DNA of 64,000 bases from Nemania diffusa (taxonomy: Eukaryota > Ascomycota > Sordariomycetes > Xylariales > Xylariaceae): assembly GCA_038501195.1 (NCBI GenBank), contig JBBPUQ010000013.1, forward strand, positions 143,235 through 207,234. The letters are read 5' to 3'. Made by a program: the position numbers and the translations under genes. The notes under the pieces were generated by a model. The model ran no database searches and was not told where the DNA came from. It was given only the letters and a program-made list of their open reading frames with translations. The number at the start of each line of letters is the position of its first letter. Positions within the stretch are counted from its first letter, which is position 1. Shown piece after piece: positions 1 to 64,000 of the stretch.

Positions 1-1313
1 TGTTACCTATTTAGGTATAAAAGTTGAAGGTTCTGCTCATACTAAATCTAATTCTATACAAGTAAAGTCAGATTCGTTTAATCGGCTTTGTCGTGAAGGT
101 TTAATAAGTAAGGATAAACTAATTTTTACTCGTGGTTTGCATACAGTAGAGCGTTCCTTAGTTAATCCTTGATTCTTGACGGGATTAGTCGATGCAGAAG
201 GTAGCTTTGTTGTACAAATTGTAAAAGATCAAAGTAGAAAATTAGGTTATTTTGTCTTAGCTTCATTTGAATTAGCTTTAAATGTAAAAGATAGATTGTT
301 ATGGATCTATTACAAGAAACTATGGGTAATAGTGGTAATATATATTATAACCCACAAGATGATACCTATAAATATAAAGTATCAAATATAGAAGGATTAA
401 TTAATTTTGTTATACCTCATTTTAAAAAATATCCTTTACTTACGCAAAAAAAAGCAGATTTTGAATTATTTGTTAAGATAATTCAAATTATGTATAAAAA
501 GGAACATCTTACATTGGAAGGTTTACAAGAAATAATTAATCTGAAATCTTCCTTGAATCTGGGTTTATCTAAAAAATTACCTGATAATTTAAAGGTTGTA
601 CCTGTAGAAAGACCTAAGTTTACCCCTACTTTTATTTCAGACCCTTACTGATTAGCGGGATTTTGTGAAGGAGAGTCTTGTTTCTATATTAATATAGGAA
701 AATCCCCAAAATCCAAAACAGGTTGAGCTGTGCAGTTGGTATTTAAAATAACTCAACATTCTAGAGATATTCAACTATTAGAGTTGATAAAGAATTTCTT
801 AGATTGTGGTAGAATTGAAAAAAGAGCAGGATTTGCTGCGGATTTTACCGTAACATCTATAAAAGACATAGATAATAAAATTCTTACTTTTTTCTATAAA
901 TATCCATTACTAGGGTCCAAACTTTTAAATTTAAATGATTTTAAAGAAGCTTTTAAAATTATGGAGGCTAAAGGTCATTTAACTGAAGAAGGATTAAATA
1001 AAATTAGAGTAATTAAAGCTGGAATGAATACAGGTCGTATATAAAAACCACTAGAAATATTTAATCTTAGCTATATATAGTAATATAACTAAACATTTAA
1101 GCTTATTAAGATTATACTTATACTATAATTTGATTATAGATGATATCTTAATATCGCTGACTTAACATGCGGTGTAGATTGACAGTAGAGTTTTTATACT
1201 TTACTGTTTGGAGTATTTCTCCTATAAAAAATTTATGCTTGAGCCGTATGCGGTGAAAGTCGCACGTACGGTTCTTAAAGGGGGAAAATCTGAGAAGATC
1301 TACCTATCTTAAC
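1..1313 (+). mobile_element. Group II intron in rns (3' part), site equivalent to mS952
   Basis: The 3' half of a group II intron interrupting the small rRNA gene; its 5' end lies before the window. Domain V is at about 1243-1277 (GAGCCGTATGCGG stem, GAAA, closing CGTACGGTTC), followed by a domain VI hairpin and the 3' end CTATCTTAAC, which ends in AC as group II introns do. The exon resumes with TATTTAATTCGATG, aligning to E. coli 16S from about position 953, so the site matches the mS952 position known in fungi (numbering inferred by eye). The only protein signal is a LAGLIDADG gene, not a reverse transcriptase. Domain V is nearly identical to that of the rnl intron at 54036-56082. Confidence 0.85.
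2..1044 (+). pseudogene. LAGLIDADG homing endonuclease in group II intron, frameshifted
   Basis: Two-motif LAGLIDADG endonuclease, the class that cleaves an intronless target so the intron can be copied into it. The first motif is GLVDAEGSF (about 180-211) and the second is LAGFCEGESCF (about 653-685). The typical C-terminal LTEEGLNKIRVIKAGMN is present and the stop is at 1042-1044. The reading frame shifts by one base near 299-301, between the first motif and HFKKYPLLTQKK, so as written the protein is broken. The 5' end runs off the window. LAGLIDADG genes in group II rRNA introns are known in fungi. The frameshift is either real decay or a sequencing slip. Confidence 0.85.
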
Positions 1314-1551
1314 TATTTAATTCGATGATCCACGAAAAACCTTACCACAATTTGAATATTATTTGACATATTAAAGAGTGTTTAATAATACAAGTGTTGC
1401 ACGGCTGTTTTCAGTTAATGTTGTGAAACTGCGGATTTGTCCGTGGAATTAACGAATACCCTGGCTTTATTTATAATCTATTGATATAGAGCATTTTCTG
1501 GCCCGCTACAATTGTCAGAAAAAAAGGGAATAAGACAAGTCATCATGGCCT
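1314..1551 (+). rRNA. rns: Small-subunit rRNA, exon between the mS952 and mS1210 introns
   Basis: Matches the 16S 3' major domain: TTTAATTCGATG, GAAAAACCTTACC (E. coli GAAGAACCTTACC), GCACGGCTGTTTTCAGTTAA and AAGTCATCATGGCC. The exon starts directly after the group II intron end and stops after GGCCT, which aligns to about E. coli 1210, where a group I intron begins. This RNA is the decoding-subunit rRNA of the mitoribosome. Upstream exons are outside the window. Confidence 0.93.
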
Positions 1552-2887
1552 GCTGAGTGATGTAGGAAATCACCAACGTGGGACAAACTATCAAATTCCG
1601 GGGACACCCTAAAGCTTCTGGTACTAAACCGTATATGAAAATATATGAGTGGCTGAATTAATTACTCAGGTATAGTAATAAGTCAGATGATGATTAAAAG
1701 AGAAATGGGTTATCGCGGATCTAAGTCAAATAAGGGTAATATTTTATTTGTAAAAGAGCAACGAGTAGACGGTAGTTGCATTGGAACTCTCTGTATAAAA
1801 AATAAAATTCCAATGTTAAGGTATACTCTAACGGGTTTCGAGAGAAATTTTCAAATCAAAATCCTTTCTAATCAAATAAATCAAATAAGGACGTATTCAG
1901 CCAATAACAAATCCCAGAAACCTATAGTTAATGGTATAATATATCCTTGATTTTTAACAGGGTTTTCAGATGCAGAAGGAAGGTACTTTTTCTATTTTAA
2001 TTCAACATAATAAAAATTATGCTACAAATTGAAGAGTTAAAGCTATTTTTGCTATAGGATTACATTCTAAAGATCTTGCTTTATTAGAAACAATTAAATC
2101 TTACTTAGGTGTAGGAAATATACATAAACACGGTATAAATTCTTTACAGTATAGAGTAGAATCTATTAAAGATTTACAAGTAATTATAGATCATTTTGAT
2201 AAATATCCTCTCGTAACTTGTAAAAATAGTGATTATGAAATATTTAAAAAAGCTTTTGATATTATCAAAAAGCAAGAACATACAACTAAAGAAGGTTTAT
2301 TGAAACTAGTAGGGCTAAAATCTTCTCTTAATTTAGGTTTAACTAGTAAACTAAAGGAAGAGTTCTCTAATTGAAAAGATATTGAGATAAGTAGACCAGA
2401 GTATAATTTTAAAGGTATACCTGATCCCCTATGAATGGCAGGTTTTTCAAGTGGAGATAGTAGTTTTAATATAAAAATTAGTAAATCTGTAACTAGTAAG
2501 TTAGGTTTAAGAGTACAATTAAGATTCTCTATAGGTTTACATCTAAGAGAGGAAGAATTTGTTAAATACTTAAGTACATATTTTAACTTAACTAAAGATA
2601 AGTATGTATATTACGGTGAAAATTCTGTAAGTTTTCAAGTTACAAATACTAATGATATTACCAATGTAATAATACCTTTCTTTATGAAATATCCTATTGA
2701 AGGTAATAAGAGTTTAGATTTTATAGAATTTAATAAAGTTGTTATAATGATTAACAATAAAGAACATTTAACTAAAGAAGGATTTAATGAAATATTAAGT
2801 ATAAAAAATCTGATATGAATCAATAAATATTCATTAATTATTGTCTGAATTGTTGGATTTATTTGCATGATAAATTTGATCGCTGTG
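1552..2887 (+). mobile_element. Group I intron in rns, site equivalent to mS1210
   Basis: Group I core at about 1582-1840: CAAATTCCGGGGACACCC (P4/P5 region), ATCGCGGATCTAAGTCA, AAGAGCAACGAGTAGACGG (P7 region) and AAGGTATACTCT. It has the same core type as the introns at 2925, 8141, 26115 and about 47866. The upstream exon ends in T and the intron ends in G, as group I introns require. The endonuclease gene lies after the core, in the P9 part. Confidence 0.85.
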
Positions 2888-2890
2888 TAA
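1870..2890 (+). pseudogene. LAGLIDADG endonuclease of the mS1210 intron, frameshifted
   Basis: Two-motif LAGLIDADG protein. The first motif, LTGFSDAEG, is at 1953-1980 and is followed at once by a small insertion that breaks the frame; after the shift the protein continues TFSILIQHN and on. The second motif is degenerate, MAGFSSGDSSF (about 2435-2467), with D where E is usual. After the familiar HLTKEGFNEI the C-terminus lacks the usual GMNxGR end and instead runs through a hydrophobic tail to a stop overlapping the next exon by three bases. The protein is broken as written and probably inactive. Confidence 0.82.
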
Positions 2891-2924
2891 TATTGTGGGC
2901 TATAGACGTGCCACATATACCTAT
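2888..2924 (+). rRNA. rns: Small-subunit rRNA, 37-nt exon
   Basis: Short exon TAATATTGTGGGCTATAG followed by ACGTGCCACATATACCTAT. It aligns base for base with E. coli 16S from about 1211 to 1247 (GGGCUACACACGUGCUACAA). It is bounded by a preceding intron ending in G and ends in T before the next group I intron. Confidence 0.88.
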
Positions 2925-4372
2925 CTGTTTGTGTAGGATACAAACCGTATGGGACAAACTACCAAACTCCGGGGAACTCCTAAAGCACTTGCTACCAAAC
3001 TATAATCGAAGGGTTATATGTGGACAGACTAATTACCTGTGTATGGTAATAAGGCAAGTGATACTTGAAAAAGAAATGGAATATCGCGGATCTAAGTCAA
3101 TAACAGATTTTATACCCATCGATCAACAAGAATCTGTTATTGTAAAAGAGCAACGAGTAGACGGTAGTTGCATTGGAACTCTCTGTATAAAAAATAAAAT
3201 TCCAATGTTAAGGTGTACTCTGATAGGTTCTGAGAGGAACCCTAGAATCAATGTCCTTTCTAAAAAGCAAATTACTCAATGCAAATGTTATCATAAAACT
3301 ACTGTTTAAATTTAAATCTTATTCAGTTTTTTCTACTTCTACTGATTTACCTATTACTTTAATAAATCCCTGATTTATTACAGGGTTTACAGATGCTGAG
3401 GGGTGTTTTTTATTACAAGTAAGAAATAGAAATAACTCTTGATACGTTGAAGCTAGATTTGATATTTCTCTTCATAAAAAAGATTTAGAATTAATGCAAC
3501 AAATTCAAGATTATTTCGGAGGGGCTGGCGGTATAAATAAACATGGAGAAGATAGTTATCAATATACCATAAGCTCAATAAAAGAAATAAATGACAAAGT
3601 TTTACCTCATTTCGACAATTATCCTTTAATAACTCAGAAGCTTTCTGATTACCTTCTTTTTAAAAAGGCTATTGATTTAATAAATTCAAAAAAAAAATAT
3701 GACGAAAGAAGAATTTATAGGAAAAATTGTAGAAATAAAAGCATCTATGAACAGAGGTTTATTACCCGATAATTTGAAAAGTAGTTTCACGAATATTGTA
3801 CCAGTACCTAGGCCAATTGTAAAGAGTCAAATATCTGACCCTCAGTGAGTAGCTGGTTTTACAAGTGGTGAGGGTTGTTTTATGATTAAGACAAGCGTGA
3901 ATCAGAAAGCTAAATTAGGATATGGTGTACAACTATCTTTCCAAGTTACTCAAAATGAAAGAGATATAGAACTTATTAGAAGTTTAGTTTCTTACTTAGG
4001 GTGTGGAAGATTAGTAGTAAATGAAAAGCACAACGGTAGTAAGGTTAATTTTAATGTAACTAAATTTTCAGATATTCAATAACTAATAATACCGTTTTTT
4101 CTAAAACATAATATATTAGGAGTTAAATTCTTAGATTTCGAAGATTGATGTAGAGCTGGTTAAATAATAAAAAATAAGGGTCATCTTTCTAAAGAAGGAT
4201 TAGATGAAATATTTAAGTTAAAGGCCGGAATTAACAGAGGAAGATCTAACTAATCTTCTAAGTTAATTCTTTTTAGCTTACCCTGATATTAGGTTTAACT
4301 AGTCTCTATATGACAGTAGTAACAGTACATTTAATAATTTAATTTGCTTTAAGATAAAATTGACTAATTGAG
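2925..4372 (+). mobile_element. Group I intron in rns, site equivalent to mS1247
   Basis: The core at about 2948-3235 repeats the mS1210 core almost exactly: CAAACTCCGGGGAACTCC, ATCGCGGATCTAAGTCA, AAGAGCAACGAGTAGACGG, AAGGTGTACTCT. The intron ends in G at 4372 and the exon resumes ACAAAGAGAAGC, identical to E. coli 16S after about position 1247. The close similarity of the two neighbouring rns introns suggests one derives from the other or from a shared source (inference). Confidence 0.85.
3309..4253 (+). pseudogene. LAGLIDADG endonuclease of the mS1247 intron, degenerate
   Basis: Two-motif LAGLIDADG gene: ITGFTDAEGCF (about 3375-3410) and VAGFTSGEGCF (about 3849-3882). There are at least three lesions: a frameshift in the A run near 3690 (NSKKKK), an in-frame TAA at 4079-4081 after FSDIQ, and another TAA at about 4159. 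The C-terminal HLSKEGLDEIFKLKAGINRG remains readable, so the gene decayed recently enough to be traced across its length. Confidence 0.83.
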
Positions 4373-4695
4373 ACAAAGAGAAGCAAAAATGCGAATTTAA
4401 GCTAATCTCAAAAAATAGGATAAAATACTGGAAATGGATTGTAGCCTGAAATTCGGCTGCATGAATAAGAAATTGCTAGTAATCGTGAATCACCATGTCA
4501 CGGTGAATATTACTTTGGATTGGTACTAATCACTCGTCACATGCTGAAAAGAGTTGGTGCAATAAGTTTGCCTTTTTATTATAAGTACATAAATGATAGG
4601 ATTTAAAGCATATAATAGGATTCTTCGTATGCGCGATTCTAATTAGTGTTAAGTCGAAATACAGTTCGTGTAGTGGAAGTTGCACGGGATTTATA
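4373..4695 (+). rRNA. rns: Small-subunit rRNA, 3' end
   Basis: Begins ACAAAGAGAAGC and includes TTGCTAGTAATCGTGAATCA and CACGGTGAATA (E. coli TCGCTAGTAATCGTGGATCA, CACGGTGAATACG), then the penultimate-helix region and TAAGTCGAAATACAG (E. coli GAAGUCGUAACAAG). It ends near TTGCACGGGATT; the exact 3' end is estimated. The CACCGCCC-type segment reads CTAATCACTCGTCACATG here. Confidence 0.88.
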
Positions 4696-4711
4696 AAATT
4701 TAACCAAAAAA

Positions 4712-4786
4712 CAGGAAGGTTCCGTTCGTAGGTGTGACGGTTGAATCATATTAATTACATTCAATAGAGTTCGAATCTCTAATCTT
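4712..4786 (+). tRNA. tRNA-like sequence downstream of rns, identity unclear
   Basis: A T arm TAGAG-TTCGAAT-CTCTA is followed by ATCTTC, which pairs with the upstream GAAGGT. A possible D arm CGTT/GACG is present. The anticodon region does not fold into a five-pair stem with a seven-base loop; a CAT triplet is available but the pairing is poor. It is either a decayed tRNA gene or one with an unusual insertion in the anticodon arm. Confidence 0.35.
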
Positions 4787-4868
4787 CATATATATTATTT
4801 AATTATACTATTTATCTGAAATATAAGACTGTACTAATAAAAAAAAATATATTTGGTTCTTTTTTATA

Positions 4869-4889
4869 ATGCTTCGCAGCTGCGAAGCT
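4869..4889. repeat. GC-rich palindrome with a linked 35-nt inverted repeat partner
   Basis: Palindrome GCTTCGCAGCTGCGAAGC. The 35 nt at 4843-4877, which overlap it, recur as an exact reverse complement at 33989-34023. Confidence 0.7.
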
Positions 4890-5038
4890 AAATATATTAT
4901 ATTAAAAAATAAAACTTATTAACTTTATTAAATGTAATAAGCAGAGTGTAGTTTAATTATTCGCCTTTTATCGTATATATACAGCGGGGCACTAGTGTTA
5001 GCCCCTCTTCGTAAGGTAAAATAATCTAACTTTATATA

Positions 5039-5123
5039 AGGAGAGTTCCTTTATTGGTAAGAAGGGCTGAGCTGTAAACTCAGTAGTAGTATACTTTTAA
5101 GAGTTCGAATCTCTTGTCTCCTA
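5039..5123 (+). tRNA. trnY(gta): tRNA-Tyr (GTA)
   Basis: Acceptor AGGAGAG pairs with GTCTCCT with one mismatch next to the body. D stem CCTT/AAGG. Anticodon arm CTGAG-CTGTAAA-CTCAG gives anticodon GTA. It has a long variable arm, as usual for fungal mitochondrial tRNA-Tyr, and T arm AAGAG-TTCGAAT-CTCTT. Its place directly after rns is the usual one in Pezizomycotina. Confidence 0.9.
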
Positions 5124-5130
5124 ATAATAA

Positions 5131-5171
5131 GTCTCTATAGCTCAAAGGTAGAGCTTGATACTGTTAATAGC
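5131..5171 (+). pseudogene. 5' half of trnN (GTT), truncated
   Basis: GTCTCTA, TA, D arm GCTC/GAGC and TGATACTGTTAATA reproduce the first half of tRNA-Asn up to just after the anticodon loop, then the similarity stops. The complete trnN lies 1.84 kb downstream at 7014, with a dead endonuclease gene between. A sequence resembling the 3' half of tRNA-Asn is at 7154-7182. Confidence 0.7.
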
Positions 5172-5667
5172 CCTTCCCTTAAACAAAGTTAAATTAGTAT
5201 TACAATAATGCTTTCTACTTTAAGGTTGTAAATTAGCTAAATATAAAACTTTTATTAATTTAAAGTAGATATTAACCAAAACATTGCTGTAACTGATGGA
5301 TAATTATTATGCTTAAACAAGACTGAGCTATATAATTTTATTATGGTAAAATATATATAAAATTTATTTAGGTTCAAACCCTAACGTTTTATTATGAAAA
5401 GAATGACCCTTGAAAATTTATACGCGAACATTATCCTTTTAACGTCAGGAACGAAAGGAAGTTCTGGCAGGGTTCTGGGTTTACCAGGACTGGACCTAGC
5501 GAAATCCTGATTTTAAAGTTATGGCTGCTACGTCACCGTAAAAAATTCTTCATCCGTATGCGAAGGATTAGGAGGTTCCGGTATAAATAATTTAGAGTTA
5601 AACGGTTTAGTTAAAATTAAGAAAGAATAGTATAGAATAATTTTCCCTATCTTACGAATTTATATAA
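5172..5667. other. Non-coding stretch between trnN fragment and dead endonuclease
   Basis: No open reading frame or clear tRNA. The part from about 5400 to 5590 is richer in GC and in short pairings (GAACGAAAGGAAGTTC, CCAGGACTGG, CATCCGTATGCGAAGGATTAGG), suggesting a folded RNA, perhaps the remains of an intron core. I could not assign P, Q, R and S elements to it. Confidence 0.4.
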
Positions 5668-6809
5668 TGATTTGTTCGTTTTACTGATGCTGAAGGGTGC
5701 TTTCAGATCACCCTTCAAAGATCTGGAAATGCTTTTTAATTTAGATTTAGTATTGGCCTACATATTGATGATAAAGCAACTTTAGAATATATTTATGATA
5801 ATTTACAGATAGGTAAAGTAAAACTTAATATTAAAGAAAATGTTGTTACTTATAATGTAATAGCTAATGATGAAATAGCTATTTTGATTGAAATATTTTC
5901 TAAGTTTAACTTAAATATCAATAAACATTTAAATATATTAACTTTCCGGGAAGCATATTTGCTTTATTTTAATTGAGGAAACAACTGTCGTGCAGAGTTA
6001 GTGGAAGAAATTGAAAAATTAATATTAGGTATTCCAAAAGAACAGATTTTACTATGCCTGAGGAGCATAAATTTAATATCACTCCTTATAGAAGGTGATG
6101 GTTCTTTTAGTTATATAAATTTAAGTAAAGATGCTAACTTTTCTAGAATTCAAAAAGGGAATAAAGATTTATTAATGGCTATTGCTGAATATTTACAATC
6201 TCTTTTAGATTGTAATCTAAATATTAAAATTGCAAAGGGGAGCTTCGCACAAAAAACGGAGTTTATATAAGTGAATATAATGGTTTATGTAATCTTAGTG
6301 CCAATAATACTTTTTATTTAAATGTAGTTATAGTTCCTTTACTTGAGAATTTAACTTGAAGAAGTAAGAAGTATTTAGAGTACTGTGATTGAAAATTAAT
6401 ACTAGCTTTGATTACCTAAGGTTTACATTACCTACCTGAAGGTATTAATTTAATTGAAATAATAAGTAGTCAAATGAATAATTACCGCCTATCTACTTAT
6501 TTACCTCAAGTTCAAGTTACTTCTTATAAAAAAGAAGTAGAAGAGTTATTAGAATTACCTTCAAACTACGAGATACAGTAGGGAAAGTTGTTTATTATAT
6601 CCTTGGATAGATTCAGGGTAGATAATGAAGCAGTTTTAATATAATTATTAGATGTAGCATCCCTTGCAGTTATCAAATCATTCGATTCTATATCTGATTG
6701 TGCTAAAGATTTAAACCTAGCTCGCTCTACTGTAAATAATCGAGCTTGTAAAGGTAAAAGCTTTATATTTAAAGGGATAACTATCAGTCTTAATTATAGA
6801 AGTTTTTAA
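5668..6809 (+). pseudogene. LAGLIDADG-NUMOD1 endonuclease, multiply broken
   Basis: First motif FVRFTDAEGCFQI at about 5671-5710, then a TAA shortly after. The readable frame continues from about 5740 (FSIGLHIDDKATLEY) through a second motif LIEGDGSFSYI (about 6082-6118) to a TAA near 6268. The next pieces, in other frames, include NNYRLSTYLP, and the C-terminal SISDCAKDLNLARSTVNNR is a NUMOD1-type helix-turn-helix. It most resembles the intact nad6 intron-2 protein. It is not inside any gene I can recognise; it lies between a truncated and a complete trnN. Confidence 0.8.
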
Positions 6810-7013
6810 TAGTTAGTAGTTGCAATTTCCTATTTTGCTACGTAGTGCATAGGTTCGGTGTGGCTAATTTTTTTTTTGTAAAAAAAAATAAAGTTCTGGT
6901 AAAATTAAACTATATTTTTTCTTCTTATTTTCAAAGAAGCCTCTCTTTCATGAAGTGCGGAATCAGGGTAGGGATAAGTGTTCGAATATATTTGGAGGGT
7001 ACCTTGCCCATAA

Positions 7014-7086
7014 GTCCCTATAGCTCAATTGGTAGAGCGCGGTACTGTTAATACCGTTCGTAGATGTTCAAGTCATCTTAGGGGCG
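7014..7086 (+). tRNA. trnN(gtt): tRNA-Asn (GTT)
   Basis: Acceptor GTCCCTA/TAGGGGC with one G-T pair, D stem GCTC/GAGC, anticodon arm CGGTA-CTGTTAA-TACCG (anticodon GTT), T arm AGATG-TTCAAGT-CATCT. All arms are well paired, so this is the likely functional copy. Confidence 0.9.
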
Positions 7087-7153
7087 GGCTATACATCAAT
7101 AGCGGTTTAATACAAGTGGCTAGGCCGTAAATAATTGTGAGTAATTTGCTAAC

Positions 7154-7182
7154 GTATAGATGTTCTATTCATCTCGGAGGCG
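7154..7182 (+). pseudogene. Possible 3' half of a tRNA (trnN-like)
   Basis: AGATG-TTCTATT-CATCT forms a T arm followed by CGGAGGC, which pairs imperfectly with the acceptor of the truncated trnN at 5131. It resembles the 3' half of the trnN just upstream. It may be the other end of an older trnN split by an insertion (inference). Confidence 0.35.
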
Positions 7183-7201
7183 AAATTCATTATTTTAACC
7201 T

Positions 7202-7311
7202 CTCCAGTGGGGTGCGGCATGCGAAGCTGCCGCGGGGTCCCGCAGGTTCCAGCCGCCTTAAAGGATAAAATTAATTAATATATTAATTAATTTTGCAGGC
7301 GGCCGGAACTA
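7202..7311. repeat. Dispersed GC-rich double-hairpin repeat, copy 1
   Basis: About 110 bp: CCAGTGGGGTGCGGC, a GCGGC...GCCGC hairpin, then GGTTCCAGCCGCC and a 26-nt AT palindrome (AATTAATTAATATATTAATTAATT) closed by GGCGGCCGGAAC. Related copies are at 33009, 34026, 37623 and, inverted, 51295. It resembles the mobile GC clusters or double-hairpin elements reported in fungal mtDNA. Confidence 0.8.
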
Positions 7312-7526
7312 AATTTTTTTGGCTTTTTTTTTTTAATAACTTTAGATTTATTGTTTTCCTGCGTAAACCAAGCAACAATAAAAAAAAAATAAACAGGACT
7401 AGGCCTTATAAAAAAAATTCTATTTTTTAAGGGTAAAGATTTTAATCTTTATAGGGTCATGATAAATGTAGGATTCTTCTTAGGGGCGTTATATTAATTT
7501 TTATAGATTAGAATTAATACAAAAAG

Positions 7527-7598
7527 GGGGTATTAGTATAATGGTAATACATATGACTTTTAATCATGATTATACGGGTTCGACTCTTGTATACCCCA
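7527..7598 (+). tRNA. trnK(ttt): tRNA-Lys (TTT)
   Basis: Acceptor GGGGTAT/ATACCCC is perfectly paired. The anticodon loop ACTTTTA carries TTT, and the T arm is ACGGG-TTCGACT-CTTGT. First gene of a compact K-G-D-S-W block. Confidence 0.92.
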
Positions 7599-7604
7599 AA
7601 TACA

Positions 7605-7675
7605 GCGATTGTAGTTTAAGGGTAAAGCACTCGTCTTCCAAACGATAATTGTCGGTTCGAATCCGACCAATTGTA
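7605..7675 (+). tRNA. trnG(tcc): tRNA-Gly (TCC)
   Basis: Acceptor GCGATTG/CAATTGT, anticodon loop CTTCCAA (TCC), T arm GTCGG-TTCGAAT-CCGAC. It starts seven bases after trnK. Confidence 0.9.
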
Positions 7676-7707
7676 TTTTATTTAAATAACTTTGTTAAAA
7701 AATTTAG

Positions 7708-7780
7708 GAATTAATAACTTAATGGGTAAAGGACTACTCTGTCACAGTAGTAGATGTCGGTTCGAATCCGATTTAATTCG
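7708..7780 (+). tRNA. trnD(gtc): tRNA-Asp (GTC)
   Basis: Acceptor GAATTAA/TTAATTC is perfect. The anticodon loop CTGTCAC carries GTC, and the T loop is TTCGAAT. Confidence 0.92.
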
Positions 7781-7807
7781 AAAATAAAACTATAAAGGTT
7801 TAGTTAA

Positions 7808-7888
7808 GGAAATGTTGCTATAGGTAGGGTAAGATATTTGCTAAATATTGTGTTTTTACATTTAGGTGTTCGATTCACCTCTTTTCCG
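7808..7888 (+). tRNA. trnS(gct): tRNA-Ser (GCT)
   Basis: Acceptor GGAAATG/CTTTTCC with one mismatch. Anticodon arm GATAT-TTGCTAA-ATATT (GCT). A long variable arm as in class II tRNAs, and T arm AGGTG-TTCGATT-CACCT. Confidence 0.9.
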
Positions 7889-7902
7889 TGATATGCTTTT
7901 TT

Positions 7903-7973
7903 AAGAGTATAATTTAAAGGGAAAATAGGGAGCTTCAACCTCCAAATTCTCAGTTCGAGTCTGAGTACTCTTG
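7903..7973 (+). tRNA. trnW(tca): tRNA-Trp (TCA), reads TGA
   Basis: Acceptor AAGAGTA/TACTCTT is perfect. Anticodon loop CTTCAAC (TCA) reads both TGA and TGG, which fits the many in-frame TGA tryptophans in this window. T arm CTCAG-TTCGAGT-CTGAG. Confidence 0.92.
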
Positions 7974-8014
7974 TGTGTTATCCTTTACGAAGGTAAGATA
8001 TATAAAATACAAAT

Positions 8015-8140
8015 ATGAATAATTTATTTATTATACATGAAACATATACAAATGGTTATATAACAGATATATTAGATATTATTTCTTTATTAGCGATTTT
8101 ATGTGGTATACTGGTAATTATTAGTAAAAATCCTATTGTT
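8015..8140 (+). CDS. nad6: NADH dehydrogenase subunit 6, exon 1
   Basis: Nad6 is a membrane-arm subunit of respiratory complex I in the inner membrane. The three exons (8015-8140, 10059-10165, 12063-12492) give 220 residues when joined and read with TGA as Trp. Exon 1 starts MNNLFIIHETYTNGYITDIL and ends ILVIISKNPIV, the strongly conserved Nad6 signature before SVLFLIGLF. The start is the only ATG in frame and lies 41 bases after trnW, so trnW may mark the 5' end of the transcript. The exon ends after a full codon (phase 0). Confidence 0.93.
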
Positions 8141-10058
8141 AAAAAAAAAATACGCGACTAAACATTTGGGATTAACTATCAAACTCCGGGGACCCCTTAA
8201 TGCTTTAGATACCAAGCTATAGTCGAAAGACTATATGTGGCTGAACTAATCACTCAGGTATGGTAATAAGTCTAAAGATGATTTATTTTTTATTACTTTA
8301 GGCCTCCTGGTAAGCTACGCTGCTTAGACCTGACGGAGGGGCCATCAGATCTAAAATTTATTACTTAGGTGGTTACTTCACTGCAGGTAAAAATAAAAAA
8401 TAACAATAGGCAATCGCGGATCTAAGTCAGTATTAGTCAATGGCTTTACTGTAAAAGAGCAACGAGTAGACGGTAGTTGATGCATTAAGATTTTAATGCA
8501 TTTAAGGTGTACTCTACAGTCTAAAAAAGAAGGAATTATTTTTGTGTATATCAAAAATATCATAAATATTACTTACATTTTTCTTGGTTTTATGTTTTCA
8601 AGGTTTTCCTTTTCAGGTGAGAAACTAGAACGATATAGAGTTTAAACTTATGCGATTCAACCTTATTCCTTAAAGGATTTATCTATAAGATCTTATCACA
8701 CGAAATCTTTGAGTAGTTTAGATACATCTAGGAAGTTAAATCCCTGATTTATAACAGGGTTTGCTTTTATTTTTTTTTTTATTTTTTTTTTTTTTACATA
8801 AAAAAAAATAATAAATCTAAAATTCTAAAAAAAAAATTAAAAAAAATTAGGGGAAGGTTCATTTTCAGTAAGTATTAGAGATATAGGTAAAAAAGATACT
8901 AAAAAAGCTAGAGTTCTTTACGTATTTTCAATAGGGTTACATAAGAAAGACGAAAATATATTAAAAAATATCCAATCTACTTTAGGTATAGGAAAAATCT
9001 ATTCTAGAGGAAAAGACGGAACACAATTCCGTGTGGAATCTAAAAAAGAATTATTAATTCTAATAATTTTAATAAGTATCCGTTAATAACTAAAAAAATT
9101 TGAGATTTTTTATATTTTGAAAAAGCGATTCTTTTAATAAACAACAAAGAACACTTAACAAAGGAAGGTTTACTAAAATTAGTCTCTCTAAAAGCTTTAA
9201 TGAATAAAGGTCTTACTGATGAATTAAAAGCAAGCTTTCCTGATCTTGTATCAGAAAATGAGCTAAGAATACCTGATTTAACTTTACCTCTTAATTTAAT
9301 ACTAGATCCTAACGGATTCGCAGGGTTTATTTCAGCAGAAGGTTGTTTTATCATCAGTATACTTAAATCTGCGTATGTAAAAACAGGATATCAAGTACAG
9401 TTAAGATTTTCACTATCTCAACATATAAGAGATAAAGACTTATTTGAATATTTTGTAAAATATTTTGGGTTCGGGTATACAGCTAAAGATAGAGAAGGGA
9501 TATATTTTATAGTTACTAAATTGTCTGATTTAAAAGATAAATTCTTATCGATTCAGTTATCTCTGGAATATCCTATAGTAGGTTATAAATATACAGATTT
9601 TTTATATTTTAAGGCAGCTGTAGAAATTATGGACAAAAAATTACATTTAACAGAAGAGGGATTAAATAAACTTCGTGAAATATGTCCATTATTAAATATC
9701 CCTTCGCTCGCTAGAGCGAGCTGGGCTGCGGAGCCGTGGGAGAGAAAATATACCTTCAGAAGATACCGGTTCAACAGATTAAATTATGTGTGTGAAAATT
9801 TAAGAAGGATAATTGGACGCCATCTCGCGGCGTCCCTCCTCTTAAAAAAGACGTCTTCCTAGTAAACTAAAGATGTGAAGGCGATTTTTATTTTGATTTT
9901 TTTTTTCTTTTTAATCCTTCGACCCAGGTCCAGAGACCCGGGTCTGGATCGAGGGGGAAAAAAAAAGAAAGCGAGCCGCAAGCAGTGCCATAAAAATTGA
10001 AAAGAAAAATAAGTAAAAGAAAATGAAGATTTGAACTTTTTTTTTGGTTGTGATAGTG
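8141..10058 (+). mobile_element. nad6 intron 1, group I
   Basis: The core lies near the 5' end (about 8170-8530) and is the same type as in the rns introns: CAAACTCCGGGGACCCC, ATCGCGGATCTAAGTCA, AAGAGCAACGAGTAGACGG, AAGGTGTACTCT. The upstream exon ends in T and the intron ends in G. It carries a decayed LAGLIDADG gene. Low-complexity A/T runs at about 8765-8850 and a GC hairpin cluster at about 9902-9957 look like secondary insertions. Confidence 0.85.
8690..9862 (+). pseudogene. LAGLIDADG endonuclease of nad6 intron 1, degenerate
   Basis: The N-terminal part SSLDTSRKLNPWFITGF is followed by a roughly 90-bp run of T and A that destroys the first motif; the next readable part is GEGSFSVSIRDI (about 8852). 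A frameshift near 9060 splits the line before NNFNKYPLITKK. From 9200 the frame is open through the second motif FAGFISAEGCF (about 9317-9350) and HLTEEGLNKLREI. The normal C-terminus is then replaced by a GC-rich insertion (CGCTCGCTAGAGCGAGC at about 9706) coding for an unrelated tail to a stop at 9860-9862. The gene is inactive as written. Confidence 0.83.
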
Positions 10059-10165
10059 TCGGTTTTATTTTTAATAGGTTTATTTGCAAGTATTTCTTGT
10101 TATTTAATAATGTTAGGTTTAAGTTTTATAGGTTTAGCGTATTTAATTGTTTATATAGGAGCAGT
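10059..10165 (+). CDS. nad6: NADH dehydrogenase subunit 6, exon 2
   Basis: Encodes SVLFLIGLFASISCYLIMLG and LSFIGLAYLIVYIGAV, the second and third membrane segments of Nad6. The first codon TCG follows the intron-final G. The last codon, GT|T, is completed by the first base of exon 3. Confidence 0.93.
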
Positions 10166-11690
10166 TTTTAAATATGTATGAAATAACGTGGCTGCGTTGG
10201 TTCAACTCCAACTCTACAAAGGACTTTTCAGTCTCATGAAATTTTTCAATTTGGTACAAAGGATATATAATGTGCCGGTTTCTTCAATATACCTGGCTAG
10301 TTCTAATTTCTACTCTTCAGCTGTTCGCTACTCAGGGAAAACGGATGAAGGTTCGTACGCTTGACCTTACGTCAAATTTTATTCAACTTTGTCTAGCTCC
10401 GCCCACCTAGAGGTTAGCCTTGATACAGAAGACGAAGAGTTTTACAGATGATTCGTAGGATTTGCCGATGGTGAATCTAATTTCACCATTGTTTTTCAAA
10501 AGGATAGTAATGGGGATATATCAGGAGCTAGTTTTAGATTTATTATTGAGTTGCTGCACATTGATGATATAAATGCTTTAAATTATGTAAAAAGCAAATT
10601 AAATTTAGGTAATGATATAGCAGTTTATGGTAATAGTTGTAAATTTACTGTTATACATCGGAAAGATATTAATAAGTTAATATCTATATTTGATAAATAT
10701 AACTTAAACACAACTAAATACCTTGATTATTTAGATTTTAAAAAAGCTTTTCATTTATACTGTGATTACGCAGAAAAGAAAAGTTTAAACAAAAGAACTG
10801 TAATTGATCAACTGTTAAAATTAAAAAACGGTATGAATAAAAATCGAATTAACTTTAATTACCCCGAAGATCATAAAATAGTAGTTTCTGATTCTTGATT
10901 ACTAGGTCTTTTAGAAGGTGAGGGTTTATTCTACTTAGATAGAACTAAACTTCAACCTGCTTTTATGATTGCACTTACTAAAGTTCAACTGCCAGTCATA
11001 GAAGAAATAAAGAATTATTTTATTAATAATCTAGGGTTTGATAAATATTCTAAATTTAAATTACAAAATTCTTCAGCTATTACTATGGTTGAAAACCCCG
11101 ATAAAGACAACGCTAAACCTCTGGTAAGACTTAGAATTTCAAATACAAATGTTTTAATGAATTATTTAATACCTTTTTTAGAAAATAAAAGATTTGTTAC
11201 TAAAAAAGGTAAAGATTTTAAAGATTTCAAAATTATATGTAAAGCGATATATAGTGGGGCATATAGAAATGAAGAAATAAAATTATTAATACTAAAATTA
11301 TCTTATACTATGAATAATTATAGATTATCTAATAACTCTTCTCCTAAAGAGGATTCTAGTCTATCTAAGGAGGAGTTAGGTACATTATTAAACGGTAAAT
11401 CTACAGTTATACATTTAAATGATGGCCGTCAGATAGATAATATAACCAGAAAAGAGGTAAATAGACGTTGAACTAATTGTGTTTATGAAATAATAAAAGG
11501 GTCAGGTGAAGTAATCTTAGCTTCTACGTTAAATGAGGCAGGTGAAATTCTAAATGTGGATTTTAGGACAGTAAGAAGAAATTTAGATTCCTTATCCGTA
11601 GCTTCGCTAGAAGAGGGAGATAACGGTAAATATTTTACAGAGATTAAGGGTAACCAAGTAAGAAGAGTGGCAGTATTTTATCCTAAGTAA
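10166..11690 (+). CDS. LAGLIDADG-NUMOD1-like homing endonuclease, intact, fused in frame to nad6 exon 2
   Basis: Continuous with exon 2 (VFKYVWNNVAALVQ), so the precursor is probably an exon-endonuclease fusion that is processed, as for many fungal group I introns. Motif 1 is WFVGFADGESNF (about 10449-10485) and motif 2 is WLLGLLEGEGLFY (about 10896-10935). Between and after them are IELLHIDDINALNYVKSKLN and TKKGKDFKDFKIICK. The C-terminus, ILASTLNEAGEILNVDFRTV, looks like a NUMOD1 helix-turn-helix. The frame is open to TAA 11688-11690, about 507 residues. One of few intact endonucleases here, so this intron may still be mobile. Confidence 0.88.
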
Positions 11691-12062
11691 TACCTTTAAG
11701 AATCTGTCCGGATACTTCGGATACAGAGCAAACACAAATTGAAAAATATAAGATTGAAAGCATAGTTTAGAAAGAAGGTTACAACCGTACTATTCTATAT
11801 TTGTAGAAAAATTAAGTGAAAACGGTTAACGATATCCTGATCAAAGACCGTCGGCAGTTGTAAATGTCGCTACAGACTGGTTCACTGGGGCTGGGTTGTA
11901 AAACCTGTCTAAATGTACAGTCGGATTCTATAATGAATGTGTTATCATCATAAGGAGGAAGGACAACCCTAGGCTAGGGTAATCATTTACATACTTGGTA
12001 ATAACTCCTGGATATATTTAGTATTAATTTATTGCTAAATATATCTTAGTTAATTAGAATTG
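10166..12062 (+). mobile_element. nad6 intron 2, group I
   Basis: The core follows the reading frame, at about 11740-11935, with the conserved P7-P3-P8 block AGACCGTCGGCAGTTGTAAA, TCGCTACAGACTGGTTCAC and TGTACAGTCGG. The same core type occurs in the introns at 31088, 51654 and about 56283. The exon ends in T and the intron ends in G at 12062. Confidence 0.87.
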
Positions 12063-12492
12063 TTCTATACTATTTTTATTTATTTTGATGTTAATAAATA
12101 TTAGAATTAGTGAATTGCAAAGTAATACTAGTAATAGTATACTTTTAGCTATAGCTATAGCAATATCCTTTAATTATCCTGTTTTCCAACTATTACCTTA
12201 TAATATTACAATTCTAAATAATTATTATAATTTAAATCATATTTTACAAAATATTTATTTAAATATGAACAATAAAAAAATAAATTGAAATTTATATAAT
12301 GATGATATATATTTTGTAACAAGTAAGATATGAGACGGAAATTTAATCGAAAATAGCCATATAACTAGTATAGGAAATATATTATATACTAGCTATAATA
12401 TGTGATTAATATTAGCAAGTTTTATATTACTACTAGCCATGGTTGGAAGTATAGTAATAACAATTAAACCCAATACGAGGAATAGTAGTTAA
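12063..12492 (+). CDS. nad6: NADH dehydrogenase subunit 6, exon 3 (first of three 3' ends)
   Basis: Encodes (V)SILFLFILMLINIRISELQS, a hydrophilic loop rich in Asn and Tyr, and the last membrane segment WLILASFILLLAMVGSIVIT, ending IKPNTRNSS and TAA at 12490-12492. Two further copies of the C-terminal coding sequence lie downstream (13497-13541 and 14849-14949), each after an endonuclease gene. The version attached to the exon has a divergent end (NTRNSS against KYKRD in the last copy), so it probably arrived with the insertion. Confidence 0.9.
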
Positions 12493-13455
12493 AAGTAATA
12501 AACATATAAATTTATCATTTAATACTAGATCTTATAGTACTAATGCTAAAAATTTAACATTACATCCTAATTGAGTAACAGGATTCTGTGATGGTGAAGC
12601 ATCTTTTTCAGTATCTATAGGTAAAGCTAAAAATAATAAAACAGGTTGACAAATAGTCCCTAGATTTGCTATAGAACTACATGTTAGAGATATTGATCTA
12701 TTACATAGAATTAAAGAATTCTTTGGTGTTGGAAGTATTTATGAAGTAAAAAATAAAGGTCATGCTGTATTTGCTGTAAATTCTATAAAGATCTATTAGC
12801 TGTAATTATACCCCATTTTGATAATTATTCTTTATTAACCATAAAAAGATTAAATTTTTTCTATTTTAAAGAAATTATAGAGTTAATGATAGATAAAAAA
12901 CATTTAACCCAGGAAGGGTTAGGAAGAATTGTAAGTATTAGAGCTAATATGAATAAAAAAACGTCAATAGTTTCTTACACTGATCCTTTAATAGAAATAG
13001 ATGAACCTATATTGCTATATTTAACTAAAGAAAATATAACTCCTGAATGAGTAGTAGGATTTACAGATGGAGAAGGGTGTTTCTATCTTAACGTTAGATC
13101 GAATAGAAGTAAAAATGGTTATTGAGTTACATCAGCATTTAGTCTTACGCAACATTCCAGAGATTTATTATTATTTCAATTGATTATAGAATTTTTAGGT
13201 TTTGGTGTATTAAGAGAGGAAAAATCTGGAGATGTAGTTAGAATAAGAACAGATAATTTTCAAACAGTATATGAAAAGGTAATACCTTTTTTTATTAATT
13301 ACCCTTTACAAAGTAGTAAATTATTAAATTTCAAAGATTTTTGTAAAGCATGTGATTTAATAAAAGAAAAAGCACATTTAACTGAAGAAGGAATAGCAAA
13401 AATAAAAGTACTAAAATCTGGAATGAATACTGGAAGAAAAGATTATATAATTTAA
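12482..13455 (+). pseudogene. LAGLIDADG endonuclease inserted at the nad6 3' end, copy 1, frameshifted
   Basis: Overlaps the end of nad6 in another frame. Motif 1 is WVTGFCDGEASF (about 12574-12610); a one-base frameshift near 12786 follows NSIKDLL; motif 2 is WVVGFTDGEGCFYL (about 13048-13090). It ends KSGMNTGRKDYII with TAA at 13453-13455. No group I core is detectable around it, so this is a free-standing gene rather than an intron ORF. It is followed directly by a fragment of the nad6 tail. Confidence 0.85.
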
Positions 13456-13496
13456 TTTATAATAAATATCATAAACTCAAATCTAGGTTAAAAAAG

Positions 13497-13541
13497 GGAG
13501 CAATTGTAATTACAATTAAGCCTAATACGAGTAATAATTAG
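13497..13541 (+). pseudogene. nad6 3' end, second copy (fragment)
   Basis: Encodes GAIVITIKPNTSNN and a TAG, matching the end of Nad6. Only the last 14 codons remain. It sits between two free-standing LAGLIDADG genes and marks the old junction of one insertion. Confidence 0.82.
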
Positions 13542-13643
13542 CCAGAGTTACTGTAAAAACAGACCATTTAGCTATATAAAGACTTCAAAAAGATCTTATT
13601 CTATTTTGGCTTCACCTCGAGTAATAAATTAGAATAATTTAAA

Positions 13644-14530
13644 ACTAACACCTTGATTTGTTACAGGATTTACTGATGCTGAGGGTTGTTTTACTTTAAG
13701 TATTCTTAAAAACCCTAAATATAATACAGGTTGACGAATTAAAGCTATTTTTATTTTTTCTTTAGGTCTACATGTAAAAGACAAAGCTTTACTGGTAGAA
13801 ATAAAAAATTTCTTTGGAGTTGGTGATATAGGCTTTCAAAATTCTGATTTAATTCAATATACTGTTACATCTGAAAAAGATTTAACTAAACTGATAGATC
13901 ATTTTGAGAAATTTCCTTTAATTTCTCAAAAGTTCGCGGATTTTTTTATTATTTAAAAAAGCATTTTAAATAATAAAATCCAAAGAGCATTTAACACAAG
14001 AAGGTTTAATAAAATTTGTTGAAATTAAGGCGCTAATTAATAAAGGTCTACCTTTAACATTAAAAGAAGCGTTTCCTAATATCTCTTTAATTAAAAAACC
14101 ATTAATTACTGATTCTATAATACCCTCTCTTTATTGAGTATCTGGATTTACTTCAGGAGAAGGTAGCTTTCTTATTCAAACTTACAAATCTAAAACCAAA
14201 CTAGGTTTAGCTGCAAAATTAATTTTTACTCTAACTCAACATGTTAGAGATAAACAATTAATGGAAAATATTAAGGATTATTTATGCTGCGGAAATATTG
14301 CTAGCCGTAAAGATGCTATAGATATAAGAGTAACCAGTTCTTCAGATATTCAAAATAAGATTATTACTTTTTTTTATAATTATCCTATTCAGGGTAATAA
14401 ATATAATGATTTCTTGGATTTCTGTAAGGTTTCAAAGCTAATACAAAACAAAATTCATTTAACAGAATAAGGTTATAATGAAATTTGTATTATTAAAGAA
14501 AATATGAATAGGGGTCGTAAAAGTAATTAG
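13644..14530 (+). pseudogene. LAGLIDADG endonuclease after nad6, copy 2, degenerate
   Basis: Motif 1 is WFVTGFTDAEGCF (about 13651-13690) and motif 2 is WVSGFTSGEGSFL (about 14133-14170). A frameshift lies near 13945 in a T run before ADFLLFKKAF, a TAA follows that phrase (about 13962), and another TAA at 14468 follows NKIHLTE. It ends NMNRGRKSN with TAG at 14528-14530. It is related to, but clearly different from, the preceding copy. Confidence 0.83.
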
Positions 14531-14754
14531 TTAACCCCCTTTTAATTAACTACATGGCTCTTGTTTATTAGAGTTTGCAATGTCCATACAACACTAATAA
14601 ATAAGATATAAAAATTTAATAAGGATATAAATTACATATATAATTTGGTTTATAATATTAATTAATTATCAACTTTTTAATATTATAAAAGTAATTAAAT
14701 AATAACATTATTTATGTAATTATTTAATGAGGAGAGGGTATAGAGGGAAGTTCA

Positions 14755-14820
14755 AACAACCTTAAGGTGAGATTACTAGGTATACTTAGTAATTAATCGA
14801 TTCAATTCCTAAAAGTTGTT
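14755..14820 (+). tRNA. tRNA-like element (AACAACC type), copy 1
   Basis: Acceptor-like ends AACAACC/AGTTGTT and a central hairpin TTACTA...TAGTAA with an eight-base loop. The T-arm region ATCGATTCAATTCCTA is degraded and there is no D arm. A better copy is at 19375-19440; both are followed by GTTTAGGTTAA. It is either a D-armless tRNA relic or a repeat. Confidence 0.35.
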
Positions 14821-14848
14821 TAGGTTAATACGAAGCCGTATATGAACA

Positions 14849-14949
14849 CTAATTATAATATGTGATTAATATTAGCTAGTTTTATATTATTATTAGTAAT
14901 GGTAGGTGCAATAGTTATAACAATAAAACCTAAATATAAGAGAGATTAG
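14849..14949 (+). pseudogene. nad6 3' end, third copy (probably the original tail)
   Basis: Encodes NYNMWLILASFILLLVMVGA and IVITIKPKYKRD with TAG at 14947-14949. It covers the whole last membrane segment. The TAG overlaps a sequence that starts like trnV (AGAGATTAGCTCAATGGTAG), as expected if this was the original nad6 end abutting trnV before endonuclease genes were inserted. Confidence 0.83.
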
Positions 14950-15039
14950 CTCAATGGTAGAAGCAACTCTTTAGGGATTATATTACACTTGCAAAAAATT
15001 TATAGTGATAGGGGGGGGGGTAAACCCCCCCCCCCCTAT
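14940..15039 (+). pseudogene. trnV 5' fragment with a G/C homopolymer hairpin
   Basis: AGAGATTAGCTCAATGGTAG matches the first 20 bases of the trnV-like sequence; the gene then diverges into TTTAGGGATTATATTACAC and TATAGTGAT and a hairpin made of a G run and a C run (15011-15036). The same composite, with a normal GATGAGGGTTTACCCTCATC hairpin, occurs at 34259-34345. Confidence 0.7.
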
Positions 15040-15043
15040 ACAG

Positions 15044-15110
15044 AAGTTGTAATTAATGAAAAAGGTTAGAATTTTAAGCTAACAATATGAGTTCAGTCTC
15101 ATCAACTTTT
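15044..15110 (+). repeat. tRNA-like leader element L1, start of cassette I
   Basis: First of five related elements with ends AAGTTG.../CAACTTT that pair as an acceptor stem and a T-arm-like ATGAGTTC...CTCAT. The anticodon-like stem GTTAG/CTAAC closes a nine-base loop, so it is not a standard tRNA. After it comes a conserved leader (AAGTAAATAACTTA, then TTTCGTACTATTTTTTATTA) that runs to the ATG of ORF A. Related elements: 35402, 38086, 38634, 39862. Confidence 0.7.
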
Positions 15111-15170
15111 TAAGTAAATAACTTAATCTTTAAGTTATTTCGTACTATTTTTTATTATAATAATTTTAAT

Positions 15171-15527
15171 ATGTTTAATGTCTTACAAAGAGAAGATTTT
15201 ATTTTGGTCAGAGAGGATTGCTATTTTATAAATTTAAATTTATTTATTGGGGCTGAAGATTTTAATATTAGTTTATTAGAATTTTTAGGTGAGCATTGTA
15301 GAGCTAAAAAAAGATACGATGCATACAGTGAATGTGATGTATATTTATTGGAGTTTAACGATATTCTACCATCTGATCTAGATTCAGATGTTATTAATGA
15401 ATACCGTATAAGTGTACCTTTTTTATACCCGTTTATTGATAAATTATTGTCTTTTAATCATATCTTTCTTTTGTATCTATATGTATACAAAAGAAATTGT
15501 ATTTATTTATGTATTAAAAAAATATAA
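15171..15527 (+). CDS. Cassette ORF A, copy 1 (unknown, 118 aa)
   Basis: I do not recognise this protein. It starts at an ATG right after the conserved leader. The sequence shares a core with two other copies at 35560 and 39998: GAEDFNISLLEFLGEHC, YLLEFNDIL, PFLYPF(I/V)D and SFNHI. It is acidic in the middle with a hydrophobic, Tyr-rich end (LYVYKRNCIYLCIKKI) and no clear signal peptide. Copies 1 and 3 differ by substitutions and codon-length gaps while both stay open, which points to selection on the protein or to recent copying. Confidence 0.65.
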   Translation: MFNVLQREDFILVREDCYFINLNLFIGAEDFNISLLEFLGEHCRAKKRYDAYSECDVYLLEFNDILPSDLDSDVINEYRISVPFLYPFIDKLLSFNHIFLLYLYVYKRNCIYLCIKKI

Positions 15528-15639
15528 TTTAATGTTAAGGAATATACTAATATTTAGCAATAACATGCCAAATTGTTAGAAAATAATGTTTCATTTTTTA
15601 AATTAGGAAATAACGTTCCATTTTATTTAATAAAAAAAA

Positions 15640-16813
15640 ATGTTTATGATTGATAAATTTATTAGTATTTTTACTGTCTTTGTATCCAAGGGGGGGGGGG
15701 AATCTTTAACAAGCGTAATCTTGTTAAATTTTTAACTATTTTTATGGTTGGTTTTATTTCCAGAATTTTGGTTAATCATTATTTTGATCTTAATGTTTTT
15801 GCCGATTGTTTTAGCTTTATTTCTATTACTTATTACTTTTGAATGGCTACCTTTGTTGTTTTAGTTAATCATTTGGTTGAAGTTTTTGACTTCTCTCAAT
15901 TTGTAGGTTTTTTATCCTTTGAGCCTATTAAACTTTTTATCGCAATGTGAGGACAGTTCACTCATCATTTAACTAAATTTTTATCTAATTTATGAAAACC
16001 TACTTTATTTCAAACTGGTTACTGGAGAGGAGGTAAGAGGGTTGAAACTATTAAATTTAGTATGGATATTAATTCTCAAACTGGTTCAGGTTCTTTTAAG
16101 GAGGTTGAATCTAATAGAGATGAAGGATTATTTAGAACTAATAGTGATAATAGTTTTAATACACCTAGTACTATGACTTCACTTTTTCAATCACAAAATC
16201 ATTTACCTCAGCGAAGCAGTAATTTACCTGAACAAGAATGAGCTATTTGAGCCCAAGTAGGCCCAGCCGTGGATAGTCAAACTGAAACTCGCAATTAATT
16301 AAGAAGTTCTAATTTACAATATCTTCCTCGTAACTCGAATGATTCAAGTGTTTATAGTAATTTTACTAATGGTACAACTCATTCAACTATAGGAACTCGT
16401 CCTGATTATTCACAACAAAATTTAAGAGATTATGAAGAATTTACGAGAAATATAGAAAATAGACGGATTTTTCGTCAATCTGCTATTTGCAGTCGATCTA
16501 GTCAGGCAAATCGTTTTTATGTTAGTACAGACAATTTAAAATTTACGGATAAAATAAGAAATGGTTTTAAAACCCACAGGGTTCACGCAGAAAAAAAAAG
16601 ATGAATATTAATATAGAAAAGGAGTGAATCAGAAATAGAGCAGAAGAGAAACATTACATAAGATTAGAGTAAATAAAAGGACATAAGTCTGCTGTAAAGA
16701 ATGATTTATCTAGGTTTTTTAGCTTAAATGGAAAGAGTTACGTAGAAGTAGGTGGCTGAAGAAAAGGTGGGAGAGATGTAGTTCGTTATTATGAATCTAA
16801 AAAGTATAGATAA
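15640..16813 (+). pseudogene. Cassette ORF B, copy 1, degenerate
   Basis: Counterpart of the membrane protein at 40474. The N-terminus is broken by a ten-base G run near 15690. The readable part has FADCFSFISITYYFWMATFV and WGQFTHHLTKFLSNLW, then an Asn/Ser/Gln-rich tail (NNSFNTPSTMTSLFQSQN-like) and PEQEWAIWAQVGPAVDSQTE. A TAA replaces a Gln codon after ETRN (about 16297) and further shifts follow. The tail phrase LSRFFSLNGKSYVE and the ending WRKGGRDVVRYYESKK(Y) are still recognisable. Confidence 0.7.
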
Positions 16814-16987
16814 GAGGACGTAAGTCTGCTGTACAACTTAGACACAAGGAAAAATAGATTTATCTTAGGGATTTTGGATATAGATGAAAATGAACTAGGT
16901 ATTTTTGCCTTAGATACATATATTTAGGAAGATAAAGATACAGCCCAATCTAACCTAGGGGCATTTTATTTAAAGAATTAGTAAGTT

Positions 16988-17540
16988 ATGTATTATATAA
17001 ATAAGTATTTAGCTATGAGCTTTGCAGCAAAAAGATTAAATAAAGATTATATTATCTTTATTTATAGTTACACTGTTACAATGCTTTTATTTATTCTTGT
17101 TGCGTACCCTGAGCAGTGTTTGCTTTTTTTTTTCTAGCTGACAATCAGAAGGAGCGGGAGAATTACAATTTTCGCATCTTAATCAGGACATTAATAATTA
17201 TATGTTAAATATTTGCATAAATAATTTTAATATCCTTAGTTTACCTAGTGATAATTTATATATCCGATTTGTCAAATTTTTAATTAATACTGAAACAGGT
17301 TACACTGTACCTAAAGGTAACAACTATTCCTTAATAAACTCCGGTTACGGTTGTTACAATGTTGAAAATAAGGATATTGAAGTTCAATCGACTATTTTAA
17401 AAGTATTGGACTTAAAGTTAAAAATACAGGAAGAATGCATATTAAAATTAGAAAATAACTATAAATTAAAATTAGTAGAATATGATATAGAGCTAGTTAA
17501 ATGATTAATAAGTATAAAAGAAATATTACAACGTAGTTAA
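16988..17540 (+). pseudogene. Cassette ORF C, copy 1, broken
   Basis: Counterpart of the ORF at 41819. It starts MYYINKYLAMSFAAKRLNKD and has a membrane segment, then a TAG near 17137 in a T run. The rest is open from 17202: LNICINNFNILSLPSDNLYI, IRFVKFLINTETGYTVPKGN and a charged helical end LDLKLKIQEECILKLENNYK, to TAA 17538-17540. Confidence 0.65.
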
Positions 17541-17667
17541 GTAACAATACAGAGGGAATATTGAAAAATATTAGGCAGGGAGGGTACAGATAAACATAGA
17601 GAATAATCGTCTCATTTTTTTTAATAACACAAATACAAATACATGAAAAATAATCAAATAATTTTAA

Positions 17668-18205
17668 ATATGCTACTTAAACCGCCGTGTAAGCAATACT
17701 CCCAGAACTGCTGTAATTAACGAACTTGAAAGAGAAATAATGCATACACCTTCTCTTAGAGAAGATGTGTATGATATTAATGAATTTACATTTTCTATTG
17801 GCCCTACGGATACGCTCTTAGTATCCACAGTAAATAAAAGCGCACTTATGACTAAGCATAATAAACCCATAAACGCTATAGGAAAAATGATGGTATTTAG
17901 TAGCATCGAATTCTTTAAATTAGGTGAATTATATCTTAATCTAAGACATTTAGGATTTACTTCTACTGTAGTTTTGTCTATAAATCTATGGGAAGATTTA
18001 AAAGAAGAAGTCTTTCAAATAAAAGAAGGAATTTCAGTTACTTACGTTGAAATGGGTATTCACTATTTTATAAAAATGTTGAATGAAAATCCCGCGCGTT
18101 TTTTTATTTTAAATAAGAAAACTTTATATATTTTTAGAGATAGTACTTATTCAGATATAAGTACTATATTAAGTTCTATAGGGTCGGAAGGTTTAAACCT
18201 AGTTA
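17668..18205 (+). pseudogene. Cassette ORF D, copy 1, 5' part (interrupted)
   Basis: Unknown protein: NRRVSNTPRTAVINELEREI, NEFTFSIGPTDTLLVSTVNK, INAIGKMMVFSSIEFFKLGE, LKEEVFQIKEGISVTYVEMG, NPARFFILNKKTLYIFRDST and SSIGSEGLNLVR. No ATG fits the start; the frame opens after a TAA and may use another codon. At 18205 the similarity to the copy at 42520 stops and a trnV plus GIY-YIG segment begins; the missing 3' part resumes at about 19150. An antisense frame (17906-17673) is open here but contains a stop in the other copy, so I favour the + strand. Confidence 0.62.
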
Positions 18206-18209
18206 GGGA

Positions 18210-18280
18210 GCGACTGTCATTTAAAGGTAAGATTGCTGTCTTACACACAGAGTATATCGGTTCGAATCCGATCGGTTGTA
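18210..18280 (+). tRNA. trnV(tac): tRNA-Val (TAC), inside the disrupted ORF D
   Basis: Acceptor GCGACTG/CGGTTGT with several G-T pairs, D arm ATTT/AGAT, anticodon arm CTGT-CTTACAC-ACAG (TAC), T arm ATCGG-TTCGAAT-CCGAT. All arms form, so it is a good candidate for the working trnV, although it lies in an insertion. A second TAC gene at 20469 folds less well. Confidence 0.75.
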
Positions 18281-18283
18281 GAT

Positions 18284-18364
18284 GAGGAAATTATTCCATT
18301 TTATAATATAAGGAAATTACGTTCCATTTTATAATATAAGGAAATTACGTTCCATTTTATAATA
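18284..18364. repeat. Three tandem copies of a 27-28 bp repeat
   Basis: AAGGAAATTACGTTCCATTT with TATAAT between units, repeated three times (first unit slightly divergent), between trnV and the GIY-YIG gene. Related phrases (AGGAAATAACGTTTCATTTT) precede ORF B in cassettes I and V, so this may be a regulatory or recombination sequence of the family. Confidence 0.75.
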
Positions 18365-18379
18365 AATAAATAAAAATAA

Positions 18380-19141
18380 ATGTACAAGGCGATACCATTT
18401 AAATCTTATTTTAAAGTAAGTGAACTTAAAACTATTATCTTTAAAGATAATAAAAATAAAAGCGGAATTTATAGATGAATTAATAAAATTAATAATAAGA
18501 GTTATGTGGGGTCTTCTGTAAAATTCAACAGAAGATTCTCTAATTATTTTTGTATAAATGAAAAAAATATTCGAGGCTGCAGTTATATAAAGAACGCTAT
18601 ACTTAAATATAAATTATCTAATTTTAGTTTAGATATATTAGAATATTGTGAACCTAACCTTTTAATAAAAAGAGAACAGTATTATATTGATAGCTTGAAG
18701 CCTGAATACAATATATGTAAAATAGCAAACTCATCTTTAGGATACAAGCATTCTTATGAATCTAAATTAAAAATGAGTATTAATAGAACGGGTATTAAGA
18801 ATCATATGTATGGTAAACATCTTACAAATGAAACTAAACTCAAAATTAAAACGAGTGTTATTAAAACCTTAAAAGCTAAAGGATTTTTTTATAATTATAA
18901 ATTAGGAATTTATAATTATAAAAATAAGTTAATAAAGATATTAGACAGTGCTAAGCAAATGTCTAAAGCTTATGATATACCAGAAAGTACTTTAATTAGG
19001 TACATAAAAACAGGAAAATTATATAAAGATAAATATAATTTTCTAAAATATCCGTGAGCTTGAGCCTTAAGCGGTAAAATAAATTCAAAATTTTACCGTC
19101 AAGGACTTGTATTATTAAAATATAGTATATTAATTAAATAA
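18380..19141 (+). CDS. GIY-YIG homing endonuclease with NUMOD motifs, intact
   Basis: Open over 253 codons with TGA as Trp. The GIY-YIG domain has SGIYRWINKINNKSYVGSS (start of the nuclease fold), RFSNYF, ILKYKLSNFSLDILEYCEP and the catalytic-type phrase LIKREQYYIDSLKPEYNI. Next come NUMOD3-type GKHLTNETKLKI and a C-terminal NUMOD1-like helix-turn-helix (SAKQMSKAYDIPESTLIRYI). It is free-standing, not in an intron, and sits with trnV inside ORF D. Relatives are at 36518, 38235, 38772 and, in an rnl intron, 46190. The start is the ATG after AAATAAATAAATAAAAATAA. Confidence 0.85.
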
Positions 19142-19149
19142 AAAAAAAA

Positions 19150-19300
19150 AAGATCAAAAATCCCATGTAATGAGTACATTAGAATTAAGATTTTTTTTTT
19201 TCTATTTACTAGCTCTTAAGGGGGATAATTACAAATCTATTATGAAGTTAAATAGTTTTGATGTTTTACCTAAAAGTAGATATTTATCTACCTGTTAATA
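19150..19300 (+). pseudogene. Cassette ORF D, copy 1, 3' remnant
   Basis: ATGTAATGAGTACATTAGAA, TTTACTAGCTCTTAAGGGGG and ATTATGAAGTTAAATAGTTT match the end of the other ORF D (MSTLELRFFFYLLALKGDNY). It is displaced from the rest by the trnV and GIY-YIG insertion and is no longer in frame. Confidence 0.75.
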
Positions 19301-19374
19301 CGCAGTGAGTTTCTAGTAAATAAAATAAAATAAATAGTTTATTTTATTTTTAATAAATATATTAAATATTTATT

Positions 19375-19440
19375 AACAACCACAAGGCTATATTACTAGG
19401 TGTCCTTAGTAGTAAATCGGTTCAAATCCGAAAGGTTGTT
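19375..19440 (+). tRNA. tRNA-like element (AACAACC type), copy 2
   Basis: Acceptor-like AACAACC/GGTTGTT pairs perfectly. T arm ATCGG-TTCAAAT-CCGAA is standard. The central hairpin TACTA-GGTGTCCT-TAGTA has an eight-base loop and there is no D arm. It could be a D-armless tRNA (a TGT triplet lies in the loop) or a relic. Confidence 0.4.
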
Positions 19441-19480
19441 TAGGTTAAAACGAACCATTTAATATATACATTAATTAAAA

Positions 19481-20316
19481 ATGAATAAAAATGATATGGA
19501 ATTAAAATATTTAGAATTAGGTTCTTACTTGGCTGGTTTAATTGAAGGGGATGATAACATATGAACGCAAAAACACCTAAAAGGTAACGACGGTCGTATG
19601 AATAACCCTAAAATAATGTTTACTTTTCATATGAAATAAATAAATCTATATACGCACATTAAAGGTATTTTAGGTGGAGGGGGTTTTTATAAAATAAAAA
19701 CCACCAATGCTTTCAGATATACTATTTCTGATTTGTCCACTCTATTGAAATTAATTAATTTAGTGAACGGTAAGTTTCGTACTCCCAAAATAATATACTT
19801 ATATAAAGCTATTGACTATCTTAATTTAAAATACAATTTAAATATAAATAAATTACCTTTAGATAAAAGCAATATCAATTCTAATGCTTTACTAGCAGGA
19901 ATGACTGATAGTGAAGGGTGTTTTCACATAAGTGTAAGTAATACTAGTAAATTAAGAGTAATATGTAGTTATACACTTTCATAAAGAAAAATAGATAAGG
20001 CTTTGGATTTATCTTGTGTACCCTTTATGACTGAAATAGCTAATTATTTTGAATGTAACCTTCAATCTAAAAGAGGGAATTTAATAGCTTTAGTTGCACA
20101 AGCAAACAGTAAACATTATTTAGTGAAGTCTTATTTTGATAAGTTTCCTGTAATGAGTAGTAAATACCTTGAATACTTATGGTTTTTAAAAGGACTAAAT
20201 TATTTAAGTAAAAGATTAACTGAAAAAGAAATTCTATAAGTTAAAGCTATAATAAATTATATGAATACGCGTAGAACCTTTTTTAATTGAGATCACTTAA
20301 AAAGTTTTTACCTATA
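19481..20316 (+). pseudogene. LAGLIDADG endonuclease, free-standing, degenerate
   Basis: Related to the two cox3 intron-2 proteins: SYLAGLIEGDDN (first motif, degraded), LINLVNGKFRTPKI, ALLAGMTDSEGCFHISVSN (second motif), FDKFPVMSSKYLEYLWFLKG and the end MNTRRTFFNWDHLKSFYL. TAA codons fall at about 19637, 19982 and 20237. No intron core surrounds it; it lies between tRNA-like sequences downstream of cassette I. Confidence 0.82.
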
Positions 20317-20361
20317 AAAAAATATATTATTCATATTTATTTTTTTTTTCATAAAATAATA

Positions 20362-20436
20362 AAGAAATTAGCTCAATGGTAGAGCGGCGGCTGTTTAACA
20401 CACAGATTGTTGGGAGTTCGATTCTCTTATTTCTTA
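20362..20436 (+). tRNA. Val-type tRNA-like gene with anticodon AAC
   Basis: Acceptor AAGAAAT/ATTTCTT, D stem GCTC/GAGC, anticodon arm GCTGT-TTAACAC-ACAGA (AAC), T arm GGGAG-TTCGATT-CTCTT. There are extra bases between the D and anticodon arms. An AAC tRNA is unexpected in a fungal mitochondrion, where TAC normally reads all Val codons. A near-copy with a damaged acceptor is at 34150. Confidence 0.5.
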
Positions 20437-20468
20437 CATATAAGTTACTTTACTAATTTTATATTTCA

Positions 20469-20541
20469 TAGAGATTGCTCAATGGTAGAAGCAACCTGTT
20501 TTACACACGGAAGGTTAGGTGTTCAAGTCACCTATCTCTTA
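20469..20541 (+). tRNA. trnV(tac): tRNA-Val (TAC), slightly irregular
   Basis: The anticodon loop TTTACAC gives TAC, and the T arm AGGTG-TTCAAGT-CACCT is perfect. The acceptor pairs AGAGAT/ATCTCT. One base is missing before the D stem and one extra A lies in the D arm (GTAGAAGC). This is the position expected for trnV between nad6 and cox3, but the copy at 18210 folds better. Confidence 0.55.
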
Positions 20542-20604
20542 ATAAGAGTCATTTTATTTTTAAATTACATACTATGTATAATAAAAAATAACCCCTAATA
20601 AAAA

Positions 20605-20806
20605 ATGACTCAGATAGTGAGGAGTAGTTTTCAAAGTCATCCTTTTCATCTTGTATCCCCTTCACCTTGACCTATGTACACAAGTATAAGTTTGTTCAGC
20701 TTAGCCACAAGTGGGGCGTTATCTATGCATAGTTTTAGTGCTGGATATAATATATTTTATTTAGCTTTAGCTTTAGTAGTATTTTCTATGTCATTTTGAT
20801 TTCGTG
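20605..20806 (+). CDS. cox3: Cytochrome c oxidase subunit 3, exon 1
   Basis: Cox3 is a core membrane subunit of complex IV. Six exons (20605-20806, 23446-23462, 26001-26114, 27428-27734, 30975-31087, 31448-31504) join into 269 residues with TGA as Trp, the usual Cox3 length. Exon 1 starts MTQIVRSSFQSHPFHLVSPS PWP and ends ALVVFSMSFWFR plus the first base of the Asp codon. ATG 20605 is the first in frame and gives the conserved N-terminus. Confidence 0.94.
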
Positions 20807-23445
20807 GGGCGACCGTTCGGTTGTGAATTGCTCTGCTTCAACAATGAAGACGCGTAATAGTCATCTACGCGAATCACTCAATTACTTACTTTGGTAAACG
20901 AACTTTATCAGAGGACAATAGCCTGTATTGAAAGGGAGGGACTGGAAGCGAGCGAGCCTTGGACCCCTCTCAAGTGATGGTGGTTCTGTCAAGTATAATG
21001 GGTTATTCGTGAATCAGAGATCAGTATGGGCCATCAAAACCAGTGGGATATGCTCAAATATTACTACCACGCAAGCATGTGTCGACCAGTCACGAAGGTG
21101 CAACACTAGAAACTAAGCTTGCTGCACGGACTGTCAGTCCGGAAAGATCGGAAAGAGTACTCAACAGAACAAGATTATCGCAAGCAGATAATCAGCCGCA
21201 ATTCGTGATACCGGTGAACCATAGGGAGCACAACCATAGTTACTATGGCGGTGCGGCGACCCAGTCGCGCTGACTATTAATACAGCGGCACCTATGGGGC
21301 GGAGGCCTCGTAGTACCATTTCATACCATGGGAAGGGGGCTAAATACTGGGGTAAATTTACCCCGGTCATATTCTACTAAGACTCTGGCTTCAGCGCCGT
21401 CTTGGAAGGATACTAAGGTTGCTAGAAGAATGGAGTCGCTATGAAACGGAAATAAGAAAGACCCCAGCTTTATCAATGAAAGACTATTCCAAATTTTGAA
21501 CAACATCGATCTGTGAAAGATTGCGTACATTAAGCTGGCCCAATCTGCCGGGTCCAACACTCCCTCGTTTGATAGAGTTACTATTGATGGGACGACCTTA
21601 CGGAAACTGGAATCGATGAGAGACAGTGTTGTCTCAGGGGAGTATAAGGTAGGTATAACCAAGAGGGTATACATCCCTAAGGCCAATGGGAAACCAAGGC
21701 CTCTGGGTATTCTCCCTTTCAATGATCGGATCGTGCAGGAGGTCGTAAGAACCGTATTGCAGGTTATATACGAGCCCATATTCTCTAAGCACTCACACGG
21801 CTTCCGACCTGGAAGAGGGTGTCACACTGCTCTTAGACACATTCGTAGCGGGAGCCCAGGGTTCACGTGGGCAATAGAAGGGGACATACAAGGTTTCTTT
21901 GATAATATAGATCACTCTGTTATTATCAAACTGCTTGATCGAAAAATCCGAGACCCTAGATTCGTCGGTCTCGTAAATACCCTACTTAAGGCGATCATTA
22001 AGGAGGAAGGAAAACTCGAGCTATATAGCACAATAGGAACTCCTAAAGGTGCTATTATTGGCCCCTTATTATCCAACATACTGTTACATGAATTTGATAA
22101 GTTTATGGAGGATTATATTAGGGAATTCAACCGTGGTAAATACAGGAGAGCCAATCCGGCATACTCCAAAGCGTATTATGAGTCGGGAGTCAAAGTGGCT
22201 AGGGGTATCGGTCAATCAGACCCTATGGACCCAGAGTACAGGCGTATGCATTATGTAAGATACGCAGACGACTTTATAATCACGATTATTGGACCCAAAA
22301 GCGACGCACTCGAAATCAAACAGAGGTGCGCACAGTTCCTACAAGCCCTTAACTTGACGCTAAACGAAGAGAAAACCCTTATCACTAATCCCAACTCTGA
22401 TGCTATACGTTTTCTGGGGTACCTGATCCAAAAAGCAGCAGCTCCTTCTAATAACGTATATAGCAGGAAATACGGGGGTAAGCTGAGAAAGGTAATTCGT
22501 AGGACGACAGGTAGTATCTATTTCAAAGTGGATGCGGAAAAAGTTAAGAAACGTCTGTTCGAAAAAGGTTTCTGTCAACGGAGTGGATACCCGATAGCCA
22601 ATTTCAAGTACATGAGCAATACACAACATGGAACTATCGTTCAAGTAGGATACATTCTTCGCGGACTAGCCAACTATTATAAACTAGCGAATAATTCACG
22701 ACAAATGATAATAAGATGAAACTACATCATCAAGTTTTCAATCGCCAAAATGTTTGCCGCCAAATACGGTACGAACAGTGTGACCAAGATATTTGCCCTA
22801 GCCGGCCGTGATCTAGGTCGCCCTATTAAATCCGAATCGGTTAAAAACAGCAAAAGAGTTATCGGTCAGACAGAGGAGAGAATATACGAATACTTACAAT
22901 CCATCGGTATTCCGAAAAGAAGGGCAATCGTAACCAAGACAGTGGGAATTCCCTACTCCAAATATAACGAGATCCCTGCGCCCGACCTAGCACCATTAGC
23001 TAAGTCGTTCAACCCTACCTTTGCCGTAACCTTCGCAGATATTCCTAGTAGGGGTGACGCGAATCCGCTCAGATCGATGGACTGACTTATGACTAGAACA
23101 GTACGGTTAACAGATGCTAGATGCGTGGTGTGTAAGACGAACGAAAACGTAGAGATGCACCACATCAAGGGTCTGAAGTACTTGAAGGGAATGACAGTGC
23201 ACTCGGAGATGATGAGAAGTCTAAACAGAACGCAAGTACCACTATGTCGTGTACATCCCAGAATGGCTCACAGACACGGTCTGATGAACTTAATTAAGAA
23301 TAGCCCAACAGATACAGAAAGTTGGACAGATTAGAACTCCGATAACATAGCTAGTATACGCGGAATTGGAGAGCCGTGATGATGGGTGACCATCTCGTCC
23401 GGTTCGGGGAGGACTTTAGTAAGCATGCTGAACTTTTTACTCCAC
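20807..23445 (+). mobile_element. cox3 intron 1: group II intron with reverse transcriptase
   Basis: The 5' end reads GGGCGACC, close to the group II GUGYG consensus. Domain V is at about 23372-23405 (GAGCCGTGATGATGGG...CCGGTTC) and the 3' end is ...CTCCAC, giving the AY end. The intron splits the Asp codon of WFRDIITEG. It is visibly GC-richer than its surroundings and its codon use differs from nad6 and cox3, which suggests recent arrival. It encodes an intact reverse transcriptase, so it may be active. Confidence 0.88.
21328..23334 (+). CDS. Group II intron reverse transcriptase-maturase with HNH endonuclease domain
   Basis: Catalyses target-primed reverse transcription of the intron and assists its splicing. 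RT blocks in order: YKVGITKRVYIPKANGKPRP and HGFRPGRGCHTAL, DIQGFFDNIDH, GTPKGAIIGPLLSNILL, the catalytic YADDFIITI (about residues 310-320 from this start), NEEKTLI and RFLGYLI. A maturase (X) domain follows (YILRGLANYYKLANNSRQMI). The C-terminus has CVVCKTNENVEMHHIKGLKY and LCRVHPRMAHRHGL, an HNH-type zinc-binding nuclease. Two in-frame TGA codons (22717, 23084) are Trp. About 668 residues from ATG 21328; a later start is possible. No lesion seen. Confidence 0.9.
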
Positions 23446-23462
23446 ATATTATAACTGAGGGT
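23446..23462 (+). CDS. cox3: Cytochrome c oxidase subunit 3, exon 2 (17 nt)
   Basis: AT-ATT-ATA-ACT-GAG-GGT completes Asp and encodes IITEG, the conserved DIITEGT of Cox3. It lies between a group II intron ending AC and a group I intron, and ends in T as a group I 5' exon should. Confidence 0.88.
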
Positions 23463-24470
23463 ACCGGCACATTACGGTTAATACAAGCTATTTTTAATTT
23501 TTTTTCTCTAAATACAGCTAAAGCTCTTCCTATTGAAGAAGTAAAACAAGCTTTAAGTACTTATAATTCAAATTTTAACTTAAACCGTACAGGGGAATCT
23601 GAAGCTTTCCTTTATAAAAAGGATAAAAATAGTTTAGGTTATTACTTAGCAGGTCTTTTAGAGGGTGATGGATCTATATCTATTCCTGGTTTAGGAGCTA
23701 CAACAATGAATAGAATACTTAATCCTAGAATAGTGTTTACTACACATGTTAATAATGTAGGTATGTATGTTTTTCTTCAGTCAGAATTAGGGGGTGTAGG
23801 TCGTTTTCAAACTTCAGGAACTAATACACTTCGTTATATTATAGGAGATAAAGAAGGAATTCTCCTTTGTATTAGCTTAATGCATGGTAAACTAAGAACA
23901 CCTAAAAATAAAAGATTTAATGATTTGATTAAAGGATTAAATCTTAAATATTCCTTAAATATAGCAGAAAGTTTATTAGATACTTCTGATTTTGGAGATA
24001 ATAGTTGACTTACAGGTTTTACAGAAGCAGATGGGCATTTTGGTATTAAATATGTGGAAAGTAAACCTAAATCAGATACTCGTAAAAGATCTGTAAGTGA
24101 AAGTGTAAGTTTAAAATTTAGATTAGATCAACGTGCATATGATAAGCCTACATCTTCAGATATGTTACCTTTTATGGAAAATTTAGCCTCGTTTTTAAGA
24201 TGTAATGTTAAAAGTTATAATAGTAATAAATCACATTCAGAGGTATTATCTTTGTCTGTAACATCTATAGAAAATACCAAGTTACTTATAAATTATTTGA
24301 AAAAATATCCTTTATTAGGTGAAAAATGATATAATTATAATAAATGAAGTACTGTTTACTATATGATAATATCCAAAGAGCATCTTACTAAAAAAGGGAG
24401 ATTAGAGATTAGATCTTTAATAGGTTTATACGCGGAGGCTCAGGCTGAGCCTCAGGCTACACAAATTTAG
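23463..24470 (+). CDS. LAGLIDADG endonuclease (a) of cox3 intron 2, intact, in frame with exon 2
   Basis: Open from exon 2 to TAG 24468-24470. Motif 1 is YYLAGLLEGDGSISI (about 23641-23685) and motif 2 is SWLTGFTEADGHFGI (about 24004-24045). HGKLRTPKNKRFNDLIKGLN is the phrase typical of this subfamily. The end EAQAEPQATQI comes from a GC-rich repeat (about 24427-24460), a probable small insertion that replaced the normal C-terminus. Likely made as a fusion with the first Cox3 exons and released by proteolysis. Confidence 0.85.
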
Positions 24471-24761
24471 TTGCTTTATTTTTTTTTAGTTAACCGATAT
24501 TAGGCGGCGGCTACGCTACACAAGTTAGTAAAATTTAGAAAAAAAAAATTAAAGATATGTATTATAAAGTGCTCTCTTAAAATTTTACTATTTGCTGGAA
24601 AATCTTATAATATAAGACAATCAGCAGGAAACCAAAGGACGTATAATTATCCCTCTAGGATCTTCAGAGACTACACGTAAAAATTTTATGCGTTATTTTT
24701 TTTTTAACCCATTAAATAAGATATAGTCCGATTAATATAGTGATATATTATTAACATATTG

Positions 24762-25805
24762 ACTTTTTTAGGTAACCACACAAAAAATAAACCACGTTTT
24801 ATGCTAACTTATTTTAATCTTAGATTATCTTTACAAAACGACCGGCTTTCTAATAAATTACTATTCACAAGAGTGACAGGAAATTATTCACCTAAAGACA
24901 TTTTTAGGGTGAATTTGGTTACACCTTCAACTAGAAAACTTCATACTAGTGTTTCTAATCAATTAGGATTCTACCTAGCTGGTTTAATAGAAGGTGACGG
25001 GTCAATAATTTTGAGAAAAGGGGAAAGGGAAAAGATTTCTCCGAAAATAGTTTTTACTTTTTCTGAAAGAGAAGTACCTATGTATGAAAGATTGCAACAA
25101 ATTCTTAATACAGGGTCTATCAATATAGATAAAAAGGAAAATGGAGTTGTAGGTAGATATAGTATAACTAATGCCGATGCAATTATAAGTTTGATTAATC
25201 TTGTTAATGGAAAATTTCGTACTCCAAAGATTCAAGCTCTGTATAAAGCAATAGACAATCTTAATAAGTGGCGTAATGCTAATATTATTAAATTATCGTT
25301 AGATTCAAGTAGTTTAGATTCTAATGCATGATTAGCAGGATTCATCGATACAGATGGCCATTTCTCTATAAAATTAACAGGTAGTTACGGATCGGATGAA
25401 CATCAAACTCGGGGAAGAGTACAATGTGTATTTTCTGTTAACCAAAGTGAGCTTAATAGAGTAACGAAGGAATCTAATGTACCTTTTATGACAAAGGTAG
25501 CCGAATTTTTCCAGGTTAATTTATTACACAAAGTAGAGAAAGCTTCGGTATCAAGAGGGTCAGCTAATACAATTAGTTTTTTTGCTCAATCTGATCGTAA
25601 ACATTATATTATAACTACCTATTTAAGTATATTCCCTTTAATGTCTAGTAAACATCTCAACTATTTAGCTTTTTTTAAAGGTTTATCTTATTTAGGTAAA
25701 CGTTTAACTAAGGATGAGATACTTGAAATAAGAGCTATAAAAAGTTCTATGAACAAAAATCGTACATATTACAATTGAGATCATTTAACCGATTTTTATA
25801 GTTAG
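24762..25805 (+). CDS. LAGLIDADG endonuclease (b) of cox3 intron 2, intact, preceded by a duplicated exon edge
   Basis: Begins TFLGNHTKNKPRFMLTYFNL, where TFLGNHT is the Cox3 sequence of the following exon. Motif 1 is FYLAGLIEGDGSIIL (about 24970-25014) and motif 2 is WLAGFIDTDGHFSI (about 25328-25370). LINLVNGKFRTPKI and SSMNKNRTYYNWDHL are shared with the dead gene at 19481. Stop TAG 25803-25805. If the first intron splices at 24761, exons 1-2 join this frame and would give a Cox3-endonuclease fusion. How it is expressed is an inference. Confidence 0.82.
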
Positions 25806-26000
25806 TAATATTTAACTGTCAGTGTTTAAATTTTTAGGTTGGTACTCTTTAGCTTTTATCTGTCTAATCTGTTTTTCCTTTTTGTGCGAAGCGCTAAGCG
25901 GCGGAAAGGGGTATACGGAAAGCCGGGTCTTTAGTATTCAATACAAGACAATATAAAAAAGACAGACGATAGATAGGCTAATGTTAACCGTCATTTATTG

Positions 26001-26114
26001 ACTTTTTTAGGAAATCACACTTTGGCTGTGCAAAAAGGGTTAAATCTAGGTGTTCTTTTATTTATAGTATCTGAAGCTTTATTTTTTATGGCGATTTTCT
26101 GAGCGTTTTTTCAT
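26001..26114 (+). CDS. cox3: Cytochrome c oxidase subunit 3, exon 3
   Basis: [38 protein letters not shown]: the second conserved block of Cox3. 38 complete codons. It starts after an intron-final G and ends in T. Confidence 0.93.
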
Positions 26115-27427
26115 AGAGCATTGTGAATAGAAACCAAACTTCGGGGAAGTCCTAAAGCTCTAATAACTAAGCTTTTTAAGGAAACTTTTAAAGTGGCTTT
26201 ATTAAGGATTAAAGGTATAGTAACATCATTAGAGATTATTGGTATAAACCAATGAATGGGTGATCGCGGATCTAAGTCAGATAGTCTCATATCTGTAAAA
26301 GAGCAACGAGTAGACGGTTTCTCTATATCATCTAGATATGGTAAGGTGTACTCTAAGTGCCAAGGAAACTTGGTATTTATGTATAATAATTATGTATTTA
26401 ATCAAAGTTTTAACTATTTTTATTCTTCTAAAGTCCGGTATTCTAGCTATGCTACGTCTTCTAAGTTAAATCCTTACTATGTTAGCGGGTTTACTGATGG
26501 AGAGGGTTGTTTTTTTGTGAGTGTAAGTCCAGATTCTAAATATAATACTAATTTTAGAGTAAAAGCCACCTTTAAGGTGGGTGTGCATATAAAAGATATT
26601 GCTTTATTAGAAGAAATAAAGTTATTTTTTAATGTAGGTAATATTACAAAATTAGGAGAAGAATCTGTACAATATAGAGTATCAGCTATTAATGATTTAA
26701 ATGTTATTATTAACCATTTTAATAAATTCTCTTTATTAACTTATAAACAATTAGATTTTCTACTATTTAAGGAAGTAGTAGAGCTAATTAAAGATAAAAA
26801 ACATTTAAGTCTAGAAGGTTTAAATCGGATTATCTCTATTAAAGCGTCATTAAATAGTGAAGAATTATCGGATAAATTAAGCTTAAGTTTCCCCAATATA
26901 GTTCCTGCTTTAAAACCAAAAGCTTACGATAAAAAAATAAAAAGTTTACATTGATTAGCTGGTTTTACTGACGCAGAGGGGTGTTTTTTTATAGCATTAA
27001 AAAAATCATTGTTGTCCAAATTAGGGGAAACAGTTTGATTAAGGTTTATTTTAACTCAACATTTAAGAGATAAAGATTTATTAGAAAGTATAATTTGTAC
27101 TCTAGGTTGTGGTAGATACATAACTAAGCCTGGTTATGGGGAAATTATAGTCGAAAAGTTTTCAGATGTTTATGGGAAAATTCTTCCTATTTTTGAAGAA
27201 TTTAAATTACAAGGTATAAAGTCCAAGGAATTTGAGGATTTCAAAAAAGCGGCCTTAATAATTAAAGATAAAACACATCTAACTAGAGAAGGGTTGGATT
27301 GAAGTAAAAAAAATAAAAGGAAGAATGAATAAAAATAGAAAATATTAAAGGTTACATAACGTAATAGTGCATAAATTTAAAACCAAAAACAAATTTTTTT
27401 TTTGCTTATATAGTAATAAATTCAATG
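26115..27427 (+). mobile_element. cox3 intron 3, group I
   Basis: The core is at the 5' end (about 26133-26370), same family as the rns introns: CCAAACTTCGGGGAAGTCC, GATCGCGGATCTAAGTCA, AAGAGCAACGAGTAGACGG, AAGGTGTACTCT. It ends in G at 27427. The downstream exon begins AGT GCT TTG ACA, giving HSALTP across the junction. Confidence 0.87.
26385..27348 (+). pseudogene. LAGLIDADG endonuclease of cox3 intron 3, C-terminal frameshift
   Basis: Two good motifs, YVSGFTDGEGCFFV (about 26479-26520) and WLAGFTDAEGCFF (about 26953-26991), and an open frame up to HLTREGLD. Just there one extra base (about 27300) shifts the frame, so the last 15 residues (VKKIKGRMNKNRKY) are in another frame. The bulk of the protein is whole, so activity cannot be excluded. 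Confidence 0.83.
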
Positions 27428-27734
27428 AGTGCTTTGACACCTACAATTGAATTGGCCGGAGCTTGACCACCTTTGGGTATCACGCCGGTTAATCCCTTTG
27501 AACTTCCTTTATTAAATACGGTAATCTTACTTTCAAGTGGAGCTACTATTACTTATGCCCATCATTCTCTTATATCAGGGGAAAGACAAGGTGCTTTATA
27601 TGGTACTATTGCGACAGTTCTATTAGCAATTATATTTACTTGCTTTCAAGGAGTAGAGTATAGTATATCCTCATTTACTATTAGTGACGGTATTTTTGGT
27701 ACATGTTTTTATTTTAGTACCGGCTTCCACGGCT
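27428..27734 (+). CDS. cox3: Cytochrome c oxidase subunit 3, exon 4
   Basis: SALTPTIELAGAWPPLGITP, then VILLSSGATITYAHHSLISG and FQGVEYSISSFTISDGIFGT to YFSTGFHG: the central transmembrane part of Cox3. It ends one base into the Leu codon of GFHGLHV. Confidence 0.94.
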
Positions 27735-28738
27735 TGGCTATATTATTAAAAAGAAATATCACTATTCATTCAAGAAATCTTAAACCTAATAAAAATTTTA
27801 TTAATAAAAGGTTTTATTCTACCGCTAAAGCGGAGGAAAATTTAGAATTATGTCCAAATTGAGTTACAGGATTTTGTGATGCTGAAAGTAGTTTTAGTTT
27901 AAAGACTTCAAAAAAAAGTACTATTCGGGCTAAATTAGGATTGAGAGTAATACCTGATTTTAAAATAGAATTACACAGTAGAGATGTGATATTATTAAGA
28001 AAAATAAGAAATTTTTTTGGTGTAGGTATAGTAAGCGAACGTTTAGATAGAAACGCAGTAACTTATAGTGTCCAATCTGTTAAGGATCTTTTTAATATTA
28101 TCATACCTCATTTCGATAAATATCCATTAGTGACTCAAAAAAGAGCAGATTATATTTTATTTAAAGAAGCTGTTAATTTAATATATTCTAAATTGCATTT
28201 AGATATCGAGGGAGTTTATAAAATTATGGCTTTAAAAGCGTCAATGAATTCAGGATTATCTGATTATCTAAAGACTCAATTTCCTACTGTATTACCCGTA
28301 GGACGTCCTATGGTGGAATATAATAATTTTCATCCTAATTGATTAGCTGGTTTTACGGATGGAGAAGGCTGTTTTTATGTAAAAATTCTACAATCTAAAA
28401 CTATATCAGGTTATCAAATTATTTTATCATTTTCTATTTCTCAACATATAATAGATGAGAAATTATTAACTAAAATAATGGATTATTTTGGGGGAGGAAT
28501 AATTGAAAAAGTCCGTACGAGACTTACTACTGCTACATTTGTTATATATAAATTTGATTATCTCCAAAATAAAATAATACCCTTTTTTGAAAAATATCCT
28601 TTACAAGGAATAAAAAAATTAGATTATCTGGATTTTTGTAAAATTGCTAATCTTATGTTAACTAAAGAACATTTAACACCTGAAGGTGTAAAAAAAATAA
28701 AATCTTTAAAATCTGGAATGAATAGTGGTAGAATTTAA
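27735..28738 (+). CDS. LAGLIDADG endonuclease 1 of cox3 intron 4, intact, in frame with exon 4
   Basis: Continuous with Cox3 (GFHG-LAILLKRNITIHSRN). Motif 1 is WVTGFCDAESSFSL (about 27860-27900) and motif 2 is WLAGFTDGEGCFYV (about 28340-28380). It ends SLKSGMNSGRI with TAA 28736-28738. No lesions. Confidence 0.87.
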
Positions 28739-29184
28739 ATACAAATATGTAGGCCCTGTTAATTTTAAATAAATATTTATAATAAATATTCAAAAAATTT
28801 AACAGCAAATAAATTTAATTGCATAGATATTTTTTTCTATTTTCCTTTTTTTATGACAAAAAGAAAAAAAAATACTCCGCTACTATAGCAAGGAGGGACT
28901 AAAAAAAAAAAGATGATATGCAGCCAAATAATTCTAAATTATTACATAAAATAATTTTAATTAAAGGTTCAACGACTAACATTATAGTATAAAACTATAA
29001 TATAAATTTTACTAGACAATATATTGCATATGTCTAGATGATATAGTCTAATCAGTTATGAAAATAACTGAATAAAGAAATACTAGTTGGACATTATTAT
29101 TATAAATAATCGTCAGCTTATTTTCTTTAAATATTGATTAATATTGTTTAGACTATTATTAAGTCAGAGCTTGCGGCATGATAA

Positions 29185-30459
29185 ATATTTAACGACGGAT
29201 TGATTAGTAGTCCCCTTTTTTTTTATAACCATAAAAACACAAACACTTCCTCAGATAAATTAGAGATTAATATACCAGAAAGAAATTCTTTTTATTTAGT
29301 GCTACGCAGAGAATTTATAGAATGATTTGTAGGATTTGTAGATGGAGAAGGTAATTTTCATATTAGACTTAGTAATTTAAATGATACTACATATAAATCT
29401 GCTCAATTTACATTTCAAATAGGTCTTCATAAGGATGATTTAAATACATTAGAATATATTCAAAAAAATATAAGGTGTGGACATATATCTAAATCTGGAA
29501 ATAAAGTTAATTATTTTGTTAATGATCTAAATTCATTATTATATATTATAATACCTATTTTCAATTATGTTAATCTTAATAGTTCTAAATACCATTATTT
29601 TGAAGTATTTAAAAAAGCAGTATTATTAACTAAAGATAAAAGTCATTTGACAGTAGAAGGTAAATCTACAATAATTAAGTTAAAAAAAGAAATGAGTGAA
29701 ATGTCAGGTAAATGAATTCCTAGTTCTATACAATCCAAAATACATATAACTAAGTATTGATTAATTGGATTTATAGATGCAGAAGGTTCATTTTCAACAA
29801 ATAAATATGTCCCTAGGTTTAAGTTAGAGAGTCATATTAAAGAATTAGAATTATATAATAAAATAAAAGAATTTTTAGTAGTAGGTAATGTTTTATTAAC
29901 TACACCTAGAGTTTATAGAGATAATAGTAATCCAACTATAGTTTTAGAAATAAATAAAATTAGTTATCTTTTAAATAATTTAATACCTTTAATGCAAGAT
30001 AATGGTCATGTTTTATTAAAAACTTTAAAGGCTCAAGATTTTATACTATGAAAAAATCTAATAGATTTATATTACAAAGGTTATCATACTACACTAGAAG
30101 GTAAATATATATTTGATTTAATAAAATCCATAATTAACAAACATAGACTATCTACTTATGAGGGATCCGACACTAAAGAACACATATCTATCTCTTTTAT
30201 TAATGATTTATTCTCTAAAATTTATTTAATAGACAGTCCTTATGAAATAAAACAGGGATTGAGATATATTAGAGGTACTAATAAATTAGTAAGTGAGTCT
30301 TCTTCAATAATTGTAATAGATACTAATAAAAATAGTGAATCTAATTATAGTAGTATGACAGAATGTGCTCAAAGTCTTAATATATCTAGAGTAACCATAA
30401 AAAAATATTTAACTTCAGGAAAATCTTATAAAGGGTATTTCTTTATTTATAAATCTTAA
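29185..30459 (+). CDS. LAGLIDADG-NUMOD1 endonuclease 2 of cox3 intron 4, intact
   Basis: Open after a TAA at 29182; no ATG lies before motif 1, so the start is unknown. Motif 1 is [14 protein letters not shown] (about 29323-29365) and motif 2 is [14 protein letters not shown] (about 29758-29800). A long linker follows, then a NUMOD1-like helix-turn-helix ([20 protein letters not shown]) and [14 protein letters not shown] with TAA 30457-30459. It has the same architecture as the nad6 intron-2 protein. Confidence 0.84.
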
Positions 30460-30974
30460 TCTAATTATTTACTGATAAAGCGTTTTTAAGTTATAATGAA
30501 AATTGAATAAAAAAAAAGTAAATAGCAAAAAAGTCTTTATTTAAACCTTAAGTTGACGGCGCCCTCTATCAGGCTTTGAATAAAAAATCAAGATAATTTG
30601 CTGCCGAGTTAATGTATAATATATTTATACATTAAAAGGTTCAACGACTAGTTAATAAATATTTAAATTTATTTTACTATATTATATATAATGAGAATAT
30701 AGTAAAATAAATAAAATGACGTAAACCTTTTCATGTTAATTATAAATAAATTGTTTTTATATATCTTTGCTGCTTCTCACCTAGCCTTAGCAATATGCTA
30801 GGTGTCCGTATCCCTCGGCTTATTTTATTAAGGAAGCAAACGTATTTTTAATATATTTAAATAGTATAATTAATTATAATTGTTATAAGATTAATTCTAA
30901 AAAAATTTGTTTATGAGCACTAACATTGATGACATAGTCTAAACAATATTGAAAAATATTGATTAATAATTTTG

Positions 30975-31087
30975 TACACGTGTTGATAGGGACAATTTTT
31001 ATAGGTACGGCTTTATGAAGAATATATAGATATCATTTAACTGATAACCACCATTTGGGATTCGAGGCATCAATTTTATACTGACAT
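30975..31087 (+). CDS. cox3: Cytochrome c oxidase subunit 3, exon 5
   Basis: (L)HVLIGTIFIGTALWRIYRYH LTDNHHLGFEASILYWH: the conserved Cox3 block with the HHLGFEA motif. It starts after an intron-final G and ends with CAT, a T as required for the next group I intron. Confidence 0.94.
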
Positions 31088-31447
31088 CAAAAAAAAAAAA
31101 GTAAGGTGTCGTGGGTAGCTTCTAATTCCCTCCTACGTAGTAAGGAATCCCACTTAATCGTTTATTGTTATAAAGCTACATGGTGAAATAGCCTTCTTCG
31201 TAATATATACGAAAGCGTAGCCTATTATAACAGAATTTTGTGGTAACGATTTAACGAAACACAATAATTATTAAATGATTTAATAAGGTGAAAACGGGTT
31301 AATGACAGCTACTGTAGAAGACCGTCGGTGGTTAAATACATCGCTACAGACTGGTTCACCTACGTAGAGCTGAAATGCTCGCGAATGTACAGTCGGAACT
31401 TAGGATAAAGTTTCTCTTTACTTTAATATTATAGATACTTAAGTTTG
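31088..31447 (+). mobile_element. cox3 intron 5, group I, no ORF
   Basis: A 360-nt group I intron. Core at about 31260-31420: GTGAAAACGGGTTAATGACAG, AGACCGTCGGTGGTTAAATA, TCGCTACAGACTGGTTCACC, TGTACAGTCGG. It ends in G before TTT GTG GAT. The endonuclease gene that belongs to this core type lies downstream of the gene at 31590, outside the intron. Confidence 0.87.
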
Positions 31448-31504
31448 TTTGTGGATGTAGTCTGACTTTTTTTGTACGTTTCTGTTTATTACTGAGGTTC
31501 TTAA
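31448..31504 (+). CDS. cox3: Cytochrome c oxidase subunit 3, exon 6 (3' end)
   Basis: FVDVVWLFLYVSVYYWGS and TAA 31502-31504, the normal Cox3 C-terminus. The same 18 codons, differing at several silent sites, occur again at 32878-32934 after an endonuclease gene. Confidence 0.93.
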
Positions 31505-31589
31505 CTGTTAACTCGGAAATATCATCTTATAAATATAATAGAATGATTAATTCTCTACATAGAAAACAAGTCTCTTCGCAGACTTTCAT

Positions 31590-32798
31590 AAGATCAGAAT
31601 CCTTAGGCGATAAAGATAAATTTATTGACTGATTTCGGGGATTTACAGACGGAGAGGGCCATTTTTATATTAATATGAAATCTTTAACAGTTTGCAGTTT
31701 TAGATACGAAATACATTTACATTCTGATGATAGACCGCTTCTAGAATTTATCGAAAAAAAAAATTAGGTATTGGTAAGGTATATACTTCAGATCTAAAGT
31801 CTACTACTTTCCTTATATCCACTTTAAATGAAATAAAAGTAATAATCGAAATTTTTTCTAAATACCCCCTTAACTCTACTAAACATCTTAATTTTTTAAG
31901 CTTTAAAAGAGCTTTCGAGTTATATACAAAAACAGAAAATAGATCTGAAAGTACATTACAAGAAATAGCTAAGATTAAAAATGGTATGAATTCGAAAAGG
32001 GTTGATTTTACAATGCCCGAATCGCATAAACCGGTAATAACTCCATACTGATTACTTGGGTTTGTGGAAGGGGAGGGTTCATTTTCCGTACGAATAGCCT
32101 CCGGTAAATTCGAATTAGCATTTGCTGTAAGCCAAACTTCTAAGGATGAAACTTTAATGAATTCTATAAAAGACTTCTTTAATAATCTAACTGGTGCTGA
32201 TAAATACGGATCGGATGTTGTGAAGAAGTCCCTTTACACTCCTAAAGGTGCTAATCATAAACAAACTATCCAACTAGTTATCACCCGTATGGATTTTATC
32301 GGAGATACTCTTATAGATTTTTTTAATTCTATGGTTTGGTATTCTAAAAAGGCATTAGATTTTAAAGATTGAGTACTTATATATAAGCTTAAAGAAAGAG
32401 GTCAACACCATCAAGAAGAAGGGATAAAATTATTAAACCTTCTGGTTAGCCAAATGAATAATAATCGATTGTCTACGTCTGGTAAACCAACCGTTGACAG
32501 GAATCAATTGTTGATAGATATAACTAAAATGTTAAATGGTCCTTCTAACTTCGAGATTAAAGATGGTCGTAAAATCATAAAATCATCAAATAAGTTAGTT
32601 GGTGTAGGAAAACAAACGATCGTACATTTACTAGAAGAAAAAGGAGGGGTTATTAAAACTTTTTATTCTATTAGTGATTGTGCTAAACATTTAGGCGTAT
32701 CACGTACTTTTGTTTACGCTAGATTAAAAGACGGTAAATCCTTTCTCTTTGAGGAAAAAAAGGTTCTGGTTAAATATGATGATAATTATGAAAGTTAA
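31590..32798 (+). pseudogene. LAGLIDADG-NUMOD1 endonuclease downstream of cox3, one frameshift
   Basis: Motif 1 is WFRGFTDGEGHFYI (about 31632-31672) and motif 2 is WLLGFVEGEGSFSV (about 32050-32090). A nine-base A run at about 31757-31765 shifts the frame after LLEFIEKK. The rest is whole, including SQMNNNRLS, DGRKIIKSSNKLVG and a NUMOD1-like end (YSISDCAKHLGVSRTFVYAR), TAA 32796-32798. It closely resembles the nad6 intron-2 and rnl 52419/56430 proteins. It lies between two cox3 3' ends, with no intron core around it. Confidence 0.85.
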
Positions 32799-32877
32799 GA
32801 TCAAGGTAGAATGCCTAAAGCATTAATGTCGTCAATGGTTCCAGGTTTTATATTGTTTGCTTATTTTACGGATTTAT

Positions 32878-32934
32878 TTTGTTGATGTGGTATGACTTTT
32901 TTTGTATGTTTCTGTTTACTACTGGGGATCTTAA
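32878..32934 (+). pseudogene. cox3 3' end, second copy
   Basis: FVDVVWLFLYVSVYYWGS and TAA, a duplicate of exon 6. About 80 bases upstream hold no coding signal. It probably marks the original 3' end displaced when the endonuclease gene with its own copy of the exon was inserted. Confidence 0.85.
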
Positions 32935-33501
32935 ATGTTAATTTAATTTTAAATTTGGTTTGAGGCGGCGGCTATCCTAATATACTTTGTCCCATATTTA
33001 TCTTGATACTCCAGTGGGGTGCGGCAGCTTAGCTGCCGCACCCCCCCCCCCCACTGGAATAAAGTAATCACGATTACTAGCGAGTTTTTTTAATGATCGA
33101 AGTTTACCGTGGATTATAATAAAATAATTAAGTATCTAGTTAGTGTAGAATAAGTGAATCTCCTCCTTAGGCAGTTTCGGCATAAATTTTGTCCGTAGCT
33201 TAAGAGTCGATACTCGGCGACTTATTTGAGGTATGGTGGCGGGTTGCATACGCACAAGCTATATTTTACCTATATATTTAGATCTCAAGCTTGAATGCAA
33301 AATAGCAAAGCATACTAATTTGTAAAGTTTTCCAAGGGTATACTTCGCAGGGAAAGGGTATAAAGGATCTGCAATAATTAATTAGGGGGGGGGGGGGGGG
33401 GGGGCTCAATCAGGTTCATCGTTATGTAATAGTATATAAATTGCACGGATTTAATTTGAGGAGAAGTATGTCGTATTAATATGGCTAATATTCTTTTATT
33501 A
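32935..33501. other. Spacer with GC repeat fragment and long G run
   Basis: No gene. It holds a partial GC repeat (33009-33059), pairing-rich sequence at about 33140-33260 (AAGAGTCGATACTCGGCGAC), and a run of 20 G at 33385-33404. Confidence 0.5.
33009..33059. repeat. GC-rich repeat, fragment with C13 run
   Basis: CCAGTGGGGTGCGGCAGC, a GGCAGCTTAGCTGCC hairpin, then a run of 13 C and CACTGGA. This is the left half of the repeat at 7202 folded back on itself. Confidence 0.7.
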
Positions 33502-33573
33502 GATTCTTTAATTTAACAGGTAAAATGCATTTTTGATAAGAATGATATTCAAGTTCAAGTCTTGAAAGAATTA
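33502..33573 (+). tRNA. trnI(gat): tRNA-Ile (GAT)
   Basis: Acceptor GATTCTT/AAGAATT, D arm ATTT/AAAT with GG in the loop, anticodon arm CATTT-TTGATAA-GAATG (GAT), T arm TCAAG-TTCAAGT-CTTGA. All arms form. In the usual order it would directly follow trnW. Confidence 0.9.
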
Positions 33574-33814
33574 AAATTATAGATTTAAATTATATAGTTT
33601 TGCATATCTTAATTTAAGAAACCTATATTTTTTTTTTGACGCTGCGTTATTTACAGCGGCGCAAAAATACATTTTTGTACTTTTTATAAGGAGCTCTTTT
33701 TAGCGGTATACTTCTTAGCTTTTTTATCTTAAATTGCTTAAATTATTCTTTGTTTATTACTGTAGTTTTTAGTTTGCTGCAAATAAAGATAATAAAATAT
33801 TTATTATCTTTATA

Positions 33815-33973
33815 AGAGAATTGTGTGAGCGGTTTAATTTAAAGGACCTGTTTTTAGTATAAATCATTTATAAGAAGTAATATGAATAAAAGTAGATCTT
33901 ATGAAGAACGTTTAAATCATTTAGAGTAGCTGTTTAACATACGGAAGGTTAAGAGTTCTATTCTCTTATCTCC
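33815..33973 (+). pseudogene. Chimera: trnS 5' fragment, endonuclease gene fragment, trnV 3' fragment
   Basis: 33815-33850 matches the start of trnS(TGA) (AGAGAATTGTGTGAGCGGTT). 33876-33912 is identical over 37 bases to the LAGLIDADG gene at 55401-55437. From about 33926 the sequence is the second half of a trnV (GCTGTTTAACATACGG, AAGAG-TTCTATT-CTCTT). Clear evidence of recombination joining unrelated pieces. Confidence 0.8.
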
Positions 33974-33988
33974 CGGCGAGGTGCGGCA

Positions 33989-34023
33989 GCGAAGCATTAT
34001 AAAAAAGAACCAAATATATTTTT
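33989..34023. repeat. 35-nt inverted match to the repeat beside rns
   Basis: Exact reverse complement of 4843-4877 (GCGAAGCATTATAAAAAAG on). It joins a GC repeat half on its left and the repeat at 34026 on its right. Confidence 0.75.
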
Positions 34024-34025
34024 TA

Positions 34026-34106
34026 GGGAGGTCCCACAGGTTCCAGCCGCCTTAAAGGATAAAATTAATTAATATATTAATTAATTTTGCAGGCGGCCGG
34101 AACTAC
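34026..34106. repeat. GC-rich double-hairpin repeat, copy 2 (right part)
   Basis: GGTCCCACAGGTTCCAGCCG, CCTTAAAGGAT, the AT palindrome and GGCGGCCGGAAC. Its left part (GAGGTGCGGCAGC) is interrupted by the 35-nt inverted repeat at 33989. Confidence 0.78.
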
Positions 34107-34149
34107 GTTATTTTACATAAATAAGTTCTTAATGATTAGAAATATAATA

Positions 34150-34228
34150 GAGATTATTAGCTCAATGGTAGAGCGGCGGCTGTTTAACACACAGATTGTC
34201 GGGAGTTCAATTCTCTTATTTCTTACAT
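34150..34228 (+). pseudogene. Val-type tRNA-like copy with damaged acceptor
   Basis: Nearly identical to 20362-20436 from ATTAGCTCAATGGTAGAGC to TTATTTCTTA, but the 5' acceptor reads AGATT, so it cannot pair with ATTTCTT. The similarity to 20370 and on continues downstream for a further 35 bases, so this is a segmental duplication. Confidence 0.7.
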
Positions 34229-34258
34229 ATAAGTTACTTTACTAATTTTATATTTCAT

Positions 34259-34345
34259 AGAGATTAGCTCAATGGTAGAGCAACCCTTTAGGGATTATAT
34301 TACACTTGCAAAAAATTTATAGTGATGAGGGTTTACCCTCATCAC
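34259..34345 (+). pseudogene. trnV 5' fragment with hairpin, second copy
   Basis: AGAGATTAGCTCAATGGTAG AGCAACC, then TTTAGGGATTATATTACACT and a GATGAGGGTTTACCCTCATC hairpin. Same composite as 14940-15039, but here the hairpin has mixed sequence rather than G and C runs. Confidence 0.7.
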
Positions 34346-34416
34346 TGTACAATTCATTTTAGTTTTAAATTATATACTATGTATTAAGATAACATAAAAA
34401 TTTTGAAAATTTCTAC

Positions 34417-34899
34417 ATGGACATACTGGATTTCATAAACCTTTTAAATGACCTAGGCGCACAAACAAGAGAGTTTGAGCTTTCTTTAGATTTATTCTGC
34501 AATGATAGTAATTTATCTGATCATACTAAATTACTACAACTTCAGGGCATGCATAGCGAATTATGTGAGGGATTAAAGAATAGCTGAACTACTCCTATTA
34601 AACAACTAAGATTGCACGATACAGAAGAATTAAGAACCTCGCTTTATTACCATCAATTACATGACACAGTAGATGCTTATTACAATAGCCCTGAATTAGC
34701 CCGAGCTGAGACTTTACTTAAAAATATTAGAAATACCATTATTGATTATCATAAGAAAGGTATTACTAATGCTAATTCTTTTAGAATAAACAAGCAAGGT
34801 CAATCTATATTAAAAACACATTCTGAAGATTTTAAACACGCTTGAACAATATATAAATATAAATGAAATAATGTATATAGACTTAACAAGCCAATATAA
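34417..34899 (+). CDS. Unknown ORF, 160 aa
   Basis: I do not recognise this protein. It is open from ATG 34417 to TAA 34897-34899 with three TGA read as Trp (GLKNSWTTPIKQ, HAWTIYKYKWN). Sequence features: MDILDFINLLNDLGAQTREF, KLLQLQGMHSELCEGLKNSW, YHQLHDTVDAYYNSPELA, LLKNIRNTIIDYHKKGI. It is soluble-looking and mostly helical by composition, with no membrane segment. It resembles none of cassette ORFs A-D. It could be a captured gene or part of a mitochondrial plasmid; no evidence here decides. Confidence 0.6.
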
Positions 34900-35246
34900 A
34901 GTTATATTTTAGCGGAATTAGGCTTATATGCTTTTAGTTTATTCATACTTATATTAAATATGTATATTAGCTGCTGCTTGATATTCGCGGTGTATCCAGG
35001 TTAGCTGCTACTGAAGATCGCTTCCTCTTGCAGAATAAGGTTAGTTATTCCAGAATATAAGTCTCTTTGGACTTATATGTTAAATATATTAAAATAAATG
35101 AAGAATCTAAAAATAAAAGAGTGTACTACTAAAAAAGCTCCTGTCAGTAAAAGTATGTCTTAAATATTAGAGAATCAAACGTTTACTGGAATATATTTAA
35201 TATTTATTAAATATAACAAACCCTATTAAGATATATATTATCTTAA
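34900..35246. other. Spacer before trnS
   Basis: AT-rich with scattered GC-richer bits (ATATTCGCGGTGTATCC, CTGCTACTGAAGATCGC). No gene or tRNA found. It ends with an AAGATATATATTATCTT inverted repeat just before trnS. Confidence 0.5.
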
Positions 35247-35332
35247 AGAGAATTGAGTGAGCGGTTTATACTGATTGTCTTGATTACAATAATGGATTAT
35301 TTCCATCATGGGTTCGAATCCCATATTCTCTG
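35247..35332 (+). tRNA. trnS(tga): tRNA-Ser (TGA), copy 1
   Basis: Acceptor AGAGAAT/ATTCTCT perfect, anticodon loop CTTGATT (TGA), long variable arm ATGGATTATTTCCAT, T arm ATGGG-TTCGAAT-CCCAT. Left boundary of cassette II; a second copy lies on the other side. Confidence 0.9.
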
Positions 35333-35401
35333 CTATGTTTTATGTCTATTGGACTGCTTCGTAAGCATATAAAATTTTTAGTGGTATAAACTATAATGTA
35401 A

Positions 35402-35468
35402 AAGTTGTAATTAAAGGAAAAGGTTAGATTATAAGCTGACTATATGAGTTAGAGTCTCATCAACTTTT
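35402..35468 (+). repeat. tRNA-like leader element L2, start of cassette II
   Basis: AAGTTGT...CAACTTT ends, GGTTAGATTATAAGCTGAC hairpin, ATGAGTTAGAGTCTCAT. The leader after it diverges from the other four, but a TTGTACTCTTTTACAATAAA phrase still precedes the ATG of ORF A. Confidence 0.65.
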
Positions 35469-35559
35469 TTAGCGTGACGAGCTAAAATTAATGCTTGATT
35501 AAAAAGCGTATAATTTTTAGAGTAAGTTGTACTCTTTTACAATAAATTAATTTAAAATT

Positions 35560-35892
35560 ATGATAAAATTTTACCCATTTTTTAAGATATCCGAGTTTGG
35601 TTATGTTTTCAATTTAAACTCTTTTTCATGTGCTGGTGATTTTAATATTTATTTCTTAGAATTTTTAAGTGAGTTTTCCATAAATAGGTATAATGTTGAT
35701 AATATATGTAATATATATTTATTAGAATTTAGTGATATTATTTTTGAAGACCGCGTAGAGATACCTTTTATATATCCGTATGTAGATAAGTCATTATCAT
35801 TTAACCATATATATGAATTATACTATTTATCAAATAATTCTAATTTTATTTATTTATATCTAGATTGTATAAAACTTCCCGTTTGCCGTTAG
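35560..35892 (+). CDS. Cassette ORF A, copy 2 (unknown, 110 aa)
   Basis: Diverged relative of 15171 and 39998: FNLNSFSCAGDFNIYFLEFL against GAEDFNISLLEFL, IYLLEFSDIIFED, PFIYPYVDKSLSFNHIYELY. Open over its whole length despite low identity to the other copies, which suggests the protein was conserved. Function unknown. Confidence 0.62.
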   Translation: MIKFYPFFKISEFGYVFNLNSFSCAGDFNIYFLEFLSEFSINRYNVDNICNIYLLEFSDIIFEDRVEIPFIYPYVDKSLSFNHIYELYYLSNNSNFIYLYLDCIKLPVCR

Positions 35893-35998
35893 CTGTTTTT
35901 CACATGTTTGCAGGAAAACTTTATTTTAGAAATAGTTCGTTCATATTTCTTTATTAAGAAAATTTGTTTCTTTTTACATTATTAAAAAAAAATAAGAA

Positions 35999-36523
35999 AT
36001 GTTTAGGTTTAAAAAATTTTACAGGGTTTTTACTACCTGAGTGTCAAAGTGGGCCGCAGCGAAGCAGGGAGGAATCTTTAACAAGCGTAATCTTGTTAAG
36101 GTTTTAATTATTTTTATGGTTGGTTTTAGCTCTAGAATAATGGTTAACCATTATTTTGATCTTAATGTTTTTGCCGATTGTTTTAGCTTTATTTCTATTA
36201 CTTATTACTTTTGAATGGCCACCTTTGTTGTATCAGTTAACCGTTTGGTTGAAGTTTTTGACTTCTCTCAATTTGTAGATTTTTTATCCTTTGAGATTAT
36301 CAAACCTTTTATCGCTATATGGGGACAGTTCACTCATCATTTAACTAAATTTTTATCTAATTTATGAAAACCTCTTTTATTTCAACCTCATGATTATAAA
36401 GGAAAAGGTAAAGAAATTATGTCTGATTTTAGTGGGAGAAATGTTGTGATTATTAAATTCGGTAAGGATATTAACTCTCAAACTGGTTCAGGTTATTTTA
36501 ATTCTACACGTAACAGGGGTTAA
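35999..36523 (+). CDS. Cassette ORF B, copy 2, truncated (174 aa)
   Basis: MFRFKKFYRVFTTWVSKWAA, FNKRNLVKVLIIFMVGFSSR, FADCFSFISITYYFWMATFV, FDFSQFVDFLSFEIIKPFIA, WGQFTHHLTKFLSNLW. At least two membrane segments. The frame is intact but stops after NSTRNRG at TAA 36521-36523, where the sequence changes into a GIY-YIG gene. The Asn/Ser/Gln-rich tail of the full ORF B is missing. Confidence 0.62.
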
Positions 36524-37483
36524 ATCTTATTTTAATGTCGCGGCGCGGGAAATTAAAGCCCTTATTTTTAAAGAAAATAAAAATAAGAGTGGTATTTATA
36601 GATGAACTAACTTAATTAATAATAAGTACTACATAGGGTCAGCTACAAAATTAAACAAAAGATTATCTCACTATTATTGTATAAATTTAAAAAATATTAA
36701 ATATCGAAGTTTAATAAAGAACGCTATACTTAAATATAAAATTAATAACTTTAGCTTAGATATATTAGAGTATTGCAACAAAGATATCTTAAAAAAAGAG
36801 AGCAAGACTATATAGATACTTTGAAGCCTGAATATAATATTTTAAAAATAGCAGGCTCACGTTTAGGGCATAAGCTTTCTGAAGAAACTAAATTTAAACT
36901 AAGTAAAATTAAAATGGGTAGTAATCACCACCAGTATGGTAAGCCTCATTCTAAAGAAACCATCAAAAAGCTGGTTGAATTTTATAAATATAATAAAATG
37001 ACACTTAAAGCCAAAAATAGATTAGCTTTAACTTATAAAGGTGTCTTAGTTAAGATTTTCGATAATTCAAATAATCTAGTAAATAAATTTTCTACTATTA
37101 AAGAAACAGCCAAACATTCAGGGGTTAGTCTGAGGTTTTTATGTAAATATATAGATAAGGATCAAAAATTTAAAGGGTTTATTCTTAAATCTGAATTTAA
37201 AAGTAAAAACGATGGAGTAAGTTCACGTTTAGGTCATAAATTAACTAATAAGACTAAGCAATCTATAAGTAATGCTTTAAAAAATCGGTTAAAAAAATTG
37301 TTACCTATAAAAGTTACTAATGTAGAAACAAATAGCAGTAGCTATTTTGCAAATAATTTAGAAGCCTCTAAATATTTAGAAGTAAGTGTATCTACACTAA
37401 TAAGATATAAAAGTAAAAAGAAAATGCTTAATCAAAAATATTTAATTAGCAATAATATAAGTAATAATAAGAGTTATAAATAA
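36518..37483 (+). pseudogene. GIY-YIG endonuclease in cassette II, frameshifted
   Basis: Joined directly to ORF B. SGIYRWTNLINNKYYIGSAT, ILKYKINNFSLDILEYC, then a shift in a seven-base A run near 36795 before KKREQDYIDTLKPEYNI. NUMOD3-type GKPHSKETIKKL and GHKLTNKTKQSIS, and NUMOD1-like ATIKE-type helices follow, to TAA 37481-37483. Only one lesion is seen. Confidence 0.78.
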
Positions 37484-37523
37484 TATTTAAATAAATAATA
37501 TGTTTATTTATATTATCTTTGTA

Positions 37524-37613
37524 TTAAAGAGAATTGTGTGAGTGGCCTATACAGACTGTCTTGAGTATAGTTATGGATAATCTCCATCATGGGTTCGAAT
37601 CCCATATTCTCTG
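37524..37613 (+). tRNA. trnS(tga): tRNA-Ser (TGA), copy 2
   Basis: Acceptor AGAGAAT/ATTCTCT, anticodon loop CTTGAGT (TGA), variable arm, T arm ATGGG-TTCGAAT-CCCAT identical to copy 1. Right boundary of cassette II. The anticodon stem pairs less well than in copy 1, so copy 1 may be the working gene. Confidence 0.85.
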
Positions 37614-37622
37614 TAATGTTTA

Positions 37623-37732
37623 ATCCCAGTGGGTGCGGCATGCGAAGCTGCCGCGGGGTCCCACAGGTTCCAGCCGCCTTAAAGGATAAAATTAATTAAT
37701 ATATTAATTAATTTTGCAGGCGGCCGGAACTA
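37623..37732. repeat. GC-rich double-hairpin repeat, copy 3 (complete)
   Basis: Nearly identical to 7202-7311, including CCAGTGGGTGCGGCATGCGA, GGTTCCAGCCGCCTTAAAGG, the AT palindrome and GGCGGCCGGAAC. It lies between trnS and trnR. Confidence 0.82.
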
Positions 37733-37757
37733 TATTTTTTTAATTAAATATAGTAAA

Positions 37758-37828
37758 TTCTCATTAGCTCAAAGGTAGAGCAAAATACTTCTAATATTTT
37801 GATTTTAGTTCGAATCTAAAATGAGAAT
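37758..37828 (+). tRNA. trnR(tct): tRNA-Arg (TCT)
   Basis: Acceptor TTCTCAT/ATGAGAA perfect, D stem GCTC/GAGC, anticodon arm AAATA-CTTCTAA-TATTT (TCT), T loop TTCGAAT. Confidence 0.92.
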
Positions 37829-38085
37829 CTTTACATTGATAAAATCCAAGTATTTTGTGCTGTATACTGCAAAAAAGTTCCTACTACGTAGCGTGCCTTA
37901 ATTAATAAAAAAAAAATAAATAATATATTATATAATAGATTTATCGTTTATCCTTCGATTAATTGGAAAACGGATTAGGCCCGGTAGGTTTGGCGCTGTA
38001 ATAGGATACAGACTAATTACGATAGTAAAAAAGAAGCGACCTTAATCGTCTACTATGTTGATGTGATATAAACTATATATATGCA

Positions 38086-38164
38086 AAAGTTGTATTAAGT
38101 GTAAATGGTTAGAGTTTTAAGCTTACAACATGAGCAAGGATCTCATATCCTCTCATCAACTTTT
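38086..38164 (+). repeat. tRNA-like leader element L3, start of cassette III
   Basis: AAAAGTTG...CAACTTTT ends, GGTTAGAGTTTTAAGCTTAC arm, a longer T-arm-like region than in the others. Followed by the shared leader (GGTAAATAACTTAGTATAG, TTAATTCGTACTATTTTTTG) up to the ATG at 38235. Confidence 0.68.
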
Positions 38165-38234
38165 AGGGTAAATAACTTAGTATAGTTTTAGGTTAATTCG
38201 TACTATTTTTTGTACTTTTAATAGTAATTTAAAT

Positions 38235-38582
38235 ATGATTAAAAATATAAAAGACGTAACACCTTTTAAATCTTAATTTAAAGCAAGTGAACTTAAAGCT
38301 ATTATCTTTAAATAAAATAAAAATAAAAGCGGAATTTATAGATGAACTAACTTAATTAATAATAAGAGTTATATAGGGTCTTCTGTAAAATTAAACAAAA
38401 GATTAGATTTTTACTATTCTTTAAATGTATATAGAATTACTTACCGAAGTTTTATAAAGAACGCTATACTTAAATATAAATTGTCTAAAGCTTATGATAT
38501 ACCAGAAAGTACTTTAATTAGGTACATAAAAACAGGAAAATTATATAAAGATAAATATAATTTTCGTAAAAACAGACCATAG
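38235..38582 (+). pseudogene. GIY-YIG endonuclease in cassette III, internally deleted
   Basis: Reads MIKNIKDVTPFKS, a TAA, then SELKAIIFK, another TAA, SGIYRWTNLINNKSYIGSSV and AILKYKLS, where it jumps straight to the C-terminal SKAYDIPESTLIRYIKTGKL. About 400-450 bases are missing compared with 18380 and 38772. The join lies at a shared TCTAA, suggesting a deletion by short-homology recombination. Confidence 0.8.
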
Positions 38583-38631
38583 TTTAATAGAAAAATACAT
38601 TGTTTGGGGCAACGTGATCCGAGTGCAAGTT
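38573..38631 (+). pseudogene. trnP (TGG) truncated at 3' end, between cassettes III and IV
   Basis: CAGACCATAGTTTAATAGAA matches the start of trnP at 43262. The anticodon loop TTTGGGG carries TGG, and CCGAGTGCAAG begins the T arm; then the acceptor 3' strand is missing and leader element L4 begins. Its start overlaps the stop of cassette III. Confidence 0.75.
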
Positions 38632-38633
38632 AA

Positions 38634-38711
38634 AAAAGTTGTAATTTAATAGGGAAAATGGATGGAATCTAGTGATTCTAGTTTATATGAGTTCAAACCT
38701 CATCAACTTTT
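38634..38711 (+). repeat. tRNA-like leader element L4, start of cassette IV
   Basis: AAAGTTG/CAACTTT acceptor-like stem, D-like arm ATTT-AATAGGGA-AAAT, a GAATC/GATTC arm with a four-base loop, T arm ATGAG-TTCAAAC-CTCAT. The best-folded of the five, but the middle arm cannot be a normal anticodon arm. Then the shared leader with GGTAATTCGTACTATTTTTG to the ATG. Confidence 0.72.
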
Positions 38712-38771
38712 AAGTAAATTATCTGGTATCTAGGTAATTCGTACTATTTTTGTACTTTATAATAAAAAAAA

Positions 38772-39752
38772 ATGTTTAAAAATATAAATAGCATAATACC
38801 TGTTAGATCTTATCTTAAAGTAAGTGAACTTAAAGTTATTATCTCAAAAGAAAATAAAAATAAATCTGGAATTTATAGATGAACTAACTTAATTAATAAT
38901 AAGAGTTATATAGGATCTTCTGTGAGATTAAACAGAAGATTTTCTCAATATTATTATTTAAATAAAATAATATTTAAAGATAGTAGTGTCATAGTGAACG
39001 CTATGCTAAAATATAGTTTATGTAATTTTAGTTTAGATATACTGGAATATTGTGAACCTGTCTTTTTATTAAAAAGAGAGCAATACTATCTAGATACTTT
39101 GAAGCCTGAATATAATATTTTAAAAATTGCGGGTTCATCACTGGGTTATAAACATAGAGAAGAAACTATAATAAAATTGAAAGAAATAGCTAAAAAAATA
39201 AATCGTACAGGTCTCAATAACCATATGTATGGTAAGCATCATTCGGAAGAATCTAAGCTTGAAATTAGTGCCAGTCTTAAAAAAACCTATAGAGTTGAAG
39301 GCCTTAATCGTTATCGATTAGGTAAGCAATTGTCAATAGAAACTCGAAAAAAAATATCAGAATCTTTAAAAAATAGTGGGTATAAAATGACACTTGAAAA
39401 TAAGAGAAGAATATCTTTAGTAAATTCGGGTTTTATCATAAAAGTTTATAGTAATTCAAATAAAATTTATGAGTTTCCTAGTATTAGAAAAACTGCAAGT
39501 CATTTTAAGGTTAGCACAAGTTTTTTACGATCTTATTTATATAATAATAAAGATTACAAAGGTTTTACTTTTACCTTTGAAATTAAAAATAATAGAGCAG
39601 GTATTTATGACTATAAAAATAAGTTAATTAAGGTATTTGACAACCCTCTACAAATATCAAAAGCTTACGATATACCTAAAACTACTTTATATAGATACAT
39701 GAAAACAGGTAAATTATATAAAAAGAAATATTATTTCCGTAAAATAGATTAA
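38772..39752 (+). CDS. GIY-YIG homing endonuclease with NUMOD motifs, cassette IV, intact (326 aa)
   Basis: Nuclease domain: SGIYRWTNLINNKSYIGSSV, MLKYSLCNFSLDILEYCEP, LKREQYYLDTLKPEYNI. Three NUMOD3-type repeats follow (GYKHREETIIKL, GKHHSEESKLEIS, GKQLSIETRKKIS), then two NUMOD1-like helix-turn-helix units (SIRKTASHFKVSTSFLRSYL and NPLQISKAYDIPKTTLYRYM). Open from ATG 38772 to TAA 39750-39752. It is free-standing, led by L4, and followed by a truncated trnP. This is the longest and cleanest member of the family here. Confidence 0.87.
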
Positions 39753-39757
39753 TTATT

Positions 39758-39818
39758 ATACGGACCATAATTTTATAGTAGAGTTCTTTGGAGGAAAGGT
39801 GTTCTGTTTCGCAGTGAG
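39758..39818 (+). pseudogene. trnP-like (TGG) remnant between cassettes IV and V
   Basis: CGGACCATAATTTTATAGTA matches the trnP start with changes. The loop TTTGGAG holds TGG, followed by a T-arm-like GTTCTGTTTCGCAGT. The 3' acceptor strand is missing. It starts five bases after the stop of the cassette IV gene. Confidence 0.62.
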
Positions 39819-39861
39819 TAAAAAATAATTAGTGATATAAAGTAATGTTTATCACTTAAAA

Positions 39862-39938
39862 AAAGTTGTAATTTAATAGAAAAAATGAACAGAATTTATA
39901 GATTCTAGTTTATATGAGTTTAAGCCTCATCAACTTTT
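39862..39938 (+). repeat. tRNA-like leader element L5, start of cassette V
   Basis: Close to L4: AAAGTTG/CAACTTT, ATTTAATAGAAAAAATG, AGAAT-TTATAG-ATTCT arm, ATGAGTTTAAGCCTCAT. The leader AAGTAAATTACTTAGTATTT, GGTAATTCGTACTATTTTTT runs to the ATG of ORF A. Confidence 0.72.
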
Positions 39939-39997
39939 TAAGTAAATTACTTAGTATTTAGGTAATTCGTACTATTTTTTATTATAATAATTTAAAT

Positions 39998-40351
39998 ATG
40001 TTGAATTTTTTAGAAGCAAACAATTTTATTTGGGTTAGAAGGGATTGCTGTTTTATAAATTTAGATTTATTTTTAGGGGCTGAAGATTTTAATATTAGTT
40101 TATTAGAATTTTTAGGTGAGCACTGTAAAGCAAAGAAAATAAGGGGTAGTGAATGTGATATATATTTATTAGAGTTTAATGATATTCTATTATCAGATGA
40201 AGATCTTACAGACATTTTTAAGGATGATCGTATAATTATACCTTTTTTATATCCATATGTAGATAATGCATTATCTTTTAATCATATATTTGAATTGTAT
40301 TTATATGTGTATAATATAAATTGTATTTATTTATGTATTAAAAAAATATAA
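39998..40351 (+). CDS. Cassette ORF A, copy 3 (unknown, 117 aa)
   Basis: MLNFLEANNFIWVRRDCCFI, GAEDFNISLLEFLGEHCKAK, CDIYLLEFNDILLSDEDL, PFLYPYVDNALSFNHIFELY, NINCIYLCIKKI. Very close to copy 1, with differences spread along the protein. It is the first gene of the most complete A-B-C-D set. Function unknown. Confidence 0.67.
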   Translation: MLNFLEANNFIWVRRDCCFINLDLFLGAEDFNISLLEFLGEHCKAKKIRGSECDIYLLEFNDILLSDEDLTDIFKDDRIIIPFLYPYVDNALSFNHIFELYLYVYNINCIYLCIKKI

Positions 40352-40473
40352 TTTAATGTTAAGGAATATACAAATATTAAGCAATAACGTGCCCCGAATT
40401 GTTTGAAAATAATGTTTCATTTTTTAAATTAGGAAATAACGTTTCATTTTATTTAATAAAAAAAAAAGAAAAA

Positions 40474-41677
40474 ATGTTTATGTTTAAAAAATTTTATAGG
40501 GTTTTTACTATCTTAATCTTAAAGTGGGTTGCATCGAAGCAGGGGAGAATCTTTAACAAGCGTAATCTTGTTAAGGTTTTAACTATTTTTATGGTTGGTT
40601 TTAGCTCTAGAATAATGGTTAACCATTATTTTGATCTTAATGTTTTTGCCGATTGTTTTAGCTTTATTTCTATTACTTATTACTTTTGAATGGCTACCTT
40701 TGTTGTTTTAGTTAATCATTTGGTTGAAGTTTTTGACTTCTCTCAATTTGTAGATTTTTTATCTTTTGATCTTATTAAACCTTTTATCGTAACGTGAGGA
40801 CAGTTCACTCATCATTTAAATAATTTTTTATTGCCTGCAATCTCCAAATGAATTGATTATTGATGAAAACCTACTTTATTTCAACCTGGTTACTGGAGAG
40901 GAGGTAAGAGGGTTGAAACTATTAAATTTAGTATGGATATTAATTCTCAAACTGGTTCAGGTTATTTTAATTCTACACGTAACAGTGCTGGTGTTCCATC
41001 CCATAATTTTTACGAGGTTGAATCTAATAGAGGTAATAGAGATTGAGTGCTATATGATACTAAAAGTAGCAATAGTTTTAATACACCTAGTACTATGACT
41101 CCACTTTTTCAATCACAAAATAATTTACCTCAGCAAAGCAGTAATTTACCTGAACAAGAATGAGCTATTTGAGCCCAAGTAGGCCCAGCCGTGGATAGTC
41201 AAACTGAAACTCGCAATCAATTAAGAAGTTCTAATTTACAATGTATTCCTCGTAATTCGAGGGATTCAAGTGTTTATAGCTATTACTAATGATACAACTC
41301 ATTCAACTAAAGAAATGAGCCGCCCTTATTCAGAAGGTACTTTGAGAGAGCATCAATTTAAATTGTCTAATTTAGATTATGTAAATAATCAACAACAGAT
41401 TATTCATAAAAAAATTCGTGAACTAGATATGTGCAGTCATTCTAGTCAGGCTAATCGTTTTTCTGTAAGTAGAGAGGATTTAAAAGATAAAGTAATAAAT
41501 AGAGCAAAAGAGAAATATAGCAAAATACATGAAGAAATAAGAGGACATAAGTCTGCTATAAATAATGATTTATCTAGGTTTTTTAGCTTAAATGGAAAGA
41601 GCTACGTAGAAGGAGGTGGCTGAAGAAAAGGTGGGAGAGATGTAGTTCGTTATTATGAATCTAAAGAGTATAAGTAA
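40474..41677 (+). CDS. Cassette ORF B, copy 3 (unknown membrane protein, one frameshift)
   Basis: Not recognised. N-terminal MFMFKKFYRVFTILILKWVA, then two or three membrane segments (VLTIFMVGFSSRIMV; FISITYYFWMATFVVLVNHL), a juxtamembrane WGQFTHHLNNFLLPAISKW, and a long hydrophilic tail rich in Asn, Ser and Gln (NSFNTPSTMTPLFQSQNNLP, PEQEWAIWAQVGPAVDSQTE). The first frame ends at TAA 41287-41289; comparison with copy 1 shows a two-base loss there, after which the protein continues DTTHSTKEMSRPYS to LSRFFSLNGKSYVEGGGWRK and ends at 41675-41677. TGA is Trp at eight or more places. About 400 residues if joined. Confidence 0.62.
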
Positions 41678-41818
41678 GAGGACGTGAATCTGCTGTACAA
41701 CTTAGATATCGGATTAATAGAGTTTTCATATAGCTGGAGATAGGTTAGTCTAGCCTTAAGGTTTTTATAAATCTAAAATTGTAATTCGAGATATTTTTTG
41801 TTTAATAATTAGTATACC

Positions 41819-42355
41819 ATGTTTTATATAGATAAGTATTTAGCTACCTTCATGAAAATATTTAATAAAGATAATTTAATCCATTATACTGTGATAATTT
41901 ATTGTTATATTGTTGCAGTGTTTTTATTTATTTTATGTTTGTATTTTTTTTTTTACATCTATGAACCTTCGGTAGAATTACAATTTTCGCACTATTATTT
42001 AGATACCAGTGTTTATAAGTTAAATCTTTGTATAAATAATTTCGATTATATTAGTTCACCTAGCGATAATTGGTATATCCGATTTGCCAATTTTTTAATT
42101 AATAGCGAGAGAGTTTACACGGTACCTAGAGATAATTATTTATTCTTAAATAATTATAATAACCACTTGTATACTTTCCCTGTCGCGAATAATAGGATTT
42201 CAGATCCATCGACTACTTTAAATCTATTAGATTTAAGGTTAAAATTAGAGGAAGAATGTAAATTAAGATTAAAAAGGGACTATCAAATGGAGTTAAAAGA
42301 ATATAGATTATCTCTTGTTAAGTACATAGAAGAAGGTTTAAAAGAGATATGTTAA
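41819..42355 (+). CDS. Cassette ORF C, copy 3 (unknown, 178 aa, one membrane segment)
   Basis: An N-terminal single membrane segment (VIIYCYIVAVFLFILCLYFF), a middle part YKLNLCINNFDYISSPSDNW, IRFANFLINSERVYTVPRDN, and a charged, probably coiled-coil end LDLRLKLEEECKLRLKRDYQ. Intact from ATG 41819 to TAA 42353-42355. The copy at 16988 is broken by a stop. Function unknown; the layout suggests a membrane-anchored protein with a helical tail. Confidence 0.65.
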   Translation: MFYIDKYLATFMKIFNKDNLIHYTVIIYCYIVAVFLFILCLYFFFYIYEPSVELQFSHYYLDTSVYKLNLCINNFDYISSPSDNWYIRFANFLINSERVYTVPRDNYLFLNNYNNHLYTFPVANNRISDPSTTLNLLDLRLKLEEECKLRLKRDYQMELKEYRLSLVKYIEEGLKEIC

Positions 42356-42519
42356 TACTGATAAGTAATAGATATAGAGGTAATATATTTATAGATATTT
42401 ATATCGCAAAGCGGTGGAGGGAGGGTAAAGATAATATAGAGAATTACGTCTCATTTTTTTTTTTAATTACATAAATACAAATACATGAAAAATAACAAAA
42501 GAAATTTAAATTTAATACT

Positions 42520-43209
42520 TAAACCGCCGAATCAATAATATTCCTAGGACTGCTTTAATTAATGGACTTGAAAGAGAGATAGTTTATAAACCATCTTTTA
42601 GAAAAGATGTATATAATATTAATGAATTTACATTTTCTATTGGCCCTACGGATACGCTCTTAGTAACCGCAGTAAATAAAAGCGCATTTATGACTAAGCT
42701 GAATGAACCTATAAACGCTATAGGGAAAATGATGGTATTTAGTAGCATCGAATTCTTTAAATTAGATGAATTATATCTTAATAATAATACATTTAGGATT
42801 TACTTCAACTGTAGTTTTGTCTATAAATCTACGGGAAGATTTAAAAGAAGAAGTCTTTCAAATAAAAGAAGGAATTTCAGTTACTTACGTTGAAATGGGT
42901 ATTCACTATTTTATAAAAATGTTGAATGAAAATCCCGCGCGTTTTTTTATTTTAAATAAGAAAACTTTATATATATTTAGAGATAGTACTTATTCAGATA
43001 TAAGTACTATATTAAGTTCTATAGGGTCGGAAGGTTTAAACCTAGTAAGAGGATCTAATCAAAAGTCTCATGTAATGAGTACATTAGAATTAAGATTTTT
43101 TTTCTATTTACTAGCTCTTAAGGGGGATAATTACAAATCTATTATGAAGTTAAATAGTTTTGATGTTTTACCTAAATTAAGATATTTACCATCCTATAGA
43201 ATTAAGTAA
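42520..43209 (+). CDS. Cassette ORF D, copy 3 (unknown, one frameshift)
   Basis: NRRINNIPRTALINGLEREI, NEFTFSIGPTDTLLVTAVNK, INAIGKMMVFSSIEFFKLDE, then a one-base insertion near 42790 compared with copy 1, after which HLGFTSTVVLSINLREDLKE runs open to SNQKSHVMSTLELRFFFYLL and FDVLPKLRYLPSYRIK, TAA 43207-43209. No clear ATG start in either copy. The end of this gene is what the trnV-GIY-YIG insertion disrupts in cassette I. Function unknown. Confidence 0.6.
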
Positions 43210-43261
43210 ATTCGGCAAATAATTTAAAGTATAAAAATTTATTTAATTAATTTTTATATAA

Positions 43262-43332
43262 CAGACCATAGTTTAACAGTAAAATTCGTTGTTAGGGGCA
43301 GCGGGTTCCGAGTGCAAATCTCGGTGGTCTGA
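43262..43332 (+). tRNA. trnP(agg): tRNA-Pro with anticodon AGG
   Basis: Acceptor CAGACCA/TGGTCTG perfect, anticodon arm CGTTG-TTAGGGG-CAGCG giving AGG, T arm CCGAG-TGCAAAT-CTCGG. Fungal mitochondrial tRNA-Pro normally has TGG, which is what the truncated neighbours carry. The place, just before rnl, is the usual one. Whether this or another copy elsewhere supplies proline is unknown. Confidence 0.8.
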
Positions 43333-43860
43333 AATTTAAATTCCTTCCTTGGGAGAAGGGGGTCCTTATTCGAATTCAAGTAGTCTGAAAATTAAATTCC
43401 TTCCTTGGGAGAAGGGGGTCCTTATTCGAATTCAGGTTATCTGACATTAATAATACCTTACCTACTAGTTTAGGTGATCTGAATAGAGTTAAGATTAAAG
43501 CTAAGGGGAGGAATCTTAGAGGTCTGATGTTTTTATGAAGCGCTTCTTTGGGAGAAGGGGGTCCTGATTCGACTTCAGGTTATTTGACATTAATAATACC
43601 ATATATATATAACAAGTAAGCCGGCAGGGGTGACCTTACATTAATAATACCCTACCTACTAGTTCAGGTGATCTGAATAGAGTTAAGATTAAAGCTAAGG
43701 GGGGAGTCTCAAGGGTCTGATCTTTAGGGTAGAAGAAAAAACGTGTGCGATTCACGTGGGTTCTAAGTGCAAGTCTTAGGAGTCTGATATTCTTGGGGAG
43801 AATAAAGCCCAAGTGCGAGTGCGAATCTTAGTGATCTGATCTGATACAGATTTAATATTA
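43333..43860. repeat. Array of trnP-derived fragments
   Basis: Repeated segments include CCTTCCTTGGGAGAAGGGGG (anticodon arm with TGG) at about 43342, 43398 and, diverged, 43548; the phrase TGACATTAATAATACC at about 43441 and 43585, and its end again at about 43640; GAATAGAGTTAAGATTAAAG at about 43480 and 43676. Ends such as GGTCTGA or GTAGTCTGA mimic the trnP acceptor strand. No complete tRNA is formed. It looks like the debris of repeated insertion and deletion at trnP. Confidence 0.7.
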
Positions 43861-43949
43861 TAAATATTGATACTAATTTCTAATAAAAAATTTATAGTGA
43901 TATAGTGTACTAGATATAGAAAAATGTTTATATATATAATATAAATAAG

Positions 43950-44340
43950 TATACAAAGAGACTATTAGGGATCCCTGGATATGTATTAAAGAGAAAATGG
44001 TGAGGAGCCTCTTACATTATCGTAAGGAAATTATGTATTTTACATATTGACTCTTAGATAAATTAAATAATAAACGAAGGCGAATTGAAATATCTTAGTA
44101 GCTTCAGGAAAATAAATCAAACGAGATTCTACAATTAGTGTGAATGAAAGTAGAGTAGCCTATATACCACTGAGTATATAAATAAGTAAAATGGATACAA
44201 ATCTGTTTAAATTTTAAGGGGAACCTTCCTCTAAGGCTAAATATAATACATAAGCGACAGTGAACTAGTACCGTGAGGGAATGTTGAATTAGTAGTTTTA
44301 TAAGCAGCTCGAGCTAAGGCAAGAGCGTACCTTTTGCATA
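43950..44340 (+). rRNA. rnl: Large-subunit rRNA, exon 1
   Basis: The 5' end is estimated. Recognisable blocks: GGAAAATAAATCAAACGAGA (E. coli GGAAAAGAAATCAACCGAGA), CCTCTAAGGCTAAATA, GTGAACTAGTACCGTGAGGG and GCGTACCTTTTGCATA. The gene has nine exons separated by eight introns; it forms the peptidyl transferase subunit of the mitoribosome. Confidence 0.9.
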
Positions 44341-45165
44341 TTGCGACAATGAAGTCGCTATTAACAATGGAGTGAGATACTCCCAGGATTGCTCTATCCT
44401 GACTCTATCCAGACATGCGTCCAAAGCAATTTGGAGGTCTGAAGCTCTGGAGAAAATGGCGCAAGCTTAGAGTAAATGTAGTCTATGGTAAACGTAAGTG
44501 AAGATATGGTTGAGGTTTCGTAAAAGGTGATCACGAGAGTGATATTGGATAAGGATGAAACGTCTATGCAGGGAAGTCAGAGCCTAAATAAAATCCACGG
44601 AGTATAGTATCTACCTAAGGACTAATATAAATTGTGTTAATAGCGGAACATGGTAAGCCCAACAGTTTCTCAATGAAATAATTTGCATATGCCAAATTTC
44701 ACTAACATTGAGAGGTCTGATATACAGGAAAAAGGACTAGTGATCCTCCTTAAATGATGGTAACGACTAGTGGGTATGAGAGAGGTCAAAAAGCGAACGC
44801 CTTATTGTAATGATAGGGATAGAATCATATGATTTATGTCGAAAGACAGCAGACTTGATCATCAGTGTCCTGACTTGATTATTAAAGTGAAACAAGACAA
44901 AATTATTCAGCCCGGGTTCAAATCTGTCTCACCGGCAGATAAGGAAACACAGCAGTACGATGCTTGCATCGCGAATAACTTGTTGAAGAGCAATAATATT
45001 CAGAAGGTGATTCTCACGAATCCCAGTATATTGAAACGACGAATCTCCAACACGAGGGATAGCAAAGTAGAAATACTGACAGGAGGCTCGAGCCGTATGC
45101 GTGGAAAGCGCGCACGTACGGTTCCGAGGGGGGAAAGGCTCGCGAGAGCCGGACCTACCCGGTAT
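44341..45165 (+). mobile_element. rnl intron 1: group II, no recognisable protein
   Basis: Starts TTGCGAC (consensus GUGCGAC), has domain V at about 45091-45124 (GAGCCGTATGCGTGG...CGTACGGTTC) and domain VI CTCGCGAGAGCC...CCTACC, ending at about 45165 (plus or minus two). 825 nt. A frame of 114 codons (44836-45180) overlaps domain V and is not believed. It sits between TTTTGCATA and GGGTCA, equivalent to E. coli TTGTATAATGGGTCAGC. Confidence 0.85.
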
Positions 45166-45605
45166 GGGTCACCAAGTTAACATTAGATGCGAGCAATTTG
45201 CGTAGTTAAACCGATGATCAAAAATGAAATAGTGTCTAAAGTTAGACCCGAAGCTAGGTGATCTTACTATAGTCAGGATTATAAAGTCCGAACGGGTTAT
45301 CGTAGCAAAGATATCCGAAGAACTATGGTAAGTATAGTGAAAGACAAAACTGACCTAGATAGCTGGTTTTCTGCGAAACCTATAATAGTAGGCAATTTAA
45401 GTAACATCTTCGCAGGTACAGAACTTAATCTCAGGCAAGATGTTACAAATTTTTTGATAAGTTGAATAAACTAGTTAAAAAATCAACATTTTACTTTGTA
45501 TATATCGGGGGGTCGTAGAGACTTTATCGGTGAGTATGTAGACTCGGAATGGCAAAGATGAATCTTGAATTATCAGACATAGAATGATAAGGTTGTATGT
45601 ACAGC
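45166..45605 (+). rRNA. rnl: Large-subunit rRNA, exon 2
   Basis: GGGTCACCAAGTTAACATTA, TTAGACCCGAAGCTAGGTGATCT, TGACCTAGATAGCTGGTTTTC (E. coli GGGAGATAGCTGGTTCTC) and TCGGAATGGCAAAGATG. The 3' edge is approximate. Confidence 0.88.
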
Positions 45606-47190
45606 CTTTTTGTAGAAGTGAACCTTCTGCTATAAACCATCAAATTGCGGGAACACCCTAAAGCAATCACAACCAAGTAGGAATAGTAATATGTATCCTA
45701 TGGCTCAGGTAATGACTCGAGGTATGGTAAAATCGTGATTGATTAATGATTAGTAATGGGTAATCCGCAGCCAAGCACCAAGTATTCTAAGGAATAGTGG
45801 TGTGCAGTTCATCGACTAAATGTTGGTTGGCGCAAGCTTAAGATATAGTCAAGCCTCATCCGAAAGGATGCAATGGCAATAAAGTAATTTTATTCTACAG
45901 ATATGTATAAATTTAAATAAGAAGCCGGCTTTTACAAAAGACTTAATACGACAGGCGACTATCTTTCGAAGGGTGACTGACTTATAAAGGCTGACACGAC
46001 ACCCTTTATAAGTAGTGTTAATAGGTTAAGGTACTGTAAAAGTAGATGTTTAACAGTTTGCTTCACTAGAAGCCGGACCTAGGAGAGATTCTATAAATCT
46101 GAGAGATGAGCTTGAATATTGTTTTTATTCATGACCCATGTTTGGAATGAGATGAACACTAAACTGTCTGGCATTAAAACATCCATTAATAAAAAGTCAC
46201 AAAAATTAATCTATTTCGTGCCCACAAGGCAATAAAAAATTATTCTAGTTATAATATAGCTGTAACTCCAATTAAATGTTATGAAAATGCATTGTTGAAT
46301 AAAAATATAATTCTTACTGAAAATAAGAATGAATCCGGTATTTATCGTTGAGTGAATACATTAAATAACAATACTTATGTAGGTAGTGGCTTAAATCTCT
46401 CAAAAAGAGTAGGAGATTACTACAAAAAAAGTGAATTAAATAGGAATCCTAGACCTATACATGCTGCTTTACTAAAATATGGATACGAAAATTTCAATTT
46501 AGAAATTTTAGAGTATTGCAAAGCAGATGAGCTACTTGTAAGGGAACAGTATTATTTGGATTTATTAATACCTGAGTATAATGTTTTAACACGTGCTTAT
46601 TCTTTGTTAGGTTTTAAACATAGCCCAGAAAATATTGCTAAGTTTAAACTAAAAAAGATTTCACAGGAACATAAAGATATTTTATCTTTAACTCATTTAG
46701 GTAAGGTTGTTAGTCAAGAAACTAAAGATAAATTATCTCTAGCTACAACCAATTATAAAAAAAATAATCCTCTTTCATCTGAAGCTTTAGCTAATATAAG
46801 AGCTAAAACTATGGCACGTGAAGGAGTATCTGTTTCAGTTTTAAATACTCAAACTGATGAAGTAATAAGTTTTTCAACTTTAACTGAAGCAGGTCAGTAT
46901 TTAGATGTAAAAAGACAAGCTATACGAAACGCAATTAATAGAGGGAGTCTTGTTAAAGGACTTTATCGCGTTTCAGAAGATAAGTAGGCAGTATATACAC
47001 TTAAATAAGTACAACTAAATTTATATAAAATTACTTTAGCTTCGATATTAAAGAAAAGAAGCCAGGAATATAAAGCATTAATAATGTATATTATAACCTG
47101 TTGTCTAAATGGATAGTTCATTTTTTGAACTGTTTAGGGAGAAGATCCTTGTTTAATTAGTACATAAACATGGATTTCTGTGTATGTCAA
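45606..47190 (+). mobile_element. rnl intron 2: group I with GIY-YIG gene
   Basis: Core at about 45635-45870: AAATTGCGGGAACACCC, AATCCGCAGCCAAGCACC, GTTCATCGACTAAATG, AAGATATAGTCAAGC. The 45900-46190 part is a hairpin-rich P9-like extension without a gene. Both boundaries are estimated from rRNA similarity; the exon resumes before AAAAGGGAAACAGCCC. Confidence 0.8.
46190..46987 (+). CDS. GIY-YIG homing endonuclease of rnl intron 2, intact
   Basis: ESGIYRWVNTLNNNTYVGSG, KRVGDYY, LLKYGYENFNLEILEYCKAD, REQYYLDLLIPEYNV, NUMOD3-type GKVVSQETKDKLS and a C-terminal NUMOD1-like TLTEAGQYLDVKRQAIRNAI. Stop TAG 46985-46987. The start is uncertain; the frame opens near 46190 without a convincing ATG before the nuclease domain. 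It belongs to the same broad family as the cassette genes and could be their source (inference). Confidence 0.84.
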
Positions 47191-47865
47191 AAGGGAAACA
47201 GCCCAGAACAAGAGTTAAGGTTCCGAAATTATTGTTAAGTGAAATTAAGAAAGTCTTTATTCAAGTCGACAAGGAGATGGGCTTAGAAGCAGCCATAATT
47301 CAAAGACCTCGTAACAGAGCGCTTGTTTATTTTTAAAGGCGTCGAAAATTTAACGGATCTAAACAATGTACCGAAACCTTGTCCATAATTGATAATAAAT
47401 ATATTATTGTCTTTTACAGGGGTAGCAGAACATTGAGTAAACCTGCTTCATTCTATTATTTTATAATAAATGTGTAGTGATATAGTATCGCTAACAGCAA
47501 ACTCAAGAGATAATGGTGACATGAGTAACAAAAAAGAAGTTGTAAGTGGTAATTTGTAAATTACCCGGTTTCTTTCTTTAATGAGGAAGAAGTCTGACTC
47601 AAGTCCAACTCTCGCCTAAAGCTTATGGCTAAGTAAAGTAACGGCCTCTAAGTTTACAATCCCAAAGGTTGAAACGATGAGAAAATCTTATTACTTAAAG
47701 GACAACATTTATAAAGTGAAAAGTGTGCTGGAAAAAATAAGTAATATATTAATATTTTACAATAAACTAAAAAGATGAGTTTAATATTGATGAAAATAAC
47801 CGTACCTAGAATCTGTGACAAGTAAGCTAGTGTAGAATACGAAGGCGTAAATGAGCTAACAATCA
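47191..47865 (+). rRNA. rnl: Large-subunit rRNA, exon 3
   Basis: AAAAGGGAAACAGCCCAGAA, GGAGATGGGCTTAGAAGCAG, CAATGTACCGAAACC, AAAATAACCGTACC and GAATACGAAGGCGTAAATGA. Corresponds to E. coli 23S from about 1010 to 1765. The middle part is shortened, as usual for mitochondrial rRNA. Confidence 0.88.
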
Positions 47866-49798
47866 TAATTAAGGGGTTAGGCTCCCTATTTTGTGATAAA
47901 GAATCAAACTCCGGGGACACCCTAAAGCTGCTGATACTAAACTTAATACGAAAGTATTAAAGTGGACCAACTAATTACTGGTGTATAGTAAGAACTCAGT
48001 AGATTCTAGCAATAGGAATGGGTTATCGCGGATCTAAGTCAGTATTATGTGAAATAAATACTGTAAAAGAGCAACGAGTAGATGGTTCTTCAGAAGATTA
48101 AGTAAAATTTGTTTTATTGTATTCTTTTGTAAGGTGTACTCTAGCCCCCAAGGAAACTTGGTATTTGGATAAATATTTAATAACGATAGATTAATTTATA
48201 ATTATATGTGCGCCTATTCTGTTAGAGCGAAGCGACAGTTCTTTTTAGCAGTTCCAGTTTTTAGCAAATACACTACCACTTTCCTAGCAAAGGTTATTAG
48301 ATTAGCAATCTGTCAAGCCAGGTGGTTTAGGTTTAAGGGCTAGCACCCCTTCTATCTATAACTCTAGTTGATATATACTTGCGTAAGATAAAGTATGGGA
48401 GTCTCAAAGTTTAACTCAACTTTAAAGGATATGATATTAGAGGATTATTTGGTATTGGACGGGGCCCAAATGACGAGGATTTGGTAACTCGCGGATGGTG
48501 GATGGTGTAGGCCACCACGCTGAAAATTCGTCTTGGCATTAGGAGGTCCTATAGTTTGTATATCGACTTTCATCTGAAATGATTCGATAATCTTTAGTAA
48601 GTAGGGTCTGAAAATCCCATCTTTTAAAAACTAGATCCGAAAAGATTCAAAGAGCTAGCGCTAAAATTGTATGACTATAGAGTTACCACACCGGTGGACA
48701 GTAGGTATCAATGTAAAATCTAATGGAGTTACCCCTTATCGTGACTCCCACTTTAGTGACTTAAATTATAAAATTAAAAGCTTCAAATATATTTACATTA
48801 AATAATAATAACAACTCAATTTACGCTTGCGCAGAGAATAAGGATCTTAATCCTAACTACGTATCAGGATTTATTGACGCAGAAGGATGTTTCCATGTTT
48901 CTATCGTTAAAAATCTTACTCTTAGCTTAGGTGCAAGTGTAAGAGCAGTTTTTCAAATTTCTCTTCATAGAAAAGACGAAGTTCTACTAAAAAAAATCCA
49001 ATATTTCTTTGGTGTAGGTAGAGTAACCGAACGTAGTGACGGTGCAGTTGTTTATGAAGTTTCTTCTCTTAATGATTTACAGATTATTTTAAAACATCTT
49101 GAAGCTTATCCTTTAATTACAGACAAATGAGCAGACCTTCAGTTATTTAAAGAAGTTGTAGAGTTAATGGTTAATAAAGAACATTTAATTATGGAGGGAT
49201 TAGTTAAAATTGCTAATATTAAAGCTTCCATGAATTTTGGAACTATTTCTGAAACAGTTAGATCCTTGTTACCAAAAATGCCTGAACCGGTCAAAAGACC
49301 TGTAGTAACAAATATAAGAATATATAACCCTAACTGAGTGGTAGGTTATATAGAGGGTGAAGGAATGTTCTTTGTAAATATATACAAAAAAAAAGATACT
49401 GTATTGGGTGAAGGAGTAAAATTAGTATTTAAAATTACACAAGATAGAAAAAATCTTGCATTATTAGAAAGCTTTACAAATGTATTCACAGCAGGTAAAG
49501 TTTACAAACAATCTCCTACCGTAAAAGTTATGGATTTTTTGATTACAGGGCTTGCTGATATTACAAATTATGTTATACCTTTTTTCCAAGCACATCCTTT
49601 AGAAGGGGCAAAGAAAAAGGATTTCAAGGATTTTATGAAGGTAGCTGAACTAATGAAAGCTAAAGCTCATCTTAATAAAGATGGTTTAGAAGAAATTCGT
49701 TTAATAAAACAAGGAATGAACTCAAATCGTTATTAAATTTATCCAAATTTAGGTAGCCACATTAGCCTAGTCCTTGATTATACTAAGGATAAAATTTG
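47866..49798 (+). mobile_element. rnl intron 3: group I with LAGLIDADG gene and an unexplained GC-richer insert
   Basis: Core at about 47905-48150: CAAACTCCGGGGACACCC, ATCGCGGATCTAAGTCA, AAGAGCAACGAGTAGATGG, AAGGTGTACTCT, the same type as the rns introns. Between the core and the protein gene, 48240-48760 is GC-richer and pairing-rich with no frame. The 3' edge is G before TGGAGCGAAAGGAACTCGGC. Confidence 0.8.
48765..49736 (+). CDS. LAGLIDADG endonuclease of rnl intron 3, intact
   Basis: Motif 1 is YVSGFIDAEGCFHV (about 48861-48900) and motif 2 is WVVGYIEGEGMFFV (about 49337-49378). A complete spacer between, and the end LIKQGMNSNRY with TAA 49734-49736. The frame opens after a TAA at 48762 and has no ATG before motif 1. 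No lesions. Confidence 0.86.
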
Positions 49799-50064
49799 TG
49801 GAGCGAAAGGAACTCGGCAAACTAACTACCGTAACTTAGGGATAAGGAGGGCTCAGTTGTCCCGAAATTTTCGGGTAAGGACGAAGAAGCATAAAATAAT
49901 GTTGTACGACTGTTTAATTAAAACAAAGCACTTTGCATAAAGACTTAAAGTCTAAGTATAGAGTGTGATTTCTGCCCGGTGCCGGCTGGCTAACGAAAAT
50001 AACTAACTTTAAAATGTTCGGTACTGTAGGAACCCCCGGTTAATGGCGGCCTTATCTTGAGGGT
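49799..50064 (+). rRNA. rnl: Large-subunit rRNA, exon 4
   Basis: GAGCGAAAGGAACTCGGCAA, TCTGCCCGGTGCCGG (E. coli GCCTGCCCGGTGCCGG), and GTTAATGGCGGCCTTATCTTG (E. coli GTAAACGGCGGCCGTAACTA). It ends in GGGT at about E. coli 1931. Confidence 0.9.
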
Positions 50065-50555
50065 TGGCTTTGTAGGCCCTCGTAAAATTTAGCTATTTGC
50101 TGGAACAATATTTTAATTTATTGCATATTTACTAACAGGTTGTAAACTTGTTTAGGTTTAAGGTTAAAATGATATTTAAATTACTAATATTTTTCTTTGA
50201 GGTTTTATATACCTTGCGCCTTGCGGCATTTTTTTATATATAAAAAAATTAAAAAAGATGTATTTGTAGCCCGCGTAAATTACTCGTGGTTTATATTTAG
50301 CTTTTTGTTTTTTATCTAGTTTTGAGATAGTTGCCTTAAATAAAAGATTATACATACGTAGTAAAAAATACAAATCTGAAAATATTTGGGTTGTATTTTT
50401 GGCATTTTTATAAAGTATAAATGTCGAGTACATAATTTTTATGTGCTGTAATCAAGTCTATAATTTTTAATAGATTTATCGTGCAATTGTTTGCAAAGAT
50501 GTGATTTAAGTTTAATCATTAAGGTAAGTTTTATTTTTAATTTAATATTATAAAC

Positions 50556-51104
50556 ATGCAAGATAATTTTAATATCAATCAGCAGGAAAGAATAAATAAG
50601 TTAGTTCAGGATGAGAACTACAAATTTTGATTAGGTGGTTTTATAGAAGGAGAAGGGGCTTTAGTTATTTCTATAGTGAAAGATACCAGACTTAAAAATG
50701 GTATTTCATTAAAACCAGAGTTTAATGTTGTTCAACATGAAAACGGTATAGATATACTTCATAGTTTTAGACTAATTTTTAATAATAAAGGTAACGTATT
50801 AAAAAAATCTGGTTCAGATAAAGTATGAGTGTACTCAATAAAAGGTACTCAAAATATAATAGATTTGGTTATACCTTTTTTTAAAAAATACGTTGTTGTT
50901 TTCTCTAGTAAATATAAATCAGAGGTTTTTAATAATTTTTGTCAGATTTTAAATCAATTATATCGAAATCATAATACAGTTTTATCTAAAGAAAGACTGA
51001 TAGAATTAGTAAAATTGGTTTATTTAATTAATCCGGAAGGAAAAGGTAAACAAAGAAAAAGAACATTAGAAGAAACTTTAAATATTATAAATTCTTCAAC
51101 CTAA
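50556..51104 (+). CDS. Single-motif LAGLIDADG endonuclease of rnl intron 4, intact (182 aa)
   Basis: One LAGLIDADG motif, FWLGGFIEGEGALVI (about residues 24-38), then LKPEFNVVQHENGIDILHSF, IFNNKGNVLKKSGSDKVWVY and IIDLVIPFFKKYVVVF, LYRNHNTVLSKERLIELVKL. Proteins with one motif act as homodimers. This is the only such gene in the window. ATG 50556, TAA 51102-51104. Confidence 0.85.
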
Positions 51105-51294
51105 TAAACTTTTCGTACTTCTCATAATTTAACCACTTAAACATAAAATGATAATAAACCTTTATGGTTTATTTAAACTTATTCATAATCTTCAGAGGCC
51201 ATACGCTAAACGATCTATCTATTTGTTAATTCTGTTAAATACAAAATATAACAGGGCAATCTTCTTTGATACTTTTTCATATCTTTTTATGTTA

Positions 51295-51393
51295 GTTCCG
51301 CAAAATTAATTAATATATTAATTAATTTTGCAGGCGGCTGGAACCTGAGGGACCCGCGGCAGCTTTGCTGCCGCAGCAGCACCCCCACTGGAG
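51295..51393. repeat. GC-rich double-hairpin repeat, copy 4, inverted
   Basis: Reverse-orientation copy of the 7202 repeat: AT palindrome, GCAGGCGGCTGGAACC, GGGACCCGCGGCAGC, CACCCCCACTGGAG. It lies inside a group I intron, so the repeat is mobile and can land in either direction. Confidence 0.8.
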
Positions 51394-51537
51394 AAAATAA
51401 AGTAGAGCAAATAGAAATTATTCTTTCGCCTATTTGAATTTAATTCAAATAAGGATAATTTACTTAAAGTAAGAGGCCTTAAGTTATAGATTGATGATAT
51501 GGTCCTTTATTATAAGATTAACCACCTTGTAATAAAG

Positions 51538-51653
51538 CCTAAGGTAGCGGAATACCTTGACTGTTAAATGCAGTCTTTGCATGAATGATGTAACGATACA
51601 ACAGCTGTCTCTATGATTGACTCAGTGAAATTGGCATAGCAGTGTTTATGTGT
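51538..51653 (+). rRNA. rnl: Large-subunit rRNA, exon 5
   Basis: CCTAAGGTAGCGGAATACCTTG, GACTGTTAAATGCAG, GCATGAATGATGTAACG and GACTCAGTGAAATTGGCATAGCAGT: E. coli 1932 to about 2040. Confidence 0.92.
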
Positions 51654-54014
51654 GATTATAAATTTATAATCTCGCTGCGTAAGTGAAAATCTTACTCTGT
51701 AAACTTACTTTTATATGGATCTTTTTATAATCTCCATAAACCAGACTTCATAAAACTTTTATGAGGCTTAATTATTAAAACTAAGCGTCCCAACATAGCG
51801 TAAATCTAAAGAGGGATGCTTATAAAATTAAAAACTAGTATTCACTAGTATAAAAGTGAAGCTAATTATAGTAACACTTTTATTTTAACAGATTTACATT
51901 AAAGGAGAGTTGTAGCGTAAAGCTTGGAAGTTATACTATAGCAGTCCACTCCTATGAAAGAGTGAACGTACTAATAAAAAAAATTCTATTTTTTTTTATA
52001 AGTCTGCGTCCTTGGACAAAAGAAATAGACAAGAAGTCCGAAGCTGATATATTAAACTTCGAAAATTAATGGAAAAATAGATATTTGCAGAGGGCGTTAC
52101 GGAATCTGCATTTATACTTCGCCGTAGAGAGTAATAGACTACCATTATTAATAGATTCTATAAGTTATCACTAGTAAGATAGCGAGGCCTCAACTGGTAG
52201 TAAAATCCTGGCCCGCAAGGAGGAAAGGAAGTTAACCTAAGTGTGCAAGTATAGAAGGATCTTAGTTTAAATCTGTTAGGTAAAAGAGGTTTATAGTTAA
52301 GCCGGATTAGTCAATCTTTAACTAAGGATGGCTAACCTAAGGTTGTCGAACCCGACCTAAAACCCGGCCGAGTGGTACTAGCTCGTAAGAAGTAGCGCCT
52401 ATTTATAAATATAAAATAATGATGATGAAGATAAAAAATAAAAACAATTTAATTGACCTTACCCAGAATATGTCGGATTTTCATTTATGGTTTGTAGGAT
52501 TTTCTGATGCAGAGTCCAATTTTAGTATAGTTCCTAAGCAAGATATTAATGGAAATGTTAATAGATTTACTTTTGTGTTCGGTATTGGTCTACATATAGA
52601 TGATGTGGAAGCTTTAGAATATATTCAATCTAAATTAAATATTGGAATTGTTAGAATCTATAAAGACGAATGTAAATTTATTGTTACTAAAAGAGAAGAT
52701 ATAAGTAAATTGATATCTCTTTTTGACTCATACAATCTTAACACTAGTAAATATTTAGATTACCTTGACTTTAAAAAGGCTTTTATATCTATAACGATAG
52801 AGAAGGATTTTTAACTGAGGAATTAAAAAATAAAGTGCTAGAGTTAAAAGATGGTATGAACACAAAGCGTCTAAATTTTCATATGCCTAATGATCATAAA
52901 ATTGTTATAACTAAAAGTTGATTATTAGGACTTATTGAAGGTGAAGGATCATTCCAATTATGAAGAAATGATCTTGTATCTGCATTTAGTTTAGTATTAA
53001 CAGAAAAACAATTACCTGTTTTGGAAAAAATAAAAGAATTTTTAGTAAATAACTCAGGATTTGATAAATATTCTAAGGCTAAATTAGATTCCTCGTCAGC
53101 TATTTCGATAAACCATCAAAAAGCCAGAAAAAATAGTAAAGGTAGTGTATTGCTTAACATTAAAAATATACATGTTCTAAATAACTATTTAGTCCCGTAT
53201 TTAGATGATATGCAATTTATTACTAAAAAAGGTAAAGACTTTAAGGATTTTAAATTGATATGTAAAGTACTTTATACAGGTGCTCATAAGATCGATGATA
53301 TTAAAACCTTAATTTTAAAATTATCTTTAACTATGAATAATTATAGACTGTCTACTAACTCTGAAAAGGTAGAGTTATTAAGTAGCTTAGAAAGAGATAC
53401 CTTAGCTAATGCGTCTCCTTGTGTAGCTCATCTTAGTGATGGTAGACAAAGAGATTTAGTTACAGGGAAAATTATCCATCAACATTCGAGTAGTATTTAT
53501 GAAGTAATTAAGTCAAACAATGAAGTAGTTTTAAAGGTAACTTTATTTGAAGCTGCAGATATTGTAGATGTAAATATTAAAACTTTAAGTAAACTACTAG
53601 ATAAGTCCGAGGATGGATCCGCGGAGATTAAAGGAAATATTGTAAAAAGAATAGCTGTGTTTTATGATACAGCCGATAAAAAGTAAAATGGAACTGAGGG
53701 AAGGTTACAACCGTACAGTTCTATAATTTACAGAAAAATTAGGTGAAAACGGTCAACGGTATCCTAACCATAGACCGTCGGCAGTTGTAAATGTCGCTAC
53801 AGACTGGTTCACCAGGGTTAGGCTGAAATGTCTGTCCAAATGTACAGTCGGATTTTGTAACGAAATTAAATTCGTAAGAGGGAAGGATCTTCTATAACCC
53901 CTTTTTTTAAGTGTTAGCATCGGGGCATAGTTCGTACGCACGCACAAAAAGGGTATGAATAGCCATGACACAGTGGTAGGATAACCTCTAGTTAATCAGA
54001 ATTGGCAGATACTG
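51654..54014 (+). mobile_element. rnl intron 5: group I, just upstream of the mL2059 site
   Basis: Core at about 53700-53870: AGACCGTCGGCAGTTGTAAA, TCGCTACAGACTGGTTCACC, TGTACAGTCGG, nearly identical to nad6 intron 2. The 765-nt 5' part (51654-52418) has hairpins but no gene. Intron-final G at 54014, 21 nt before the next intron. Confidence 0.8.
52419..53686 (+). pseudogene. LAGLIDADG-NUMOD1 endonuclease of rnl intron 5, one frameshift
   Basis: Motif 1 is WFVGFSDAESNFSI (about 52489-52530) and motif 2 is WLLGLIEGEGSFQL (about 52919-52960). One base is missing near 52785 (YLDFKKAF, then YLYNDREGF in another frame). The rest is whole, including STKAKLDSS-type insert, KKGKDFKDFKLICK, SLTMNNYRLS and a NUMOD1-like end. 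Sister of the nad6 intron-2 protein: the two share core type and protein type. Confidence 0.84.
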
Positions 54015-54035
54015 CTTACCTCTAGATAGACGAGA
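54015..54035 (+). rRNA. rnl: Large-subunit rRNA, exon 6 (21 nt)
   Basis: CTTACCTCTAGATAGACGAGA aligns with E. coli GUACCCGCGGCAAGACGGAA, ending between A2059 and A2060. It lies between a group I intron ending in G and a group II intron starting GTGCG. Confidence 0.78.
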
Positions 54036-56082
54036 GTGCGACTAGCAAGTATAATATAACAATGTGGTGAGATTCCACCAGATAACCCATCATTTGAGCT
54101 CAAGCGGTATGCAATGAAAGTAATTTTATTGTGTAAAGCCCGCCTAATTGGTTTAACCAGCCTGGCTAACGAGTGTAGTTTTTTAATTTATAATATAAAA
54201 CTAAATCTCTAGGTAGGTGAGCTAATATTACTACGGATAATTAAGTTGAATCCATGACTGAAGCGTAAGAGGTTTAATAGATATAATATATTGAAAAAAG
54301 TATGATAATTAATTTTAGTATCTATTAAAAGTTGATTGTATAAACAAGTTTTCGTTTGTTTATTAATGGGTCTTTTATCAACATACGTATAGTGGAATCC
54401 TAAGGTAATAATAAATTAGTGTTATATTATAAACTAGGTAAGCCCAATGATGGCCTTTATAAGGAAGTACTATCGTGAGATTGTATATACATCAGTGGGT
54501 AAAGGAGGTTCTAAAAAGCGAATGTCTTATTGTAATGATAAGAATAAGTATATAACTAATTCGAAAGAATGCTGACTTAGAACTGGTGTTTATTAATAGT
54601 ATAAAAACCATTTTTATTAATATTATGTTATAATAAGAATTTAAACGAGTTAAATTTTAGGTAGTATTTCTAATTAGGTATTAGGGTTTGGTTAGTTAAG
54701 GTTTGGTTAGTCCTTTCTCTCTTAAAGATTCGGCGCACCCTGCTCGCGCAGGGTGTGACGAATCGTCGCCCTGCTGCTTCGCATGCGGGGCGCCGATTCT
54801 AGATTTTAGGTTGTAAAGATTTATAATTATAAAAATTTAAAACTAAGTTACAACTTTTTTCTTGTAAAGAGTAAGTACCCGTAGGCCTACAAGGCAAACT
54901 AAAGTGATGTTAGTCGGGTCATAGAAAGGCTAGCACCCTAACTCTATGATAGAGCTGAAAATATGAGTTAAAGCTTAGTTAACTTGAATTAAAAAAAGTA
55001 CAAAGAAGCTACTCAAAATTTATTTAACAATAACATCACACTTAAACCTTGATGAGTCTCAGGTATTGCAGACTCTGAAGGTAATTTTAGTATTAATTAT
55101 AATACTAAAAGTAAAAAAATTTCATTTGCATTCAAAGTAACTCAAAATAAAGAATCTTTAGCGATTCTAAATTACCTAAAAGAATATTTTAAAATAGGTA
55201 ATATAAATATAGATAATAATAATACAAATGGTTATAAGTACATAGTAGGTAATAAAGAAGATTTAATTAATGTAATTTTCCCTCATTTTGACAACTATCC
55301 TTTACAAGGTTCAAAATATTTAGATTATTTAGATTTTAAAAGAAGTGTTTTACTATTAAATGATTCTTCTAATAATATAGATAGAGTGTTATCTATAAAA
55401 AGTAATATGAATAAAAGTAGATCTTATGAAGAACGTTGAAATTATTTAAAGAATAAAGAATTTAATCTAACTCCTGAATGAATCCAAGCGTTTATAGACG
55501 GAGAAGGTACTTTTCAATGTAGAATAGCAGAAGCTATAAGTAGAGGTAATACTTATATTGCTGTTAACCCTACTTTAGAAATAGCCCAAAAGAGTCATGA
55601 TGTTTTGGTTTTAAATGCTATTATAAAGTATTTAAATATAGGTTATCTTAAACCAAAATACGATATACTTTCTTTAAAAGAATGTAAAAATTCACGTGTT
55701 GTAAGTAGAGCTGTATTTAATCAGTTTGATCTTATTATTAATTTTGTGGATAAATATCCTATGCTTACTCGTAAGCAATTAGATTATATAGATTGAAAAG
55801 AAATAATAGCACTAAAAAAACAAAATGCTCATTATACTGAGGAGGGTAAAGAAACTATGCTTAAATTAAAATTAGGTATGAATAGAGGTAGACTCTTAAA
55901 TTCTAATTCTTTTAGTAGTTCAGATAAACTTCAATTAATAAAATCTATAGATAATAATTAATCTTTTTTTTTTCTTACATTAATTTATACTATTTTAATA
56001 AATGCTTGAGCCGTATGCGATGAAAGTCGCACGTACGGTTCTTAGAGGGGGAAAGTTCAGTAATGAACCTACCTATCTCAAC
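54036..56082 (+). mobile_element. rnl intron 6: group II with LAGLIDADG gene, site equivalent to mL2059
   Basis: Starts GTGCGAC. Domain V at about 56008-56042 (GAGCCGTATGCGATG...CGTACGGTTC), domain VI, 3' end CTATCTCAAC. Domain V and the 3' end match the rns intron (1-1313) except for a few bases. A GC-rich hairpin cluster (about 54730-54800, GGCGCACCCTGCTCGCGCAG) is inserted upstream of the gene. The exon resumes AGACCCTATGCAGCTTTACT. Confidence 0.88.
54993..55961 (+). CDS. LAGLIDADG endonuclease of group II intron mL2059, intact
   Basis: Motif 1 is WWVSGIADSEGNFSI (about 55050-55090) and motif 2 is WIQAFIDGEGTFQC (about 55479-55520). Ends MNRGRLLNSNSFSSSDKLQL with TAA 55959-55961. The frame opens at 54993 without an ATG. 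A 37-bp piece of this gene (55401-55437) is repeated exactly at 33876-33912. Confidence 0.86.
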
Positions 56083-56282
56083 AGACCCTATGCAGCTTTA
56101 CTGTTACTAATTACTAGGCATGGTTGGGGACAAATTTTAGTAAATAAGGTAATTGATAAGATAGAAATGTAATACCTTTATTTGGGGATCGTATTGTATG
56201 GATTAATTAATCCTCCCCTTTTTTTTTGTAACAAAAAAAGGTAAGGTAACCTTAGAAAGGAAAAATTGCTGGGAGACAGTTT
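56083..56282 (+). rRNA. rnl: Large-subunit rRNA, exon 7
   Basis: AGACCCTATGCAGCTTTACT (E. coli AGACCCCGUGAACCUUUACU), variable region, then GCTGGGAGACAGTTT (E. coli GTCTGGTGGGTAGTTT). 3' edge at about E. coli 2250. Confidence 0.88.
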
Positions 56283-58266
56283 AGATAATTTAAGCTGCGT
56301 TGGTTAAAGTCCAACTCTAATGTGTTAGTATGTTGACTAACTTATTCTATACTTTTTTAATTTAATTTCGATTATATATTTAATCTAGATACTCGTTATA
56401 GTTCCAAATCTTAAAAAAAAACAAAAAATGTTTATGAGTTACATGTCATCTTTGAATTTAAAATTGCAGTTAAAATGTAGGTTAGAAGAGGAAACTAATG
56501 CTTTTTATCAATGATTGGTTGGATTTATAGAAGCAGAAGGTTGTTTCAAAATAAAACCTAAATATCGTAACAAACTAACAGTTGTACATAGTTTTTATTT
56601 TGAATTTGAAATTCATTTACACGTTGATGATATAAATGTTTTAAATTACATTTGTGAAACTTTAGGTTTAGGTAAAATTTATGTAAGAAGTAATTCTTGT
56701 AGTTGAATAATTGGTGATGAGAAAGGCCTTCGTGTTTTCCTAGATATATTAGATCGTTATCCTATGAACGGTATTAAACTTTTAGATTATAAAGACTTTA
56801 AAGAAGCTTTCTTTCTTTACTTTGATCGTATTGGTTCATTAAATGAAGATCTAATAAGTAAAATACTTAATCTCAAGGAAGGTATGAATAAAGGTCGTAC
56901 TGATTTTAACATGGCTGAGAATCACCAAATAAAAATAACAAATTATTGATTATTAGGTCTTATCGAAGGTGAAGGAACATTTAGTATAACTAGAGAAATA
57001 TTAAGGCCAAACTTTCAACTGTTGTTAACTGCTGCTCAAAGACCTTTGTTAGAAGAGATAAAAAACTACCTCATTAATAATTTAGGTTTTGATAGATTTT
57101 CGCTATGAAAATTGAATAATTCATCCGTTATAGGTATTTACGAGATGAAGCCTAAAGGTGATTCTAAACCGACTGTGTGTTTAGAAATTAGAAATATAAA
57201 TGTGTTGCATAATTATTTTATTCCTTTCTTAACTAATATGTCTTTTTTAACTAAAAAAAGGTTAGATTTCGCAGACTTTACTTATTTGTAAAGCATTGTA
57301 TGCAGGAGCACATAAAAATAGTAATATAAAAGAATTAATTCAAAAACTTTCATTAGGTATGAATGATTTTAGATTATCAACCAATAAAGAGGCTTCAACA
57401 ATTAATAATACTTTGACACCTGAAGAGCTTGCTTTATTAGAAGAAGTTGGAGCGCCCCTTCAGGAAGATTCATCTAACTTATATTCGGATAAAGTAGAAG
57501 AAAACTCTAAAGATTTATCTGCTAATCTTAATAATAATGTAGTGTACCTTATAATAATGCCAGATAAGAAAGAACTTATCGTGGCAAGTTTAAAAGAAGC
57601 TTCATACGTAATAGGGTTACATTCTAGTACTTTAAGTAAACTTCTTGAGTCATATTTTGCAGAATCTTCAGGAATAAAAGTTCAAAACTATTTAATTAGA
57701 AGAATAAAAATCTTCAACACCAAATATAGCGGTTAAATTGTATAGTGATCTCTTCTTTCGGAGCAAGTTTCACAATAGTTGGTTGTATCTAGGGCCCTAC
57801 TTAGTATAAGTAGGAGGGAGGCGCATATTAATAAAATTTAATAAAAGTATAGTATATAGGTTAAGAATCCCTCCGAAGGCGTGTTAAAAATCTAATATAA
57901 TAATAGGGTAGTTTTGTATGTAAACTACTTACATTCTTTTTAGGTTACACACTGACATTTCGGAATACTAAATTAAGAGAATTAGACAAAGTTACAACTG
58001 AATAATTCTTTATGCATGTTAGAATTAGGTGAAAACGGTTAAAGAATAATACCATATTCAAGACCGTCGGTGGTTTTAAATATCGCTACAGACTGGTTCA
58101 CCTACGTAGAGCTGAAATGCTCGCGAATGTACAGTCGGGCACTATAATAAGAATTATAACTTTTTATAGGGAGGATGGTATAATTAATTAGTAAGGATAA
58201 TAACCACTTAAATTAATTACCTTTTTGCAATAAAAGGGATAATGTACTCTCAGTTAATTAGTGTTG
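56283..58266 (+). mobile_element. rnl intron 7: group I near E. coli position 2250
   Basis: Core at about 57960-58150: GTGAAAACGGTTAAAG, AGACCGTCGGTGGTTTTAAA, TCGCTACAGACTGGTTCACC, TGTACAGTCGG; its region CCTACGTAGAGCTGAAATGC is shared with cox3 intron 5. Boundaries are within a few bases. The exon resumes at ATGCGGGGCAC...AAGAGTAA. Confidence 0.82.
56430..57736 (+). pseudogene. LAGLIDADG-NUMOD1 endonuclease of rnl intron 7, one frameshift
   Basis: Motif 1 is WLVGFIEAEGCFKI (about 56514-56555) and motif 2 is WLLGLIEGEGTFSI (about 56947-56985). A one-base shift near 57275 falls in KKRLDFADF, before LICKALYAGAHK. The C-terminus has VASLKEASYVIGLHSSTLSK, a NUMOD1-like unit, to TAA 57734-57736. 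Fourth member of the family with the nad6 intron-2 protein. Confidence 0.84.
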
Positions 58267-58772
58267 TTATGCGGGGCACAACCCCCCACAAAGAGTAAAT
58301 GGGAGTGTCCAATTATGTTTTATGTTTATAGATGTAACACTAAATAAAATTTTAAATGTAATTTTTTGTTTGTAATAGTAGATAGCAATACGCTATATTC
58401 TATCTTATTTATGTATAGATGTACAAGCTTAAACACATTATGTGTTTAATAATTATTGCTTTTTTGTATCTAAATACTTTATCAGTGTGGATTTACAAAA
58501 CTTTAATGAGGAGCAAAAATTTTTTTTTATTAGGTAGGATTTTGATTATAGTGAAATTAGTCGTAGTTAAAATATTAAGAATTTATCTAATATTTTATTA
58601 GCTATTTTATATTAGTATATAATGGTTATGTATAATACTTATCAAGTTTAATGGCTTAATCCTGCCTTACTGTTTGACCACCAACAAGTCTTACAGTCGC
58701 GTAAGCGGGGCATAGGATCACAAGACACAAAAAGGAAAGGTCTTGGATTATTGGAAAAGCTACGCTAGGGAT
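58267..58772 (+). rRNA. rnl: Large-subunit rRNA, exon 8
   Basis: ATGCGGGGCACAACCCCC, CACAAAGAGTAAATGGGAG, a reduced variable part, GTTTGACCACCAACAAGTC, CAGTCGCGTAAGCGGGGCAT and GCTACGCTAGGGAT, ending at about E. coli 2449. An open frame at 58419-58601 lies within the rRNA and is not a gene. Confidence 0.88.
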
Positions 58773-58958
58773 GTTTGTCCTTCAATGTTTAATACCATTG
58801 TTATTTAATTGGGTTAATTTCAAAAATTACTTATACCTAGTTGTAAGTAGATTTGAAGCGAAGTTTATCTTAAGATAAAATCGTTCAACGACTATAGACA
58901 CCCAACATTTTTTGAATTATGTTAAATTAAAAATTATATTAGTTTTGATAAAGTATGC

Positions 58959-60641
58959 ATGATACCTAGCGCGTATTATAATAAAAACTCCTTTATTTTT
59001 AGAAAAAAATTAAATAGTCATTATAAGTTAGTACCTTTTAATGTATCTGCTAATGATATAGGTATAACAAAATATTTACCTCCTGTATCTAAAGAATGAA
59101 AAAATACTGTTTATAACTTTAACTCTAATAATTTGGTTAACTATCCTGTTTATGACTTAAAAATAAATTCTTTAATAAAAAGTTATTTTAATTTATATTT
59201 TAATCATAAATTTTTAGAACATAAATATATATCTCGTAAAAAAAAAATAAAATCTTTAAATAAAATATATGTAAGTAAAGCTGAAATAAAACATACAAAC
59301 TCTAAAGCGATCATAACAATTTATGTATATAATAGGGAGAGATTTCTTTTATTAGATAAAATAAGTAAATTAAAAAAAAACATCAAAAAGAGAATAGGTA
59401 GATTGGTTAGAATAGTAAAATTTGAACGTATATTTGCTAAACTTATGATTTTATCTATAAATAAAAATAAGTTAAAGAAGTTTTTATCTTCACCTTGAAT
59501 ATTTCGAACTAAATATTTTAAAAAAGATTCTGGTATTTTATGAAGATTAGCTAATTATAAATTTGATTATTCTTATTATAAAGTAGTAGATAGAACTTCT
59601 TTTATTATTAGAATGAAACGTTTAGCTAGGATATTCTACAGAATTTTAGGTATAATTAGAAGATATAGATTAAGATTAAGCTTAAATAAATATAAATTTG
59701 AAGAAGTCTTTTTGTATAAATTAAGTAAATTAATAAGTAAATATTATGGTAAAAAGGTAGAATTTAATATTGTAAATCTTAAGTCTATAGCTTTTAATGG
59801 AGATATCTTTACTGAAATTTTAAGAAAAAAATTAAAAAAAGAAAGAAGAAATCTTACTTTAACTTTAAATTCTTTATTAAGTAAAGTAGTGTTACCTAAC
59901 ACTAATAGAGTTATAGAAAAAGGTAGATTAGAAAATACTCTAGATTTAAAGCTAATAGATAATAAGTATAAAAATGTGAATGTAAGTTCTATACTTCATA
60001 ATAATTCGTTTAATTACAGTTTAAACGAGTTATTATATAGCATATATTATGAAAGTATGGATAAAAAAGAAAGTAAATTAACAACTCTCATACCCAATCC
60101 TTATTCTATACGAGATATTCTACTTGAGAATGTAAAATATAAAAATATGGGAGGTGCAAGATTAAGGGTTAAAGGTAGGTTAACTAAACGTTATAGAGCT
60201 GATAGAGCTGTATTTAATTTGAAGTGGAAAGGAGGTTTAAAAAATATAGATTCTGCGTTTAAAGGATTATCTTCTGTCGTATACAGAGGATATCTAGATT
60301 CTAATGTAGAAACAACAATATCAAGTTCAAAACGTCGGATTGGTTCATTTGGAATAAAAGCTTGAGTAGCAGGTAAGAATTATTCTACAATGGCCAACCG
60401 GCCAACTAAATCCAATATTTATGCTTCTCTACACCCAGGGTTTATAACAGGATTTTCAGACGCGGAAGGTTCATTCATGGTGGCGATCTATAAAGATAAT
60501 ACTCGTCAGATTGGTTGAGCAATTAAGCTAATTTTCCGAATCAGTTTACATGTTAGAGATCTAGCTATTTTAGAACATATTCGTGATTACTTCGGAAAAG
60601 GAAAAATTACTTCTGATATATATGCTCGAATAAGATTTTAA
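58959..60641 (+). CDS. rps3: Ribosomal protein S3 fused to the start of a LAGLIDADG endonuclease
   Basis: Rps3 is a mitoribosomal small-subunit protein that also aids its assembly; in these fungi it is encoded inside the mL2450 intron. ATG 58959 gives MIPSAYYNKNSFIFRKKLN. The protein is very Lys/Ile/Asn-rich, with conserved parts KKNIKKRIGRLVRIVKFERI, GMKR-type RLARIFYRILGIIRRYRLRL, YYGKKVEFNIVNLKSIAFN and the C-terminal GARLRVKGRLTKRYRADRAV, SSSKRRIGSFGIKAW. Instead of stopping there (about 60360) the frame continues into an endonuclease (HPGFITGFSDAEGSFMVAIY) and ends at TAA 60639-60641. Fusion of rps3 to such a gene is known in other Pezizomycotina; here the fused part is broken. Confidence 0.9.
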
Positions 60642-61344
60642 TCTTTAGAAGAGATAGAGGTAATTTTAAACCCTTTTGAAGAATTTCCTTTAAAAACTAA
60701 AAAGTATGGAGATTATAAACTTTTTAAGCAGGCTCGCTCTAGAGATAGTTAAAGAAAAAAAACACTTAACTATGGAAGGGTTAAGGGAGATTGTGGCAAT
60801 AAAAGCTTCAATGAATTTAGGTTTGTCGGATGAATTAAAGTCTGCTTTTCCTGATATAACTCCCGCTATTCGCCCGGATAATCTATCTACTACCATATTA
60901 AGTGAAAAAAATGTGTTTGATTCTTATTGGATAGCTGGTTTTACTTCAGGTGAGGGATGTTTTTATATTAGACTTGCTAAAAATTTTACTTTTAAACTCG
61001 GTACACAAGTACAGTTAACATTTACTATTGGTCAATACGATAGGGATAAAATGTTAATGAATGATTTAATATCTTATTTAGATTGCGGTCAAGTTAGTAT
61101 AAAGAAAAATTCTAAGTATACTTGATTGGAATATTCTGTTACAAAGTTTTCAGATATTGACCTGAAAATTATACCGTTTTTTAGAGAATATAAAGTAGTA
61201 GGTGTCAAATCACAAGACTTTTAAGATTGAAGTTTAGCAGTTGAATTAATTAAAAATAAAGCTCATTTAACTGATACAGGTTTAGAAGAAATTAAAAGAT
61301 TAAAAGGTGGAATGAATAAAGGGAGAAGTCTACATATTGGATAG
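60366..61344 (+). pseudogene. LAGLIDADG endonuclease fused to rps3, degenerate
   Basis: Motif 1 is FITGFSDAEGSFMV (about 60439-60482) and motif 2 is WIAGFTSGEGCFYI (about 60928-60970). A TAA at 60639 follows YARIRF, a small insertion at about 60730 (GGCTCGCTCTAGAG) breaks the next frame, and a further TAA at about 61222 follows VKSQDF. It ends KGGMNKGRSLHIG with TAG near 61342. The rps3 part is unaffected because the stop falls in the added domain. Confidence 0.84.
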
Positions 61345-61491
61345 GATCTTTTGCAATTAAAGGTTGATTTAGCGGTAAATAATATTAAATTTAATTTAAT
61401 CATAAGGTTCTATTAACATAAAGAAAAAATGAAGAAATAGTCTGAACCATTTTGTGAAAAATGGAAATAATAATTTTATGATAACAAGTTG

Positions 61492-61628
61492 AACAGGCTA
61501 ATTTGCGCAAGAGTGTACAAAATGAGTGCGCGGTTTGGCACCTCGATGTCGGCTTAACTTATCCTCATGGATGCAGGAACTATGTAGGGTACGACTGTTC
61601 GTCGATTAAAAAGTTACATGAGCTGGGT
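61492..61628 (+). rRNA. rnl: Large-subunit rRNA, exon 9
   Basis: AACAGGCTAATTTGCGCAAG, GTTTGGCACCTCGATGTCGG (identical to E. coli), TACGACTGTTCGTCGATTAA and GAGCTGGGT. Contains peptidyl-transferase-centre sequence. Confidence 0.95.
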
Positions 61629-62790
61629 GTTAGCCCCTTATCATTTGCGAATTTGTGAGCAAATGTTTATGAAAAATTGGATTAATTGCAAGAACACTTA
61701 TTCTACGGAGTAAAGTAATTTGCAGCGGAGTTTATCTTAGCGGAATATAACTGCTAAATATAAAAACGTTCAACGACTAATATATATCCAATACTACCCT
61801 CTTAATAGGAAGAAATTAAAATTTAAAGTATAATTTATATAAAAAATGAATAAAACAACTATGACTAGATTTTTTAATTCGCTTGATAAGCTGGATAATT
61901 TAAAAAATAAGTTTCGAAGTAAATCCAAACTCTCCTTGTATTTAAATGATGTTCTTTTAGGTCTACTTTTAAGTGACGGGTATCTAGAAAAATATTCACC
62001 TACAAGTGGAGCTCGTCTTACTATTAGTTTTGGTGCTAAGCATTCGGGATATTTAATGCACTTATTTAATCTAATTGAGCCTTATGTTAATACAAAGCCG
62101 ATTTCAATTAGTGTATATAATAAGCAGACTAAAACTAATAATGAAGTATGAAGATTTAAAACAGTAAGTTTACCCCAATTGTTATATTATTACGATTTAT
62201 TTTATAAGGCTAATTCTGGAGGTAAATTCACAAAAATTATTCCTTTAAACCTAGAAAAACTTATGTCTCCAGTAGTACTGGCGCATCTTCTTATGGGGGA
62301 CGGGAATTTAAAGCAACCTGATAAAATTATACGTATTTATACTAATAGTTTTACTCAAACAGAAGTAAATATACTAGCTTTGGCTATTACTCGAAAATTA
62401 GGAATATTAACTAAAGTAGTTCACGATAGAAATAATCAATATATAATAACAATTAGTAAAAGTCAACTATCTTTAGTGCAAGGACTTATTAAGCCGCCGC
62501 ATATGGATTCTTCGATGTATTACAAAATAGATTTGGAACATAGTGATTTAGATTTATTTAATTATAGTATACCTGAATTAAATAAATTTGGTCCTGAGTG
62601 TGAGAATTATTTTGATATATATGGCAAAGAATTGTAGCATAGTACTCGTTAATTTATAACCTGGGGTGTTGGTTAATTAGTTTTTGTGTGTATTTGGCGT
62701 TAAACTTTAATTAATGGTAGTAGTGACATAGTCTGAACCTTATTGTAAAATGAGGAAGTAGTATTTTTTTGAATATTGCGATAACAGTTG
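61629..62790 (+). mobile_element. rnl intron 9: group I near E. coli position 2585
   Basis: Core: ACGTTCAACGACTAATA (about 61765) before the gene and GACATAGTCTGAACC (about 62727) after it. The upstream exon ends GGGT, and the intron ends in G before TAAATACGTCGTGAGACAG (E. coli UUAGAACGUCGUGAGACAG). With the group II intron at 44341 this makes nine rnl introns in all. Confidence 0.86.
61846..62637 (+). CDS. LAGLIDADG_2-type endonuclease of the last rnl intron, intact (263 aa)
   Basis: A different LAGLIDADG subfamily from all others here: motifs LLGLLLSDGYLEKYS (about residues 39-53) and LAHLLMGDGNLKQPD (about 145-159), with GARLTISFGAKHSGYLMHLF and GLIKPPHMDSSMYYKI. It has ATG 61846 and TAA/TAG-free frame to TAG 62635-62637. 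This type occurs in rRNA introns and is often a pure endonuclease. No lesion. Confidence 0.86.
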
Positions 62791-63235
62791 TAAATACGTC
62801 GTGAGACAGTATGGTTTCTATCTTCTAGAGGGAATTAGAATATAATAAGGAATAACCTATGTACGCAAGGAACTTGGTATATTAATATATTAATATTAAT
62901 ATTGAAATAACATAATTATTAATCTCTGGTTTACCTGTTGTTTATATGTCCAAATATTAATGTAAATTATATAGGACTATCCTACTTTCACTTGAGTAGT
63001 TATATAGTATAGGCACGGCAGGAAAGCTATGTTAGTCAAAGATAAGTGCTGAAAGCATATAGGCACGAAGCTTACCTTAAGATATTTCTCATATACGTAA
63101 TATAACATTACGATCATAATATTATAAACCACTGCATACAGCGAAAATAATATTATGAGTATAGGCTTTATTTGTAAGAATCGAGAGATTTTCAGGAATA
63201 AAGTACTAATTTTGTAAAACACTAAATATTTTATA
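62791..63235 (+). rRNA. rnl: Large-subunit rRNA, 3' exon
   Basis: TAAATACGTCGTGAGACAG, TACGCAAGGAACTTGG (E. coli TACGAGAGGACCGG region), GGCACGGCAGGAAAGCTATG, GATAAGTGCTGAAAGCATATAGGCACGAAGCTTACC (E. coli GATAAGTGCTGAAAGCATCTAAGCACGAAACTTGCC). The 3' end is estimated, about 20 bases before trnT. Confidence 0.9.
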
Positions 63236-63253
63236 TATATCTTACATTATTTT

Positions 63254-63325
63254 GCCTCGTTAGCATAAATAGTAATGCAATTGTTTTGTAATCAATAGAA
63301 GGCAGTGCGATACTGCCACGGGGCT
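63254..63325 (+). tRNA. trnT(tgt): tRNA-Thr (TGT)
   Basis: Acceptor GCCTCGT/ACGGGGC, anticodon loop TTTGTAA (TGT), T arm GGCAG-TGCGATA-CTGCC. First tRNA after rnl, as in other Pezizomycotina. Confidence 0.9.
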
Positions 63326-63887
63326 ACTTATTTTTTAGGTTTAAAATAATCCTAGCCCTGGAGCGGGGCAAGCCCGCCAGGGCTAGTATTGAATAAACAC
63401 TTTACCTAATCATAGCTGTATACAGTGTAGTAGTCTTCCCAGAGGGATGATTATTATGACGGTAAAGCTATCTTAAGTTTCTTCAATAAAGGTTTTTACA
63501 TTATTTACCTAAAGGTCCATAATTCATTACTCCTATAGTAGGTCAAATTAAGAATAATATATTATATACATCCGTCGCTGCATGCATGCGAAGCTGCCTA
63601 TTTTAATTATATATATAATAGTTAAAAATTTAGTTAGCTAAACGATATGCTTCGCACTTCGCACAAAAAAATATATTTTTTGCGCTAAAAGGAGTATGTT
63701 TATAAATAGTTTATAACTGAGTATAAATATCTAATTAATTTAATAATAATTTAGTTTATCTACGTAAAGTGATATCATCGATGGTACAATTTAGTAGTAT
63801 TTCATTTAGACATGTTAAAAAGGACTATCTACATCTTTGAGCTACAGAGCTGCCAAGGTTACCGAAGGTTACCCTAAGGCTATTACA
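63326..63887. other. Spacer between trnT and trnE with GC hairpins
   Basis: No gene. It contains a GC hairpin at 63355-63384 (GCCCTGG...CCAGGGC), a GCATGCATGCGAAGCTGCC fragment of the dispersed repeat at about 63580, and a GCTTCGCACTTCGCAC plus TATATTTTTTG segment at about 63650. Confidence 0.55.
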
Positions 63888-63959
63888 GGATTAGTGGTCA
63901 AATGGTACGACATGGTTCTTTCAAAGCCACTATCGCGGGTTCGATTCCCGTCTAATCTA
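63888..63959 (+). tRNA. trnE(ttc): tRNA-Glu (TTC)
   Basis: Acceptor GGATTAG/CTAATCT, anticodon loop CTTTCAA (TTC), T arm GCGGG-TTCGATT-CCCGT. Follows trnT, as in the usual T-E order after rnl. Confidence 0.92.
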
Positions 63960-64000
63960 AATAAAAGTAGAGACATTTTCTTTTTAAATTAGATACTATA

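Follow-up and report, generated by a model that had tools for sequence, protein, structure and literature searches.

Cassettes headed by tRNA-like elements beside tRNA genes in a large fungal mitochondrial DNA

Plant mitochondrial t-elements are described as tRNA-like sequences located at the 5' end of a gene, with a divergent D/anticodon region (PMC11658184). In fungi, mobile ORFs that duplicate the 3' end of a gene are described from Glomus and Allomyces (PMC3630166). A third relevant system is SegB of phages T4 and T6, a free-standing GIY-YIG gene among tRNA genes (PMC2988022, PMC13096335), whose product is reported to cut inside tRNA genes (PMC13096335).

The 64,000-nt stretch of DNA analysed here (the window) belongs to a large fungal mtDNA. 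It contains five cassettes (E1–E5), each headed by a tRNA-like element, L, placed 58–91 nt before an ORF (5/5). This ORF is A, of an A–D set, in E1, E2 and E5, and a GIY-YIG ORF in E3 and E4; a first-pass annotation had described this plan, and both the covariance model and the ORF comparison agree with it. The genuine tRNAs adjoining the cassettes are a broken trnV, two intact and diverged trnS, and trnP pieces around a single full trnP. From the end of each cassette's last ORF to the next tRNA or tRNA-like sequence there are 0–78 nt, a figure to be read with the limit that E1 is followed only by a weak element at 19377 and that two trnP pieces (P1, P2) are truncated. Many ORFs in the cassettes are broken. 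When the same genome was searched by BLAST, using either L and leader of E4 or the opening 1.3 kb of E1 as query, matches were confined to contigs C12 and C13. All features below lie on the + strand.

The L elements, located by a covariance model, lie at 15042–15112 (E1), 35400–35470 (E2), 38085–38166 (E3), 38634–38713 (E4) and 39861–39940 (E5). The model was trained on these five sequences, and its scores of 74–88 bits on them (88.4 for E1) follow by construction; its best other matches in 225,234 bases, at 30.4 and 20.2 bits, both fall at tRNAs identified by ARAGORN. The Rfam tRNA model, with a cut-off of 29 bits, recognizes E1 (36.1 bits), E2 (38.0) and E4 (37.4, missed under default filters), all three of which outscore the trnV(tac) at 20469 (33.3 bits). 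The L elements of E3 and E5 fall below this model, with no Rfam tRNA match listed at E≤5. A geometric scan for acceptor and T-arm helices, devised after L had been seen, recovers exact tRNA geometry in four of the five, missing E3. When at least 8 G/C are required in the arms, the scan returns 13 matches in C13, namely eight tRNAs, four L elements and one other, whereas 40 Markov shuffles averaged 1.3 and never exceeded 5. Dropping the G/C requirement leaves the scan weak, with 34 matches on + and 19 on -, against 5–15 in shuffles. Neither IMG/VR nor a bacterial/archaeal genome set contained the exact L pattern (0 matches); both collections lack fungal genomes, and absence from them says little.

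In tRNAs, acceptor stem and T-arm form the portion recognized by the processing enzymes RNase P and RNase Z. Across the five aligned L elements, 25 of 26 acceptor and T-arm columns are invariant, compared with 13 of the 43 other gap-free columns, and decay is seen in the D and anticodon regions. This pattern supports the view, at the level of sequence, that L retains the tRNA part seen by both enzymes, and gene conversion could be another source of the invariance. The conserved arms are also palindromic and lack double changes.

Similarity between cassettes begins at L or slightly to its left, and in the E1/E5 pair it extends to the last ORF. In ungapped comparisons of the ten cassette pairs, the opening 20 bases of L have 9–18 in common, as against 4–8 for the 20 bases leftward. 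Because similarity is high inside L and low on its left, L is supported as part of the cassette unit and as the left edge of the common sequence. Inspection by eye shows some agreement between E2 and E3 to the left of L. Across 135 bp of L and leader, E4 and E5 are 87% similar, yet the ORFs behind them are unrelated. The leader contains a hairpin (15116–15140 in E1, core 15117–15139) that is maintained through base changes in four of the five cassettes, with 40 of 40 cells paired and slid controls reaching at most 64%; in a shuffle test, its covariation score was reached by 34 of 500 shuffles and its double-change count by 421 of 500. The proposal of a common leader thus holds for four cassettes, the leader of E2 having diverged.

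E1 consists of ORF A (15171–15527), ORF B with an in-frame stop at 16296 (15696–16616), a diverged ORF C (17040–17540) and ORF D (17668–19298). The last is interrupted at about 18208–19150 by an intact trnV(tac) (18210–18280, 48.3 bits) and the GIY-YIG gene G1 (18380–19141), an open GIY-YIG and NUMOD3 ORF of 253 aa that is headed by this genuine trnV and not by L. Upstream, a trnV(tac) 5' piece (14941–15010), recognized by alignment with 20469 and 34259, overlaps the final part of a nad6 C-terminal copy, and beyond this piece come unrelated sequence and a G/C hairpin. Downstream lies a full trnV(tac) with a weak cloverleaf (20469–20541). Where trnV pieces were suggested to surround E1, there are the 5' piece before L and the full gene at 20469, in an untidy arrangement that includes the extra trnV inside D. 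Contig C12 lacks 14939–16180; it was considered as an empty-site strain and dropped, this 1.24 kb deletion in E1 being imprecise, altering the end of the nad6 copy as well, and possibly representing an assembly or subgenomic variant. The same window holds two nad6 C-terminal copies with a LAGLIDADG ORF between them, resembling known mobile ORFs. Other repeats are abundant in C13, with 187 pairs of at least 70 bp listed, and the trnV(aac) region is present twice (20353 and 34140).

E2 carries ORF A (35560–35892), a truncated ORF B (35999–36523) and a frameshifted GIY-YIG part fused into B (36510–37483), and on its sequence it reads as a recombinant in which the GIY-YIG part was joined into the truncated B. 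It lies between two trnS(tga) copies, S1 (35247–35333) and S2 (37528–37613), which differ at 12 of 86 positions and keep all 52 pair cells.

The GIY-YIG remnant of E3 (38235–38582) carries an internal deletion as well as two stops, and its last stop codon falls within P1 (38573–38629), a trnP 5' piece that ends in the T-loop and whose anticodon loop reads TGG by eye. E4 contains G4 (38772–39752), an open GIY-YIG and NUMOD3 ORF of 326 aa, and is followed by P2 (39761–39818), a degenerate trnP 5' piece. E5 comprises ORFs A (39998–40351), B (40474–41677, frame broken at about 41280), C (41819–42355) and D (42516–43209, frame broken at about 42780). Beyond it lie the full trnP, P0 (43262–43332, anticodon AGG), and three trnP 3' remnants, R1–R3 (43333–43485), with TGG in the anticodon loops of R1 and R2 by eye. 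This order, with two 5' pieces between cassettes, the full copy past the last cassette and then the 3' remnants, fits nested insertions with some misfit. The 3' remnants overlap the 5' pieces, and simple cutting does not account for the overlap. Placement between copies of one tRNA, as first annotated, describes E2 with its two full trnS and does not hold cleanly for trnP and trnV. The supposed upstream trnP copies are pieces truncated near the T-loop, full sequence occurring only at 43262–43332, and the idea that insertion leaves a tRNA copy on each side applies cleanly to trnS alone, trnP being nested with misfit and trnV untidy.

ORFs A–D form a conserved gene set without a relative in the libraries searched. 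The A proteins of the cassettes are 45–70% identical, and dN/dS is 0.35–0.49 for A (E1/E5), C, the start of D and the GIY-YIG pairs, and 0.92 for B (E1/E5); the middle stretch of D is nearly identical between E1 and E5. Searches of A–D against Pfam, PHROGs and NCBIfam returned nothing above curated cut-offs; the lowest E-value, 0.0063, came from NCBIfam for a portion of B, whose 14.8 bits compare with a cut-off of 458. Solved structures, searched by profile with A, C and D, yielded no credible match, and AlphaFold models were poor (mean pLDDT 50 for A, 34 for D). D and C had no relative in IMG/VR, and B no match in the bacterial/archaeal genome set, where the lack of fungal genomes again makes absence say little. 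No endonuclease domain was detected in A–D with Pfam, and no known endonuclease is encoded by E1 and E5, the full cassettes, or by the start of E2; nor did Pfam, PHROGs and NCBIfam reveal a polymerase or recombinase among the scanned ORFs A–D. Pfam PF01541 (GIY-YIG) is above cut-off in G4 and G1, which are open; the GIY-YIG ORFs of E2 and E3 are broken. Relatives occur at more than 10 other places in C13, and a scan of IMG/VR with G4 gave four distant GIY-YIG loci.

The anatomy of the cassettes, the conservation pattern, the kept hairpin, the common left edge and the tRNA pieces are observed, and one explanation joining them, whose chances fall just short of even, is an accessory cassette family in which L serves as a t-element-like mRNA-end signal and which reached sites beside tRNA genes through GIY-YIG-driven repair. 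Each cassette would start with a decayed tRNA keeping mainly the acceptor and T-arm helix. For RNA processing and cleavage, we infer transcript cuts by RNase P and RNase Z, made at L and at the next downstream tRNA or L, which would free the ORFs as an mRNA that begins with the leader hairpin, with L acting like a plant mitochondrial t-element. As to how and in which direction the cassettes spread, and how those with A–D moved, we infer that their position beside tRNA genes (trnV, trnS and trnP of the nad6–rnl cluster) may be due to GIY-YIG endonucleases, relatives of G4 and G1, that cut within these genes or close by. Repair off a cassette-bearing copy would import the cassette and a replacement tRNA, leaving the old tRNA in pieces, and the A–D cassettes, without recognizable endonuclease, would be helped in trans or carried along. 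Counted for this explanation are the 25/26 arm invariance, the tRNA model scores of three L elements, the hairpin, the left edge at L, the presence of L and leader before unrelated ORFs, the dN/dS values, the trnP/trnS pattern, the nad6 copies parted by a LAGLIDADG ORF and the reported cutting of tRNA genes by SegB. Counted against it are the A–D cassettes without endonuclease, the hairpin shuffle counts, gene conversion as a possible source of arm invariance in view of the nearly identical middle of D, the trnP overlap, the tRNAs lacking a SegB-like motif, the common bases left of L in E2 and E3, and the dN/dS of B.

Recombination may instead have acted alone: unequal crossing-over and gene conversion among repeats would have multiplied L-led units and tRNA copies with no tRNA-targeting endonuclease, and L may still be a processing signal. 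The 187 listed repeat pairs, the doubled trnV(aac) region (20353/34140), the resemblance of E2 and E3 to recombinants and the deletions of E1 in C12 favour this account, which is nonetheless rather unlikely, as the left edge of similarity sits at L beside differing tRNAs and trnP 5' pieces and 3' remnants bracket the cassettes. It is improbable that L is an inert tRNA pseudogene, left when an ORF once inserted beside a tRNA that decayed and was co-copied. Such an origin would suit the decayed D and anticodon parts, the low tRNA scores of E3 and E5 and the true trnV heading G1, but not the contrast between 25/26 invariant arm columns and 13/43 elsewhere, the hairpin kept after L in four of five copies, or the unrelated ORFs behind L and leader. 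Lastly, L could be a DNA signal whose tRNA likeness is only incidental, for instance an origin or terminus of an element that is plasmid-like or driven by a recombinase. Its place at the left edge of common sequence and its palindromic arms without double changes point that way; exact tRNA geometry in four L elements, tRNA model scores in three and the lack of a polymerase or recombinase in the scanned ORFs A–D make this very improbable.

Two other origins were set aside. A single large segmental duplication is unlikely to have produced all cassettes: they have different neighbouring tRNAs (V, S, P) and different flanks, and identity among the A proteins is 45–70%. An intron origin was dropped, with no intron model around E1–E5 at cut-off or at E≤5.

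If the explanation by mRNA-end signal and repair is true, t-element-like mRNA end formation extends to fungi, tRNA genes join the known targets of mitochondrial mobile ORFs, and the duplicated tRNAs and swollen intergenic regions of fungal mtDNA are in part accounted for. A bolder version, which is doubtful, holds that this is a new mitochondrial mobile element with a built-in 5' t-element. It would home into tRNA genes through an endonuclease cut and supply a replacement tRNA, and would once have swapped the mtDNA's only full trnP for an AGG copy, the older pieces being UGG. The locus lends itself to testing whether an essential tRNA was replaced by a selfish element.

Compared with mitochondrial plasmids of the dpo/rpo or retroplasmid type, the element ORFs scanned with Pfam (A–D and GIY-YIG) contain no polymerase or reverse transcriptase domain. 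G4 resembles I-TevI-type intron GIY-YIG/NUMOD3 homing endonucleases, matching I-TevI chains at E 0.004; unlike these intron enzymes, G4 and G1 are headed by L or trnV in a tRNA cluster, and no intron model was found around them at cut-off. The first-pass annotation knew no described element with this plan, and no description of the whole was found in the open-licence literature searched; three systems nevertheless match one part of it apiece. Like plant t-elements as described, L has a tRNA-like fold (Rfam 3/5, geometry 4/5) with a divergent D/anticodon region and sits 5' of a gene (5/5); unlike them, it is fungal and belongs to a repeated family within multi-copy cassettes, and its cleavage is proposed from sequence. 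As in the fungal mobile ORFs reported, an endonuclease ORF (E3, E4) stands by a duplicated piece of a host gene, and a putative native remnant lies downstream. The candidates for inserted copy and remnant are P0 and R1–R3 of trnP, both trnS being full and the trnV arrangement ambiguous; different are the tRNA genes as putative target, the whole tRNA supplied, the 5' L and the A–D cassettes without endonuclease. Like SegB, free-standing GIY-YIG genes with PF01541 (G4, G1) lie among tRNA genes; unlike SegB, they are mitochondrial, their cutting is presumed, and the extracts of the cited accounts describe no L. The SegB-like T-loop motif, which is also just the common T-loop and has 14 forward matches in the window (4 outside tRNAs), is present in the T-loops of S1, S2 and the trnV at 18210 and absent from P0 and the trnV at 20469.

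The five cassettes E1 to E5, each headed by a tRNA-like element (L), form a real, non-random family whose 5' end resembles the t-elements that signal mRNA ends in plant mitochondria and which adjoins disturbed tRNA genes. The L elements lie at 15042-15112, 35400-35470, 38085-38166, 38634-38713 and 39861-39940. A covariance model built from these five copies and run over 225,234 bases returned no sixth L, the next-best matches, at 30.4 and 20.2 bits, being standard tRNAs. Three of the five pass the Rfam tRNA cut-off, and those of E3 and E5 are absent from the Rfam tRNA matches at E<=5. The alignment of the five L copies is invariant in 25 of 26 acceptor and T-arm columns, versus 13 of the 43 gap-free columns elsewhere (Fisher p 3.4e-8, assuming independent columns and calculated once the pattern was known). 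The D arm is reduced, and the anticodon arm of E4 and E5 is without a 7-nt loop in the predicted fold. Excerpts of PMC11658184 describe a like divergence of the D and anticodon parts in tRNA-like RNAs which RNase P/Z cleaves but which stay uncharged. A geometric scan for a 7-bp acceptor immediately after a 5-bp T-stem, using no L letters but devised with L known, picks up the L of E1, E2, E4 and E5. With at least eight G/C in the arms it gives 13 matches in the contig holding the window (C13), namely eight tRNAs, four L and one at 9497, versus a mean of 1.3 and a maximum of 5 in 40 Markov shuffles; without the G/C limit it separates poorly, with 34 matches on the plus strand, 19 on the minus strand and 5-15 in each shuffle. 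The putative processing role of L, taken alone, is the best-supported part of the explanation and fairly probable.

The match at 9497-9574 is the sole other high-G/C acceptor and T-arm match, neither a known tRNA nor L. A second, weaker tRNA-like element occurs in two copies about 82% alike (14755-14822 and 19377-19443), one immediately 5' of a nad6 C-terminal copy and the other immediately 5' of a LAGLIDADG relic; neither is listed by Rfam at E<=5.

C13 (207,234 bp) is one of 16 contigs in an assembly totalling 55.6 Mb, and the window, its bases 143235-207234, reads as fungal mtDNA, code 4. It contains tRNAs for Y, N, K, G, D, S, W, V, I, S, R, P and E, along with rRNA pieces, group I and group II introns, cox3 exons and many LAGLIDADG ORFs. 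The Pfam match of nad6 in the window is weak and below cut-off; the form of its C-terminus also led to this naming. The R, V, I, S and P tRNAs sit between nad6 and rnl, a group corresponding to the second tRNA cluster of Chrysoporthe, and such clustering is described for most Pezizomycotina in part of PMC4894602. A second contig, C12 (220,760 bp), carries another form of this mtDNA, 99.8-99.9% like C13 over the long stretches compared. Because C12 alone of the two has a further stretch of mtDNA, about 16.5 kb long and carrying ten tRNAs (C12 152942-169417), C13 is an incomplete mtDNA. C12 in turn is without 14939-16180, so that a trnV piece, the L of E1, ORF A and half of ORF B are gone, and additionally without short stretches near 11687-11790 and 16464-16507. 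E3, E4 with its GIY-YIG ORF G4, the trnP copies P0, P1, P2 and R and the trnS copy S2 are identical in the C12 piece compared, which does not include the L of E2 and the trnS copy S1; the L-leader stretch of E5 is not identical. Provided the assembly is correct, the C12 molecule can do without part of E1.

Between L and the ORF lie 58-91 nt in the five cassettes. The first part of this leader holds a 10-bp hairpin in E1, E3, E4 and E5, the leader of E2 having diverged. Pairing is kept in 40/40 cells, five of the ten pairs vary (one via a two-sided change), and partners shifted by 1-3 columns pair at 64% or less. Among 500 shuffles, 34 match the paired percentage and covariation score, 421 the double changes and 239 the pair types, so support for the hairpin is moderate. 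L plus leader is 87% alike in E4 and E5 over 135 bp, with unrelated ORFs behind, and thus acts as an exchangeable 5' end.

The ORF set A-B-C-D is present in E1 and E5; E2 has A, a truncated B and a GIY-YIG part fused in mid-B, and E3 and E4 have GIY-YIG ORFs. Values of dN/dS are 0.41 (E1/E5) and 0.64 (E5/E2) for A, 0.92 (E1/E5), 0.35 and 0.54 for B, 0.49 for C, 0.35 for the start of D and 0.06, from five changes, for its middle, and 0.35 and 0.40 for GIY-YIG. Judging from these ratios, most cassette ORFs were once constrained, and B of E1/E5 hardly. B is broken by a stop in E1, B and D by frame in E5, and the GIY-YIG of E2 and E3 is also broken, while D of E1 is split by trnV and the GIY-YIG ORF G1 (18380-19141). 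A in three copies, C of E5, G1 and G4 (38772-39752) are open. Searches of family profile libraries gave no match above any cut-off for A-D; G4 matches I-TevI, as well as GIY-YIG ORFs at over ten further places in C13. The D middle has 99% protein identity between E1 and E5 (17947-18207, 42790-43050) versus 81% at the start, which reads as a sign of recent gene conversion. The motif GGAAATWACGTTYCATTTTAT, possibly a common expression or cleavage signal, lies at 15600-15640, 18300-18360 and 40420-40455, 5' of ORF B and, in two copies, 5' of G1. A 160-aa ORF at 34417-34899, preceded by a trnV 5' piece and hairpin, had no match in family searches.

E2 is flanked by two intact trnS, which differ at 12 of 86 positions, confined to the D arm, anticodon arm and variable region; pairing is kept in 52/52 cells, two pairs through double change, a result equalled by 130 of 500 shuffles, as expected with only two rows. 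Around the trnP-linked cassettes the order is E3, P1, E4, P2, E5, P0, R1, R2, R3, where P1 is a trnP 5' piece stopping in the T-loop, P2 a degenerate 5' piece, P0 (43262-43332) a full trnP with anticodon AGG, and R1, R2 and R3 are 3' remnants. ARAGORN found P0 as the only full trnP in C13, and likewise in the scanned pieces of C12; by eye, TGG stands in the anticodon loop of P1, R1 and R2. Three nested insertions would predict the two 5' pieces and three 3' remnants observed. Simple cutting does not give the overlap of the trnP pieces, and a local tandem duplication could account for R1/R2. At E1, a trnV 5' piece (14941-15010) overlaps the end of a nad6 C-terminal copy immediately before the cassette, a full trnV stands at 20469, and an intact trnV (18210-18280) leads G1 within D. 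Separately, trnV(aac) is duplicated (20353-20496 and 34140-34285); behind the latter copy come a trnV(tac) 5' piece and a hairpin, which jointly still reach 24.6 bits in the tRNA model. Near tRNA genes there are also dispersed copies, in either orientation, of a G/C-rich repeat (about 75-117 bp; 7204-7320, 34030-34126, 37626-37754; C13 31638-31752 and 59041-59144) that includes an inverted repeat.

Across the ten cassette pairs, ungapped, the first 20 bases of L have 9-18 in common and the 20 bases left of L 4-8. Because E2 and E3, and perhaps E5, have some bases in common to the left of L in a gapped view judged by eye, the cassette edge may reach up to about 25 nt further left. The E1/E5 likeness starts at L and runs through the end of D. 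From the last ORF it is 78 nt to the weak tRNA-like element at 19377 in E1, 44 nt to S2 in E2, 8 nt to P2 in E4, 52 nt to P0 in E5 and 0 nt to P1 in E3, where the stop codon of the GIY-YIG remnant lies within the trnP 5' piece (38573-38582).

It is plausible, with the odds about even, that the cassettes spread through GIY-YIG-driven repair acting on tRNA genes. Phage SegB, a free-standing GIY-YIG enzyme, cleaves within tRNA genes, and its motif RAWTSGAAC is present at 23 of 83 sites, according to part of PMC13096335; on our reading, its reverse complement resembles a T-loop. In its forward form the motif matches at 14 places in the window, 10 of them within tRNAs. It is missing from trnP P0 and trnV 20469, which disfavours the exact SegB target for E3-E5. 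The nad6 C-terminal stretch occurs twice (12394-12474 and 14854-14934), and a third piece of ten residues lies at about 13497-13526 (E 0.026), a LAGLIDADG ORF (12886-13455) standing between the first and this third piece. These nad6 pieces with their LAGLIDADG ORF resemble the mobile ORFs of Glomus and Allomyces, as portrayed in sections of PMC3630166.
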